Shown piece by piece: positions 1 through 40,504 of a DNA stretch of 40,504 nt (position 1 is its first letter; each line of letters begins with the position of its first letter). The stretch lies in the IMG/VR virus record IMGVR_UViG_3300049825_000292, positions 1 to 40,504 of that record. One strand, 5' to 3'. This stretch comes from a virus. The notes below the pieces were generated by a model. That model ran no database searches and was not told where the DNA came from. It was given only the letters and a program-made list of their open reading frames with translations. The position numbers were made by a program, and so were the translations under genes.

Positions 1-19
1 TAGCTGTACCGCGTGGCAT
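1..19 (-). CDS. 5' fragment of the late virion gene that is complete at the right end
   Basis: The complement of 1-19 reads ATG CCA CGC GGT ACA GCT, giving MPRGTA. The complete gene at the other end (start at 40296) begins ATG CCA AGA GGC ACA GCT and gives the same six residues. The fragment is therefore the truncated start of a second allele of that gene, cut by the contig edge and differing only by synonymous changes. Confidence 0.85.
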
Positions 20-29
20 ATGCTATACT
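20..29 (+). promoter_or_regulatory. Extended -10 promoter for the 53-292 gene
   Basis: TGCTATACT at 21-29 is an extended -10 element (TGN plus TATACT), about 7 bp before the likely transcription start and 24 bp before the GTG start. No convincing -35 is visible. The element overlaps the ribosome binding region of the divergent late gene. It is conserved in the right-end copy (40298-40306). Confidence 0.6.
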
Positions 30-52
30 TCCTGAAAATGAAAGGAACGACC

Positions 53-292
53 GTGATCCAAATTACCTATCACCCCGACAATGGATGGTCGATAACTAAC
101 GGATGGTGGCAGGCTACATGTGCAGATCGCGCTATTCGTCACCCTGAGTTGTTGCACGATTTTCTCGCAATCGTTACCGAACAATGCGCCCAGCCGTTAC
201 CGGTAACACTCCCCCCTGATATTTACGATCGCTGGCGAACTGATGCCGAGATGCCAAAACTCGATGGGGGACTGATTCTCGATATAGATTGA
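53..292 (+). CDS. Small hypothetical protein, plus-strand island in the late block
   Basis: An 80-residue protein of unknown function. The GTG start at 53 is preferred because AAAGGA (41-46) lies 6 bp upstream; ATG codons at 20 and 38 are in frame but overlap the promoter or lack a binding site. It is the only plus-strand gene inside the leftward late region, has its own extended -10 promoter, and ends base-to-base against the convergent gene ending at 293. That arrangement is typical of a moron-like insertion expressed independently. The other end of the contig carries an allele with a duplicated GWSITN hexapeptide near the N-terminus. No signal peptide or membrane segment is seen. Confidence 0.65.
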   Translation: MIQITYHPDNGWSITNGWWQATCADRAIRHPELLHDFLAIVTEQCAQPLPVTLPPDIYDRWRTDAEMPKLDGGLILDID

Positions 293-745
293 TTATTCGT
301 CAAAATCAATCTTGGTGCGAGCATTGACGACCGCTGGTGCGGTGATCTTGATCGCAACACGGCCGCCACCGACGACAATCTTCTCCTGGCCCATCGCATA
401 GGTGATGTCAACGCCCTGCTGCGGGTGTACCAACCACTGATCCAGCAGCGTGCTGTTGGTGCCTTCCGCTGATGCGTTCTCGCCTGCGGTCGTCTGAATG
501 GTTTCTGAGTCGCTGCTGACAATCTTCGCAAGCGTAAGTGCGGTGTTGGTTCCGGCGGTGGTGGTGAGGATGAGTTTGACCAGCACTGGTACGGCGGTGG
601 TGGATGCACCATCGAAGAACACACCGACGCGACGAACGAGCAAACGTTGCTGCGCAGGGGCGTTCAGTTGGATGGTTGTTTTCTCGGTCGCTGCAGACAA
701 TGCGACCGCTGCGGTGTTCTCGGCTGTGACACGTAAACCGGCCAT
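293..745 (-). CDS. Putative virion surface or decoration protein
   Basis: A 150-residue, Thr/Ala/Val-rich protein with alternating hydrophobic strands, predicted all-beta, with no signal peptide or membrane helix. It is the first gene after a strong leftward terminator (775-828), so its expression may depend on readthrough or a separate start. It sits among other beta-rich late proteins that probably decorate the head or tail. The family was not recognised; the structural role is inferred from composition and location. Confidence 0.65.
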   Translation of the reverse strand: MAGLRVTAENTAAVALSAATEKTTIQLNAPAQQRLLVRRVGVFFDGASTTAVPVLVKLILTTTAGTNTALTLAKIVSSDSETIQTTAGENASAEGTNSTLLDQWLVHPQQGVDITYAMGQEKIVVGGGRVAIKITAPAVVNARTKIDFDE

Positions 746-774
746 GGTGTGATACTCCTGGTTATGAAGGCAAA

Positions 775-828
775 TAAAAAAGGCCCATCCGCCTGAGGAG
801 GCGAAGCGCCTAACCAGGGAATGGGCCT
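775..828 (-). terminator. Rho-independent terminator, leftward
   Basis: On the minus strand AGGCCCAT (complement of 821-828) pairs with ATGGGCCT (complement of 781-788), followed by a T-run (complement of 775-780). An inner stem AGGCG/CGCCT makes the structure branched. It separates the 854-1105 gene from the 293-745 gene. Confidence 0.8.
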
Positions 829-853
829 AGAACCACATAGGGCTAGAGGCTAG

Positions 854-1105
854 TTAGTTGTCTGGGTCAAGGTCAGTTACTAATTTGATCCGTACCACGC
901 CATGCGGGGCTTGGATGAGCGAGAACACATCCTCAGGACTGATAACGAGTTGATCACTGTCGAGTGTGAAAGTCATCGCGCCGCCCTTGCCACGCGCGTC
1001 TATGATGATTGTCTGATTTGGACTCCATTGATACGGCCTGCTCACTGACAATGGCTCACCGGCAGTCAGCGTATACATGGTTTCGGTGACAACAATCCTA
1101 CTCAT
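854..1105 (-). CDS. Small hypothetical late protein
   Basis: An 83-residue protein, beta-rich, acidic, with no membrane segment. Its ATG overlaps the TGA of the upstream 39-residue ORF (ATGA), which supports translational coupling and this start. It is the last gene before the 775-828 terminator. Its function was not recognised; the neighbours suggest a minor virion or fibre-associated protein. Confidence 0.6.
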   Translation of the reverse strand: MSRIVVTETMYTLTAGEPLSVSRPYQWSPNQTIIIDARGKGGAMTFTLDSDQLVISPEDVFSLIQAPHGVVRIKLVTDLDPDN

Positions 1106-1221
1106 ACCTTATACCGCCGCTCCAGATACCGAACGATCATTAAGAATGCAGCCTTGATCACCCGCGCCAGATCGCGCATCTCGGTCGATGTCGTCTCTAT
1201 TATACGCTCGTCGTCAATCAC
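1102..1221 (-). CDS. 39-residue small protein, coupled
   Basis: A short ORF in the gap between two late genes: GTG start (complement of 1219-1221), GAGG 8 bp upstream inside the end of the previous gene, and a stop that overlaps the next ATG. The product is an acidic start followed by one amphipathic basic helix (RVIKAAFLMIVRYLERRYKV). It may be a small helical accessory or membrane-associated peptide. Evidence for translation is the perfect packing between neighbours; function is unknown. Confidence 0.5.
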   Translation of the reverse strand: MIDDERIIETTSTEMRDLARVIKAAFLMIVRYLERRYKV

Positions 1222-1224
1222 TGA

Positions 1225-1914
1225 CTAGACCTCAAGATACGCGAACGGCTGCGGCGGGTTAACGATCATTGTAGCCGAGAGCTTGACCGATACGCCGCCG
1301 GGTGTCAGGAAAAACGCGACATGCACCGCTGCGTAATCCTCAGTACCCGGCCCCGCATTCGGCGCGGTGGTGCCGGTTGCTGATGGCGTCGCAATGTTGG
1401 CGTCCGAGAGCGTGCATCCGCCAAACGAGATACGTAAATTGCTGGCAGCTCCCGATACCGTGGTAACATTGGTTCCGCTAAAGTTGGCATATCCCCAAGC
1501 CAGCAAGTCATCATTGGCGGTGGTGGTCACACTGGGCGCGGTTTGATTGGCGACGAGCTGTGCGTCCCCCTGGGCGCTGCTGCTGACATCGGGCTGCGTG
1601 CCACTCCCACTGCCGCCGCTCCAGCTGCCTACAACGACCGTTCGCCATGCGTTGGTGGTAGGCGTCCATGTCCAGCTGGCAGGCTCGCCCGATGCCCACT
1701 TGTACCACATGCGCAGATCGAATAATCCCGTATTGTCAATGTTCTTCACTTCCGTGAACCCGCTGCCAACGCTTGACCATGTATTGGTGTCGCTCTCCAG
1801 ATACCCGACGACGACAATCAGATCGCCGTCTGCGGTGCCTGCGGGCTTCGTGACCGTTAGCGCGCCGCCGGTGGCATTGCCTTGATTCGTTTGGGCACGG
1901 AAGGTGTAGGCCAT
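1225..1914 (-). CDS. Putative tail fibre or adhesin-type beta-sandwich protein
   Basis: A 229-residue protein rich in Gly, Ser, Thr, Trp and Asn. An N-terminal block of strands contains ADGDLIVVVGYLESD and WSWTPTTNAW-like segments, of the kind seen in lectin-like or jelly-roll domains of phage fibres and bacterial surface proteins. Its ATG abuts the stop of the upstream gene. There is no signal peptide, consistent with a virion part. The fold is inferred from composition; the receptor role is a guess from the family style. Confidence 0.65.
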   Translation of the reverse strand: MAYTFRAQTNQGNATGGALTVTKPAGTADGDLIVVVGYLESDTNTWSSVGSGFTEVKNIDNTGLFDLRMWYKWASGEPASWTWTPTTNAWRTVVVGSWSGGSGSGTQPDVSSSAQGDAQLVANQTAPSVTTTANDDLLAWGYANFSGTNVTTVSGAASNLRISFGGCTLSDANIATPSATGTTAPNAGPGTEDYAAVHVAFFLTPGGVSVKLSATMIVNPPQPFAYLEV

Positions 1915-2216
1915 TAGCTAATATGCCACTCCACGCCGTCCAGTTTGCCGGATGGCGTTACAACCAGATTGAGTTTGCCCACCTGCCCCGGCGGCACATT
2001 GCGCACCACATTTTGACCAGCCGCAACATTGAACGTAAACGAATCCGCTGGGTCACTGGTGCTAGCGGCCATTACGTCACGCGGGACACTAGACTGTGAA
2101 TTGTCGCACCGCACGGAGAGTAGTTCAAGTGTTACATTGTCGTAATCGTAACTGACACTCCATATCGCGCCATCGGCATCCGTTCCGTTCGCAAGTCCCT
2201 TCGTGATGATAGCCAT
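1914..2216 (-). CDS. Hypothetical late beta-rich protein
   Basis: A 100-residue protein starting MAIITKGLANG. This start has AAGGAG 5 bp upstream, so the longer in-frame ORF to 2273 is rejected. It is beta-rich with an NVPPGQVG turn and no membrane helix. It sits between two small genes and a fibre-like gene; a minor fibre component or chaperone is plausible but not shown. Confidence 0.65.
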   Translation of the reverse strand: MAIITKGLANGTDADGAIWSVSYDYDNVTLELLSVRCDNSQSSVPRDVMAASTSDPADSFTFNVAAGQNVVRNVPPGQVGKLNLVVTPSGKLDGVEWHIS

Positions 2217-2218
2217 GA

Positions 2219-2386
2219 TTACTCCTTTATGCGACGCACCAGCCGATACCACCAATCGATGAACCGCGCCCATGCGGTTTGCTTGACGGTCTCAATATCA
2301 ATAATGCTTCCGCCGTGCTGAATGAGCGTGGCAAAGATCGCCGCGCGCTCCTCATCCGTCAGGTCGTCGGGTAACTCAATTTTCAT
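2219..2386 (-). CDS. 55-residue small late protein
   Basis: An ORF not covered by neighbours: ATG (complement of 2384-2386) overlaps the TGA of the upstream small membrane protein, and its stop lies just before the next gene's ribosome binding site. The product starts MKIELPDDLTDEERAAIFAT and ends in a Trp-rich basic helix (ARFIDWWYRLVRRIKE). The amphipathic C-terminus could associate with membrane. Its place next to the endolysin cluster suggests a lysis-related or accessory role, which is inference. Confidence 0.6.
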   Translation of the reverse strand: MKIELPDDLTDEERAAIFATLIQHGGSIIDIETVKQTAWARFIDWWYRLVRRIKE

Positions 2387-2490
2387 GCCCACCATCCTAA
2401 CGCGCTACTGGTACTCGCTGCCAGCCAAAACCAGAACAGTGTTACGAGTATACACCCGATAACTATCAACAGCGTCTCAAGGTGCTTCAT
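2383..2490 (-). CDS. 35-residue membrane peptide, holin candidate
   Basis: Starts ATG (complement of 2488-2490) inside the end of the upstream coiled-coil gene and overlaps the following gene by ATGA. The product has one strong transmembrane segment (LLIVIGCILVTLFWFWLAA) with MKHLET before it. It is the only clear membrane protein near the endolysin, so it is a candidate holin, pinholin or holin subunit. At 35 residues it is shorter than most known holins, so this remains tentative. Confidence 0.55.
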   Translation of the reverse strand: MKHLETLLIVIGCILVTLFWFWLAASTSSALGWWA

Positions 2491-3037
2491 TCAGTTTCGC
2501 CTTGAGTTGCGCCAATTCGATCTTGAGTTGCCCATTCTCGGCCTCGGCACTTTCGGCGCGGAGTTGCCACACCTGGATAACGCCGATCTTGACAATGTTT
2601 TCGTTCTCAAGGACGGCTATCTTCTCGCCCTGCGCCGTCAAGTCGTTGCGGTGCTTTTTGAGACGGCTATCCGCGTCGGCTAGTTGCCGCTTCACATCGC
2701 CGTACAGTTGCGCTTGTTCGGTGCGGGCGGCGCGCTCCTCGATGAGTTGCATTTCGAGCGCGTTGATCTGCTGTTGCGCCTGGCGTAGGTTGCCGCGTAG
2801 CTCGGCCTCCACCGTCTGAAGTGCTTTGATGAGTTCGTGCGACCGTTCGATCTCTTTGCCCATGCCGCTGATACGCTCGTTCTGCGCAGCCGTAACGGTC
2901 GTTAGTTCACTCAGGGCACGCCGAATCTCTACCAGATCGCTATGGGTGTTGTCTGGCTGCGGGTTCTGCGGCTCGATGGTCACGATCTCGCGACGCTGCC
3001 AGGGCCAGTTGAGTTGTATGGCGTGATAGGTTGTCAT
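2477..3037 (-). CDS. Coiled-coil late protein
   Basis: A 186-residue protein, mostly one long alpha-helical coiled coil from about residue 35 to the end (many E, Q, K, R and A heptads), with no signal peptide or membrane anchor. Its start overlaps the stop of the upstream gene. A spanin role is unlikely without an export signal. A fibre stalk, tail or internal structural role, or a partner of the equally helical 3034-3441 product, is possible. Confidence 0.65.
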   Translation of the reverse strand: MTTYHAIQLNWPWQRREIVTIEPQNPQPDNTHSDLVEIRRALSELTTVTAAQNERISGMGKEIERSHELIKALQTVEAELRGNLRQAQQQINALEMQLIEERAARTEQAQLYGDVKRQLADADSRLKKHRNDLTAQGEKIAVLENENIVKIGVIQVWQLRAESAEAENGQLKIELAQLKAKLNEAP

Positions 3038-3441
3038 GGTGTGTTGCTGTGCTCCATATCGCGGCGTATCTCGTTAATGTACATCTGTTGGCGATCAACG
3101 TCTAATCGCATCCGGCGCAGTTGCTCAGTGTGATCAATCACGTGGCTGACAATCTCTTCCGTGATCAGTTTGACCAGCTGCGGAAACATGGCGGCGCTGT
3201 TGACGCGCGCGATATGCGTGTCGAGAAACCGCGTCAAGGTGACAATCACCGCGCTGACAGCGCGATCGTAGTCGTCTGCCTCCGACGCCGAGCCGCGATT
3301 GATTCGCCGGTGCTCATCGGCGGCGATCTCGATTGCCGTGAGAAACGCGATCCGCGCGTCGTTGAATGCACTCTCGTGCTGCCGGGCGGCGGCTTCCGCC
3401 TCATGGATGATTGAGATATCTAATGGTAGCTGCTCGGTCAT
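3034..3441 (-). CDS. Helical late protein beside the endolysin
   Basis: A 135-residue, largely alpha-helical, His/Arg/Glu-rich protein with no membrane helix. It overlaps both the endolysin gene upstream and the coiled-coil gene downstream by 4 bp, so all three form one translational unit. Function was not recognised. Candidates are a lysis regulator or a virion-associated helical protein. Confidence 0.6.
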   Translation of the reverse strand: MTEQLPLDISIIHEAEAAARQHESAFNDARIAFLTAIEIAADEHRRINRGSASEADDYDRAVSAVIVTLTRFLDTHIARVNSAAMFPQLVKLITEEIVSHVIDHTEQLRRMRLDVDRQQMYINEIRRDMEHSNTP

Positions 3442-4544
3442 GGAGCGTATCCTATCAGTCTATTGGCGCGAGCGGCAATCGCAATGCCGTAGGTTTCACC
3501 AGGGCTAGCCCAGCCTGCCAGCGCTGGATTATGCACGTGCCCAAACTCGCGTAGGATTGTCGCGCTACCACGCGCTCGTATGGGCAATGGACGGGCCGCA
3601 TTGCTGCGCTGAATGAGCGCTTGCTGCTCCTGCGTGCCGGTAGCGGCGGGGAGCGCGTAACTAAGCAGCCGACCCAGATGCACCGGGATCGCGTCGTCTG
3701 CCCATGAGGTAAACGACAGCCCGCGCTCCCACTGGTTGCGCTGGGTGTTGTAGCGCCAGTTGGTTTTATTGATTGGCGCAACGTACTGGTATTGGCCGGT
3801 GACCCCGATCCCGGCCGGGTTGCGCTGCGGGCGCTGCGACCAGAACGAGGTCATGTCTGCCGTCTCGTGCAGCATTTGCGCGATCGCCAGGCACGGGTCA
3901 ACGCTGACACTGAGTGCCAGATCGTAATAGCGATCGAGAATATGGGCAACATCAAACGTGCCGTAATCGCCGTGCTTGCCTGCAAACCGTAATTGCGCGC
4001 GGGTAGCAAGGGGCGTGCCAAGGATCGGGGAGAGTTCGGTATAGCTTGTGGCAACCGGAGGGGGATCGAGGGATGCCACCCACGCGCGGAAATCAAGCTC
4101 CGTCCAGTCGGTTGGGTCGTGCTTGCGTCCGACGGGACGGGCGGTGGTGCCGTGCCTGACGACGCGGTCAAGCGGGATAGGGTAGCGCTTGCGAATATCG
4201 CGCGCCAGCCAATCGAGGGCGGCCCGTTGGGGCAACGGATACGCGCCGGTACCCTGCCGATGCTCAAGCTCAATGCCAATCGATGCGCTATTGGCGTCAT
4301 CCGCTATCGCGCATTCCCCGGCGTGCCACGCGCGGCGCTCCTCTGGCACCAGCTGGTAGATCAACCCCGATCGGGTGATATAGTAGTGGGTAGATACTTG
4401 TGAGGCCGGGTTACACAGCCAGGGGATGCTGCTTTGTTCCTCGTTGTCCGGCGGCGCGCCCTCGCAGGAATGCACAATGATCGCACTGATCTGCTCAGTA
4501 CGCTCGTTGTGGTTCGGGCTGGCATAGGCTTGGCTGATGACCAT
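3438..4544 (-). CDS. Endolysin: N-acetylmuramoyl-L-alanine amidase plus glucosaminidase-like domain
   Basis: A 368-residue two-domain peptidoglycan hydrolase. Residues about 10-160 are an Amidase_2 domain: IIVHSC with H25, STHYYI (H53), WHAGE (H74), SIGIELE (E92), and an RHG...GRKHDP segment with H131, K141 and D143, matching the zinc-ligand and catalytic pattern of the family. Residues about 170-368 resemble a glucosaminidase/lysozyme-like domain, with a putative catalytic glutamate in QMLHETADMTSFW (E227) followed by NPAGIGVTG. No signal peptide is present, so release needs a holin. GAGGAG lies 5 bp before the ATG. It is the first late gene after the control region. Confidence 0.9.
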   Translation of the reverse strand: MVISQAYASPNHNERTEQISAIIVHSCEGAPPDNEEQSSIPWLCNPASQVSTHYYITRSGLIYQLVPEERRAWHAGECAIADDANSASIGIELEHRQGTGAYPLPQRAALDWLARDIRKRYPIPLDRVVRHGTTARPVGRKHDPTDWTELDFRAWVASLDPPPVATSYTELSPILGTPLATRAQLRFAGKHGDYGTFDVAHILDRYYDLALSVSVDPCLAIAQMLHETADMTSFWSQRPQRNPAGIGVTGQYQYVAPINKTNWRYNTQRNQWERGLSFTSWADDAIPVHLGRLLSYALPAATGTQEQQALIQRSNAARPLPIRARGSATILREFGHVHNPALAGWASPGETYGIAIAARANRLIGYAP

Positions 4545-4557
4545 AAGCGCTCCTCAC

Positions 4558-4582
4558 CTATAGTATAGCACAGCGCGTCAAT
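4558..4582 (-). promoter_or_regulatory. Putative late promoter, copy A (endolysin)
   Basis: On the minus strand this 25-bp element has ATTGAC, then CG, then GTG, then TATACTA and a final AG, and is 20/25 identical to the element at 32997-33021. TATACT (complement of 4562-4567) is preceded by TGC, so it is also an extended -10. The TTGACG block is only 8 bp from TATACT, too close to be a sigma70 -35. It could be an activator site. It lies 14 bp before the endolysin ATG. Confidence 0.6.
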
Positions 4583-4601
4583 AATCCGCCTACTACCGCC
4601 C

Positions 4602-4641
4602 GCACAAAACAGCAGCACCCCGCCGTATACGAGGTGCTGCT
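4602..4641 (-). terminator. Leftward terminator or attenuator upstream of the endolysin
   Basis: On the minus strand AGCAGCACC and GGTGCTGCT form a 9-bp stem (4633-4641 with 4611-4619) followed by GTTTTGTG. It lies between the leftward promoter at 4808-4836 and the late promoter at 4558-4582. It would end early leftward transcription before the endolysin. Confidence 0.65.
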
Positions 4642-4807
4642 AGCACTGGAACATCCCATGTTTTCTGTTGCCTCAATAGGTTGTTGCACCCGTTCGCCCT
4701 GGCACCTCCTTTCGCCTGATCAAAAGGATGGCCGCGCTGGTCGTCTGATGTGCCCTATTCACAACGCCAGTTATAGTAGTGAGAGAGACCGATCAGCGCG
4801 TACCACG
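4642..4807 (-). other. Leftward leader region with no convincing gene
   Basis: About 165 bp between the leftward sigma70 promoter and the terminator. No ORF with a credible start was found; a perfect AAAGGAGGTG in the minus sense (complement of about 4697-4706) has no start codon at a normal distance. The region could give a short untranslated RNA of roughly 190 nt. A plus-strand ORF here lacks a promoter and binding site and is not accepted. Confidence 0.4.
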
Positions 4808-4836
4808 AGTATAGCACCAGCCGCCGCGCCGGTCAA
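4808..4836 (-). promoter_or_regulatory. Leftward sigma70 promoter
   Basis: Minus strand TTGACC (complement of 4831-4836), 17-bp spacer, TATACT (complement of 4808-4813) with TGC just before it (extended -10). It diverges from the rightward promoter at 4900-4928, with three direct repeats between them. Confidence 0.75.
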
Positions 4837-4851
4837 CGGGTTGGTTAACGT

Positions 4852-4884
4852 CTGAACTATTCCTGAACTAAATCTGAACTATTC
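4852..4884. repeat. Three 11-bp direct repeats in the divergent control region
   Basis: CTGAACT starts at 4852, 4863 and 4874, exactly 11 bp apart (units CTGAACTATTC, CTGAACTAAAT, CTGAACTATTC). This phasing, one per helical turn, between two divergent promoters is what an operator array for a small repressor looks like. A replication role is possible but less likely. Confidence 0.75.
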
Positions 4885-4899
4885 GTTATTGATAACTAC

Positions 4900-4928
4900 T
4901 AGACAGTCAATAGGTTATGATGTATACT
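4900..4928 (+). promoter_or_regulatory. Early rightward promoter 1
   Basis: TAGACA (4900-4905), 17-bp spacer, TATACT (4923-4928). GTTAT/ATAAC motifs flank the -35 (4885-4889, 4892-4896, 4914-4918), forming an imperfect inverted repeat in the position of the perfect operator of promoter 2. Confidence 0.8.
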
Positions 4929-4957
4929 GTCATCAGTGGATAAGGGAATGAGGGAGA
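4902..4957 (+). repeat. Duplicated promoter-leader, copy 1
   Basis: A 56-bp segment matching 5443-5498 at 53 of 56 positions. It covers the spacer, -10, transcribed leader and ribosome binding site (AGGGAG). The leader from TATACT to the binding site is identical in both copies. Confidence 0.9.
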
Positions 4958-4963
4958 ACGAAG

Positions 4964-5113
4964 ATGACAGCAATCAAAATCACAAGCGGTGAATATGCCG
5001 GTCTCACGTTTACCACCTATGACATGAGTATTGATGAGCGGTATATTCAGGTGTGGATTGGACGGGATCGAGTAGAGTTCAAACTCGGATTCAATTGTCA
5101 GTTCGTATTCTAG
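4964..5113 (+). CDS. 49-residue early protein
   Basis: The first gene after early promoter 1, with AGGGAG 7 bp before the ATG. The product starts MTAIKITSGEYAGLTFTTYD and looks like a compact beta-rich domain. It has no recognised family and no membrane segment. Its first-transcribed position and small size resemble host-takeover or anti-defence proteins of other phages, but no such function can be read from the sequence. Confidence 0.7.
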   Translation: MTAIKITSGEYAGLTFTTYDMSIDERYIQVWIGRDRVEFKLGFNCQFVF

Positions 5114-5125
5114 TAATCGCCAACC

Positions 5126-5150
5126 GAGCGCCGGAACCGTTCCGGCGCTC
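5126..5150. other. Perfect intercistronic hairpin
   Basis: GAGCGCCGGAAC and its exact complement GTTCCGGCGCTC are separated by one base, giving an 11-bp GC-rich stem with a 3-nt loop. No T-run follows on either strand, so it is more likely a pause, partial terminator or mRNA-stabilising stem between the first two early genes than a full terminator. Confidence 0.65.
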
Positions 5151-5169
5151 AATACATTATTGAGGATGT

Positions 5170-5454
5170 ATGAATAAAATCGAACTCGCCGCCCACTTCG
5201 GCATATCGCGCCAGCGCCTCCACCAGCTCATCCGCAGCGGCCACATTCGCCAAGACGCGAGCGGCGAATGGATACGGGTGCCAGCCCTGCCAGGCCGCAG
5301 AGCCAAGCGGCGACAGAGCTATGCCGCCATCGCTGATCAACTCGGCTATTGCATTCAAACCGTCGCCCGCATGGATCGGCGCGGGCGACTCGTGGATACG
5401 GGCGAGGGGTGGGATATTATTGAATTGTCATCTAAACCTATTGACAGTAAATAG
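5170..5454 (+). CDS. Tandem helix-turn-helix regulator
   Basis: A 94-residue basic protein with two HTH-like units: residues 3-28 (IELAAHFGISRQRLHQLIRS) and about 49-75 (SYAAIADQLGYCIQTVARM). Each resembles the MerR/excisionase-type HTH followed by a basic wing. TTGAGGA precedes the ATG. Its 3' end overlaps the operator-like inverted repeat (5431-5461) that covers the -35 of promoter 2, so it is a strong candidate to bind that site and regulate itself and downstream genes. It could act as the phage's Cro/CI-type switch, but no partner repressor was found. Confidence 0.75.
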   Translation: MNKIELAAHFGISRQRLHQLIRSGHIRQDASGEWIRVPALPGRRAKRRQSYAAIADQLGYCIQTVARMDRRGRLVDTGEGWDIIELSSKPIDSK

Positions 5455-5461
5455 GTTTAGA
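5431..5461. promoter_or_regulatory. Operator-like perfect inverted repeat over early promoter 2
   Basis: TCTAAACCTAT (5431-5441) and its exact complement ATAGGTTTAGA (5451-5461), 9 bp apart. The repeat covers the -35 (5441-5446) and most of the spacer, so a bound dimer would block RNA polymerase. It also lies in the last codons of the HTH gene. Confidence 0.85.
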
Positions 5462-5469
5462 TGTATACT
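5441..5469 (+). promoter_or_regulatory. Early rightward promoter 2, near consensus
   Basis: TTGACA (5441-5446), 17-bp spacer, TATACT (5464-5469): an almost perfect sigma70 promoter. The leader after it is a copy of the promoter 1 leader. Confidence 0.9.
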
Positions 5470-5498
5470 GTCATCAGTGGATAAGGGAATGAGGGAGA
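5443..5498 (+). repeat. Duplicated promoter-leader, copy 2
   Basis: Matches 4902-4957 at 53 of 56 positions. The duplicated unit brings promoter, leader and ribosome binding site, so the genes at 4964 and 5507 probably receive similar early expression. Confidence 0.9.
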
Positions 5499-5506
5499 CA
5501 CGACCA

Positions 5507-5722
5507 ATGCAAACCCTGATCACCAACGCCCGCACGCACTTTGCACCCATCACCGCGCCGGTAGTGTTGCCAGCCAAGCGCATTGAGTTTGACGCAGAGC
5601 TGAACGAATACGTTGTCTACTGCGGCGAAACGTTCGTCTGCTATACCAACACTGAGAACGAAGCGCAGCAAGCCTATAGCGATCATCTGGTGCGAACCCG
5701 GCCCCGGCTGGTGACGCGATGA
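5507..5722 (+). CDS. 71-residue early protein
   Basis: The first gene after promoter 2; AGGGAG is 9 bp upstream of the ATG. The mixed alpha/beta protein has a central ELNEYVVYCGETFVCYT segment and a basic C-terminus. Family not recognised. It overlaps the next gene by ATGA. The longer in-frame ORF starting at 5321 is rejected because it runs through the promoter. Confidence 0.7.
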   Translation: MQTLITNARTHFAPITAPVVLPAKRIEFDAELNEYVVYCGETFVCYTNTENEAQQAYSDHLVRTRPRLVTR

Positions 5723-5886
5723 CTGACCCGAAACCACACCCACTCGCACCGTTGATCGATACGGTGCGCTGGCCCACGCCAGCCGAGAGCGAAGCACTGA
5801 GAGAGCTACATCGCATACTAGGGGATTGCGTGCCAGGACTGCTGGCACTCAAAGAAAATAGTGAGCGAGCTACCGATCAAGAGTAG
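5719..5886 (+). CDS. 55-residue early protein
   Basis: A short gene coupled to the previous one by ATGA. The product has a Pro-rich start (MTDPKPHPLAPLIDTVRWPT) and then an acidic helix (AESEALRELHRILGD). Its stop lies inside a perfect hairpin (5863-5893), which may protect the mRNA or reduce flow to the next gene. Function unknown. Confidence 0.65.
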   Translation: MTDPKPHPLAPLIDTVRWPTPAESEALRELHRILGDCVPGLLALKENSERATDQE

Positions 5887-5893
5887 CTCGCTC
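5863..5893 (+). other. Hairpin across a stop codon
   Basis: GAGCGAGCTAC and GTAGCTCGCTC form an 11-bp perfect stem with a 9-nt loop, including the stop codon at 5884-5886. No T-run follows, so a stability or translational-insulation element is more likely than a terminator. Confidence 0.6.
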
Positions 5894-5909
5894 GGGAATG
5901 AGGATGAGG

Positions 5910-6251
5910 ATGTACGATGTTACCATATCAATGCAGAAGTTGCAAGCGGAGCTCGCCGAGTGCGACGCGGTATTGTCGCAGCCACTTCGGGCGATGTGGG
6001 TAGTTCAGTTAGTCCACGAGCTGGTAGGCGGCCGGAAGTGTTCCTGGGTGACAGGCTATCGCAGTCGCCACGCATCGCGGTTCGTGGCTGTGCTGCTCAG
6101 TGATGGCACCGTGAGTGTATGGGAGACCGAGCGCTACCAGCTCGATCGGCTCTTGGGGATTATCACGCCGGATACCACGCGCGCCGATGTGTGGCGCATG
6201 CGTCAGCAGGCAGCGTGGATACGGGCGAGTGAATTAGGATTAGTGATATAA
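5910..6251 (+). CDS. Hypothetical early protein, 113 residues
   Basis: Three in-frame ATGs occur at 5898, 5904 and 5910. The last is chosen because GAGGA (5900-5904) is 5 bp upstream of it. The protein has a coiled N-terminal helix, a central beta segment (RFVAVLLSDGTVSVWETERY) and a C-terminal helical region. Family not recognised. It lies in the early operon between a hairpin and another small gene. Confidence 0.65.
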   Translation: MYDVTISMQKLQAELAECDAVLSQPLRAMWVVQLVHELVGGRKCSWVTGYRSRHASRFVAVLLSDGTVSVWETERYQLDRLLGIITPDTTRADVWRMRQQAAWIRASELGLVI

Positions 6252-6263
6252 AGGGGGATGATC

Positions 6264-6620
6264 ATGGATCTTATTGATCTTGTTGGTCAACGCAACTTTG
6301 GCGGCATTGACTTTATTACGGATACCGGGGATGGTACTGCGGTTTGCTTCATGCTTGACGGTGTTACCTATGTGGTAACTGAAGACCCTGACGACGGATA
6401 CCGATCCATGCTAAAGGACATCCGCATTACTGATCAGTCAATAGTCAATCGGTTTGGGCCGATTGTGGTGAACGCGATCATGGGTGATGGCGTACTTCAG
6501 TTATTGGATGTTTCTACGCATCAAATAGTGTTTGAGGTTGGCACTGATTACACCGATGATTATTATCCATGCTTTGCCGCTCGTTTCCAGCCGCAGCATA
6601 TGACCTTAAATCAACAATAA
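6264..6620 (+). CDS. Hypothetical early acidic protein, 118 residues
   Basis: The ATG at 6264 is chosen over 6258 because GGGGG is 6 bp upstream of it but too close to the other. The product is acidic and beta-rich with many Asp residues (EDPDDGYRS, TDYTDDYYP). High acidity in a small early phage protein can mean DNA mimicry, but nothing here proves it. No known domain was recognised. Confidence 0.65.
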   Translation: MDLIDLVGQRNFGGIDFITDTGDGTAVCFMLDGVTYVVTEDPDDGYRSMLKDIRITDQSIVNRFGPIVVNAIMGDGVLQLLDVSTHQIVFEVGTDYTDDYYPCFAARFQPQHMTLNQQ

Positions 6621-6633
6621 CGCTGTCTCGCTT

Positions 6634-6650
6634 GGGCGGCGCAACCGCCC
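6634..6650 (+). other. Leader hairpin before the SSB-like gene
   Basis: GGGCGG and CCGCCC with a 5-nt loop form a small GC stem in the 80-bp gap upstream of the 6701 gene. No T-run follows. Confidence 0.45.
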
Positions 6651-6700
6651 GCCAGTGCTGCCGGATGTCCCGGATAGCCACAACGTAACAGGAGTACACC

Positions 6701-7534
6701 ATGACAGAGCACGACTATCTCCCCACTGAAACCGCGTATGAGGAGCAGACGACCGGCGGCGGCGATGGCCTCCCGCGTATGTACTGGATGAACGGCGAGC
6801 CGCGCGACAAGTCCCCTGGACGCTTCTGGATGGACGCAGAGCGCGCCGAAAGTGCAGGATTATCAATCCTACCCAAGCCATGGACGCTTGTCGAGCACAC
6901 CTTTAAGCGCGGCGAGACGGCGAATCTCTATGTCAGTCCAGCGCTGTATATTGCGCCGATCTCATGGCGGCAACAGAACTTCATCAAGAACGCGAGCGGC
7001 GGCGTGGAATCGTGGATAGAGGAGCGGAAGTTTGCCAAGCTCGCACCGAATGAAGGGATCGCTTTTGAGATGCTTTGCCTAGTGCAAGGCATTGAGCAGC
7101 CCATGGTATTGTCGCTGAAGTCCACCAAGGCAAGCATGGCATGGGCGGCCAATATTCTCCCAGAGTATAGCAAGCTGCGCACTGAGATCAAGAAGTCGCG
7201 TACCGGACAGGTAATACCGCCGTGGTGGTTCTGGCTGGCAATCCGCAGCGCCATTGGCGACAAGGACAAGAAGCCAATCTACGAGACAATCAACGGATCG
7301 GTGATTACCCCGCCGATCTGGGTTGCGCCGGATAACCTTCACGACCGCGAGACATGGAAGTCCATGTACGTTGGCACTGAGATTGCCGCCGCTGGTGAGG
7401 CCGCCTATGTCGAGATCGGCAAAGCATGGGCAGCCAAGAAGATCAGCGAGGGCTACAGCGCACAGCCGGACGCGCCAGCCGCCAATGGACGCAACGTGCC
7501 ACAGGCATACACTGAGGACGAAGCGCCGTTCTAG
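6701..7534 (+). CDS. Putative ssDNA-binding/recombination protein with SSB-type tail
   Basis: A 277-residue protein. The body has a conserved-looking segment with PISWRQQNFIKNASGG and a Trp-rich stretch (PPWWFWLAIRSAIGDKDKK). After a Pro/Ala/Gly linker the C-terminus ends TEDEAPF, which matches the acidic, Phe-terminated tip of bacterial and phage single-stranded DNA binding proteins, the site that recruits replication partners. CAGGAG lies 7 bp before the ATG. It is the last gene before a strong terminator and is followed by the replication gene. The SSB role is inferred from the tail and context; the OB fold is not obvious by eye. Confidence 0.65.
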   Translation: MTEHDYLPTETAYEEQTTGGGDGLPRMYWMNGEPRDKSPGRFWMDAERAESAGLSILPKPWTLVEHTFKRGETANLYVSPALYIAPISWRQQNFIKNASGGVESWIEERKFAKLAPNEGIAFEMLCLVQGIEQPMVLSLKSTKASMAWAANILPEYSKLRTEIKKSRTGQVIPPWWFWLAIRSAIGDKDKKPIYETINGSVITPPIWVAPDNLHDRETWKSMYVGTEIAAAGEAAYVEIGKAWAAKKISEGYSAQPDAPAANGRNVPQAYTEDEAPF

Positions 7535-7544
7535 GGGTGGTAGC

Positions 7545-7580
7545 AGAGCGCCGATCCAGTGGATCGGCGCTCTCTTTTTA
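7545..7580 (+). terminator. Strong Rho-independent terminator
   Basis: AGAGCGCCGATCCA (7545-7558) pairs with TGGATCGGCGCTCT (7560-7573), leaving a small loop after opening the tip, and is followed by CTTTTTA. It closes the first early operon. Confidence 0.93.
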
Positions 7581-7583
7581 GGC

Positions 7584-7613
7584 TTGACACTTATGTTATA
7601 GCTATGTTATACT
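7584..7613 (+). promoter_or_regulatory. Early rightward promoter 3 with direct repeats
   Basis: TTGACA (7584-7589), 18-bp spacer, TATACT (7608-7613). The spacer and -10 hold TATGTTATA twice, 11 bp apart (7593 and 7604), with a third GTTAT at 7614. These could be sites for the RHH protein encoded immediately downstream. Confidence 0.85.
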
Positions 7614-7641
7614 GTTATGGTATTCATATAGGAGAACTGCT

Positions 7642-7824
7642 ATGGATGATACCACCCAAAAGAAGGTGCTCGTTGCGTTTCAAGAGTGGCCCGACGTGCT
7701 TGCAGAGCTTGATGCACTGGCACTCGCAACCGGCGTTAGTCGGGGTGCGATGATTCGCATGCTGATCCGCGCCGCCATCAGGGAAGCTGCCGAGAAGATC
7801 ACCGCAACGCCGCAAACGAATTAG
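7642..7824 (+). CDS. Ribbon-helix-helix regulator
   Basis: A 60-residue protein with a short N-terminal strand (KKVLVAFQEW), then helix A (DVLAELDALALATG) and helix B (SRGAMIRMLIRAAIREAAEKI), the RHH (CopG/Arc) layout with the typical VSRG turn. AGGAG is 7 bp upstream of the ATG. The promoter just upstream contains tandem TATGTTATA repeats in phase with one helical turn, which suits cooperative RHH dimers, so autoregulation of the replication operon is likely. Confidence 0.8.
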   Translation: MDDTTQKKVLVAFQEWPDVLAELDALALATGVSRGAMIRMLIRAAIREAAEKITATPQTN

Positions 7825-7835
7825 GAGCGTATGGT

Positions 7836-10109
7836 ATGGATGACGCAACACGTCAGATCATTGATACGCTCCAACCGTATCGTAACATGAAACTCGGTGC
7901 GAACCGATACAACACGCCATGGCGGGTCAATGCTGATGGCCCCGCTGATGGCGGTACGCTTGTGGTTGAAACCGACCCAGCCTACGGGCTAGGGTTAAAG
8001 TGGTTTGATCACAAGGATGGCACTGCTGGCAATGGTTGGACGCTAGCAAAGCTGCTCGGCATTCAGATCGGCGGCAAGCCCGCAACGAAGGAATTACCCT
8101 ACCAAAGCCTAACGGACTATGCCCATACCCATGGCGTTGATGTGTCCGTGTTCCAGGATGCGGGATGGGTTGAAACCAAGCACAACGGTTATTTGTGTTT
8201 CAAGTTCCCAACAGCAACCGGATACCGCTACCGCTACGCAGACCCAGCCGCCGCAGGTGCAAAGTACAAAAGCGACGTAGGGTATACGCCGTGCTGGTAT
8301 GGACTAGAACGCGCCGTCAAACTTGCTGGGGATGGCCCGCTTATTATCTGCAATGGCGAGCCGTCAACGATCGCGGCACAATACCATAACGTTGCCGCAT
8401 GCTGTGTGACCGGCGGCGAAAAGAGTAGCTTTGCAACCGAGATCATGGCGCAATTGCAGAGCGTGTGGAGCGGCCCGGTATTGATCGCCTATGATTGCGA
8501 CGTTACCGGCAGACGTGCAAGCAAGGCGCTTGCGGGGAAGCTGCGAAGCGCCGGAATACACGCACAGGCCATCGATCTACGAGGGTCTGACGGTTACGAT
8601 GTTGCCGACTTCTGTCGTCTGCATAACGGCAGCAGCGCCAGCGCGATCTTGTCTCTCCCGGCGCTTATGGAGCAAGAGTATACCACAGGTGAGATTGTGG
8701 TATCAAAGCAGCTCCCGCTAGCCAAGGACGTTACTCCACTCCCTGAGACTATCAGTGCCGCCGCACTATCGATTAAGGTGTTTGATCCGCTCCATTGGAC
8801 GGTTGATGGGCTGATGCCAGAGGGCGCGTGCCTCCTGGCAGCCAAGCCAAAAGCCAAGAAATCATGGCTAGCACTCGCAACCGCGATAGCCGTCGCAATG
8901 GCTGGTAAGGCGCTCGGCCATTACGATGTAGCACCAGGCGATGTGCTGTATCTTGATCTTGAGAGTAACCAGCGCCGCATGCAATCCCGTCTCAAGAGCA
9001 TGATCATTAATAAGGCATGGCCGGATAACCTGCACTTTGCGACCAAGTGGGGCCGGGGGGATTCGTGCCTCACGATGATACAGCAATGGGTAGAGCAAAA
9101 CCCGACCACCCGCCTAATTGTAATTGACATCCTGGCTCGTGTTAGGCCAATGCGGGATCCGAAGGCCGATCCGTATGAGCAAGATTACACATTTCTGCAA
9201 GCAATCAACGAGTTAGCCGAAACCCTACGGATCACTATTTTGATCATCCATCACACCCGAAAAAGCAAATCGGCTGATGATATTTTTGAGGATGTGTCAG
9301 GCACTCAGGCCATCACCGGCGCTGTTGCGACCATATGGATGCTCACCCGCAATCAGGACAACCCTGACGAACAGCTATTGCATTTGCGCGGGCGTGATTT
9401 GATCGATGAAGAACCATTGGCGATCAAGTGGGATGCGTATACCTGCCAACATATCATGGTGGCCAGTGGTGCAGAAGCATCGAGCACCGCTGAACGCCGA
9501 AAGATACTTGATGCTATGGACGACGAATCAGAGTACCAGGTGAAAGAACTCGCATCTCTTTGTGGCAAGTCCATGAAGGCCATTGACAATCTGTTGCGCA
9601 GGCTGCTCGACGACAACGCCATTCAGCGAACCGGGCGCGGGCGCTATGCCAAAATACCAAAACTACACGATCCGCGTGGATTGCGTGGATTGCGTGGATT
9701 TGATGGAGAGAGTGGATTACGTGGATTAGATCAGGGAGAAATCCACACGGATCAGGGAGAAATCCACGGCAAATCCACAAATCCACACAAATCCACAGAG
9801 GGGGATGTGGATATTTTTTCCGCATCAGGAAGCGCTAAACCGACCCTAAAAAGTGAAATCCACGAAATCCACGCAGATTCACTAAAAGGACGTTTTCGCG
9901 TGGTTTCGCTCGAATCGGTGCCCACTGAGGACATTACCGATAGCATGCCTGCGGATTGGAAGTCTGGAGACGACTGCATTGTGATTGTGCATGACCCGTC
10001 ATCAGTGAAGCGCCCATGGATCGTTGTGGTAGAGGAAACGGGGCGGCGGTTGACTGCTGGCAAAACAATCGAAGAAGCACAGCGACTTGCCGTGCCCTAC
10101 GCCGCATAA
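7836..10109 (+). CDS. Primase-helicase: TOPRIM plus RepA/RecA-like ATPase
   Basis: A 757-residue replication protein. Residues about 165-262 look like a TOPRIM domain (ICNGEPS with E175, and IAYDCDVTG with D220/D222). Residues about 325-530 form a RepA-type hexameric helicase core: P-loop-like AAKPKAKKS (335-343), LDLES, RLIVIDILA (Walker B, 427-431) and IHHTRKSK. Residues about 553-607 form a winged helix. Residues about 611-683 are a low-complexity linker encoded by the iteron cluster, and a small C-terminal domain follows. The N-terminal part (1-160) carries no obvious primase zinc motif. Primase-helicase activity is inferred from the domain pair. It is the main replication gene. Confidence 0.88.
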   Translation: MDDATRQIIDTLQPYRNMKLGANRYNTPWRVNADGPADGGTLVVETDPAYGLGLKWFDHKDGTAGNGWTLAKLLGIQIGGKPATKELPYQSLTDYAHTHGVDVSVFQDAGWVETKHNGYLCFKFPTATGYRYRYADPAAAGAKYKSDVGYTPCWYGLERAVKLAGDGPLIICNGEPSTIAAQYHNVAACCVTGGEKSSFATEIMAQLQSVWSGPVLIAYDCDVTGRRASKALAGKLRSAGIHAQAIDLRGSDGYDVADFCRLHNGSSASAILSLPALMEQEYTTGEIVVSKQLPLAKDVTPLPETISAAALSIKVFDPLHWTVDGLMPEGACLLAAKPKAKKSWLALATAIAVAMAGKALGHYDVAPGDVLYLDLESNQRRMQSRLKSMIINKAWPDNLHFATKWGRGDSCLTMIQQWVEQNPTTRLIVIDILARVRPMRDPKADPYEQDYTFLQAINELAETLRITILIIHHTRKSKSADDIFEDVSGTQAITGAVATIWMLTRNQDNPDEQLLHLRGRDLIDEEPLAIKWDAYTCQHIMVASGAEASSTAERRKILDAMDDESEYQVKELASLCGKSMKAIDNLLRRLLDDNAIQRTGRGRYAKIPKLHDPRGLRGLRGFDGESGLRGLDQGEIHTDQGEIHGKSTNPHKSTEGDVDIFSASGSAKPTLKSEIHEIHADSLKGRFRVVSLESVPTEDITDSMPADWKSGDDCIVIVHDPSSVKRPWIVVVEETGRRLTAGKTIEEAQRLAVPYAA
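9676..9872. repeat. Iteron cluster, candidate replication origin inside the helicase gene
   Basis: GTGGATT occurs at 9676, 9685, 9694, 9712 and 9721, mostly 9 bp apart. Its complement AATCCAC occurs at 9740, 9761, 9772, 9780, 9790, 9857 and 9866. An 18-bp unit (GATCAGGGAGAAATCCAC) is repeated at 9729 and 9750. The right-hand part is AT-richer (9811-9817 ATATTTT). Clustered short repeats inside a replication gene recall the lambda origin within gene O. Confidence 0.75.
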
Positions 10110-10118
10110 GGAGTTGCC

Positions 10119-11120
10119 ATGCCATTTACCGCGTACATTGATCAGGCACTTGTAACCATTCGCGACTATCGCGGCGAGTGGAAGGGCCGTCTCACGTGTC
10201 CTGAATGCGGCGATAAAATGCACCATGTATCGTTAACGCTTGATCCGTTTCGTGTTGCATTCTATCGGCACAACCCATCAGGAACCCCCGGCGCGCGGTC
10301 GTGCTCGTTTGCTGATGAAACACCAGAGCACCGGCAGGCAAAGCAAACGCTATTAGCTGAAGGAATGCGCTTCTTTCAGCGCGGCGCGGGTGAGCTTGAG
10401 TACAGTTTTGAGGTCAACGGTCGCAAGCGGCGCGCTGATGTGTATCTACCCCAGCAAGATCGTCAATACCCCGTTGCACTCGAAGCGCAGTATAGCCCGA
10501 TTGATTTTGCTGGCGAGGATGGCCGTAGTATTGAGGAGCGCACGAGGGACTATCACGCGGCTGGAATGTATATTATCTGGTGTATTCCGCCGAAACGTGG
10601 AAGCGATAAACTAAAGGAAGCACTCAAGCGTGTCTACGGGTGTTACGGCGAATTGAGCAGCGACGGCGAAACGGTGCAATTCATCGGCACAAACGCGCTA
10701 TTCCTGAACCAACACCCGATGCGCTGGATGCAGAGCCGTAGGGAGTATATTGAGAAGCGCGAGACGACCCGCCGAAACGAAGCGGAGCGGATTGATCGCG
10801 AGCGAGCGGCGGCAATAGCTGCACGAAACGCACGAGAACAAGCGGAAGTAGAAGAACATACACAATGGATGCGAAAGCAGCAGCCAACCACAGAGGATCG
10901 GGAGTACATCGATCGCGGCGGCAAACTGCCAGTGAACATCTATAGGAAGCCCGATCCTATGCCCGTTCTGCGCAAAGCAGCAGATCACCTGGTCTATGTT
11001 CCCCAAACCGATACCGGCAGACTTCGCGATAAACTGATGGCATTCCTTGGCTGGCCGCGTGAAACCTATACGATGGATGAACTCAAGGCATATGCACGAG
11101 AGCGAGGATACGATGACTGA
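10119..11120 (+). CDS. CoiA-like nuclease
   Basis: A 333-residue protein resembling the competence CoiA family. An N-terminal CPEC zinc-knuckle pair (27-30) with CSF at 62 precedes the TPEHRQAK helix (H71, K75). The PD-(D/E)XK-like core follows: YSFEVNGRKRRADVYLP with D107 and VALEAQ with E122/Q124. A C-terminal Arg/Glu-rich helical region (about 205-250) may bind DNA or partners. In phages, CoiA-like proteins lie with replication and recombination genes, as here, immediately after the primase-helicase. Nuclease activity is inferred. Confidence 0.75.
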   Translation: MPFTAYIDQALVTIRDYRGEWKGRLTCPECGDKMHHVSLTLDPFRVAFYRHNPSGTPGARSCSFADETPEHRQAKQTLLAEGMRFFQRGAGELEYSFEVNGRKRRADVYLPQQDRQYPVALEAQYSPIDFAGEDGRSIEERTRDYHAAGMYIIWCIPPKRGSDKLKEALKRVYGCYGELSSDGETVQFIGTNALFLNQHPMRWMQSRREYIEKRETTRRNEAERIDRERAAAIAARNAREQAEVEEHTQWMRKQQPTTEDREYIDRGGKLPVNIYRKPDPMPVLRKAADHLVYVPQTDTGRLRDKLMAFLGWPRETYTMDELKAYARERGYDD

Positions 11121-11601
11121 CACTGAACTCTTTCCCGACGTAATCACCCAGACGCCGCTATTCGACAAGCCCGCGTTGATCGTCTGCCTGGTCTGCGGGC
11201 GCGGTGGGTGGGCGGATATGAGCCGCCCGCTGATCTGCGATAGGTGCGGCGCTGATGTGCCTGCGGCGCAAGCGCTTGTCGATTACAAGCTGGTCAACGC
11301 CGAAAAGAACCACGAAGCGGCATGGGATAAATGGGCCGCTGCGCTTGATGGGACGGACGCAGCGACACGCAAGCACTACGATCTGTATGATGACGTGCGT
11401 ATAGAGCGTGATGTCGCTCATGCCGTCCCAACTGATCCGGCAAACGTGGCAAAGGCGAATAATGCCGAGCGCCTGGCGCTGGCTGGCGACACCAAGCCGG
11501 TATTTGATCTCATTCGGCTGTGGCTGGACTATCAAGGAAAACAAGAAGCCTGGCAGATGGTACGCGAATGGGCAAAGCAATGTGATGAGGTGCTACGATG
11601 A
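11113..11601 (+). CDS. Zinc-ribbon protein, 162 residues
   Basis: Starts ATG at 11113 inside the end of the previous gene. The product has a CLVCGRGGWADMSRPLICDR zinc ribbon (CxxC...CxxC) near residues 21-44, then a helical region with no known motif. It could be an adaptor or transcription-related factor. The larger in-frame ORF starting at 11047 is rejected. Function unknown. Confidence 0.65.
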   Translation: MTDTELFPDVITQTPLFDKPALIVCLVCGRGGWADMSRPLICDRCGADVPAAQALVDYKLVNAEKNHEAAWDKWAAALDGTDAATRKHYDLYDDVRIERDVAHAVPTDPANVAKANNAERLALAGDTKPVFDLIRLWLDYQGKQEAWQMVREWAKQCDEVLR

Positions 11602-11816
11602 ACTTCCAATCAATCCTCGACAAGATCGCCGCCCTCGTTGATCATCCGCCGCTGGTGCTGAAGTGCTGCCCGTTCTGCGGGCGGAGCGCGGTCGTCAGCA
11701 AGTTTGTTGCCCACTGGATCGTAGAATGCGCGGCGTTCAGTGAGTGCGGCTGTCACGGCCCGATCCGTGATACGGCGGTTGACGCGGCGGCGGCGTGGAA
11801 TGCGAGGGCAGAATGA
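11598..11816 (+). CDS. Lar-like restriction-alleviation zinc-ribbon protein
   Basis: A 72-residue protein with the Lar-family pattern: CCPFCG near residue 24, a second Cys group (VECAAFSECGCHGP) and a C-terminal AAAAWNAR motif. Lar-type proteins of Rac prophage and other phages alleviate type I restriction, partly by stimulating host methylation. The gene is directly followed by a DNA methyltransferase, which fits an anti-restriction pair. ATGA overlaps link it to both neighbours. Confidence 0.7.
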   Translation: MNFQSILDKIAALVDHPPLVLKCCPFCGRSAVVSKFVAHWIVECAAFSECGCHGPIRDTAVDAAAAWNARAE

Positions 11817-12433
11817 AACCCTATTACGAACACGCAGGCATCACCATATTCCACGGCGATTGCCTTGACGTGCTGCCGACGTTGGCAAAAGAGGATTGCG
11901 TACTTGTTACCGATCCACCATATGGCATTGAAGCAGCAAAGCGCGGCGCGCATAGCTCAATACGAGATAACGATCTGTGGCCTAACAATATTTGGGATAA
12001 CAATCGACAACCAACAGCGGTAGCACTGGCATTGAGCATATGTCGCGAGGGTGCGGTATGGGGCGGAAACTTCTACACGGACGTTTTACCGGTTTCGTCG
12101 GGTTGGATTGCTTGGGTAAAGCCAGAAGCAGAAACGGGTTTCACGCTTGCAGACATGGAATTGTGCTGGACAAGCCAACCGATAGCAGCCCGCATCAAAC
12201 GCTACGCGCGGCGTGATGGCAATCTGCACCCAACACAGAAGCCGGTAGCGATTATGAAATGGACAATAACGTTTCTGAATGAGGGAGTCATTCTTGATCC
12301 ATTTATAGGCAGTGGTAGTACCCTCGTAGCAGCAAAGCAACTTGGACGGAAGGCTATCGGCATAGAACTGGATGAGCGCTATTGCGAGATCGCCGCCAAT
12401 CGTCTCCAACAAGAAGTGATGGAGCTTCTATGA
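11813..12433 (+). CDS. DNA methyltransferase (N6-adenine/N4-cytosine type)
   Basis: A 206-residue orphan modification enzyme. Motif IV is DPPYG at residues 34-38, and the SAM-binding motif I is DPFIGSGST (162-170) near the C-terminus, the order of the beta class. It is short but contains both key motifs, and HPTQKP (139-144) matches the family. No endonuclease partner is adjacent, so it probably protects phage DNA or marks it. The start at 11813 overlaps the previous stop; a longer ORF to 11795 is rejected. Target base and sequence cannot be told. Confidence 0.88.
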   Translation: MKPYYEHAGITIFHGDCLDVLPTLAKEDCVLVTDPPYGIEAAKRGAHSSIRDNDLWPNNIWDNNRQPTAVALALSICREGAVWGGNFYTDVLPVSSGWIAWVKPEAETGFTLADMELCWTSQPIAARIKRYARRDGNLHPTQKPVAIMKWTITFLNEGVILDPFIGSGSTLVAAKQLGRKAIGIELDERYCEIAANRLQQEVMELL

Positions 12434-12735
12434 TCCAGCTATCGATCTTCGACGAGCCAGAAGCCGCCACGCCGCGCTGCCGGGACTGTGGCGAGCCGCT
12501 AAACACCTATCGCGGTACTGAGCTGCCGCTGAATGGATTGTGCGCTACGTGCCTGCGGATGCGGCCCAGGCGCGCCGATGGCTCGTACTTGACCGCGCGC
12601 ATTTACCCGCACGATTGGCGGGATGACCCGGTATGGCAAGGCGGCAAATCGTACCCGCTCTACTACCAGGACAGCGACGGCGTGGTGTGGCAGAAGAAAC
12701 ACGATGTGAGTGGGGAGTATCAGCGATGGGCATAG
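12430..12735 (+). CDS. Zinc-ribbon protein, 101 residues
   Basis: Starts ATG at 12430, overlapping the methyltransferase stop. It has CRDCGEPL and CATCLRMRP pairs (CxxC...CxxC) at residues about 15-41, a small zinc-ribbon, then a Tyr/Trp-rich tail. Function unknown. It is one of several phage zinc-ribbon miniproteins in this string. Confidence 0.65.
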   Translation: MIQLSIFDEPEAATPRCRDCGEPLNTYRGTELPLNGLCATCLRMRPRRADGSYLTARIYPHDWRDDPVWQGGKSYPLYYQDSDGVVWQKKHDVSGEYQRWA

Positions 12736-12950
12736 CAAAAGAGTACAAGGTTGCGCCGCGTTGGAAGCGCTACATCGACTGCTCCAAACTCGTAAACGCA
12801 CGCGGGGAAGTAATAGCGGAGATTAGTTGGCAAGGCGAATGGGAAGTCAAAACCCGCAACCGCAGCGGCGGCTGGCTCTACGCCTACGCCGCAAGCCTAG
12901 CCGCTGCCAAGCGCAAGGCGGCGAAGATGATTAGGGAGGAGGCGAAGTGA
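12726..12950 (+). CDS. Small basic protein, 74 residues
   Basis: Starts ATG at 12726 (MGIAKEYKVAPRWKRYID) and ends in an Ala/Lys helix. A central WQGEWEVKTRNRSGGWLYAY block is beta-like. The basic charge suggests nucleic-acid contact, but no known family was recognised. Confidence 0.6.
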   Translation: MGIAKEYKVAPRWKRYIDCSKLVNARGEVIAEISWQGEWEVKTRNRSGGWLYAYAASLAAAKRKAAKMIREEAK

Positions 12951-13393
12951 ACGAGATGACGCTCGAAGAATACAACGCGCGCTACAAACCACGGAAGGCG
13001 TCGTACCGCAGCAGCGAGGCCGATGAGCATATCGCGTTGATCAAATGGATTGACGTGATGACCGGACGCGATGACCGCCTGCGCTGGCGGTTTCACCCCG
13101 CCAACGGCGAATTGCGCGACATCAAGACCGCAGTCAAGCTCAAGCGAATGGGCGTCAATCCAGGGGTTCCTGATCTGTTGTTGCCCATCCATACACGCAC
13201 CTACGCCGGGCTGGCAATTGAACTCAAGGCCGGGAATAATGTTGCCAGTGACGATCAAGCTGCGTGGCTGCTGCACCTGCGCAGTGAGAACTGGTACGCG
13301 CAAGTATGCGTTGGCTGGCTGGCAGCAGCTCGATTGATCGTGTGGTATCTCGATATGCAAATTGACGCTGATGAATGGAGGCAACTGCAATGA
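12947..13393 (+). CDS. VRR-NUC endonuclease
   Basis: A 148-residue protein matching the phage VRR-NUC (PD-(D/E)XK) family: E25 in SSEADEHIALIKW, HPANGE (50-55), KRMGVNPGVPDLLLP with D76, AIELKAG with E92 and K94, Q104, and a C-terminal VCVGW. Such enzymes resolve or cut branched DNA and usually lie in phage replication regions. The start is GTG at 12947 overlapping the previous TGA; ATG at 12956 is an alternative. Confidence 0.88.
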   Translation: MNEMTLEEYNARYKPRKASYRSSEADEHIALIKWIDVMTGRDDRLRWRFHPANGELRDIKTAVKLKRMGVNPGVPDLLLPIHTRTYAGLAIELKAGNNVASDDQAAWLLHLRSENWYAQVCVGWLAAARLIVWYLDMQIDADEWRQLQ

Positions 13394-13773
13394 CCTATCG
13401 TCGCCATTACCCCAAGTCGCAACGATTCTGCGCGCGCTGTGTCGTCAACAGCACCCGCGCATGTAGCAAGCTCTGTGTAGCCTGCCGTGCGTTAGGATGG
13501 CGCTGGTGCAGTCCAGGGCAGCACGTCGTGAACGGCGCAATGAACAACAAACACCGCTGTAAAATCTGCCACGCGACTATGTACCGTGAGCGCTATCGAG
13601 CGGCGCAACCGCAGCCGCCAGCGGGGTACATTCGCCTCAGTGATGCAGCGCGGGCGCTTGGCTTCTCGCGATCGGCATTGACCTATCAAATCAGGGCGGG
13701 AATATTCCCGTATCCCACATGGCGCGCCAAGGCGATCCCACGCAGCCCGTGGTATGTGGAGGTGAACAGATGA
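13390..13773 (+). CDS. Zinc-ribbon plus HTH protein
   Basis: A 127-residue protein. The N-terminal half has four or more Cys pairs (CARC, CVAC, CKICHAT) as in a zinc-binding domain. The C-terminal half contains an HTH of the MerR/excisionase kind (YIRLSDAARALGFSRSALTYQ) followed by a basic end. It may be a sequence-specific DNA-binding regulator or a nuclease accessory. ATGA couplings on both sides place it in the same operon as VRR-NUC. Confidence 0.7.
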   Translation: MTYRRHYPKSQRFCARCVVNSTRACSKLCVACRALGWRWCSPGQHVVNGAMNNKHRCKICHATMYRERYRAAQPQPPAGYIRLSDAARALGFSRSALTYQIRAGIFPYPTWRAKAIPRSPWYVEVNR

Positions 13774-13985
13774 CTACATGTACGAGTTGTGGTGTGACAC
13801 TAACGCCAATCGAAACCCACGGCGATTACGATTGGCCGATGTGTTGGACGTGCGATCTTGCATGGCAGAACGACCCATGGAACATTGAAATATTTGTTCA
13901 CGAAACAACGCCCGATGGCGTTATCCATCTCAAGCAAGGCCGCGATTTTAAATTGTTTTTTGATAGTAAGGAGGATGCGCTATGA
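13770..13985 (+). CDS. Zinc-ribbon miniprotein, 71 residues
   Basis: ATG at 13770 overlaps the previous stop. The N-terminal half has CTSCG and CWTCDL pairs (a CxxC...CxxC ribbon), then a beta-hairpin-like C-terminal half. Function unknown; another member of the zinc-ribbon group. Confidence 0.6.
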   Translation: MTTCTSCGVTLTPIETHGDYDWPMCWTCDLAWQNDPWNIEIFVHETTPDGVIHLKQGRDFKLFFDSKEDAL

Positions 13986-14434
13986 CCTACGATTCACGAA
14001 AGGATACACTTGCACACATTGCGGACGTTGCTAGCAATATTCATCAGGTAATCGGCTCGCTTCATCAGCGATCTATGGAACACGATCTGAGTAAATTAGC
14101 TGAACCTGAGAAATCGCTTTTTGATGAGTACACGCCAAAACTCCGCAATAGCACCTATGGCAGTGAGGAATATGAGCGATACCGTGCCGAGATGGGCGCG
14201 GCGCTCCAACACCACTACGCGCATAACTCGCACCATCCGGAGCACTATGAGAACGGCGTTGCAGGGATGACGCTGCTTGATCTTATCGAAATGCTGTGCG
14301 ACTGGAAGGCCGCAACAAATCGCCATGCCGACGGCAATATCGGCAAGAGCTTGACGATCAACAAGCAGCGCTTTGGGCTTGATGATCAGTTGGCAAGCAT
14401 TCTTGAGAACACCATACGCGAGATGGGATGGTGA
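13982..14434 (+). CDS. DUF5662-like protein with HD-type motif
   Basis: A 150-residue protein with an HDLSKL motif (near residue 34), HHYAHNSHHPEHY (about 77-89) and MTLLDLIEMLCDWKAAT (about 95-111). This spacing of HD and HH with DxxEMxxDW resembles the DUF5662 phage family, which looks like a degenerate HD-type hydrolase. Metal-dependent phosphohydrolase activity is possible. Identification is by motif memory, not by search. Confidence 0.65.
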   Translation: MTYDSRKDTLAHIADVASNIHQVIGSLHQRSMEHDLSKLAEPEKSLFDEYTPKLRNSTYGSEEYERYRAEMGAALQHHYAHNSHHPEHYENGVAGMTLLDLIEMLCDWKAATNRHADGNIGKSLTINKQRFGLDDQLASILENTIREMGW

Positions 14435-14438
14435 GCAG

Positions 14439-14582
14439 ATGAAACGTCTCTGCATTGACTGCCAGCGCCCAACCTCGCGCGGCAGAACCGGCACGATGGC
14501 AACCAACTATCTGCGCTGTCTCGTCTGTGAGACGGCGCGCACGCTGCGAACGTGGAAGTATTGGCGGAGGGCGACCCAATGA
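14439..14582 (+). CDS. Zinc-ribbon miniprotein, 47 residues
   Basis: Starts MKRLCIDCQRPTSRGRTG and has CIDC and CLVC pairs. Very small and basic. Its ATG follows the previous stop by 4 bp and its stop overlaps the next ATG. Probably a structural zinc finger; function unknown. Confidence 0.6.
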   Translation: MKRLCIDCQRPTSRGRTGTMATNYLRCLVCETARTLRTWKYWRRATQ

Positions 14583-14764
14583 ACGAACCCGATCCCAACA
14601 GCACGCGCAGTATTGCGCGTGAACTCCAGGCGCGGGGTGTGCAGGTGTCGCACACCGCGATCAATCAGCAGCCGCCCCGCGTCATCTGGGCAGACGGTAA
14701 GGCGGTCGGGTGGGTAAAGGTCAAGCTCGGCTGGCCAGCGAAAAAGAGAGGATGGATACGATGA
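14579..14764 (+). CDS. Small HTH-like protein
   Basis: A 61-residue protein with an HTH-like stretch STRSIARELQARGVQVSHTA (about residues 6-25) and a basic tail with WVKVKLGWPAKK. It looks like the resolvase/transposase HTH fold without a catalytic domain. A DNA-binding accessory role is inferred. Confidence 0.6.
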   Translation: MNEPDPNSTRSIARELQARGVQVSHTAINQQPPRVIWADGKAVGWVKVKLGWPAKKRGWIR

Positions 14765-15159
14765 AAACTGACAACGAACTGAACCGGCTGATTGCGGAGC
14801 GGGTACTCAATGAACCACTAGAACCGCCGTGCGGCTACTATCACGAAACCGACGCGGCGCAACGTAGCACTGACGGATGGAGCGGCTGGTGCTACAACTG
14901 TGATTGCTCTATCAGCGAAGTAGCGCCCGAACCCCGCCGCTACTGCACCGACCCCGCCGCGCGTGATACGCTTGAGCAACATCTGATTGCAACTGGACAC
15001 ACTGTCGTGCTTTATAGCGGCTTCCATATAAAACACACCGCATTGGTAGGTTTTCGCGACAACAGGAGACCGCCAGCGCGTGGCGACGACGACACCGAAA
15101 AAGGCCACGCACTCGTGCTCGCAACCCTCGCGGCGTATGGCGTGGATATTGACACTTGA
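14761..15159 (+). CDS. Hypothetical early protein, 132 residues
   Basis: ATG at 14761 overlaps the previous stop (ATGA); an in-frame ATG at 14752 is an alternative. The protein has an N-terminal helix (NELNRLIAERVLNEPLEP), a CYNCDCS cluster and a central PRRYCTDPAARDTLEQHL helix. It vaguely recalls the phage ABA-sandwich (DUF2591) family, where a similar region follows a helical start. Last gene of this unit before a new promoter. Confidence 0.6.
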   Translation: MKTDNELNRLIAERVLNEPLEPPCGYYHETDAAQRSTDGWSGWCYNCDCSISEVAPEPRRYCTDPAARDTLEQHLIATGHTVVLYSGFHIKHTALVGFRDNRRPPARGDDDTEKGHALVLATLAAYGVDIDT

Positions 15160-15194
15160 CAACATTCGCCGTATGTCATATGATGCATCATATG
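15156..15194 (+). promoter_or_regulatory. Promoter 4 with perfect palindromic operator on its -10
   Basis: TTGACA (15156-15161), 17-bp spacer, TATGAT (15179-15184). The perfect 18-bp palindrome CATATGATGCATCATATG (15177-15194) covers the -10. A protein bound there would block transcription. The gene just downstream encodes a small candidate regulator. Confidence 0.85.
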
Positions 15195-15216
15195 GATTAT
15201 TGATGAGGAGGGATGC

Positions 15217-15369
15217 ATGAAAGTACGTGTAGACATCACGCCCGAAACCGCCGCGCTTCTGCGAGTGATTGCAGAAAAGCACGGATTGGTGATCTTCTCT
15301 GGCCCATTCAAGGGCCATCCGTCATTGGCAAAGGCAATCGAGATGCTGGCAAAGCAGAGCCAACAGTAA
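15217..15369 (+). CDS. 50-residue candidate autoregulator
   Basis: A short gene after the operator-promoter; GAGGAGGG lies 4-5 bp before the ATG. The product has a short strand (MKVRVDITPE), helix TAALLRVIAEKHGL and a C-terminal helix SLAKAIEMLAKQ, which is the ribbon-helix-helix plan with a longer loop. A dimer would suit the 18-bp palindrome upstream. Regulation of itself and the downstream membrane genes is inferred. Confidence 0.65.
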   Translation: MKVRVDITPETAALLRVIAEKHGLVIFSGPFKGHPSLAKAIEMLAKQSQQ

Positions 15370-15385
15370 AGAGAGGGGAATGAGG

Positions 15386-15610
15386 ATGAAAAACATTGCA
15401 CTTCTAGTCGTTGCCACCGCACTTGTGATGCTCACGATCATGGCGTGCTCGCTGTTGGACGTAACTCCCGCTCACGGCGCTGGTAGGCCGCGTGCCTGCG
15501 TAGGTAGGGTTGTACGCGTGATTGATCCCGGCGTTGACGTGGTGAGGCAGGCCAGTGGCAAACTCTGCACCCGGCCATCAGTGACGCCAATTAGTCGGAG
15601 GCACAAATGA
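15386..15610 (+). CDS. Small secreted or lipoprotein-like protein
   Basis: A 74-residue protein: MKNIALLVVATALVMLTIMA is a clear signal sequence, followed by C in a near-lipobox context (IMAC), so either a lipoprotein or a signal-peptidase I substrate. The mature part is basic with two further Cys. ATG at 15386 is chosen for GAGAGGGG 7 bp upstream. A cell-surface role such as superinfection exclusion is possible but not shown. Confidence 0.65.
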   Translation: MKNIALLVVATALVMLTIMACSLLDVTPAHGAGRPRACVGRVVRVIDPGVDVVRQASGKLCTRPSVTPISRRHK

Positions 15611-15825
15611 ACGAACCAACCTACGGCGGGCTAACCGCATCCCAACTCTGGCAGGCCATCAACGAAGCGGGCGCGGCGGATATGGTGATCAAGCCGCTGG
15701 TACTAGAGGATCTGCTGCGAGAGCTTGAGGATAAAAACACCATTGAGTTTGAGATCGGCATTAAGGATGCGCTTAAACTAATGAAGAGCCTTGATGCGAA
15801 GCGATCGCAGGAAGGTGTTGAATGA
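15607..15825 (+). CDS. Hypothetical acidic helical protein, 72 residues
   Basis: Starts at an ATGA overlap. The protein is helical and acidic (LEDLLRELEDKNTIEFEIGI) with no membrane helix. Function was not recognised. It sits in the same operon as two membrane or secreted proteins. Confidence 0.6.
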   Translation: MNEPTYGGLTASQLWQAINEAGAADMVIKPLVLEDLLRELEDKNTIEFEIGIKDALKLMKSLDAKRSQEGVE

Positions 15826-15920
15826 ACACATTCGATCCCTCCGCTAGCATTATCTTCCTTGTTGGCCTGCTGATTATTGGCGCGGTGTTGATCGCCGCAG
15901 GGATGGGAGTGTTTGGATGA
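15822..15920 (+). CDS. 32-residue membrane peptide
   Basis: A tiny ORF with ATGA overlaps on both sides. The product is a short polar start and one transmembrane helix (IIFLVGLLIIGAVLIAAGMG). Tight packing argues it is translated. It may modulate a membrane complex or act as a second lysis or exclusion peptide; there is no direct evidence. Confidence 0.55.
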   Translation: MNTFDPSASIIFLVGLLIIGAVLIAAGMGVFG

Positions 15921-16240
15921 ACAGATACGATGAAGATTTTGGATGTAAGCGGTGCAAGAAATCAAGCACTATGTTGGATAACACCACACTCGCATGGGGC
16001 GTGTATTACACGCGCTTATGCACCGATTGCATCAATGAGTGGAATGCGCTGTTTGAGTTGACTCCGACCTACAATCTCATCCTTGAATTGCGACGGATGG
16101 TGCAGTCGACCAGTATCGCCATGGAGCATGATGGCGTTGATCGGTCAAATGATCTGATTGCCATGGATCGTCGAATGGTCGAGTTGCATCCACAGATACG
16201 ATCCATGGCTGACACATGGATCAAGGCGGGCATCGGATGA
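15917..16240 (+). CDS. Zinc-ribbon plus helical protein, 107 residues
   Basis: CKRCKK and CTDC pairs at residues about 10 and 36 form a zinc-ribbon, followed by a long helical region. ATG overlaps the previous stop. Function unknown. Confidence 0.6.
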   Translation: MNRYDEDFGCKRCKKSSTMLDNTTLAWGVYYTRLCTDCINEWNALFELTPTYNLILELRRMVQSTSIAMEHDGVDRSNDLIAMDRRMVELHPQIRSMADTWIKAGIG

Positions 16241-16464
16241 GTACCATGGTTGATCTAGATTTATGCACTTGGGGCGACGGCGGGATTCGGTTGGTGTTTT
16301 GGGATTATCTCCAGGGGCAAGATCAGGTTTTTGTATTGCATGCCGATGGCACTGCAACCCAGGAGACCGAGGGCGAAACCGAAACATCAGTTAACCTCGT
16401 GTTGGCATTACGCGAATTACTAACAAAACAACTGAGTAGGATGCAAGCCAATGACAACCATTGA
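16237..16464 (+). CDS. Hypothetical small protein, 75 residues
   Basis: ATG at 16237 overlaps the previous stop. The beta-rich middle (LVFWDYLQGQDQVFVLHADG) is followed by a helix. It overlaps the next gene by 14 bp in another frame. Function was not recognised. Confidence 0.55.
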   Translation: MSTMVDLDLCTWGDGGIRLVFWDYLQGQDQVFVLHADGTATQETEGETETSVNLVLALRELLTKQLSRMQANDNH

Positions 16465-17107
16465 CCGGCTCGAAAAGTGGGAAGCCATGCCCGCCGCTGC
16501 GCTGTTTATTGCGGCGGGGCTCAACACGGGTATCTGGTATGTCGGCCCGCTCATGCCCGATGCCGTTCACGCCGCGCTGCCCTGGCTCGTTACCATTGTT
16601 GGTATCGTGGCAATCCTCGCGATTGACGGCAGCCTGATTGCGACTATTGCGGGCATGCGACAGGGCAGGCGCTCCCATTGGAGCAAAGCGAATATTTTCG
16701 TAACAGCCCTGTTCACGGCGCTAGCGGCGCTCAGTGCGCATGACGTTCTGGTACAGATCGGCGAGGTACAGATCGGTGCGGCATTGCATGCGCTATTCGC
16801 CGCGACGATCGTCACGTATGCGATGCACCTAGCCCAGCCGCGTGCCGATGTTGGCATAGCATTGGCATTGCGTGAACAGGAGGTACAGCGCCGTGAACAG
16901 GAGGTAAGCGAGCGGTTGACGGAGTTGACGAAACTGCATCAGGCGCATGTGACGATCGTCAACACGATCAACACAGCCATGGTAAGCGAACCCGATAAGA
17001 AACAACTGATCCGTCAACTCGTTGACAGTGGTGTAACCATCACGGCTGCCGCCAAGCAGATCGGTGTCACCCGGCAGACAGCCAGCAAATATGTGAATGA
17101 GGAATGA
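16451..17107 (+). CDS. Membrane-anchored coiled-coil HTH protein
   Basis: A 218-residue protein. Four hydrophobic segments lie in residues about 13-33, 43-71, 79-98 and 104-127. A charged coiled coil follows (REQEVQRREQEVSERLTELT, about 140-160), then a C-terminal HTH of the recombinase/Fis kind (VTITAAAKQIGVTRQTASKY). The layout of four TM helices, a coiled coil and a DNA-binding end resembles DUF2637/SpdB-type proteins of actinobacterial plasmids, by memory only. It could tether phage DNA or a regulator to the membrane. Confidence 0.75.
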   Translation: MTTIDRLEKWEAMPAAALFIAAGLNTGIWYVGPLMPDAVHAALPWLVTIVGIVAILAIDGSLIATIAGMRQGRRSHWSKANIFVTALFTALAALSAHDVLVQIGEVQIGAALHALFAATIVTYAMHLAQPRADVGIALALREQEVQRREQEVSERLTELTKLHQAHVTIVNTINTAMVSEPDKKQLIRQLVDSGVTITAAAKQIGVTRQTASKYVNEE

Positions 17108-17108
17108 C

Positions 17109-17429
17109 ATGTTTATTCGCAAGGATTATCCGACGATCATGAGCGGGTTGGTTATCCGCTATATTCCCGAAGACGAAGAATCCAACATGTACGACTACCA
17201 GATCAACGCGTCCCGTGATGGCGTAAGTATCAGCGGTCGGTGGCCGATTATGACATTTGAGGGAGCGGTAGTTGTCGAGGAATATCTAACGCGGGCTCGC
17301 TGGCATCATCGGCACATCCGAGAACAGTATACTTCCGTTGGTATGTCGTCTCGCAAGATCGTACCACTGACAGAGGATCAGGTAGTTGATATGATTACGC
17401 GACACATTCCGCTATATGATGAGGAATGA
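17109..17429 (+). CDS. Hypothetical protein, 106 residues
   Basis: ATG at 17109 follows GAGGA 5 bp upstream and the previous stop. The protein begins FIRKDYPTIMSGLVIRYIPE and is mixed alpha/beta, with no membrane helix. The same junction (GATGAGGAATGACATG-like) starts the next gene, suggesting local duplication of a translation start. Function unknown. Confidence 0.6.
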   Translation: MFIRKDYPTIMSGLVIRYIPEDEESNMYDYQINASRDGVSISGRWPIMTFEGAVVVEEYLTRARWHHRHIREQYTSVGMSSRKIVPLTEDQVVDMITRHIPLYDEE

Positions 17430-17430
17430 C

Positions 17431-17940
17431 ATGAGCCAATACAACCACCGTGTCGAGGACATTCCATACAATGGCCCTGCTGCTCCTAAGCCAGCACCGG
17501 CGATCCCAGCCCGCCGCGTGCAGACGGGCGTGATTAAGGCGGCGCATGCGAGCGTTGCCCTGATCTGGCTGATCCGCTCCCTGGCCGTAGCACTGCTACT
17601 GCTCTCACTGTTTGGCACCTTCTACGGGATGAGCGGGGCGTCAATGCCGCTGAATAAGCCCGGCCAGGTGTGGATTGACATCGGCCTCGCAAAGGAAGGT
17701 TTCATCCTGGCGATCATTGTGCAGGTGTTCTTCTCAGTGGTACAATGGGGATCGATGGGCCTAGCCAAGGCGGATGTGCGCTGGTGGGGGATGTACCTGA
17801 TCGGGCTATCGTTCAGCGCCTACTGGAACTGGCAAGCCTACCACACTGCAATGATTGACGTGATGCGCATGCCGTGGTTGCTCGCACTGATTATCATTGT
17901 GCTGAGTGATATACTGGCGGAAAAGGCATTGGTGCTCTAG
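17431..17940 (+). CDS. Polytopic membrane protein
   Basis: A 169-residue protein with a Pro-rich cytoplasmic start (PAAPKPAPAIPARR) and four likely transmembrane helices (about 33-56, 81-101, 111-127 and 137-160). The start has GAGGA 5 bp upstream. It lies between two membrane/HTH genes and probably works with them. No known transporter motif was seen. Confidence 0.7.
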   Translation: MSQYNHRVEDIPYNGPAAPKPAPAIPARRVQTGVIKAAHASVALIWLIRSLAVALLLLSLFGTFYGMSGASMPLNKPGQVWIDIGLAKEGFILAIIVQVFFSVVQWGSMGLAKADVRWWGMYLIGLSFSAYWNWQAYHTAMIDVMRMPWLLALIIIVLSDILAEKALVL

Positions 17941-17949
17941 GAGGGTGAC

Positions 17950-18438
17950 ATGGAATACGGTGCATATTGGATGACGGTGTTGGTCGTGCTGCTGCTGCTG
18001 GCGATGGGCGCAGAGCGGGCTATTGAAATCTACAACGATGTGCGCCGTTATGTCCATCGGTGGCAATCTGCACAGATCGAACCGCGCATCGCTCGTTATG
18101 TCGAGAACAGAGAGAAAACAAATGAATACAACAGTGGTACTGAATACCGCGATATACCTGATACCTATCAGCCAGAACCAGCCAGTACAAACGCTGCAAG
18201 TACCGGTATTTCACTTGCGAATACCGCCGATCTTGTACGCCACCTCTCAGGGCTTCGTAAGGCCAATGGTGACTATGCGATGAGCGGTAACCGGATTGTG
18301 GCAGCGGTTGAGATGGGGCGCAATGAGGTGCTAGCCATTGTGCGAGAGGTGCGTGGCAACCCACCCGAACCAGCCGAGCCGTACAATCCAACAAAGCACT
18401 TGCTCTTGGACGGCGTCAAGCGATGGATACCACGATAG
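17950..18438 (+). CDS. Single-pass membrane protein with C-terminal HTH-like domain
   Basis: A 162-residue protein with one N-terminal transmembrane helix (WMTVLVVLLLLAMGAERAI), a basic juxtamembrane region, a flexible Thr/Ser/Ala linker, then a HTH-like block (ADLVRHLSGLRKANGDYAMS then GNRIVAAVEMGRNEVLAIVR). It closes the membrane trio with 16451-17107 and 17431-17940. GAGGG is 5 bp before the ATG. Confidence 0.65.
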   Translation: MEYGAYWMTVLVVLLLLAMGAERAIEIYNDVRRYVHRWQSAQIEPRIARYVENREKTNEYNSGTEYRDIPDTYQPEPASTNAASTGISLANTADLVRHLSGLRKANGDYAMSGNRIVAAVEMGRNEVLAIVREVRGNPPEPAEPYNPTKHLLLDGVKRWIPR

Positions 18439-18464
18439 GGCGTCCAGCCACTGAGAGGATGATG

Positions 18465-18794
18465 ATGAGTAGAGAGCAACAGTACCTTGATCGCCTTGCT
18501 GAGATACAGACGGTTGTAAATCTGCCACGGGTCGCACTTGCCACTATCCCTAATGACGCACCATGGCATCTGCTCACTGAACGGGAGCGCGACATCATTG
18601 GTCGCCGCAAAAACGGCGACACGCTGCGCGCGATTGGTCAAGCGCTTGGGGTGACTAGTGACCGAGTGCGACAGATTGAACAGCGGGCATTGCGTATTTT
18701 ACATCGGCGGTCAGGGTATGCAACTCGTCAAAAGCAATACGCGCGCGACCCGTCACTAGTCGGCACCAATCGATTACATCCACCAACTACCTGA
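18465..18794 (+). CDS. Sigma70 region 4-like transcription factor, late-activator candidate
   Basis: A 109-residue protein. Residues about 36-81 match sigma70 region 4: LTERERDIIGRRKNGDTLRA followed by IGQALGVTSDRVRQIEQRAL, the conserved HTH that in sigma factors contacts the -35. No region 2 is present, so it is not a full sigma factor. Phage late regulators of the ArpU kind have the same domain. The start at 18465 has GAGAGG 6 bp upstream; three consecutive ATGs occur. It is the last early gene and overlaps the late transcript end by 8 bp. Confidence 0.8.
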   Translation: MSREQQYLDRLAEIQTVVNLPRVALATIPNDAPWHLLTERERDIIGRRKNGDTLRAIGQALGVTSDRVRQIEQRALRILHRRSGYATRQKQYARDPSLVGTNRLHPPTT

Positions 18795-19137
18795 CCACCC
18801 ACGGCGCTACCACTCGAAATACCCGCGTAGGCACCACCGCCCGCGCGGGTATCGTATTGTCTGCGCTCACCAATCTGAGCACCCGCCCCGGACGTGGCTG
18901 GTAGGCCGCGTCAATGCCGCCCTGTGGCAGGTCAACGCTTCCGCTGCCCACGCCGCATGTCAGCGGGTACTGGTCAATCCAGACACAATGATAGCCGGGG
19001 GCCTGCCAGGTGATGTGCAGGGTGTCGCGCTGCCATGCCACCGTCATGTTCGGTGTGGATTGTGCATTTGCTACCGCGTACAAGCCGAGTACGATAAGCG
19101 CAGCGGTGGCACCCAAGATAATAAACCATGTTTTCAT
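18787..19137 (-). CDS. Exported or membrane-anchored beta-sandwich protein, last late gene
   Basis: A 116-residue protein starting MKTWFIILGATAALIVLGLY, a signal anchor or signal peptide ending near ANAQ, followed by a fibronectin-like beta domain (MTVAWQRDTLHITWQAPGYH). The start overlaps the previous stop as TAATG, so the longer ORF from 19221 is rejected. An exported protein at the end of a tail operon may act in superinfection exclusion or adsorption; not proven. Confidence 0.65.
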   Translation of the reverse strand: MKTWFIILGATAALIVLGLYAVANAQSTPNMTVAWQRDTLHITWQAPGYHCVWIDQYPLTCGVGSGSVDLPQGGIDAAYQPRPGRVLRLVSADNTIPARAVVPTRVFRVVAPWVVR

Positions 19138-19721
19138 TAGGTTACAATCAATCGGTACACAAGCTGAATAGTAACGGTAATTGCTCCAGGCGCTAGAGTT
19201 TTGGTACATTGGATTTCCCAATACGCATAATTTGCGGGCGTTTGCGTGCTAAGACTGCCGCCCGGTGTTTCGACAAAACTCCACACAGCAACTGTATCGC
19301 TGCTAGTGTTACGACCTATCACTGTTGTGCCCGCGCTAAACGCGCCATTGATACCACGAATATTGACCGTCCAGTAATTTGTTGCGTTATTTGTGGTTGC
19401 CACGTTCGTAGCCATAATTGCACGTGTAACGTATGGCGCGTAGTCAGTGCGATTTGCACTATACGTAGCTGAAACAGGTGACGCGGTAGTTGTTGCTACT
19501 GGCAATGCGGTTTCATATTCATGCGCGGTCAACCAGCGCGTACCATCGTAATAGCACGCCCAGCTCAGATCAGTGCGATAGAATCGATCATCACTACGCA
19601 ACCCACCGGGCAAATCCCCGGTAACTGGAAACGCCGTGCCTCGACCAAGATTGCGGGTGGTCGTCCAGCGTGGGAACTCTGCGCTCAATTCGCGTAATTG
19701 CGCGTCCGTAAAGAATGGCAT
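19137..19721 (-). CDS. Putative tail fibre or baseplate protein
   Basis: A 194-residue protein. The N-terminal RSDDRFYRTDLSWACYYDGT followed by RWLT resembles a motif found in phage tail fibres and appendages. The rest is Thr/Asn/Ala-rich and beta-like. It follows two distal tail proteins, consistent with the last structural tail gene. Receptor-binding role inferred. Confidence 0.7.
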   Translation of the reverse strand: MPFFTDAQLRELSAEFPRWTTTRNLGRGTAFPVTGDLPGGLRSDDRFYRTDLSWACYYDGTRWLTAHEYETALPVATTTASPVSATYSANRTDYAPYVTRAIMATNVATTNNATNYWTVNIRGINGAFSAGTTVIGRNTSSDTVAVWSFVETPGGSLSTQTPANYAYWEIQCTKTLAPGAITVTIQLVYRLIVT

Positions 19722-19722
19722 G

Positions 19723-20853
19723 TCAATTCCTGTTCAATCTGGCAAGTTGCGCCGTTATGTCGGTTATGTCGGTTGGCTCCAGCGTGGCACTCATCCCGCT
19801 GCTATCCGCACGAAACGTCACCCGCGCAACGTAGTATTTTGCGGCGGCGTCTATTTCAGTTGACTGCGGCTGAATATCGAGCAAGTCCTCAATTTCAACA
19901 ATTGCGTTAGGCCGCAGATTCCACAAGTTGACCGTACCATAGCCCGCTACGCTGGTGCCGTTCAGCGTTGCCTCAATGCCGCCTGAGAGCGTGCGGCGAT
20001 ACCCACGGGTATAGACACTATTCCACAATTGCGCCCAAAACACTTTGTCTTCATACACGCCCCATGCGTACCGCGTACCACTACTGTCGCCCTGGCTGAG
20101 GAGCCGCTCAATGGCGCTGCGATAGGTCGTGTCGTCAGGGATGTACTGTGTGTCATTGAGTGCCGACGCGAGCACGAATGTGGTATCAGTGGAGAAAAAT
20201 GAATTAATCGCATTGTACGCGGTGAGTAGGTTGGTCACTTGCGTGGTTGTCACGGCATTGGTTGTGGTACTGCTCGCCGTTAGTAGCCAGTCCAGTGCCC
20301 CATACCAGCCAACAAAATGGAGGGTAATCTCAATGGCCCCGACGTCGCCGGTCGATACGCTGGTGCTTGGCTGTTTGCCCGGCCACCGGCGATTGTTGAG
20401 AATGCGCGTACACATTGCAATCGCGGCGGTGCTGGTGGTTTCGCCAATCCGCTCTACCCCGTGCTTCGTGCCATAGGCGGTGATGCTATCCGCATCGGTT
20501 TGATCGGCGGTCACGGCGGGCGATCCGAGTACCGTGGTATACCGCACGCGCATGGTATTTGCCAGGGTGTCAAGGCTGCGGCTGTGGGTTTCCTGGCCGA
20601 TTGTGGCATCGACCGCATTGAGAAACCCCTCCCAGCACGTATCCGCATCCGGCCCATACACTACGGCGGATGACCGTAATGCGCTGAACCAAAACAGCAC
20701 ATCTTCGATCGTGCCACGCATCACGACATCCATGGACTCAAATCCGAACTGATCTGAGATAGACCATTGAATGCTATCCGCGTCCGAGGCAATATCGCCA
20801 ATCGGGATGCCGTTGACCTGATCACAATAGATGGAGAGCGGTATGCCGATCAT
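19723..20853 (-). CDS. Tail hub or tail-tip protein
   Basis: A 376-residue protein downstream of the distal tail protein, with a beta-rich N-terminal segment (SIQWSISDQFGFESMDVVMR) and later Thr/Asn-rich region. ATGA overlaps the upstream gene. Position after tape measure and distal tail matches baseplate hub/Tal-like genes of siphoviruses. Fold not verified. Confidence 0.7.
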   Translation of the reverse strand: MIGIPLSIYCDQVNGIPIGDIASDADSIQWSISDQFGFESMDVVMRGTIEDVLFWFSALRSSAVVYGPDADTCWEGFLNAVDATIGQETHSRSLDTLANTMRVRYTTVLGSPAVTADQTDADSITAYGTKHGVERIGETTSTAAIAMCTRILNNRRWPGKQPSTSVSTGDVGAIEITLHFVGWYGALDWLLTASSTTTNAVTTTQVTNLLTAYNAINSFFSTDTTFVLASALNDTQYIPDDTTYRSAIERLLSQGDSSGTRYAWGVYEDKVFWAQLWNSVYTRGYRRTLSGGIEATLNGTSVAGYGTVNLWNLRPNAIVEIEDLLDIQPQSTEIDAAAKYYVARVTFRADSSGMSATLEPTDITDITAQLARLNRN

Positions 20854-22253
20854 CCGTTACCTCGTAAGGTGAGATATTGCGGCGCATGGGTAGCGGTGAA
20901 TGTCCAGTTATCCGTACCGCTATACGTGCCATCAGATCGGTTAAAGGCATAGAACAAGCGCGATCCCGTAAAGTAGCGCGGGGCCGTGCCACGAATACGC
21001 CCCGGCGATTTCGGCGCGGTACTGGTGAGCTGGTGCCACGCTTTGGGCGCATAGGGCAGCAGCGCCGCGTTGGTTTGCTCTGGGAAGCTATCCACTTGGA
21101 TAACCTCATTCCCCTGCCAGGTGTCCAGCTCCAGGTTGCACCAGTCATAGTAGAGGATGAACTGTGTATCCGTCAGGGTATAGCTTTTTGATCCGCCATT
21201 GCCTTTGACGTAGAAATCAGTATAGAGGTTCGGCGCGGTCAAGCCCTTAACCCGCCGGACAATATCATTCGGCAGATAGCCCAGGTCATGGAAACTCGAC
21301 ACCGCGATCCCTTGATTCGGCACCCATGGTGATTGGTAGATCTGCGTGCCGGATGTGCCCGTGCCAAAGTAGCAGCGCGCTTGTATCCATGTGCCACTCG
21401 CCAGGATCGCATTGGCACAAATGCGCAGTCGCACACCGCGATTGGTATAGAGCGTGGACAGGTCAAACGTGCTACGACTGCCCAACAGCGCGCCGCCGGT
21501 GCTGCTGCTAGTGAGCGTTGCGCCGGATACGACATAGGTATTACTGAGGATGGTTGCCAAGAATGTTTTCGATGTACCGCCATAGGTGAGGCCAGAACTG
21601 TTGTTGCCCGTGCATACAATATTGAGCGGCGAACCCTCGCTGGTCAAGTCACCACTGCCCGTGCTATAGGCGGTATTGTTGGTTGGCGCGGTCGTACCAC
21701 GGTTATTCATTGTGACCGCACTCACTACGGTTTGCCCGGTCGATTGCCGCCCGCCGGTGGCACTGCGTGTCCATGTCACCTGGCAGCGCCATCGGCCTTC
21801 CGGCTCAATGATGTAGCTCGGCAGCACCGTGATTGACGCTTGGTAGATTTCGTAGTATACGGTGCTCGTGCCGCCCTGAATGGCTAGCAGCGGTGGCAGG
21901 GTATAGAGGGCGGTATTGAGCCAAGCGTGCAATTGCTTTACGAGTGCCTGTGCATTGTCTTTGCTATCAGCTGTCACGTTCAGCCCGAATGATTCGACGA
22001 CGTTACCATAGCCGTTATAGAGCGGACGCGAGCCGGTTTGGAATGGCGGCCCGCCTATGTACTGCATCTGGCCGGGCGATGTTGACGGGGTATAAGATGG
22101 CCCGGTTGTATCGGCGAGCGAGAACTGATACGGGCTGGTGGATTCCGTACCCCATGGCGTACCGCTGCCGGTGTAGACCGTGCCACCGCCGCTGAGATAG
22201 ACGCTGCTCCCGCTCCCGCCGTCCGGGATAATGCGTACCGTGTTCTTGGTCAT
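20850..22253 (-). CDS. Distal tail protein-like
   Basis: A 467-residue protein rich in Gly, Ser and Thr, with a Dit-like order: an N-terminal beta region, a conserved-looking GLNVTADSKDNAQALVKQLH helix-strand, a PEGRWRCQVTW block, and a large insertion of beta strands that may be a carbohydrate-binding module. It comes right after the tape measure, the usual place for Dit. Confidence 0.7.
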   Translation of the reverse strand: MTKNTVRIIPDGGSGSSVYLSGGGTVYTGSGTPWGTESTSPYQFSLADTTGPSYTPSTSPGQMQYIGGPPFQTGSRPLYNGYGNVVESFGLNVTADSKDNAQALVKQLHAWLNTALYTLPPLLAIQGGTSTVYYEIYQASITVLPSYIIEPEGRWRCQVTWTRSATGGRQSTGQTVVSAVTMNNRGTTAPTNNTAYSTGSGDLTSEGSPLNIVCTGNNSSGLTYGGTSKTFLATILSNTYVVSGATLTSSSTGGALLGSRSTFDLSTLYTNRGVRLRICANAILASGTWIQARCYFGTGTSGTQIYQSPWVPNQGIAVSSFHDLGYLPNDIVRRVKGLTAPNLYTDFYVKGNGGSKSYTLTDTQFILYYDWCNLELDTWQGNEVIQVDSFPEQTNAALLPYAPKAWHQLTSTAPKSPGRIRGTAPRYFTGSRLFYAFNRSDGTYSGTDNWTFTATHAPQYLTLRGNG

Positions 22254-25200
22254 CGCCGCGCCCCTACTGCATTATTGAGTTTCAAAATCACCGCTTGCGC
22301 GAGTGCGTTCACGTCAATGCCCATTGGTGCATTGATTATGATATTAACGCCGCCCATATTGGTGCTGCTCCCACCGCCACCCGCATAGCCAGCCATCGAC
22401 TGAATATCCGGCACGGCGGCAATCTTGATCATACTGTCGCCATAGGCTGAGAGCGCACCGGCGGCGGCATTGATCGCTGCAATATTCCCCGCTGGAATGG
22501 TTGCCGCCTTTGCGCCAATCGCATGGGTTTTATCGAGCAGCATCATGCTGTCTTTGGTAAACCGCGTGAGCTTTGCCATGTCTATCGCATAGTCGCCCGT
22601 GTTCAGCGCCTCGATAAACGTCAACCCGCCCGTGAGCGCGGTAAACGTACCACCCAGCGCCTCGCTATACGCCTTGGCTGCGGTCAATCCCTCGCTGCTA
22701 TAGCTGCTGGCCGCCTTGGCAATCGACTTGACCACCATTTCGGCATCTTTGGCAAACCGATTGATCTGTGCTGCCGTGGGTGGCTTGTAGTCAGCAAACG
22801 ATTGCGCCGTGAGTTTGCTCACATCGGCCAACAAACCAATTGAGCTTGACGCGGCATCAGCATAGCGTTGTACCTCGGTTGCCTGTCGCTCAGTGGTGGG
22901 CACCAGGCTATCACGCACCATGGTAAGGATAAGCCGCGATTCAATCACGAGGTTATTGAGCGTTGCCATATCGAGTGGCGACTTCATTACGGCGGCGGCA
23001 TCATCGCGTAGACTGGCGGCTGATGAGAGCGCGCCGATTGCGTCTTCGATCGCCTTGGTGCTGAACCCGATCGCCTTTGCGGTATCCTCGTTGATCGGGA
23101 TCAGGCTCTCGCGTACCATGGCGAATACGAGCTTCGACTCAGTAACTAATGTTGTGATGGTTGCCATATCAAGCGGCGGTCCGGTGTTCGCCAGTTTCTC
23201 ACGCAGATCAGCGATCTTGTCGAGTACGCTGATCGCCTTTTCAATTGCGCTCACCACATCATTCTCAGACGCCGCGCTGCTCCCACCGCCGCCACCACCA
23301 CCCGACCGCCCCGACACCGCGCGCGGGAGTTGACCGGCTAGGGCGCGGGCGCGCTCGTTGGCTTCTGCCAGGCGGCGCTGCGCTTCATTGGCGGCGCTGT
23401 TCACGTCAACGACCCCGCCGCCCGCCATATGCATGACGTTGCCCGATGTGCTCGTTTTACCCGCCGCCCCGACTGGTATCACGCTGACGATCTCACGCCC
23501 GCCCGGATTGTCACCTACCGTAAAATGCGTTGGGCCTGAGGTCATAAACGTGCCGCCGCCCGCACTGGCAACGCTGGCTGATCCGCCGCTACTGCTACTC
23601 GCGGCGGCGCTATCGGCTGACGACCCCGCGCCGCTACCGGTCGTTTTCACATTGATCGTGGTGGTGACTTCCGTCGGGATAGCCGCCAGCCGCGCGATCA
23701 TCTCATCGACCTTGCCACGCGCGGTAGCGGCGCTCTTGCCCGTGCCCTCCAGGGCTGCGGCGGCGTCGGACGCAGCGCTGATAGCGGCTTGCTTTTCTTC
23801 TTCCGCCTTGGCTTTTTTCTGTGATGCCTCACTCTCAGCAAGCGCTACCCGCGTGGCTGCGGCGTCCGCTGCGGCCTGTGTGGCCTCATCATACTGTTGC
23901 TTGAGTGCGGCGAGTTCTTCGGGGCTGCCAGCCAGTTCAGCACGGCGGCGGGCGTACTCCTCATCAAGCGCCTGCTGCTTGGCTATGGACGCCTCGCGGA
24001 TGTCCAGCACGGCGCTTGCGGTTTCGGCGTCGCCCGCGGCGGCTCGTGCCTGGGCCTCTGAGACGGCGGCGGCTTGCGCAATGCGGGCGTTTCCTTCCGC
24101 CTCCTCACGCGCCCGCAGCCGATCCATGTTTTCTTCTTTCGCGCCAATCAGGTCAAGGTCATTGGCCTCTTGATCCGCGATCATGTCCGATGTGCTACTA
24201 CTGATGTCACTGGCGAGCTTGCGGGCGGCGGCGGCCTGGGCATCGGCCAATCGCTGATTAATGGCAATGATCTTGTCTGCGGCGCTTTGCTCAATGGCAA
24301 CCAGTTTATCGGTTTCGGTTTTCGCGCTTGCGGCTCTCCCGCCGCCCGCCTTGGCTGCGCTCTTTTCTGCGGTTTCGATTTTGGCTAATGTATTAATGTA
24401 ATCAGCACTGCCGACCGTGGCCTTGGCGAGGTCAGATCGCAATCCAGCTAATACCGCCTTACTTCCGCCGCGCGCCTCATTCAAGCGGCGTTGGGCTGCG
24501 GCTGTTTCATCTGCTGCCTTTGCATTGTCTTTTTGAGCAGCCGTCACCGTCGCCAATATATCAGCATCGCCCTTGCCGCTGCGACCAGGCGCGTTAAATC
24601 CTGGTGTTGCAAGCGTGCGTGTATTTGCGGCCTGCCCTGCTAGTCGTGCGTTGCCGCCCGCTAGTCGTGCCTGGGCTGCAATCAGCAACTCAGCCTGGGC
24701 GGTCGTAATGCCAAGCTGGATGGCATAGGCAGCCGCAGCGCTTTGGCTTGTACCAAACCCCGCCGCTACCGCGCCGCCTAATCGTGCGATTAAATCTTGT
24801 GCCTCTGTGAGCGCGCGGGTTTTTGCCTCTGCGTCAATCGTTGCGGTTAACTGGCTACTAATTGCGGCGGTTGCGGCGTCGGTTTCGGTAGTCATTCCAC
24901 GGGTTGCGCCGGCCGCAGCAGCAGCCGCAGCCCCGCTTGAGAACAGCGCTTCCCCCCATGCTTTGCCACCAGAAGTCGCTTCGGTGAGCGCGGGGGTTGC
25001 CTCGTTGGTTACGCCAACGAATGTTAGAAATTGGCTTGCGGCCTGTTGCGCTGCATCGCCAGATGACAGGCCCGCGCTCTCGTATTGTGCCAGCGCGCCA
25101 ACCAATTGGCTAAGTGTGCTATTCAGGTTTTCGCCTGATGCTGCCATGTCAATAAGTGCGGTTGCGCCTTCAGCGGCGGGCGTCAAGATTGTGGCTAGTC

Positions 25201-26179
25201 CTGACCCTATCTTCGTCGCTGCATTCTCAGCCGCTACCCCAAGCGCCGCAAACTTACCCGCCGCAGTGTCCGCCGCGCCGCCCGTTTCCTCTAGCTTGGC
25301 TTTGCCGTCGGATACCACTTGATTGATAAGCGCCTGTTTCTTTTCGGCTTCGCTGAGCTGTGAAACCGTCTTACCAACGCTGGCGGCGTAGGCTTCGTTA
25401 GCACCCTTGATGTCTACCATGATGCCAAGATTATCAAGGATCATGGGGCTGCCACGGCCTAAGCCGGTTACGAGGTCGTTGAATGCTTCGGTTGCGGTCG
25501 TACCAAGGCTCTGCGCTCTGTCCCTAGCGATCTCCATCAGAGTTGCTAGTTGTTCTGCCGATGTAGCTACGCCCAACAGGTTAGCGCGGTTTGCCGCAAG
25601 CTGAAGATTAAGATCGCTGATTTGCCCGCCCGATGCGGATCGGAGTGCTTTTAGAAGTGCATCGCCTGACTGCCCAGCGGCGGCTGATAGTTGATCGAAC
25701 CGTCCCGCTGTTTGTAATGCTTGCGCGCCGGTTTGGGTTAACGCAATCCCGCCTTGGATAATCTGTTGCGCGCCGAACGCCACACCTAACGAACCCGCCG
25801 CTTGTACGAGGGTTGACAGTGAACTGCCGAGGCTCTTACTGCCCTGTGCGGCCTTCTCTTGTGCCTGAGCAAGCGAGAGTGCTGCTTTTTCGGCGCGGGC
25901 TTCTGCGATGGCGGCTTGTGATGCTGCGGTGCCAATGCGGGTTTGTTCAATGGTGAGCTTGGCTGCTGATACCGCCGCTTGGCTTTGGGCCTGACCCAGC
26001 TTAACCGCGCTGATTGACGCGGCATTCTGCGCCTGGGCAACTTTGCTGATACTGGCAGCAGCTTGGCTATCCGCCTGTAGCATCTTGGCTTTGGCCTGGG
26101 CAACCTGCTCTAGCGCTTTAGCGGCGGCGCTTGTGCCCTTCGGATCGAACGTTGTTTCAATCGGTATCTTAATCGGCAT
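22250..26179 (-). CDS. Tape measure protein
   Basis: A 1309-residue Ala-rich, mostly alpha-helical protein with long coiled coils (such as the AQAKAKMLQADSQAAASISK start) and a hydrophobic segment near 150-185 (GVAFGAQQIIQGGIALTQ). It is the largest gene and follows tail chaperone-position ORFs. Tail length scales at about 0.15 nm per residue in this family, suggesting about 200 nm. The start at 26179 has GGAGG 5 bp upstream and overlaps the previous stop (TAATG), so the longer ORF is rejected. Confidence 0.92.
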   Translation of the reverse strand: MPIKIPIETTFDPKGTSAAAKALEQVAQAKAKMLQADSQAAASISKVAQAQNAASISAVKLGQAQSQAAVSAAKLTIEQTRIGTAASQAAIAEARAEKAALSLAQAQEKAAQGSKSLGSSLSTLVQAAGSLGVAFGAQQIIQGGIALTQTGAQALQTAGRFDQLSAAAGQSGDALLKALRSASGGQISDLNLQLAANRANLLGVATSAEQLATLMEIARDRAQSLGTTATEAFNDLVTGLGRGSPMILDNLGIMVDIKGANEAYAASVGKTVSQLSEAEKKQALINQVVSDGKAKLEETGGAADTAAGKFAALGVAAENAATKIGSGLATILTPAAEGATALIDMAASGENLNSTLSQLVGALAQYESAGLSSGDAAQQAASQFLTFVGVTNEATPALTEATSGGKAWGEALFSSGAAAAAAAGATRGMTTETDAATAAISSQLTATIDAEAKTRALTEAQDLIARLGGAVAAGFGTSQSAAAAYAIQLGITTAQAELLIAAQARLAGGNARLAGQAANTRTLATPGFNAPGRSGKGDADILATVTAAQKDNAKAADETAAAQRRLNEARGGSKAVLAGLRSDLAKATVGSADYINTLAKIETAEKSAAKAGGGRAASAKTETDKLVAIEQSAADKIIAINQRLADAQAAAARKLASDISSSTSDMIADQEANDLDLIGAKEENMDRLRAREEAEGNARIAQAAAVSEAQARAAAGDAETASAVLDIREASIAKQQALDEEYARRRAELAGSPEELAALKQQYDEATQAAADAAATRVALAESEASQKKAKAEEEKQAAISAASDAAAALEGTGKSAATARGKVDEMIARLAAIPTEVTTTINVKTTGSGAGSSADSAAASSSSGGSASVASAGGGTFMTSGPTHFTVGDNPGGREIVSVIPVGAAGKTSTSGNVMHMAGGGVVDVNSAANEAQRRLAEANERARALAGQLPRAVSGRSGGGGGGGSSAASENDVVSAIEKAISVLDKIADLREKLANTGPPLDMATITTLVTESKLVFAMVRESLIPINEDTAKAIGFSTKAIEDAIGALSSAASLRDDAAAVMKSPLDMATLNNLVIESRLILTMVRDSLVPTTERQATEVQRYADAASSSIGLLADVSKLTAQSFADYKPPTAAQINRFAKDAEMVVKSIAKAASSYSSEGLTAAKAYSEALGGTFTALTGGLTFIEALNTGDYAIDMAKLTRFTKDSMMLLDKTHAIGAKAATIPAGNIAAINAAAGALSAYGDSMIKIAAVPDIQSMAGYAGGGGSSTNMGGVNIIINAPMGIDVNALAQAVILKLNNAVGARR

Positions 26180-26670
26180 TATGGCCTCCGAGCGGTCGCG
26201 TAGGTGTCGCCAGCCTGGGCATTGTGCTCGACACTCACCTGTACCCATCCGTGCGTAACCAGGTAGTCGCCCAGCCACATCGGATCGATGTTGCCGTAAT
26301 GCTCAGTATCCGGTAGGCTTCCGCCGTTGCAGCCGTGCTCGGCTCGCCCCGGCCCCGCACACGTCAGGATGAGTAACCCGCCGGGCTTAAGACAACGCGC
26401 CGCCGCGTCAATGTGACCGCTTGCGTCTGCGTCGTGCTCCAGCGCCTCACACGTTACGACCACATCGGCAAGCGCCGTTGGGGTATAGTCCTGGCAGCGC
26501 CCAACCACGTCAACGCCATCCCCCGGCCATGGGTCAATACCGATATAGGTACAGCCAGGGAAGCACCCACGAATCGAGCCGTTAACGTTATGCGAGCCAA
26601 ACTCAATCACCCGCTTGCCGAATACGCGCGGCGCGACACTGAGCACATAGGCGAGCGCGGTATGATGCAT
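26179..26670 (-). CDS. SAM-dependent methyltransferase within the tail operon
   Basis: A 163-residue class I methyltransferase of the type 11/12 small-molecule kind: motif I VIEFGSHNVNGS, acidic YIGIDPWPGD, CEALEHDAD and LKPGGLLILTCAGP. No DPPY motif, so not a DNA amino-methyltransferase. Because it is coupled (TAATG) to a gene on either side in the tail cluster, along with a nearby glycosyltransferase, modification of a virion glycan or protein is a reasonable guess. Confidence 0.8.
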   Translation of the reverse strand: MHHTALAYVLSVAPRVFGKRVIEFGSHNVNGSIRGCFPGCTYIGIDPWPGDGVDVVGRCQDYTPTALADVVVTCEALEHDADASGHIDAAARCLKPGGLLILTCAGPGRAEHGCNGGSLPDTEHYGNIDPMWLGDYLVTHGWVQVSVEHNAQAGDTYATARRP

Positions 26671-27032
26671 TATGCTATAATTCCTTTTGGGCGTAGGTCT
26701 TTCCGATACTGGATTGGGTAGCAGGCGCAATGTGATGTTGTAGGCCACTTACCAATAAAAACGACAGGTTTATCGCTGTCGAAATGTACGTTCGATTCGT
26801 ATCGCCTAAACCACCTATCAGAGGCAAGTATATGGGCAAGTTGCACAAGATTCGCCGCGCCATCCATCGCGATCCCCAATCGTGGATTGAACCGCGCGGG
26901 CGTTTTGCGCGTAGTGCGAACCTCTACGAACATCCAGTAAAGCCTAGACAGTATCATTGGCACCAAACCGCCAATCAGCGCATCTATGTGCGTAAGGTAT
27001 TGCGCGATCTTGGCTATGATGTGCGGTAGCAT
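26670..27032 (-). CDS. Hypothetical protein in the tail operon
   Basis: A 120-residue protein with TAATG overlap at both ends (start 27032, stop at 26670). N-terminal hydrophobic region (IDALIGGLVPMILSRLYWMF) and a basic, Cys-containing C-terminal half. A plus-strand ORF overlaps the same bases but lacks a binding site. The tight overlaps support this reading. Function unknown. Confidence 0.6.
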   Translation of the reverse strand: MLPHIIAKIAQYLTHIDALIGGLVPMILSRLYWMFVEVRTTRKTPARFNPRLGIAMDGAANLVQLAHILASDRWFRRYESNVHFDSDKPVVFIGKWPTTSHCACYPIQYRKDLRPKGIIA

Positions 27033-27340
27033 TATTGACCGGCCTTTGCAAATGATTGGGTCATCCGTTGCTGCGCTTGTTTCACGATGAAGAATGCTTG
27101 TAAACTGGTGTACTCGCGACATCCCATGATTGGCTCAATCTCACTTGGCAGGCGGTGAAGCTTGTCGAGACAGAGATCGATGAACCATGTGTCATCGGTT
27201 GATCGGTTCATCAGTTCGGTATCGGTTAGATCGTCAAGATCGCGATCCATCATCTCAAGCGCCAGTCGTTGCACCGCGTTGATCCGACTGCCGTCAGCGG
27301 GATCGAATCCTTCATCGATCGTCAGCGATAGCACTTTCAC
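27032..27340 (-). CDS. Tail assembly chaperone-position ORF 2
   Basis: A 102-residue protein starting GTG at 27340 (MKVLSLTIDEG), in the +1 frame relative to the previous gene and overlapping it by 29 bp. Siphoviruses generally encode a second chaperone here that is made by programmed frameshift. At the overlap the codon AAA is followed by A then GTG, so a +1 slip would repair perfectly. Independent reinitiation at GTG with AAGGA 11 bp upstream is the alternative. Confidence 0.65.
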   Translation of the reverse strand: MKVLSLTIDEGFDPADGSRINAVQRLALEMMDRDLDDLTDTELMNRSTDDTWFIDLCLDKLHRLPSEIEPIMGCREYTSLQAFFIVKQAQQRMTQSFAKAGQ

Positions 27341-27668
27341 TTTTCAAGTTTTCCTTGCCTACCTCCGAGAGGTCAAGCCCAACCTGCGCAAGGCGCAATA
27401 TCTCTACCCAGATGCTACTGCGGTTTGCCCACTCCAGGACTTCATCAGTGGTAAACATCGGTTTGTCGGTAACAGGGTCAATCACCATAGCGGCGAATAG
27501 GCCCGCATTCCACTTGTCTACGTCGCCAGCTGATGTATCGATTACCTGTCGGTAGGCTTTGCGGGTCATCTCACGCAAGAGCAGTTCGCCGCCGAATGTC
27601 TCGGAGGGTACTTCTTTTTGGATGAGCGCCCCGACTGATGTTGTTACCTGTTGTCTGCTGAGTGCCAT
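27312..27668 (-). CDS. Tail assembly chaperone 1 (gpG-like position)
   Basis: A 118-residue helical protein between the major tail protein and tape measure, the usual place of tail chaperone G-type genes. Sequence contains LLLREMTRKAYRQVID and WANRSSIWVEILRLAQVGLD. The role is inferred from position and size. Confidence 0.75.
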   Translation of the reverse strand: MALSRQQVTTSVGALIQKEVPSETFGGELLLREMTRKAYRQVIDTSAGDVDKWNAGLFAAMVIDPVTDKPMFTTDEVLEWANRSSIWVEILRLAQVGLDLSEVGKENLKSESAIADDR

Positions 27669-27683
27669 AAAACCTCATTGAGC

Positions 27684-27709
27684 GGGGATGGGATTTGACG
27701 CCCATCCCC
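27684..27709 (-). terminator. Hairpin after the major tail protein gene, possible attenuator
   Basis: GGGGATGGG (27684-27692) and CCCATCCCC (27701-27709) form a perfect 9-bp stem with an 8-nt loop. The following minus-strand bases (GCTCAATGAGGTTTT) have only a short T-run, so termination would be partial. Such a site would lower chaperone expression relative to the abundant major tail protein. Confidence 0.55.
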
Positions 27710-27715
27710 TTCCGA

Positions 27716-28135
27716 TTAGATCGCCGCGCCCGCGCGTACAATCACGATGTCAGCGTTGGCAATGACCATGGTGTAGCTGAACCCGGCAGTGTTGCCTAGG
27801 CTCAGATCAAGATCGTCAAGGCCAAAGTAGCACTGCCCGCGATAGTAGTTGAGGGTGTCAGCGAAGTCAGGATAAATCGTAAAGAAGTACGAAATCTTGT
27901 TCTTGCTGGCAGCCTCAAGCGTGCTATACACGGTGTCGTACCACGCGTCCAACGTGCCTTTGAAATCCTGCAACCCTGGCAGATAGCTTTTGAAGCTATC
28001 GCCGTGCGAGGTATCCTCGCTGAAGTCGGTTGACAGGTTGAGCTTAAACCCATGCGTTTTGTTCACGGCCACATATGTTCCGCCAAGGGTAGAACAGATG
28101 AGCACGCGAGTATTGCGCGTATTCTTGGTAGCCAT
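27716..28135 (-). CDS. Major tail tube protein
   Basis: A 139-residue protein of the TP901-1/HK97-like tail-tube kind: early GTYVAVNKTHGFKLNLSTD, then SHGDSFKSYLPGLQDFKGTL and AWYD, a pattern typical of tube proteins with an N-terminal strand pair and a distorted beta-sandwich. It is followed by a hairpin and the chaperone-position genes. Confidence 0.85.
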   Translation of the reverse strand: MATKNTRNTRVLICSTLGGTYVAVNKTHGFKLNLSTDFSEDTSHGDSFKSYLPGLQDFKGTLDAWYDTVYSTLEAASKNKISYFFTIYPDFADTLNYYRGQCYFGLDDLDLSLGNTAGFSYTMVIANADIVIVRAGAAI

Positions 28136-28147
28136 GTGGCAAGTCTC

Positions 28148-29233
28148 CTATGCGATGGTTTCAAGGATTTGGATAGCCCGTGCTGTCCATGTGTGCGGCT
28201 GCACCGCCTCAAACTGCGCACGCTGCCTTGCCTCACGCTCATCATCATGGGATAACCAGTAGCGCACCTGGCGCTCTAGGTCGGCTGCGTCCCATGCTTT
28301 AAACGTTGCGGCGCTATCCCCATACACGTCAATCAGTTCTGGCCGCTCATCATCTGAGAGCAAGAACCCACCAACGGCGGGAACCTCGTACGCGCGCGGG
28401 CCGATACTCTCAGCCCGCGCAATGGGGCGGTCACACTCAATATAGGTCATCTGGCGGTGCATATTCAGCGCGATCTTAGCGCTGCGATGCCATGCCGATG
28501 TTTCGGTGTTTTCGATAGCGTTCTTGCCGAGGTCAATGTTCTTGCTGCTCTCACCCGGCATGAGGTTCTGCGCACGAATGGCAGGAATGTCCACATCCCA
28601 CAGCGTGCCGAGCTTGACCAGATCGATGCCAGTCCAGTCTGCGGTATCAAACAGTTGTTTGCGCTCAGGATAGCCGCCGCCAACGAATACGACATCCGCG
28701 CCCATATCAGGGTTGACCGGCGCGGGTCGGTGTCGCTCTGGGTTATAGGCCATTGGCAGGTAGAATGCGTGATGGTTGGGCATGGCGCGCTGCAACTCAG
28801 TGACCGCCGTTCGCTCCTGAGTGAACCAGTAATCGTAATGGCTGGCGAGCACCTTTTCGACATCCAGGAAGTACGGCGCTTCGGTGCCATAGCACACGAC
28901 GGGAATACCCAGCTTGCGGAGAATATCCGCGCGCTGCGGTGGGAACAGCGTACCAGTCACCACCACAACCGCATTCACCTCATATTCAACTGCGTAGCTG
29001 ATAGCATCGGCCGCGCCAAGCATAGAGGCAAAGCGCAACATCTCATCTGTTTTGGCGGTCGGGATCAAACCGGCAGCAACCGCGCCGGTAATAAGCATGT
29101 TGAATACTTCTAGCGATCTGTTCCAGCGGAAGGGGATGACCTCCACACCCGCAGCCGTAAAGCCCGCATGCAAGCCATCGTTGACGTCGGCAGTGCTGAA
29201 ATCGTGCCCTGGATGGATCAGTAAAATCTTAAT
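28148..29233 (-). CDS. CgeB-like glycosyltransferase, apparent ATT start
   Basis: A 361-residue protein if read from ATT at 29233. It resembles CgeB/DUF3880-type glycosyltransferases: KILLIHPGHDFST as strand 1, VEYEVNAVVVVTGT, CYGTEAP, VVFVGGGYPERKQ, and C-terminal IALNMHR...RAYEVPAVGGFLLSD and a typical Glyco_trans_1_2-like end. The first ATG/GTG/TTG in frame is TTG at 29173, which would delete the conserved first strand. ATT at 29233 has GAGG 6 bp upstream and overlaps the previous stop. It lies between the tail terminator and major tail protein and may glycosylate virion parts. Confidence 0.82.
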   Translation of the reverse strand: MKILLIHPGHDFSTADVNDGLHAGFTAAGVEVIPFRWNRSLEVFNMLITGAVAAGLIPTAKTDEMLRFASMLGAADAISYAVEYEVNAVVVVTGTLFPPQRADILRKLGIPVVCYGTEAPYFLDVEKVLASHYDYWFTQERTAVTELQRAMPNHHAFYLPMAYNPERHRPAPVNPDMGADVVFVGGGYPERKQLFDTADWTGIDLVKLGTLWDVDIPAIRAQNLMPGESSKNIDLGKNAIENTETSAWHRSAKIALNMHRQMTYIECDRPIARAESIGPRAYEVPAVGGFLLSDDERPELIDVYGDSAATFKAWDAADLERQVRYWLSHDDEREARQRAQFEAVQPHTWTARAIQILETIA

Positions 29234-29657
29234 GATGTACCTCTATCTCAACTGGTATGGTTTCGTGGCGATAGGTTAGGCCGCCTAAGATGATGTTGCT
29301 CACCGTGGTTTGCCCGGCATACTGGATATTCTGCCAATTCGCGGTTTCTTGGTTGGCGATCAGTACCGCGTCAATCGCGGCTTCCATCGTATCGAGCGCC
29401 GTCTCGGCATCATCTTCGCCCCATCCCGCGGTGGCGTCCTGGTACAGGACGAACACATGGATGTTGTACCGGAAGGTGGGAAGCGTATCGTTATAGGTAT
29501 AGGCTTCGCGGCGCGTGCCCATGCTGCCAATGCTCACCACCGGCGATTGACCGTCAAACGTCGCACGCGGGTAGGCATACACCGCTTGCGCGCCGGTTAG
29601 GGCGCTGCTCAGAAGCGTGCCAAGCGCGAGGCGCACGGTTGATCGGCTATCGCTCAC
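29229..29657 (-). CDS. Tail terminator protein-like
   Basis: A 142-residue protein placed directly upstream of the major tail region, with an N-terminal helix and mixed beta strands (YNIHVFVLYQDATAGWGEDD), consistent with the tail terminator family (gpU-like). The final stop overlaps the glycosyltransferase ATT start. Confidence 0.7.
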   Translation of the reverse strand: MSDSRSTVRLALGTLLSSALTGAQAVYAYPRATFDGQSPVVSIGSMGTRREAYTYNDTLPTFRYNIHVFVLYQDATAGWGEDDAETALDTMEAAIDAVLIANQETANWQNIQYAGQTTVSNIILGGLTYRHETIPVEIEVHH

Positions 29658-30031
29658 AGGCTTACCAATCGTTGCAAACTGGCCTCAATAATGTCTGTCA
29701 CAATCGGTTCCATTTCTTCCGCGATCTGATCCGTGTCGCGCCAACGACCTGCGAAAAACGGTTCTTGCGTGCCAGCGCCCATCACATCAGGGGCATACGG
29801 CACATCGTTATAGACGTCGCCGCTGATGGCCTGCCCGTGTATCTGCGGCTCGCTGTACTGCCAACCATCCTTGAGTACGTAGGTTCTGATGTACTGCTGG
29901 TTGGGCAATGGGCGCGGGTATTCCTTGGCGTTCTCGCGTACCACCTGGAGCGCGCCGATCAATGCGCCCCTGACGGTCTCAGGCGAGAGCACACGCTGAA
30001 GCGTATGAATAACGATGTCAATATCGCTCAT
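29654..30031 (-). CDS. HK97 gp10-like neck/tail completion protein
   Basis: A 125-residue protein with the family features: an N-terminal helix, KDGWQYSEP, YNDVPYAPDVMGAG, then FFAGRWRDTDQIAEEM. These match phage HK97 gp10-type proteins, which connect the head-closure proteins to the tail. ATGA overlaps both neighbours. Confidence 0.82.
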   Translation of the reverse strand: MSDIDIVIHTLQRVLSPETVRGALIGALQVVRENAKEYPRPLPNQQYIRTYVLKDGWQYSEPQIHGQAISGDVYNDVPYAPDVMGAGTQEPFFAGRWRDTDQIAEEMEPIVTDIIEASLQRLVSL

Positions 30032-30390
30032 ACCGTCTCCACTCTGGCAAGCGCCGCTACGTCGGTGTCGCGCCAGTTGCCAAGTCCCGTAACTTCATAG
30101 CGCACCGTGCCGATCCGTACTTCGTCGCCGCGCTGAATGTCAGCGGTATCGAGGAAGAAACCGACCATGTCATAGCGAACCATACTCAGTTCAGGGAGGC
30201 TCTGCATAATCTTGGTGGCTTGTGCGGCGGGCCAGATACGACACGCAACGCCAGCCGTGAGCAGTGCCAATACCCCGCGCTTGCCGCTCGCAACCACCGG
30301 CGCGCGGTAGATGTCCACGCTGCTGTTATGATCGCCTGCCTTCGTTGCGCGAATGGCGGCGCGCTGGGTGTCACTGAGGAAGCTACTCAT
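30028..30390 (-). CDS. Head closure protein
   Basis: A 120-residue beta-rich protein with VDIYRAPVVAS, MVGFFLDTADIQRGDEVRIG and an ending characteristic of phage head-closure/stopper proteins (SPP1 gp16-like), which sit between adaptor and tail completion genes. Gene order is diagnostic. Confidence 0.75.
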   Translation of the reverse strand: MSSFLSDTQRAAIRATKAGDHNSSVDIYRAPVVASGKRGVLALLTAGVACRIWPAAQATKIMQSLPELSMVRYDMVGFFLDTADIQRGDEVRIGTVRYEVTGLGNWRDTDVAALARVETV

Positions 30391-30941
30391 CCGGTTGCCA
30401 CCCGATCAATGTTGATCAGCTTGCTCCCCTGATCGCCGCGCTCCACATAGGTGCTCGTAGCACCCGCCATACGGCGGTACTTTGCGGCCTGCTCTTGGCA
30501 CATCTTGCTTTGCTGGCTACGGCTATAGCTGCCCTCGACATCGCTGAAATCAAACTCCAGCACATAGCGGCTGGCAATGCGCTCCCAGGCGTCAGCAGCA
30601 GCCATGTAGAGATTGTAGGCCGTGCCTCGGCAACTCAGTGGTTGATAATTGATCGCGGGCGTGGTGAGGATGCCGCGCTGATAGTCCATGGTGTATTGCG
30701 TGGTTTCGGTTAGGATCGTGCGACTGCCACTGAGATAGACGACCGCTGCTGTATCAATATTCCCCACCCCGACGCCGAACCGCGTCAGGGTGGGGCTGTT
30801 GAGTGGTTCCAACGCCCGGTTAAATTCGACCGCATGGTCGTCTAGCATACCCTGGTAGTCATCCTCAGTGAACGTACTGTCGTAGTTCACAAAGGATGCC
30901 AGGCGCGCTAGAAGGGTGGTACATTCGGGACGTGGAGCCAT
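30387..30941 (-). CDS. Head-tail adaptor protein
   Basis: A 184-residue helical protein between the capsid genes and the head-closure gene. N-terminal TEDDYQGMLDDHAVEF and the C-terminal helical end match the size and place of gp15/gp6-like adaptors, which bind the portal ring. Family match is by position. Confidence 0.72.
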   Translation of the reverse strand: MAPRPECTTLLARLASFVNYDSTFTEDDYQGMLDDHAVEFNRALEPLNSPTLTRFGVGVGNIDTAAVVYLSGSRTILTETTQYTMDYQRGILTTPAINYQPLSCRGTAYNLYMAAADAWERIASRYVLEFDFSDVEGSYSRSQQSKMCQEQAAKYRRMAGATSTYVERGDQGSKLINIDRVATG

Positions 30942-30949
30942 ACAACCTC

Positions 30950-31327
30950 CTACGGGCGGTTCAGCACAATCGCGGCCTGACGGGTAATCGTTGGCGATGT
31001 GCCTGCACCTGCGAACGTCGATACCAAGCGCACATAACGCTTGTTCGTGCGGAACGGAATGAACTGCTCGCCGGTCTGCGTGGTGGTGCTCAGGGTAATG
31101 ACGTCCGATGCGCCGCTGGTGAGCGCAAAGAACGTTGCATTGTCATCTGAGTGTTCCACACTGAATACCACGGTATTGCTACCAGAGGCATTCGCGGCGG
31201 CAGTGAAGTTGACCTGCGCAACCAGCCCGCGTGTCGGGGTTTGCTTCAGATCAAGGCCGGTGCTGTTGGTCGTTGCAGTAATCACGGACGACGCCTGCAA
31301 CACCAGATTCGTATCACGAATTGCCAT
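30950..31327 (-). CDS. Capsid decoration-like beta protein
   Basis: A 125-residue Thr/Ser/Ala/Val-rich protein that follows the major capsid gene. Its pattern (VVFSVEHSDDNATFFALTSG, and RYVRLVSTFAGAG) resembles small trimeric capsid decoration or virion beta-sandwich proteins. No known domain recognised by name. Confidence 0.7.
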   Translation of the reverse strand: MAIRDTNLVLQASSVITATTNSTGLDLKQTPTRGLVAQVNFTAAANASGSNTVVFSVEHSDDNATFFALTSGASDVITLSTTTQTGEQFIPFRTNKRYVRLVSTFAGAGTSPTITRQAAIVLNRP

Positions 31328-31338
31328 TGGTGTTGCTC

Positions 31339-32346
31339 CTAGCTGTACTTGATGTCATACACGCGGCCGAGGCTGCGTGTTGACTGATTCATGAGGCCGC
31401 CCGCCCAATCAACGAGAGTGCGATACGTCACACCGTTCTCCAGCAGCCCCAAGTCTTGAGCAATCAACGGCTGCATCTGCCAACCCTGGAAATGCTCAGT
31501 GTTGTAGTTGACGGCGTACACGCTGGTCATGGTGCTGGCACCGTCAACGCCTGCGGCGGTTTCGGTGTTGGTAATGATGTTGGTGCTCTGATCGGCCTTC
31601 TTGCCAATGTCACGAACAAGCGCGTTCTTGTAGGTCATCACGCCGCGCCCGATCTGATCGGTTGCAGTCGAGAACCCGCCCTGACCTGAGAACGTGCGCG
31701 CCAGGCGATCCCAGCGTCGCGACATCTCAGCGCTCATATACAGCACCACGCCGTTGCCGTCCGGGCTGTCCACTGACCAGAGCAGCTGGTCAACGAACTC
31801 CAGGAATGCGCCGAATGTGGCGGCTGTGGCCGATGCGGTCACAACCACGCCGCCCGCGTCAATCTTGTTCTCAGATCGCACACCGAACACCGTTGGGTTA
31901 TCGATGCGCGAGCGGATACCGACAATCGCCTTGGTGTCGCCCGTGCCATGGTTGTTGTTGATGAACTTGTCATTGAAATCATATGCGGCGGCCTTCATAT
32001 AGATGCCGGTCTGCGCCGCGCGAGGATCGGTGATCTGGTTCTCATCCATTACCAGGAGCTTGTCTACATCGATGTAGTTACGCAGCGTGTAGATTGATTC
32101 CTGGTAAGGGGTTGGGGTGCCAGCAACGGTCGTGCCCTCATCATTGATGTTTGCCCATGTGACGCTTGGGAGATTGCCTTCCCATCGCACGCCATTGACA
32201 TACAGGCTCTTTTTGTCCGTGAACGGAATATCACGGGCCATGACCGAGCCATTATCGATGAGGGAGAATGTGACCGCCTGCACCAGCGGGTCATTAGACA
32301 GCATCGCATACTGTGCGAGCGTCAATGCATTGGCGCTGATAGCCAT
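31339..32346 (-). CDS. Major capsid protein, HK97 fold
   Basis: A 335-residue protein with the major-capsid pattern: early LTLAQYAMLSNDPLVQAVTF, PSVTWANINDEGTTVAGTPT, a central DFNDKFINNNHGTGDTKAIV and a C-terminal RTLVDWAGGLMNQSTRSLGR. It follows the scaffold gene. No protease gene is seen, so assembly probably follows the SPP1-like route with a removable scaffold. Confidence 0.92.
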   Translation of the reverse strand: MAISANALTLAQYAMLSNDPLVQAVTFSLIDNGSVMARDIPFTDKKSLYVNGVRWEGNLPSVTWANINDEGTTVAGTPTPYQESIYTLRNYIDVDKLLVMDENQITDPRAAQTGIYMKAAAYDFNDKFINNNHGTGDTKAIVGIRSRIDNPTVFGVRSENKIDAGGVVVTASATAATFGAFLEFVDQLLWSVDSPDGNGVVLYMSAEMSRRWDRLARTFSGQGGFSTATDQIGRGVMTYKNALVRDIGKKADQSTNIITNTETAAGVDGASTMTSVYAVNYNTEHFQGWQMQPLIAQDLGLLENGVTYRTLVDWAGGLMNQSTRSLGRVYDIKYS

Positions 32347-32357
32347 GGGTTATTCTC

Positions 32358-32897
32358 CTACTTTTTCCACTGAATATCACTAAGGCGCGGCGGATTCTTC
32401 GGATCGAATACCGGGGTACTCGTTCGGGTGGCCGCCGGATTGGTCGGAGCGGTTGTGGGTACGGTTGGGGCGGGCGCTGCTCCCACCGGGGGAGACTGCA
32501 CCTTCAGCAACTCTAAAAGCTTTTGGGCGTCGGCTTTTAACTCAGCTGGAGTGTCGCCGCGCAGCCGGTCGGCTAATTCCAGGGGTAATCCAAGCTCGCG
32601 CGCAATCGCGTGTTGTCGCTGGGTTGCCTCATAGCGGGCCACCGCAGCCGCAAGATCGGCGGCCTTGGTTTGCTCCGCTTCGTACAGAGCTTTGAAGTCG
32701 CCTTGCTCTTTCAGCCGCTTGGCTTCCGCCTCCTGCTGTGCAGTCTCGGCACTACGCAGGGTGGTGCGGTACTTTGCGGCCTCGGATCGGGCCTCTTTTA
32801 GCTCGCGCTCCAATATCGCCAGTCGCGCGGATGGGTCAGCGTCAACCACCGGGGCTGGTGCTGGTGCTTCCTGAGCAGGCGCGGTCGGTTCCGTCAT
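32358..32897 (-). CDS. Scaffolding protein
   Basis: A 179-residue protein starting MTEPTAPAQEAPAPAPVVDA, then a long charged coiled coil (SARLAILERELKEARSEAAK...), and a Pro/Thr/Ala end. This acidic, coiled-coil composition immediately upstream of the capsid gene is the standard scaffold profile. GGAG lies 8 bp before the ATG; the longer ORF from 33020 is rejected because it would run through the terminator hairpin. Confidence 0.87.
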   Translation of the reverse strand: MTEPTAPAQEAPAPAPVVDADPSARLAILERELKEARSEAAKYRTTLRSAETAQQEAEAKRLKEQGDFKALYEAEQTKAADLAAAVARYEATQRQHAIARELGLPLELADRLRGDTPAELKADAQKLLELLKVQSPPVGAAPAPTVPTTAPTNPAATRTSTPVFDPKNPPRLSDIQWKK

Positions 32898-32913
32898 GGG
32901 GGTGTTCTCCAGA

Positions 32914-32954
32914 TAAAACAAAAGGCGCGCAATCCCACCAGGGGATCGCACGCC
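32914..32954 (-). terminator. Rho-independent terminator upstream of the scaffold gene
   Basis: On the minus strand a 13-bp stem (complement of 32942-32954 with 32924-32936, two G-T pairs) with loop CTGGT and a following T-run TTTTGTTTT. It lies between the promoter at 32997-33021 and the scaffold gene, so transcripts that start there must read through it. Confidence 0.85.
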
Positions 32955-32996
32955 GTTAACCACGTAGGGTGTTAGGACATGGGTATCTTCAATTGT

Positions 32997-33021
32997 CTCT
33001 AGTATATCACTTCGTGTCAAT
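32997..33021 (-). promoter_or_regulatory. Putative late promoter, copy B (scaffold)
   Basis: 25 bp, 20/25 identical to the element upstream of the endolysin, with ATTGAC, CG, GTG and TATACTA blocks in the same spacing. TATACT (complement of 33001-33006) has TGA before it. The transcription start would be about 32994, 40 bp before the terminator hairpin. Confidence 0.6.
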
Positions 33022-33210
33022 CAGCGGTGCGATCTGCGCTAGTACCGAATCACATTGCTTGGCTATGCTGATCGCCAGCCGCCTGAGGCTCTGCAACTCC
33101 GCTTGCATCTGCGACAGGTTGATCGGCTGGGACGGGCATGGCTGGGATGATCGGTGCGGGGTTGGCGGCTTGCTCTGCGTCAATTCGGAGCTGTTCATCA
33201 TCGTAGTCAT
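33007..33210 (-). CDS. Possible small ORF overlapping the portal 3' end
   Basis: A 67-residue ORF in another frame overlapping the portal C-terminal codons by 161 bp, with a Pro/Ser/Gln-rich start and a helical end (MQAELQSLRRLAISIAKQ). A GGGG precedes a possible inner ATG. It could be a real overlapping gene or a chance reading; the large overlap lowers confidence. Confidence 0.3.
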   Translation of the reverse strand: MTTMMNSSELTQSKPPTPHRSSQPCPSQPINLSQMQAELQSLRRLAISIAKQCDSVLAQIAPLIDTK

Positions 33211-34438
33211 ACCCCATCTCAGTAGTTAGCGTTTCGTCACTCACTAGTCCAGTGCCCTGCTTCTTGACGGTGGTGTCTACCAGCTCGCTGCTGTTGGTTG
33301 GCAGCGGATCAGGCCAGCTAATGGTAGTCTCTTGCTCGCCATACCCGCCAATGATCGCTAGGAGGTTATTGATCCGTGAGATCAGCCCGCCGTACATGGC
33401 GCGCTTAACCATCGTTCGCTCGAGGGCGTCCGCAAACAGCACACGCAACCCGAAGTTGGTTAAGGCACCCAGGTTGCCCACCTGCGACATGTCTGGCATC
33501 CGCCCTTGCGCATAGAACGCCGCGCGCATGTCGAGGTAGAATTGACGGGCAGCCGCAAGGTCACTACTCATCTCCAGGTTGTACACATCGCCATCGCCAG
33601 GTATCTCCCAGAACTGATCCGCGCCGCGTCTGAGGCTCTCAACCGTCACGCCTTTGCCGATTGTCTGCGGGCTTGCGTGCAATCGAATGATCTTGCGCGT
33701 GCTGCTCACGCTGCCGTTGATGGCGTCGTTCAGTTGCACATCCTCAAGGTCGGTATAGCCCCAAACGCTGTTGGGGTTGATCAGGTTTTGGCACCAGATG
33801 ATCGGCGCTTGTGCGTAGGGCCAGAGTGACTCGCCGGTTTTATGCCACTGTTGATCCGGGCCTGCGTCAAGCGCCTCGTAGTTTTCGATCATCCATCCGC
33901 CGTCGCAGCAGGTAATATCCTCGCGGCGGGTAACGCCCGCGCCCTGACGGTCAACCTTGAATTGGATACGGTAGCGCCAGACCTCGTTGATATCTTCTTC
34001 TTCGGTGCAGATGTCCACATACGCCGGGTCAAGGTTGATCAGCCGGATACGTCCATCCATCCGCATCACGACCTTGACGACCGCAATACCCGCAAGCGCA
34101 CCGTTCATCGCAATGCCAGTGAGCAGCGCGGGCTTGTCATTGGCGGCCCAGATACCGTCAACGTACTCCTCTGCGGGCGACTCGGTAACGTCGGTTTCGT
34201 CAAACTGCCATTCAATCTCATTGCCGAATAGCATGGACACGCCTTTGTCTACCACCTGGCGCGCGAGGTTGACAATGGTATTGTCATTCGGCTGCCCACG
34301 GCGTACCATCAATTGATCAGGGTGACGACCCTCGTAGTACGCCCATGCGGTGGTAATCCGCTGATTACGCTCGCTGATCTCGGCAGCCTTGGTTTGCTCA
34401 TGGAGCAAGGCGGGTATATAGCCGGGTTGGTTGATCAT
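33050..34438 (-). CDS. Portal protein, SPP1 gp6-like
   Basis: A 462-residue portal of the SPP1 gp6-like family: N-terminal helices, NLARQVVDKGVSMLFGNEIE, GIAVVKVVMRMDGRIRLINL, SVWGYTDLEDVQLNDAINGS, and GDVYNLEMSSDLAAARQFYL leading into the stem/crown helices. Downstream of terminase, as expected. It forms the dodecameric DNA-entry ring. Confidence 0.92.
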   Translation of the reverse strand: MINQPGYIPALLHEQTKAAEISERNQRITTAWAYYEGRHPDQLMVRRGQPNDNTIVNLARQVVDKGVSMLFGNEIEWQFDETDVTESPAEEYVDGIWAANDKPALLTGIAMNGALAGIAVVKVVMRMDGRIRLINLDPAYVDICTEEEDINEVWRYRIQFKVDRQGAGVTRREDITCCDGGWMIENYEALDAGPDQQWHKTGESLWPYAQAPIIWCQNLINPNSVWGYTDLEDVQLNDAINGSVSSTRKIIRLHASPQTIGKGVTVESLRRGADQFWEIPGDGDVYNLEMSSDLAAARQFYLDMRAAFYAQGRMPDMSQVGNLGALTNFGLRVLFADALERTMVKRAMYGGLISRINNLLAIIGGYGEQETTISWPDPLPTNSSELVDTTVKKQGTGLVSDETLTTEMGYDYDDEQLRIDAEQAANPAPIIPAMPVPADQPVADASGVAEPQAAGDQHSQAM

Positions 34439-35892
34439 TGTACGATTCCCTTACCCGGCACATAGACCGGCTCTGGTGCATTGGTATACAGTGGGTTGGC
34501 AGATACAGCGGTTTCAATCCTGCCAGATAAGCGGTTGAATGCCCCGCTACTCGCATCGGTTTGATCGTCGTGATCAACATACGGAAACGCGGTCAACTCA
34601 TCAAGAAACGTCGTATTCCAAGCGCCGGCAACAATCGACACATTGCCCGCCTCGCACTGAGCAGCCAGGGGATCGGCGCGGGTCACTTTGTCACTACTTA
34701 CCCGATCGGCGCGCGCGCCATAGGCGGCGAGGTTGCGCACAAGCGTGTCAGTCGCTTCCTTTGCCAGTCCTGGCGCTTGCTCAATGTACGTCGCCACCCG
34801 ACCGTAGCTGGATTGGTCGGTTGCTGCGGTTTGCAGGATGAGCGCATTCCGCTGATGGGCCGTCAGTTGTACACGGATGACGTGTTCAATGATGTACTTA
34901 CCATCAGCCTTGCTCATCAGCACTCCTACGGTATAGTCACCATTCCCCTCACCCGCCCCGGCTAAGTCCCAGTAGCGCGCCCGTTCAGCCTTGGCTGGCG
35001 CTGTTTTCACAACCTCAAACCAATGGCGCTTGAACATTGCTCCCTCAGGCGGCGCGGGCTTCTGTTGATAGAGTGCCTGCCAGCCACGCGGGCCGAGCGT
35101 CTTTTGGATGTCGAGTAAGGCGGGTAGATCGTAGCGTTCACTGCACAGCGGGCTTCCTACGGCTCTGCCTAACACGTCGTGCTCCATTGCCAGCGCGGGC
35201 AGTTCGATCTTTGTCCACTGATCCGCCTGATCACTGGCAAGGATGCGCCCTGCTAGGTCATCCTCATGCCAGCGGGTCATGATCAAAATAATCGATGCGT
35301 TCGGTTCTAGTCGGGTATAGAGATCGTCCGTGTACCAATGCCATACGCGATCGCGATAGGTTGCACTATCCGCTTCCTCGCGGCTCTTGACCGGGTCGTC
35401 AATGATGATCAGATCACCGCCCTGCCCCGTGATACCGCCGCCAACCCCGACGGCTCGACATCCGCCGCCCGCACTCATCATCCAATCATTGACCGCTTGC
35501 CGCTCTGGGTCAAGGCTGAGTAATCGCTTGCGGGCGATACTACGAACCCGACGGCTGAACTTCTCCGCAAGGGTGGCATTGTAGGCCGCGATGACAATGC
35601 GCTGCGTCGCGTCCTGCTCAAGGCGGTACGCGGGATAATGGATAGTCGCAAGCTCGCTCTTGCCATGGCGCGGTGGCACGAACAGCATCAGCCGGTTGAT
35701 CTCACCTACTGTCACCCTGTCGAGCTGCGCACGGATGTAGGCGGTATGATGCCAATCCCAACGCATCGCGGGGGATGTGGCGGGCAGCCAGGTCGCAAAC
35801 GTGTTACGCGGTCGCAGCCGATTGCGCCGCTCGCGTTCAGCGTGGACGCGTAAGTTTATCAAGTTTAGCGATGAGATTGTCAAGCTGTTCAT
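34435..35892 (-). CDS. Terminase large subunit
   Basis: A 485-residue terminase ATPase-nuclease. Walker A PPRHGKS (73-79) and Walker B LIIIDDP (161-167) are clear, and MTRWHEDD (205-212) is the C-motif/coupling region. The nuclease domain shows RYWDLAGAGEGNGDYT (D309 and D319) and a late acidic DDQTDASS block. It uses the small subunit and portal to package DNA. The start at 35892 overlaps the small subunit by 56 bp; no strong ribosome binding site decides between it and downstream TTG codons. Confidence 0.95.
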   Translation of the reverse strand: MNSLTISSLNLINLRVHAERERRNRLRPRNTFATWLPATSPAMRWDWHHTAYIRAQLDRVTVGEINRLMLFVPPRHGKSELATIHYPAYRLEQDATQRIVIAAYNATLAEKFSRRVRSIARKRLLSLDPERQAVNDWMMSAGGGCRAVGVGGGITGQGGDLIIIDDPVKSREEADSATYRDRVWHWYTDDLYTRLEPNASIILIMTRWHEDDLAGRILASDQADQWTKIELPALAMEHDVLGRAVGSPLCSERYDLPALLDIQKTLGPRGWQALYQQKPAPPEGAMFKRHWFEVVKTAPAKAERARYWDLAGAGEGNGDYTVGVLMSKADGKYIIEHVIRVQLTAHQRNALILQTAATDQSSYGRVATYIEQAPGLAKEATDTLVRNLAAYGARADRVSSDKVTRADPLAAQCEAGNVSIVAGAWNTTFLDELTAFPYVDHDDQTDASSGAFNRLSGRIETAVSANPLYTNAPEPVYVPGKGIVQ

Positions 35893-36235
35893 CCGTGTAA
35901 TCGGCTAACTGTTCCGGCGTGATGCTCAGGCTCTCTAGCCCGTTCGTCTGCGGCGCGCGTCCATACCCGCGATCCCGTGCTTTGTTCTCTAGCCAGTATT
36001 TCGCCTGATCAAGATTGCCTTTGATGACCGCGTTGACCAAATGCCCCTCCGCAATATCTGAGATGTACGCGGCGGCCTCATCGTGCGCCTGCTTTGCCGT
36101 GGCGTAGTTGTCTATCCAGTATTTAATAGCAAGCCGATCAACGCCCAACTTTCTCCCCGCCAATGCCATATTGCCATTGGTTGTCTTTAGCGCTTCGATG
36201 ACTTGTACGAGGGTTAACCCTTTCTTTACGCCCAT
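35837..36235 (-). CDS. Terminase small subunit-like
   Basis: A 132-residue HTH-containing protein directly upstream of TerL. An N-terminal HTH (LTLVQVIEALKTTNGNMALA then GRKLGVDRLAIKYWI, about 7-41) is of the Fis/terminase-small kind, followed by helices for oligomerisation and a basic acidic-mixed end (TDEQLDNLIAKLDKLTRPR). It would recognise the packaging site, probably nearby. Confidence 0.8.
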   Translation of the reverse strand: MGVKKGLTLVQVIEALKTTNGNMALAGRKLGVDRLAIKYWIDNYATAKQAHDEAAAYISDIAEGHLVNAVIKGNLDQAKYWLENKARDRGYGRAPQTNGLESLSITPEQLADYTDEQLDNLIAKLDKLTRPR

Positions 36236-36244
36236 GGGTAAACA

Positions 36245-37501
36245 CTACTCCGCTTTCACGCACGTCAGCCCCTCGGCTTCGGCGCGTTTCAGGATAACAT
36301 CGGCCCATCGGGGATCGCGTTCTATTCCGTATCCAGCACGTCCTTCACGATGCGCGGCGATCAACGTTGTTCCTGTGCCACAATACGGATCAAGTACAAT
36401 GTCATCAATATCAGACGCCGCGCGAATACATCGCGTAGGGATCTCAGTGGCGAACGCTGCGCTTGCTTTTATCTCATTTACCGCGCCCACTTCCCATACC
36501 GTAGAATAGGCCTTAATCTCAGGTTCATCATTGAATGTAAAATCATCACCGACCCGCAACCAATAAATGCGTTCATCTGCGGGTATAAACATACGGGCGT
36601 TCAGTGTGATAGATGTTCCACGATCCCATATGATTTCTTGACGAATAGGGAACGACAGCCGTAGCAGCCATTGCATCGGGCTGACAACTCGTTTGTCACG
36701 GTATCGGATCTTGTGGTTATAGAAAATCGATCCATTAGGTGTCACATAGCCTCGTAACATCTCGAGTATTGCTACTTGGTGATCTTGGTATTCTTCCTCA
36801 GGCATATCATCTTGGTATGCGTCAGCCATCCGTTGCACAAATGCCGGATGTTCTTTCTGCATTCCGCTCGGCTTGAATGTGTCAAGTTTCTGGTTATATG
36901 GCGGGCTTGTCACAATAAGTGACGCTCGTTCCCCATCCATCAACCGCGCTACCGCCGCGCTATCGGTACAATCACCAACGAGTAGCCGATGCTTGTCGCC
37001 AATCAGCCACAGGTCGCCTACTGCGGTGCGGGTTGGGCCGTCGTCGGGCGTGGTATCAAACTCATCGCCGCCCTGCCCTTCGGCTAGTCCTGGCACAATC
37101 CCCGCCTCGATTGCCAGATTGTCCAGCATCTGCTGTACCGCGCTATCTGCCGTGCTGACATCGCGCAATAGCGCATCGAGCTTGATCGCGTCCGTGCTTG
37201 CAAGGGCGGCGATGGGGTCAAGCGTGGCAAGGATCAACGCCTCTTCCTCTTCACTCACATCGACCCACGTTACGGGGATCGTCGGCTGCCCAGACTTCAG
37301 CGCTTCCATTACTCTCAGGTGTCCGTCAATCAAGAACCCGCTACGCTCGTTGGCAATCACGTTCTGCACAATGCCAACCTCCGATAGCACGCCGCGCAGG
37401 GCGTCGGCCTGACTGCCGGGATGCATGCGGAAGTTGCGCGGGTTGGCTACGAGTTGATCCGGCGCTTCATCGCTGTATCGGGTTATACGGTTCTGCCACA
37501 T
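36245..37501 (-). CDS. ParB-like plus DNA methyltransferase fusion
   Basis: A 418-residue protein. Residues about 15-90 carry a ParB/Srx-like domain (NPRNFRMHPGSQADALRG, LIDGHLRVMEALKSG with G60, H61, R63). Residues about 165-418 form a beta-class DNA methyltransferase: LIVTSPPYNQ (motif IV, 199-202) and DPYCGTGTT (motif I) near the C-terminus. Such ParB-MTase fusions are common in phages and provide self-modification against restriction. A second, unfused methyltransferase lies in the early region. Confidence 0.92.
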   Translation of the reverse strand: MWQNRITRYSDEAPDQLVANPRNFRMHPGSQADALRGVLSEVGIVQNVIANERSGFLIDGHLRVMEALKSGQPTIPVTWVDVSEEEEALILATLDPIAALASTDAIKLDALLRDVSTADSAVQQMLDNLAIEAGIVPGLAEGQGGDEFDTTPDDGPTRTAVGDLWLIGDKHRLLVGDCTDSAAVARLMDGERASLIVTSPPYNQKLDTFKPSGMQKEHPAFVQRMADAYQDDMPEEEYQDHQVAILEMLRGYVTPNGSIFYNHKIRYRDKRVVSPMQWLLRLSFPIRQEIIWDRGTSITLNARMFIPADERIYWLRVGDDFTFNDEPEIKAYSTVWEVGAVNEIKASAAFATEIPTRCIRAASDIDDIVLDPYCGTGTTLIAAHREGRAGYGIERDPRWADVILKRAEAEGLTCVKAE

Positions 37502-37797
37502 TATTTTGTCCTAACGGGTATGGTAATCGTGCGGTCGTCAGTTTGCCCATCGCTGAACGTCGCCCGGAAGGTCACATCGTAGTTGCTGCCAATCGTGCCA
37601 CCGCTGAACCGCGCCGTGCCACGCGAGCCGGTTACGGATGGCCCGCTATCTACGGTTAGGCCAGGCGTGCCAACAATCACCACAGTACTCAGGGTGACAC
37701 TATCGGGCAATACATCAGTCCAGTCTACGCCATAGTTGCGGGCGTTGTCTGGGTCTTTCGATGCCAATACTTTATTGCGGGTGGTTTGCGTTGCCAT
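37501..37797 (-). CDS. Ig/beta-domain virion protein
   Basis: A 98-residue protein with YGVDWTDVLPDSVTLSTVVI, GSNYDVTFRATFSDGQTDDR and a final strand, the plan of small Ig-like domains in many phage virion genes. Start overlaps the previous stop. Adhesion or decoration is inferred. Confidence 0.72.
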   Translation of the reverse strand: MATQTTRNKVLASKDPDNARNYGVDWTDVLPDSVTLSTVVIVGTPGLTVDSGPSVTGSRGTARFSGGTIGSNYDVTFRATFSDGQTDDRTITIPVRTK

Positions 37798-39227
37798 TAG
37801 TCATCGCTCCTACTCAGGGTTGCATCGGGCAACGGTCGGTAAATGGTATTGATAGTCTCAGGGTCAATCAGGGTTGCCATACGCATTGGTAGATACAACG
37901 TTGATTCGCCGTCCATCAGATAGATCGTTGCCATGGCTGCGGGCTGGTGTAGCCACGTCGGGAACAGGTCAACGAGAATACTGAAGCGCTTCGGGCTGGC
38001 CCATACACTCGCGGCGGTTGGGTATTGATTGCCAACCATGATCGCCAATCGAGCAAGCCGATCGGGGTCTGCCGTTCTTGCACCTGCTAGCCACTGCGTA
38101 ATCGCGGCGGATGGCGGCGGGCTGTTGCGCTGAATGATGAGCGGGGCCAGTCGCTCAGGGGCAAGCAATGGCGATCGCAACCAGATAGCTTGTGCGCTAG
38201 TTGGGTACTGATTGCCAACACGGATAGCGAGCGGTGCTAATCGATCGGGATCGGTGCGGGTACTCGTTGGTAGCCATACGCTCCCACGCTGATAGTATTG
38301 ATTGCCGATACTAATCAGCAGCGGTGCGAGCCGATCTGGTTGGGCGGCGATCTCATCCTTGACACTGCGCAGCCACGTAACGATCGCGCCGGGCTGCGGT
38401 GGAATGGTGCGAATGATGCTGACAGGGGCTAGGCGATCGGGGGTGTCGCGGAGTGAGCGCAACCATACCGTACTTGCGCCGGGCTGTGGTGGCTGAGTGA
38501 CACTGATGAGTAGCGGGTAGGTGCGATCCGCTGCAACAATGATTTCATCCTTCGGGCTGCGCAGCCAGATCGCTTGTGCGGGCGTCTGGTAGGTTGCACC
38601 CAGGATTGCCAGCAGCGGACGAACGGCATCCGCCTCAATACGCGTAGCACCTGCGAGGAGCGTGAGCAGCGCGCCGGGTTGGGGTGGCTGCGTTACCTGA
38701 ATAGTGAGCGGCGCTAGGCGCTCTGGATCAACCGGACGCACGCCAGGTAGCAACCGTGCTAGAGCACCAGGCCATGGCGGTTGTGTTACCTGCGTGATGG
38801 TCGGTGCGAGCCGGTTTGGGGTGTCGCGCAATCGCGGCGAGATCAGCGCCTGCGCAGCGGTGGTATAGGTCGCGCCTACGCTGATGATTGTCGGGGCGAG
38901 CCTATCAGGCGCGTCCTTCGGGCTGCGTAGCCAGATCGCACTGGCACCCGGCATGGGCGGCTGCTGAACACTGATTAGGGCTGGGTAGGTGCGCTCCTCA
39001 GGAGGCGGGGCAATACCGCTATCAAGCGGTCGCGGCATCCAAACCGACGCGCCAGGGAGTGCAATCGAGGCACCCACGACAATCGTAATCGCCGCACGCA
39101 CGATGCGATCGGGGGCACCGCCCAACGGTGCAGGCATCCACGGCTTGCGGCTGCCTGACATCGTGAGCAGTTTATGCGGTGCACTTTCGCCAGTTGCATC
39201 GATTTGTTCAGCGAGCAGCAGCGCCAT
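37797..39227 (-). CDS. 12-repeat late protein
   Basis: A 476-residue protein whose middle (about residues 23-420) is 12 imperfect repeats of about 30-36 residues. Each repeat starts with V/I-W-L-R-S-P, has a DPDRLAPL-like centre and an I-x-V strand, and ends in either QPPQPGA or GNQYPTSA. A short non-repetitive C-terminus (PTWLHQPAAMATIYLMDGES) follows. The regular Pro/Trp repeats look like stacked units of an elongated rod or tail fibre. No known family is recalled. A repetitive virion fibre upstream of the terminase module is unusual. Confidence 0.75.
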   Translation of the reverse strand: MALLLAEQIDATGESAPHKLLTMSGSRKPWMPAPLGGAPDRIVRAAITIVVGASIALPGASVWMPRPLDSGIAPPPEERTYPALISVQQPPMPGASAIWLRSPKDAPDRLAPTIISVGATYTTAAQALISPRLRDTPNRLAPTITQVTQPPWPGALARLLPGVRPVDPERLAPLTIQVTQPPQPGALLTLLAGATRIEADAVRPLLAILGATYQTPAQAIWLRSPKDEIIVAADRTYPLLISVTQPPQPGASTVWLRSLRDTPDRLAPVSIIRTIPPQPGAIVTWLRSVKDEIAAQPDRLAPLLISIGNQYYQRGSVWLPTSTRTDPDRLAPLAIRVGNQYPTSAQAIWLRSPLLAPERLAPLIIQRNSPPPSAAITQWLAGARTADPDRLARLAIMVGNQYPTAASVWASPKRFSILVDLFPTWLHQPAAMATIYLMDGESTLYLPMRMATLIDPETINTIYRPLPDATLSRSDD

Positions 39228-39235
39228 TGATTATC

Positions 39236-39910
39236 CTAGTACGCGGTTAACTCAGCCCAATCAACCTGTATCGTGGCCGTCCATGTGCCGGTGGCAGGCA
39301 CGTTGACCGATCGAATGCTGAATCCCTCATTCGTTCCGAGGATCAGCGGATGATCGCCATGGGCTATGTCCGCTTCCCAAAGCACGGTGCCACCTGCGAT
39401 GATTTGCCCGTTTAACGAAGCCGTAATCGGGCCAGGGGCAGCGAGGGCCGCAAGGCTGTTCGCCTCAAGCGTTTTGGTGCCCGCGCCAAGGGCTGCGGTG
39501 GTTGCGATACGCATATCGCCCGATGCAACCAGGGAACTGCCCATGCTCGTGCGCTTTTTGATCGTCGCGGCGGGTGAAACTGCCGTACCACCCGTACCGG
39601 CGACGCTCCAGCTGGTAGACTTGACCATATCGATCTGCACCGGCACGCCTGCCGCGAAGAACGTCGTCGATACTACCGCGCTTATTCTGACGGCGCGGAT
39701 AGCGCAGAGGCGGGTTGCATCGGCCCAACGGAATTGATAGATTTCGCTGTTGGCTGCGAGCGCGGCGGGCAGAATACCCGTAAACCCGCCGTAGCTATAG
39801 TGGCCCAACGAGCCGTATTCCAGCGGACGTGCGGCGATACGCAACGCACGAAACGTCGTGCCGTCAACCTCGGCAACGACCCCGCCGTTACCCTGTATCT
39901 GTATTGGCAT
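39236..39910 (-). CDS. Virion structural protein, 224 residues
   Basis: Starts MPIQIQGNGGVVAEVDGTTF, a start shared, from memory, by many phage virion proteins of unknown detail. Contains FRALRIAARPLEYGSLGHYS and a C-terminal beta part (GTWTATIQVDWAEL). The protein is probably part of an external virion appendage. Overlap-free neighbours in the same operon. Confidence 0.72.
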   Translation of the reverse strand: MPIQIQGNGGVVAEVDGTTFRALRIAARPLEYGSLGHYSYGGFTGILPAALAANSEIYQFRWADATRLCAIRAVRISAVVSTTFFAAGVPVQIDMVKSTSWSVAGTGGTAVSPAATIKKRTSMGSSLVASGDMRIATTAALGAGTKTLEANSLAALAAPGPITASLNGQIIAGGTVLWEADIAHGDHPLILGTNEGFSIRSVNVPATGTWTATIQVDWAELTAY

Positions 39911-39918
39911 AGAAGCTC

Positions 39919-40296
39919 CTAAACGACATAGACCCAGTTAACCAGCCATTGACCATACAAGCGCGTGCCCATGCCGCCGGAAGTCGAAGCGACTTCCGGC
40001 GGGCGTGGTTGCGCCGTCGTGAGTTGCGATCCCGCCCGACGCTCCAACGGCTCGTTGATCTGATTGGTGTTGATTGCGTAGATCGTAAAGCCCACGCCCG
40101 CAACGATGTTGCCTGCTGACACCTTGAGGGTTTCGACCAGGTGCTCATCCGGCGAATGATCGGCGCTCTGCCCCAGATTGACCCATGCCTCAACAAGCGA
40201 GGCCGCGCCAATAAACGTTTGCCCGGTGACAACCACGCTGGTATCGCTGGCACCGGGAAACGCGCCGAAATCAATGGTAGCTGTGCCTCTTGGCAT
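39919..40296 (-). CDS. Virion-associated protein, 125 residues
   Basis: MPRGTATIDFGAFPGASDTS start, an AWVNLGQSADHSPDEHLVET core and VSAGNIVAGVGFTIYAINTN: this block is common in phage small virion proteins. A C-terminal QWLVNWVYVV strand ends the protein. Its start codon lies next to the divergent promoter of the moron-like plus-strand gene. A variant fragment with synonymous changes is at 1-19. Confidence 0.75.
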   Translation of the reverse strand: MPRGTATIDFGAFPGASDTSVVVTGQTFIGAASLVEAWVNLGQSADHSPDEHLVETLKVSAGNIVAGVGFTIYAINTNQINEPLERRAGSQLTTAQPRPPEVASTSGGMGTRLYGQWLVNWVYVV

Positions 40297-40297
40297 A

Positions 40298-40306
40298 TGC
40301 TATACT
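40298..40306 (+). promoter_or_regulatory. Extended -10 promoter, right-end copy
   Basis: TGCTATACT, identical to the left-end copy at 21-29, upstream of the truncated copy of the plus-strand gene. Confidence 0.6.
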
Positions 40307-40329
40307 TCCTGAAAATGAAAGGAACGACC

Positions 40330-40504
40330 GTGATCCAAATTACCTATCACCCCGACAATGGATGGTCGATAACTAACGGATGGTCGATAACTAACGGATG
40401 GTGGCAGGCTACATGTGCAGATCGCGCTATTCGTCACCCTGAGTTGTTGCACGATTTTCTCGCAATCGTTACCGAACAATGCGCCCAGCCGTTACCGGTA
40501 ACAC
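40330..40504 (+). CDS. 5' part of the plus-strand moron-like gene, longer allele
   Basis: Starts at GTG 40330 as the left copy does at 53 and is cut by the contig end. It encodes GWSITNGWSITNGWW where the left allele encodes GWSITNGWW: a six-residue in-frame tandem duplication. This indicates natural length variation in the protein N-terminus. Confidence 0.75.
   Translation, partial: MIQITYHPDNGWSITNGWSITNGWWQATCADRAIRHPELLHDFLAIVTEQCAQPLPVT

Follow-up and report, generated by a model that had tools for sequence, protein, structure and literature searches.

Paired TTGAC-TATACT promoters upstream of the endolysin and scaffold genes of an uncultured phage may load an antiterminator onto host RNA polymerase

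How a phage that keeps its early and late genes on opposite strands turns on the late ones is the question raised by two similar 25-bp elements in the window, by which we mean the whole 40,504-nucleotide stretch of DNA analysed here (IMG/VR record IMGVR_UViG_3300049825_000292). The record is probably that of a complete phage; its two ends, 1-209 and 40278-40504, are a 91% match to each other and differ mostly by an 18-bp indel. The plus strand carries the early genes (about 5170-18794), among which the largest product is a 757-aa primase/helicase and the remaining ORFs are of 333 aa or less, judging from ORF sizes and family assignment; these sizes bear on whether the phage makes a single-subunit RNA polymerase of its own. 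The minus strand carries the late genes, which begin with the endolysin at 4544, cross the junction of the two ends and continue to 19137; therefore, site A stands at the head of the late operon and site B is internal to it.

A sequence-only reading had described the two minus-strand elements as identical at 20 of 25 positions, with their blocks in the same order, and direct reading of the letters agrees on both counts. The distance between TTGAC and TATACT, which had been given as about 8 bp, is 9 nt, and 8 is obtained only when a TTGACN hexamer is counted. The genes named beside the elements were also correct: site A lies directly 5' of an Amidase_2 endolysin gene, and site B lies between the portal gene and a scaffold gene of phrog_233 (Table 1). 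An identity of 20/25 is by itself little proof, since ungapped 25-mer pairs of this quality are frequent in 40 kb (406 overlapping pairs on the same strand and 190 on opposite strands), and it is position and conservation that carry the case. The pattern common to both elements, with up to 3 mismatches allowed, matches only these two places in the window, and it matched nowhere in 100 dinucleotide shuffles. TTGAC-N8/9-TATACT occurs twice in the window against 0.005 expected from such shuffles, and the motif occurs twice in the relative G012 against 0.000. In the pooled records, which include some that were picked for carrying the motif, TTGAC precedes TATACT by 8-9 nt in 12 cases and by the canonical 18 nt in 3.

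Table 1. Features of the window that bear on the two promoters, with predicted starts and putative functions as discussed in the text.
Feature	Position	Strand	Details
Endolysin gene (Amidase_2)	3438..4544	minus	PF01510, E 2e-28; first gene of the late operon
Predicted start, promoter A	about 4555	minus	
Late promoter A (motif A)	4558..4582	minus	4582-4558 reads ATTGACGCGCTGTGCTATACTATAG; TTGAC at 4581-4577 (about -26 to -22)
Extended -10, promoter A	4570-4562	minus	TGCTATACT
Strong intrinsic terminator upstream of promoter A	4610..4642	minus	14 pairs
Canonical sigma-70 promoter	4808..4836	minus	TTGACC-N17-TGCTATACT
Cys-rich (putative zinc) and helix-turn-helix protein	13375..13773	plus	common to the window and G012
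Sigma-70 region 4-like protein	18423..18794	plus	last early gene; start at 18423 or 18465 both possible
Scaffolding protein gene	32358..32897	minus	phrog_233, E 7e-19; first gene behind gate B
Strong intrinsic terminator, promoter B to scaffold	32924..32954	minus	13 pairs, -24 kcal/mol, TTTTGTTTTA tail
Leader block GAAGATA	32984..32990	minus	about +5 to +11 from start B
Predicted start, promoter B	about 32994	minus	
Late promoter B (motif B)	32997..33021	minus	33021-32997 reads ATTGACACGAAGTGATATACTAGAG; TTGAC at 33020-33016; conserved in L003, L004 and G012
Extended -10, promoter B	33009-33001	minus	TGATATACT
Small ORF in the portal-scaffold gap	33007..33210	minus	stop codon inside promoter B

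The sequence-only reading had proposed a search for the element in related phages, and it is indeed conserved there, at the same two gene boundaries. Site B is present in the close relatives L003 and L004, whose major capsid proteins are 90% and 72% identical to that of the window. G012 is a full-length relative of 41,392 bp, with a terminase 79% identical and unrelated head genes; TTGAC-N7-10-TATACT occurs in it exactly twice, immediately ahead of the endolysin gene and between portal and scaffold. A scan of IMG/VR with the motif only returned 37 stretches, most of them by chance, including L133, L134/L144 and L140/L145, in which the motif lies at the boundary of portal and head genes with a terminator behind it. 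Since L134/L144 and L140/L145 count as one lineage (portals 62-64% identical), these make two further lineages beyond the window family and G012, and their head genes are unrelated. L140/L145 also have a variant copy, TTGCG-N8-TATACT, upstream of the endolysin gene. A single ancestral cassette may lie behind all motif-bearing sets.

Upstream of the L134 endolysin gene, a diverged TAGAC-N8-TATAGT with a hairpin behind it is at most suggestive, and in L129/G024 the motif lies close to the end of the early genes. Motif matches in L092, L116/L117, L124/L125, L147 and L122 were set aside for their coding or unrelated context, as were the extra records L111 and L113 from an IMG/VR search with the leader pattern, which are AT-rich chance matches lacking the motif. 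IMG/VR scans with the endolysin and with the G012 portal returned no new relatives, and neither did a scan of genome contigs with the large terminase. The same contigs scanned with the major capsid protein gave one Blastocatellia MAG, in which the sequence ahead of the scaffold has a terminator and lacks the motif.

The elements appear to be promoters of an unusual type. Across all 12 sites, the best -35 hexamer 15-19 bp upstream of TATACT matches at only 2-3 of 6 positions, as in random sequence, against 5-6/6 in four canonical window promoters; the view that TTGAC is not a -35 is thus borne out. An alternative in which TTGAC is the -35 of another -10 box 17 bp downstream fits window site B alone (GACAAT, at -3 in leader B) and fails at the other sites read. 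TTGAC or TTGCG stands 8-9 nt before TATACT at every one of the 12 sites, from -26/-25 to -22/-21, and it is the sole constant block besides the -10. A TGn before the -10, as in an extended -10 promoter, is found at 10 of the 12, including both window sites. It is missing in the B sites of L004 and G012, which have the 8-nt spacing; host polymerase would need help at least there. Conservation and the two-site layout together support the earlier description of a conserved late promoter, with predicted start sites, and TTGAC is placed where a phage regulator would be expected to bind beside an (extended) -10, judging from the letters.

The sequence-only reading missed that most of these promoters are separated from their genes by a terminator. 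Such an intrinsic terminator, no more than about 90 nt away and before the late gene, is found at 9 of the 12 sites: behind both G012 sites, behind the B sites of the window, L004, L133, L134, L140 and G028, and, in a weaker form, behind G028 A. In L003, a tRNA-like insert, called by a relaxed search, moves the terminator to about 230 nt downstream. L140 site A has no good terminator behind it, and in the window none lies between site A and the endolysin gene, where the leader is predicted to be only ~11 nt. When loci were fetched by protein similarity with the window excluded, TTGAC-N8/9 before TATA(A/C/G)T was associated with a strong downstream terminator, with p of about 5e-6 for a distance limit of 130 nt and 4e-8 for one of 260 nt, values that overstate independence because every positive site came from three related records.

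Behind site B, transcripts ended at the terminator are predicted to be about 75-80 nt long. The consensus fold of leader B from four sequences has 19 pairs, of which 9 show compensatory double changes, 6 in the terminator stem and 3 in a small upstream hairpin. The gene served most likely starts at ATG 32897, since a Shine-Dalgarno GGAG lies upstream and the start is identical in L003; given this ATG, a TTG start at 33020 for the scaffold ORF is spurious. The strand upstream of site A carries a hairpin as well (4610..4642), equivalent to one with a T-rich tail that precedes site A of G012, and the canonical promoter at 4836-4808 should make an RNA of roughly 190 nt ending near it.

Terminators ahead of late genes shift the likely mechanism from promoter activation to antitermination. 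We consider it probable (roughly 0.6) that both elements are late promoters at which a phage antiterminator, acting like Q or AlpA, loads onto host RNA polymerase and carries it past a gate. Host sigma-70 polymerase would use the TATACT -10 box with no -35, at site A for the whole late operon and again at site B for the capsid genes, and a putative phage DNA-binding protein would recognise the TTGAC block and be loaded there, at the promoter, onto the polymerase. Without that protein, the polymerase would make an RNA of about 40-90 nt and stop at the terminator, at site B and at most of the relatives' sites; with it, the polymerase would read through into the late genes. This reading is favoured because AlpA and lambda Q promoters, and in part that of GafZ, likewise combine an element at about -25 with a terminator ahead of the genes. 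Window site A, which lacks a terminator, counts against antitermination, and the protein would have to act there on terminators farther down the operon. The sites do not share a -10-like pause element, and none was seen by eye at sites A and in the other lineages; a candidate appears only in leader B of the window family, which has GACAAT at -3 and in which the GAAGATA block may be such an element (AAGATA is kept in the window, L003, L004 and G012).

A simpler scheme has a phage activator on TTGAC recruiting polymerase to a plain late promoter, with the terminators only trimming expression or stopping incoming transcripts. The missing -35 at every site would suit it, as would window A and L140 A with no good terminator behind them. 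However, the strong, covarying terminator before the first gene at most sites is left unexplained, and it counts against plain activation because a terminator in this position shuts off the very genes that the promoter serves; we regard this scheme as unlikely. The sequence-only reading had instead pointed to a sigma-region-4-like protein encoded by the phage, and the PF04545 match is real (E 9e-11). This clear region-4 helix-turn-helix protein, the product of the last early gene, might replace or reposition sigma region 4 at TTGAC, a block roughly one helical turn nearer the -10 than a normal -35, and lambda Q has a helix-turn-helix similar to that of sigma region 4 (PMC7171158). However, the proposed tie between this protein and the motif did not hold in relatives: G012 has both sites and no Sigma70_r4 match, which argues against a general regulator, and no match was found in motif-bearing records of other lineages, though most of these are fragments whose early genes are incomplete for comparison. 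Conversely, L083/G011 encodes a relative of the protein, yet TTGAC-N7-10-TATACT is absent from it. A single-sequence structure model of the protein was uninformative (pLDDT 49). Sigma appropriation by this protein therefore appears improbable.

The transcript of leader B could also be the functional part, as an attenuator, a small RNA or a tRNA-like molecule made from an ordinary promoter. The leader sequence is conserved among the window, L004 and G012, it has the second small hairpin, and the L003 leader carries the tRNA-like insert; however, no Rfam family matched, and the leaders of L133, L134 and L140 are dissimilar, yet the promoter block and the terminator persist in them, so that an RNA device is given very little weight. 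The remaining proposal, that the 5' half of motif B only encodes the last residues of a small gene (..IDTK*) and that the other half arose by chance, draws on the small ORF of the portal-scaffold gap, which has counterparts in G012, L003, L004, L133, L134 and G028; in every lineage its stop codon falls within motif B. ATTGAC encodes Ile-Asp at its end in the window, L003, G012, L134 and G028. However, L004 and L133 retain TTGAC out of that frame of the overlapping ORF, and therefore coding alone is insufficient to explain motif B; no such ORF exists at window site A, and two sites per genome far exceed the shuffled expectation. This proposal is hardly credible.

Returning to antitermination, two other early proteins are candidate regulators by their sequence features. 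The Cys-rich protein encoded at 13375-13773 is an alternative to the sigma-like protein; it is 33% identical to its G012 counterpart over 125 aa (E 4e-15), and its helix-turn-helix matches are weak. The other candidate is an early membrane protein with a helix-turn-helix (16451-17107), which is 44% identical in G012. None of the early proteins of the window and G012 scanned against PHROGs matched a known antiterminator family, which is weak evidence because the Q-like and AlpA families share no sequence similarity with one another, and the family scans made gave no match to MotA or AsiA. It is tentatively suggested, at somewhat less than even odds, that these uncultured phages have a class of processive antiterminator outside the families searched, which would act through TTGAC, with no -35, at two dedicated promoters per genome and so gate the late operon and the capsid genes. 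Since that lack of similarity makes homology a poor guide to Q-like antiterminators, the signature of promoter plus terminator offers another route to them in uncultured phages. Start-site mapping and reporter tests also have a precise target in the TTGAC element.

Among known systems, T4 middle promoters, at which MotA and AsiA appropriate sigma, resemble the present sites in having a -10 box with an upstream site for a phage protein in place of a functional -35. The MotA box, however, has its centre near -30 and differs in sequence, and T4 middle promoters are not known to have a terminator gate. Lambda pR' with Q, and the systems of phages 21 and 82, share an order in which a late promoter region containing the antiterminator's DNA element is followed by one or more terminators and then by the late operon. 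As far as is known, lambdoid phages have one such promoter, whereas here there are two, the second before the capsid genes, and no member of the Q families was found among the early proteins scanned. The AlpA promoters of Pseudomonas aeruginosa (PalpB and PPA0807) are alike in having an element between -35 and -10, a terminator ahead of the first gene, and two target loci. The AlpA element, GGGACG at -25 to -20, in which every base matters and which has a terminator right downstream (PMC7969949, PMC9371919), is nearly in register with TTGAC. The recognition letters differ, however, and no AlpA-like protein was found among the early proteins scanned; AlpA promoters also have a -35 and a -10-like pause element, which both Q and AlpA require, whereas the present sites have no -35 and no universal pause. 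In the Caulobacter GTA promoter, the putative element of GafZ, an antiterminator unrelated to Q in sequence, lies between -10 and -35, as does that of lambda Q, and a terminator is found in the head-tail cluster (PMC11150451). Unlike the arrangement here, GafZ acts with GafY and IHF, and its terminator follows the first gene. If the reading with two dedicated promoters per genome is correct, the gate before the capsid genes would give a separate boost to the most abundant proteins of the phage, and such a second gate is a layout that the papers cited above do not describe.

The small ORF whose stop codon falls within late promoter B, the minus-strand element at 32997-33021, was found in all motif-B lineages. 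Its counterparts are present in L003 and L004, two close relatives keeping this site, in G012, a 41,392-bp full-length relative with both late promoter sites, in L133 and L134, motif carriers of two further lineages, and in G028, another motif-bearing record, and a Pfam search with the ORF gave no match. Behind late promoter B, L003 carries an insert whose acceptor and T arms resemble those of a tRNA; only at a relaxed threshold did ARAGORN report it as a tRNA-Trp with an 83-nt intron, and an Rfam search of the insert gave no match. L129/G024, a phage distantly related to G012, has a motif copy with no adjoining late gene in its flanks.

Features in the window and in other records
Feature	Location	Strand	Remarks
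Small ORF	window 33007-33210	minus	portal/head gene interval
TTGACCCGCTATGCTATACT, then hairpins	L129/G024 13592	minus	past end of early genes
Insert, about 165 nt	L003 5290-5460		separates late promoter B from its terminator
Early promoter region, two copies	window 4902-4961, 5443-5503	plus	copies 93% identical
35-bp inverted repeat	window 5429-5463		overlaps second early promoter copy
Cysteine-rich, HTH protein	window 13375-13773	plus	
Membrane-like proteins, C-terminal HTH in some	window 16451-18438	plus	end of early genes
Canonical promoter, strong terminator about 190 nt on	window 4836-4610	minus	immediately upstream of late promoter A

Both early promoter copies follow the pattern TAGACA/TTGACA-N17-TATACT, and the inverted repeat looks like an operator. 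Among the early proteins, the cysteine-rich one has its match in a 264-aa protein of G012, over the C-terminal half of the latter, and the first of the membrane-like run shares 44% identity with the G012 protein in the equivalent position.

The ends of the record (1-209 and 40278-40504) form a terminal direct repeat of about 91% identity, and most of the difference between them comes from an 18-bp tandem copy; this is probably a complete genome, circular or permuted, with its ends not collapsed.

Upstream of late promoter A (4558-4582, before the endolysin gene), the promoter-terminator pair predicts a short terminated RNA. The corresponding place in G012 holds a tRNA-Gly(TCC) and a terminator. 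The putative RNA of the window is reminiscent of the 6S RNA region of lambda.
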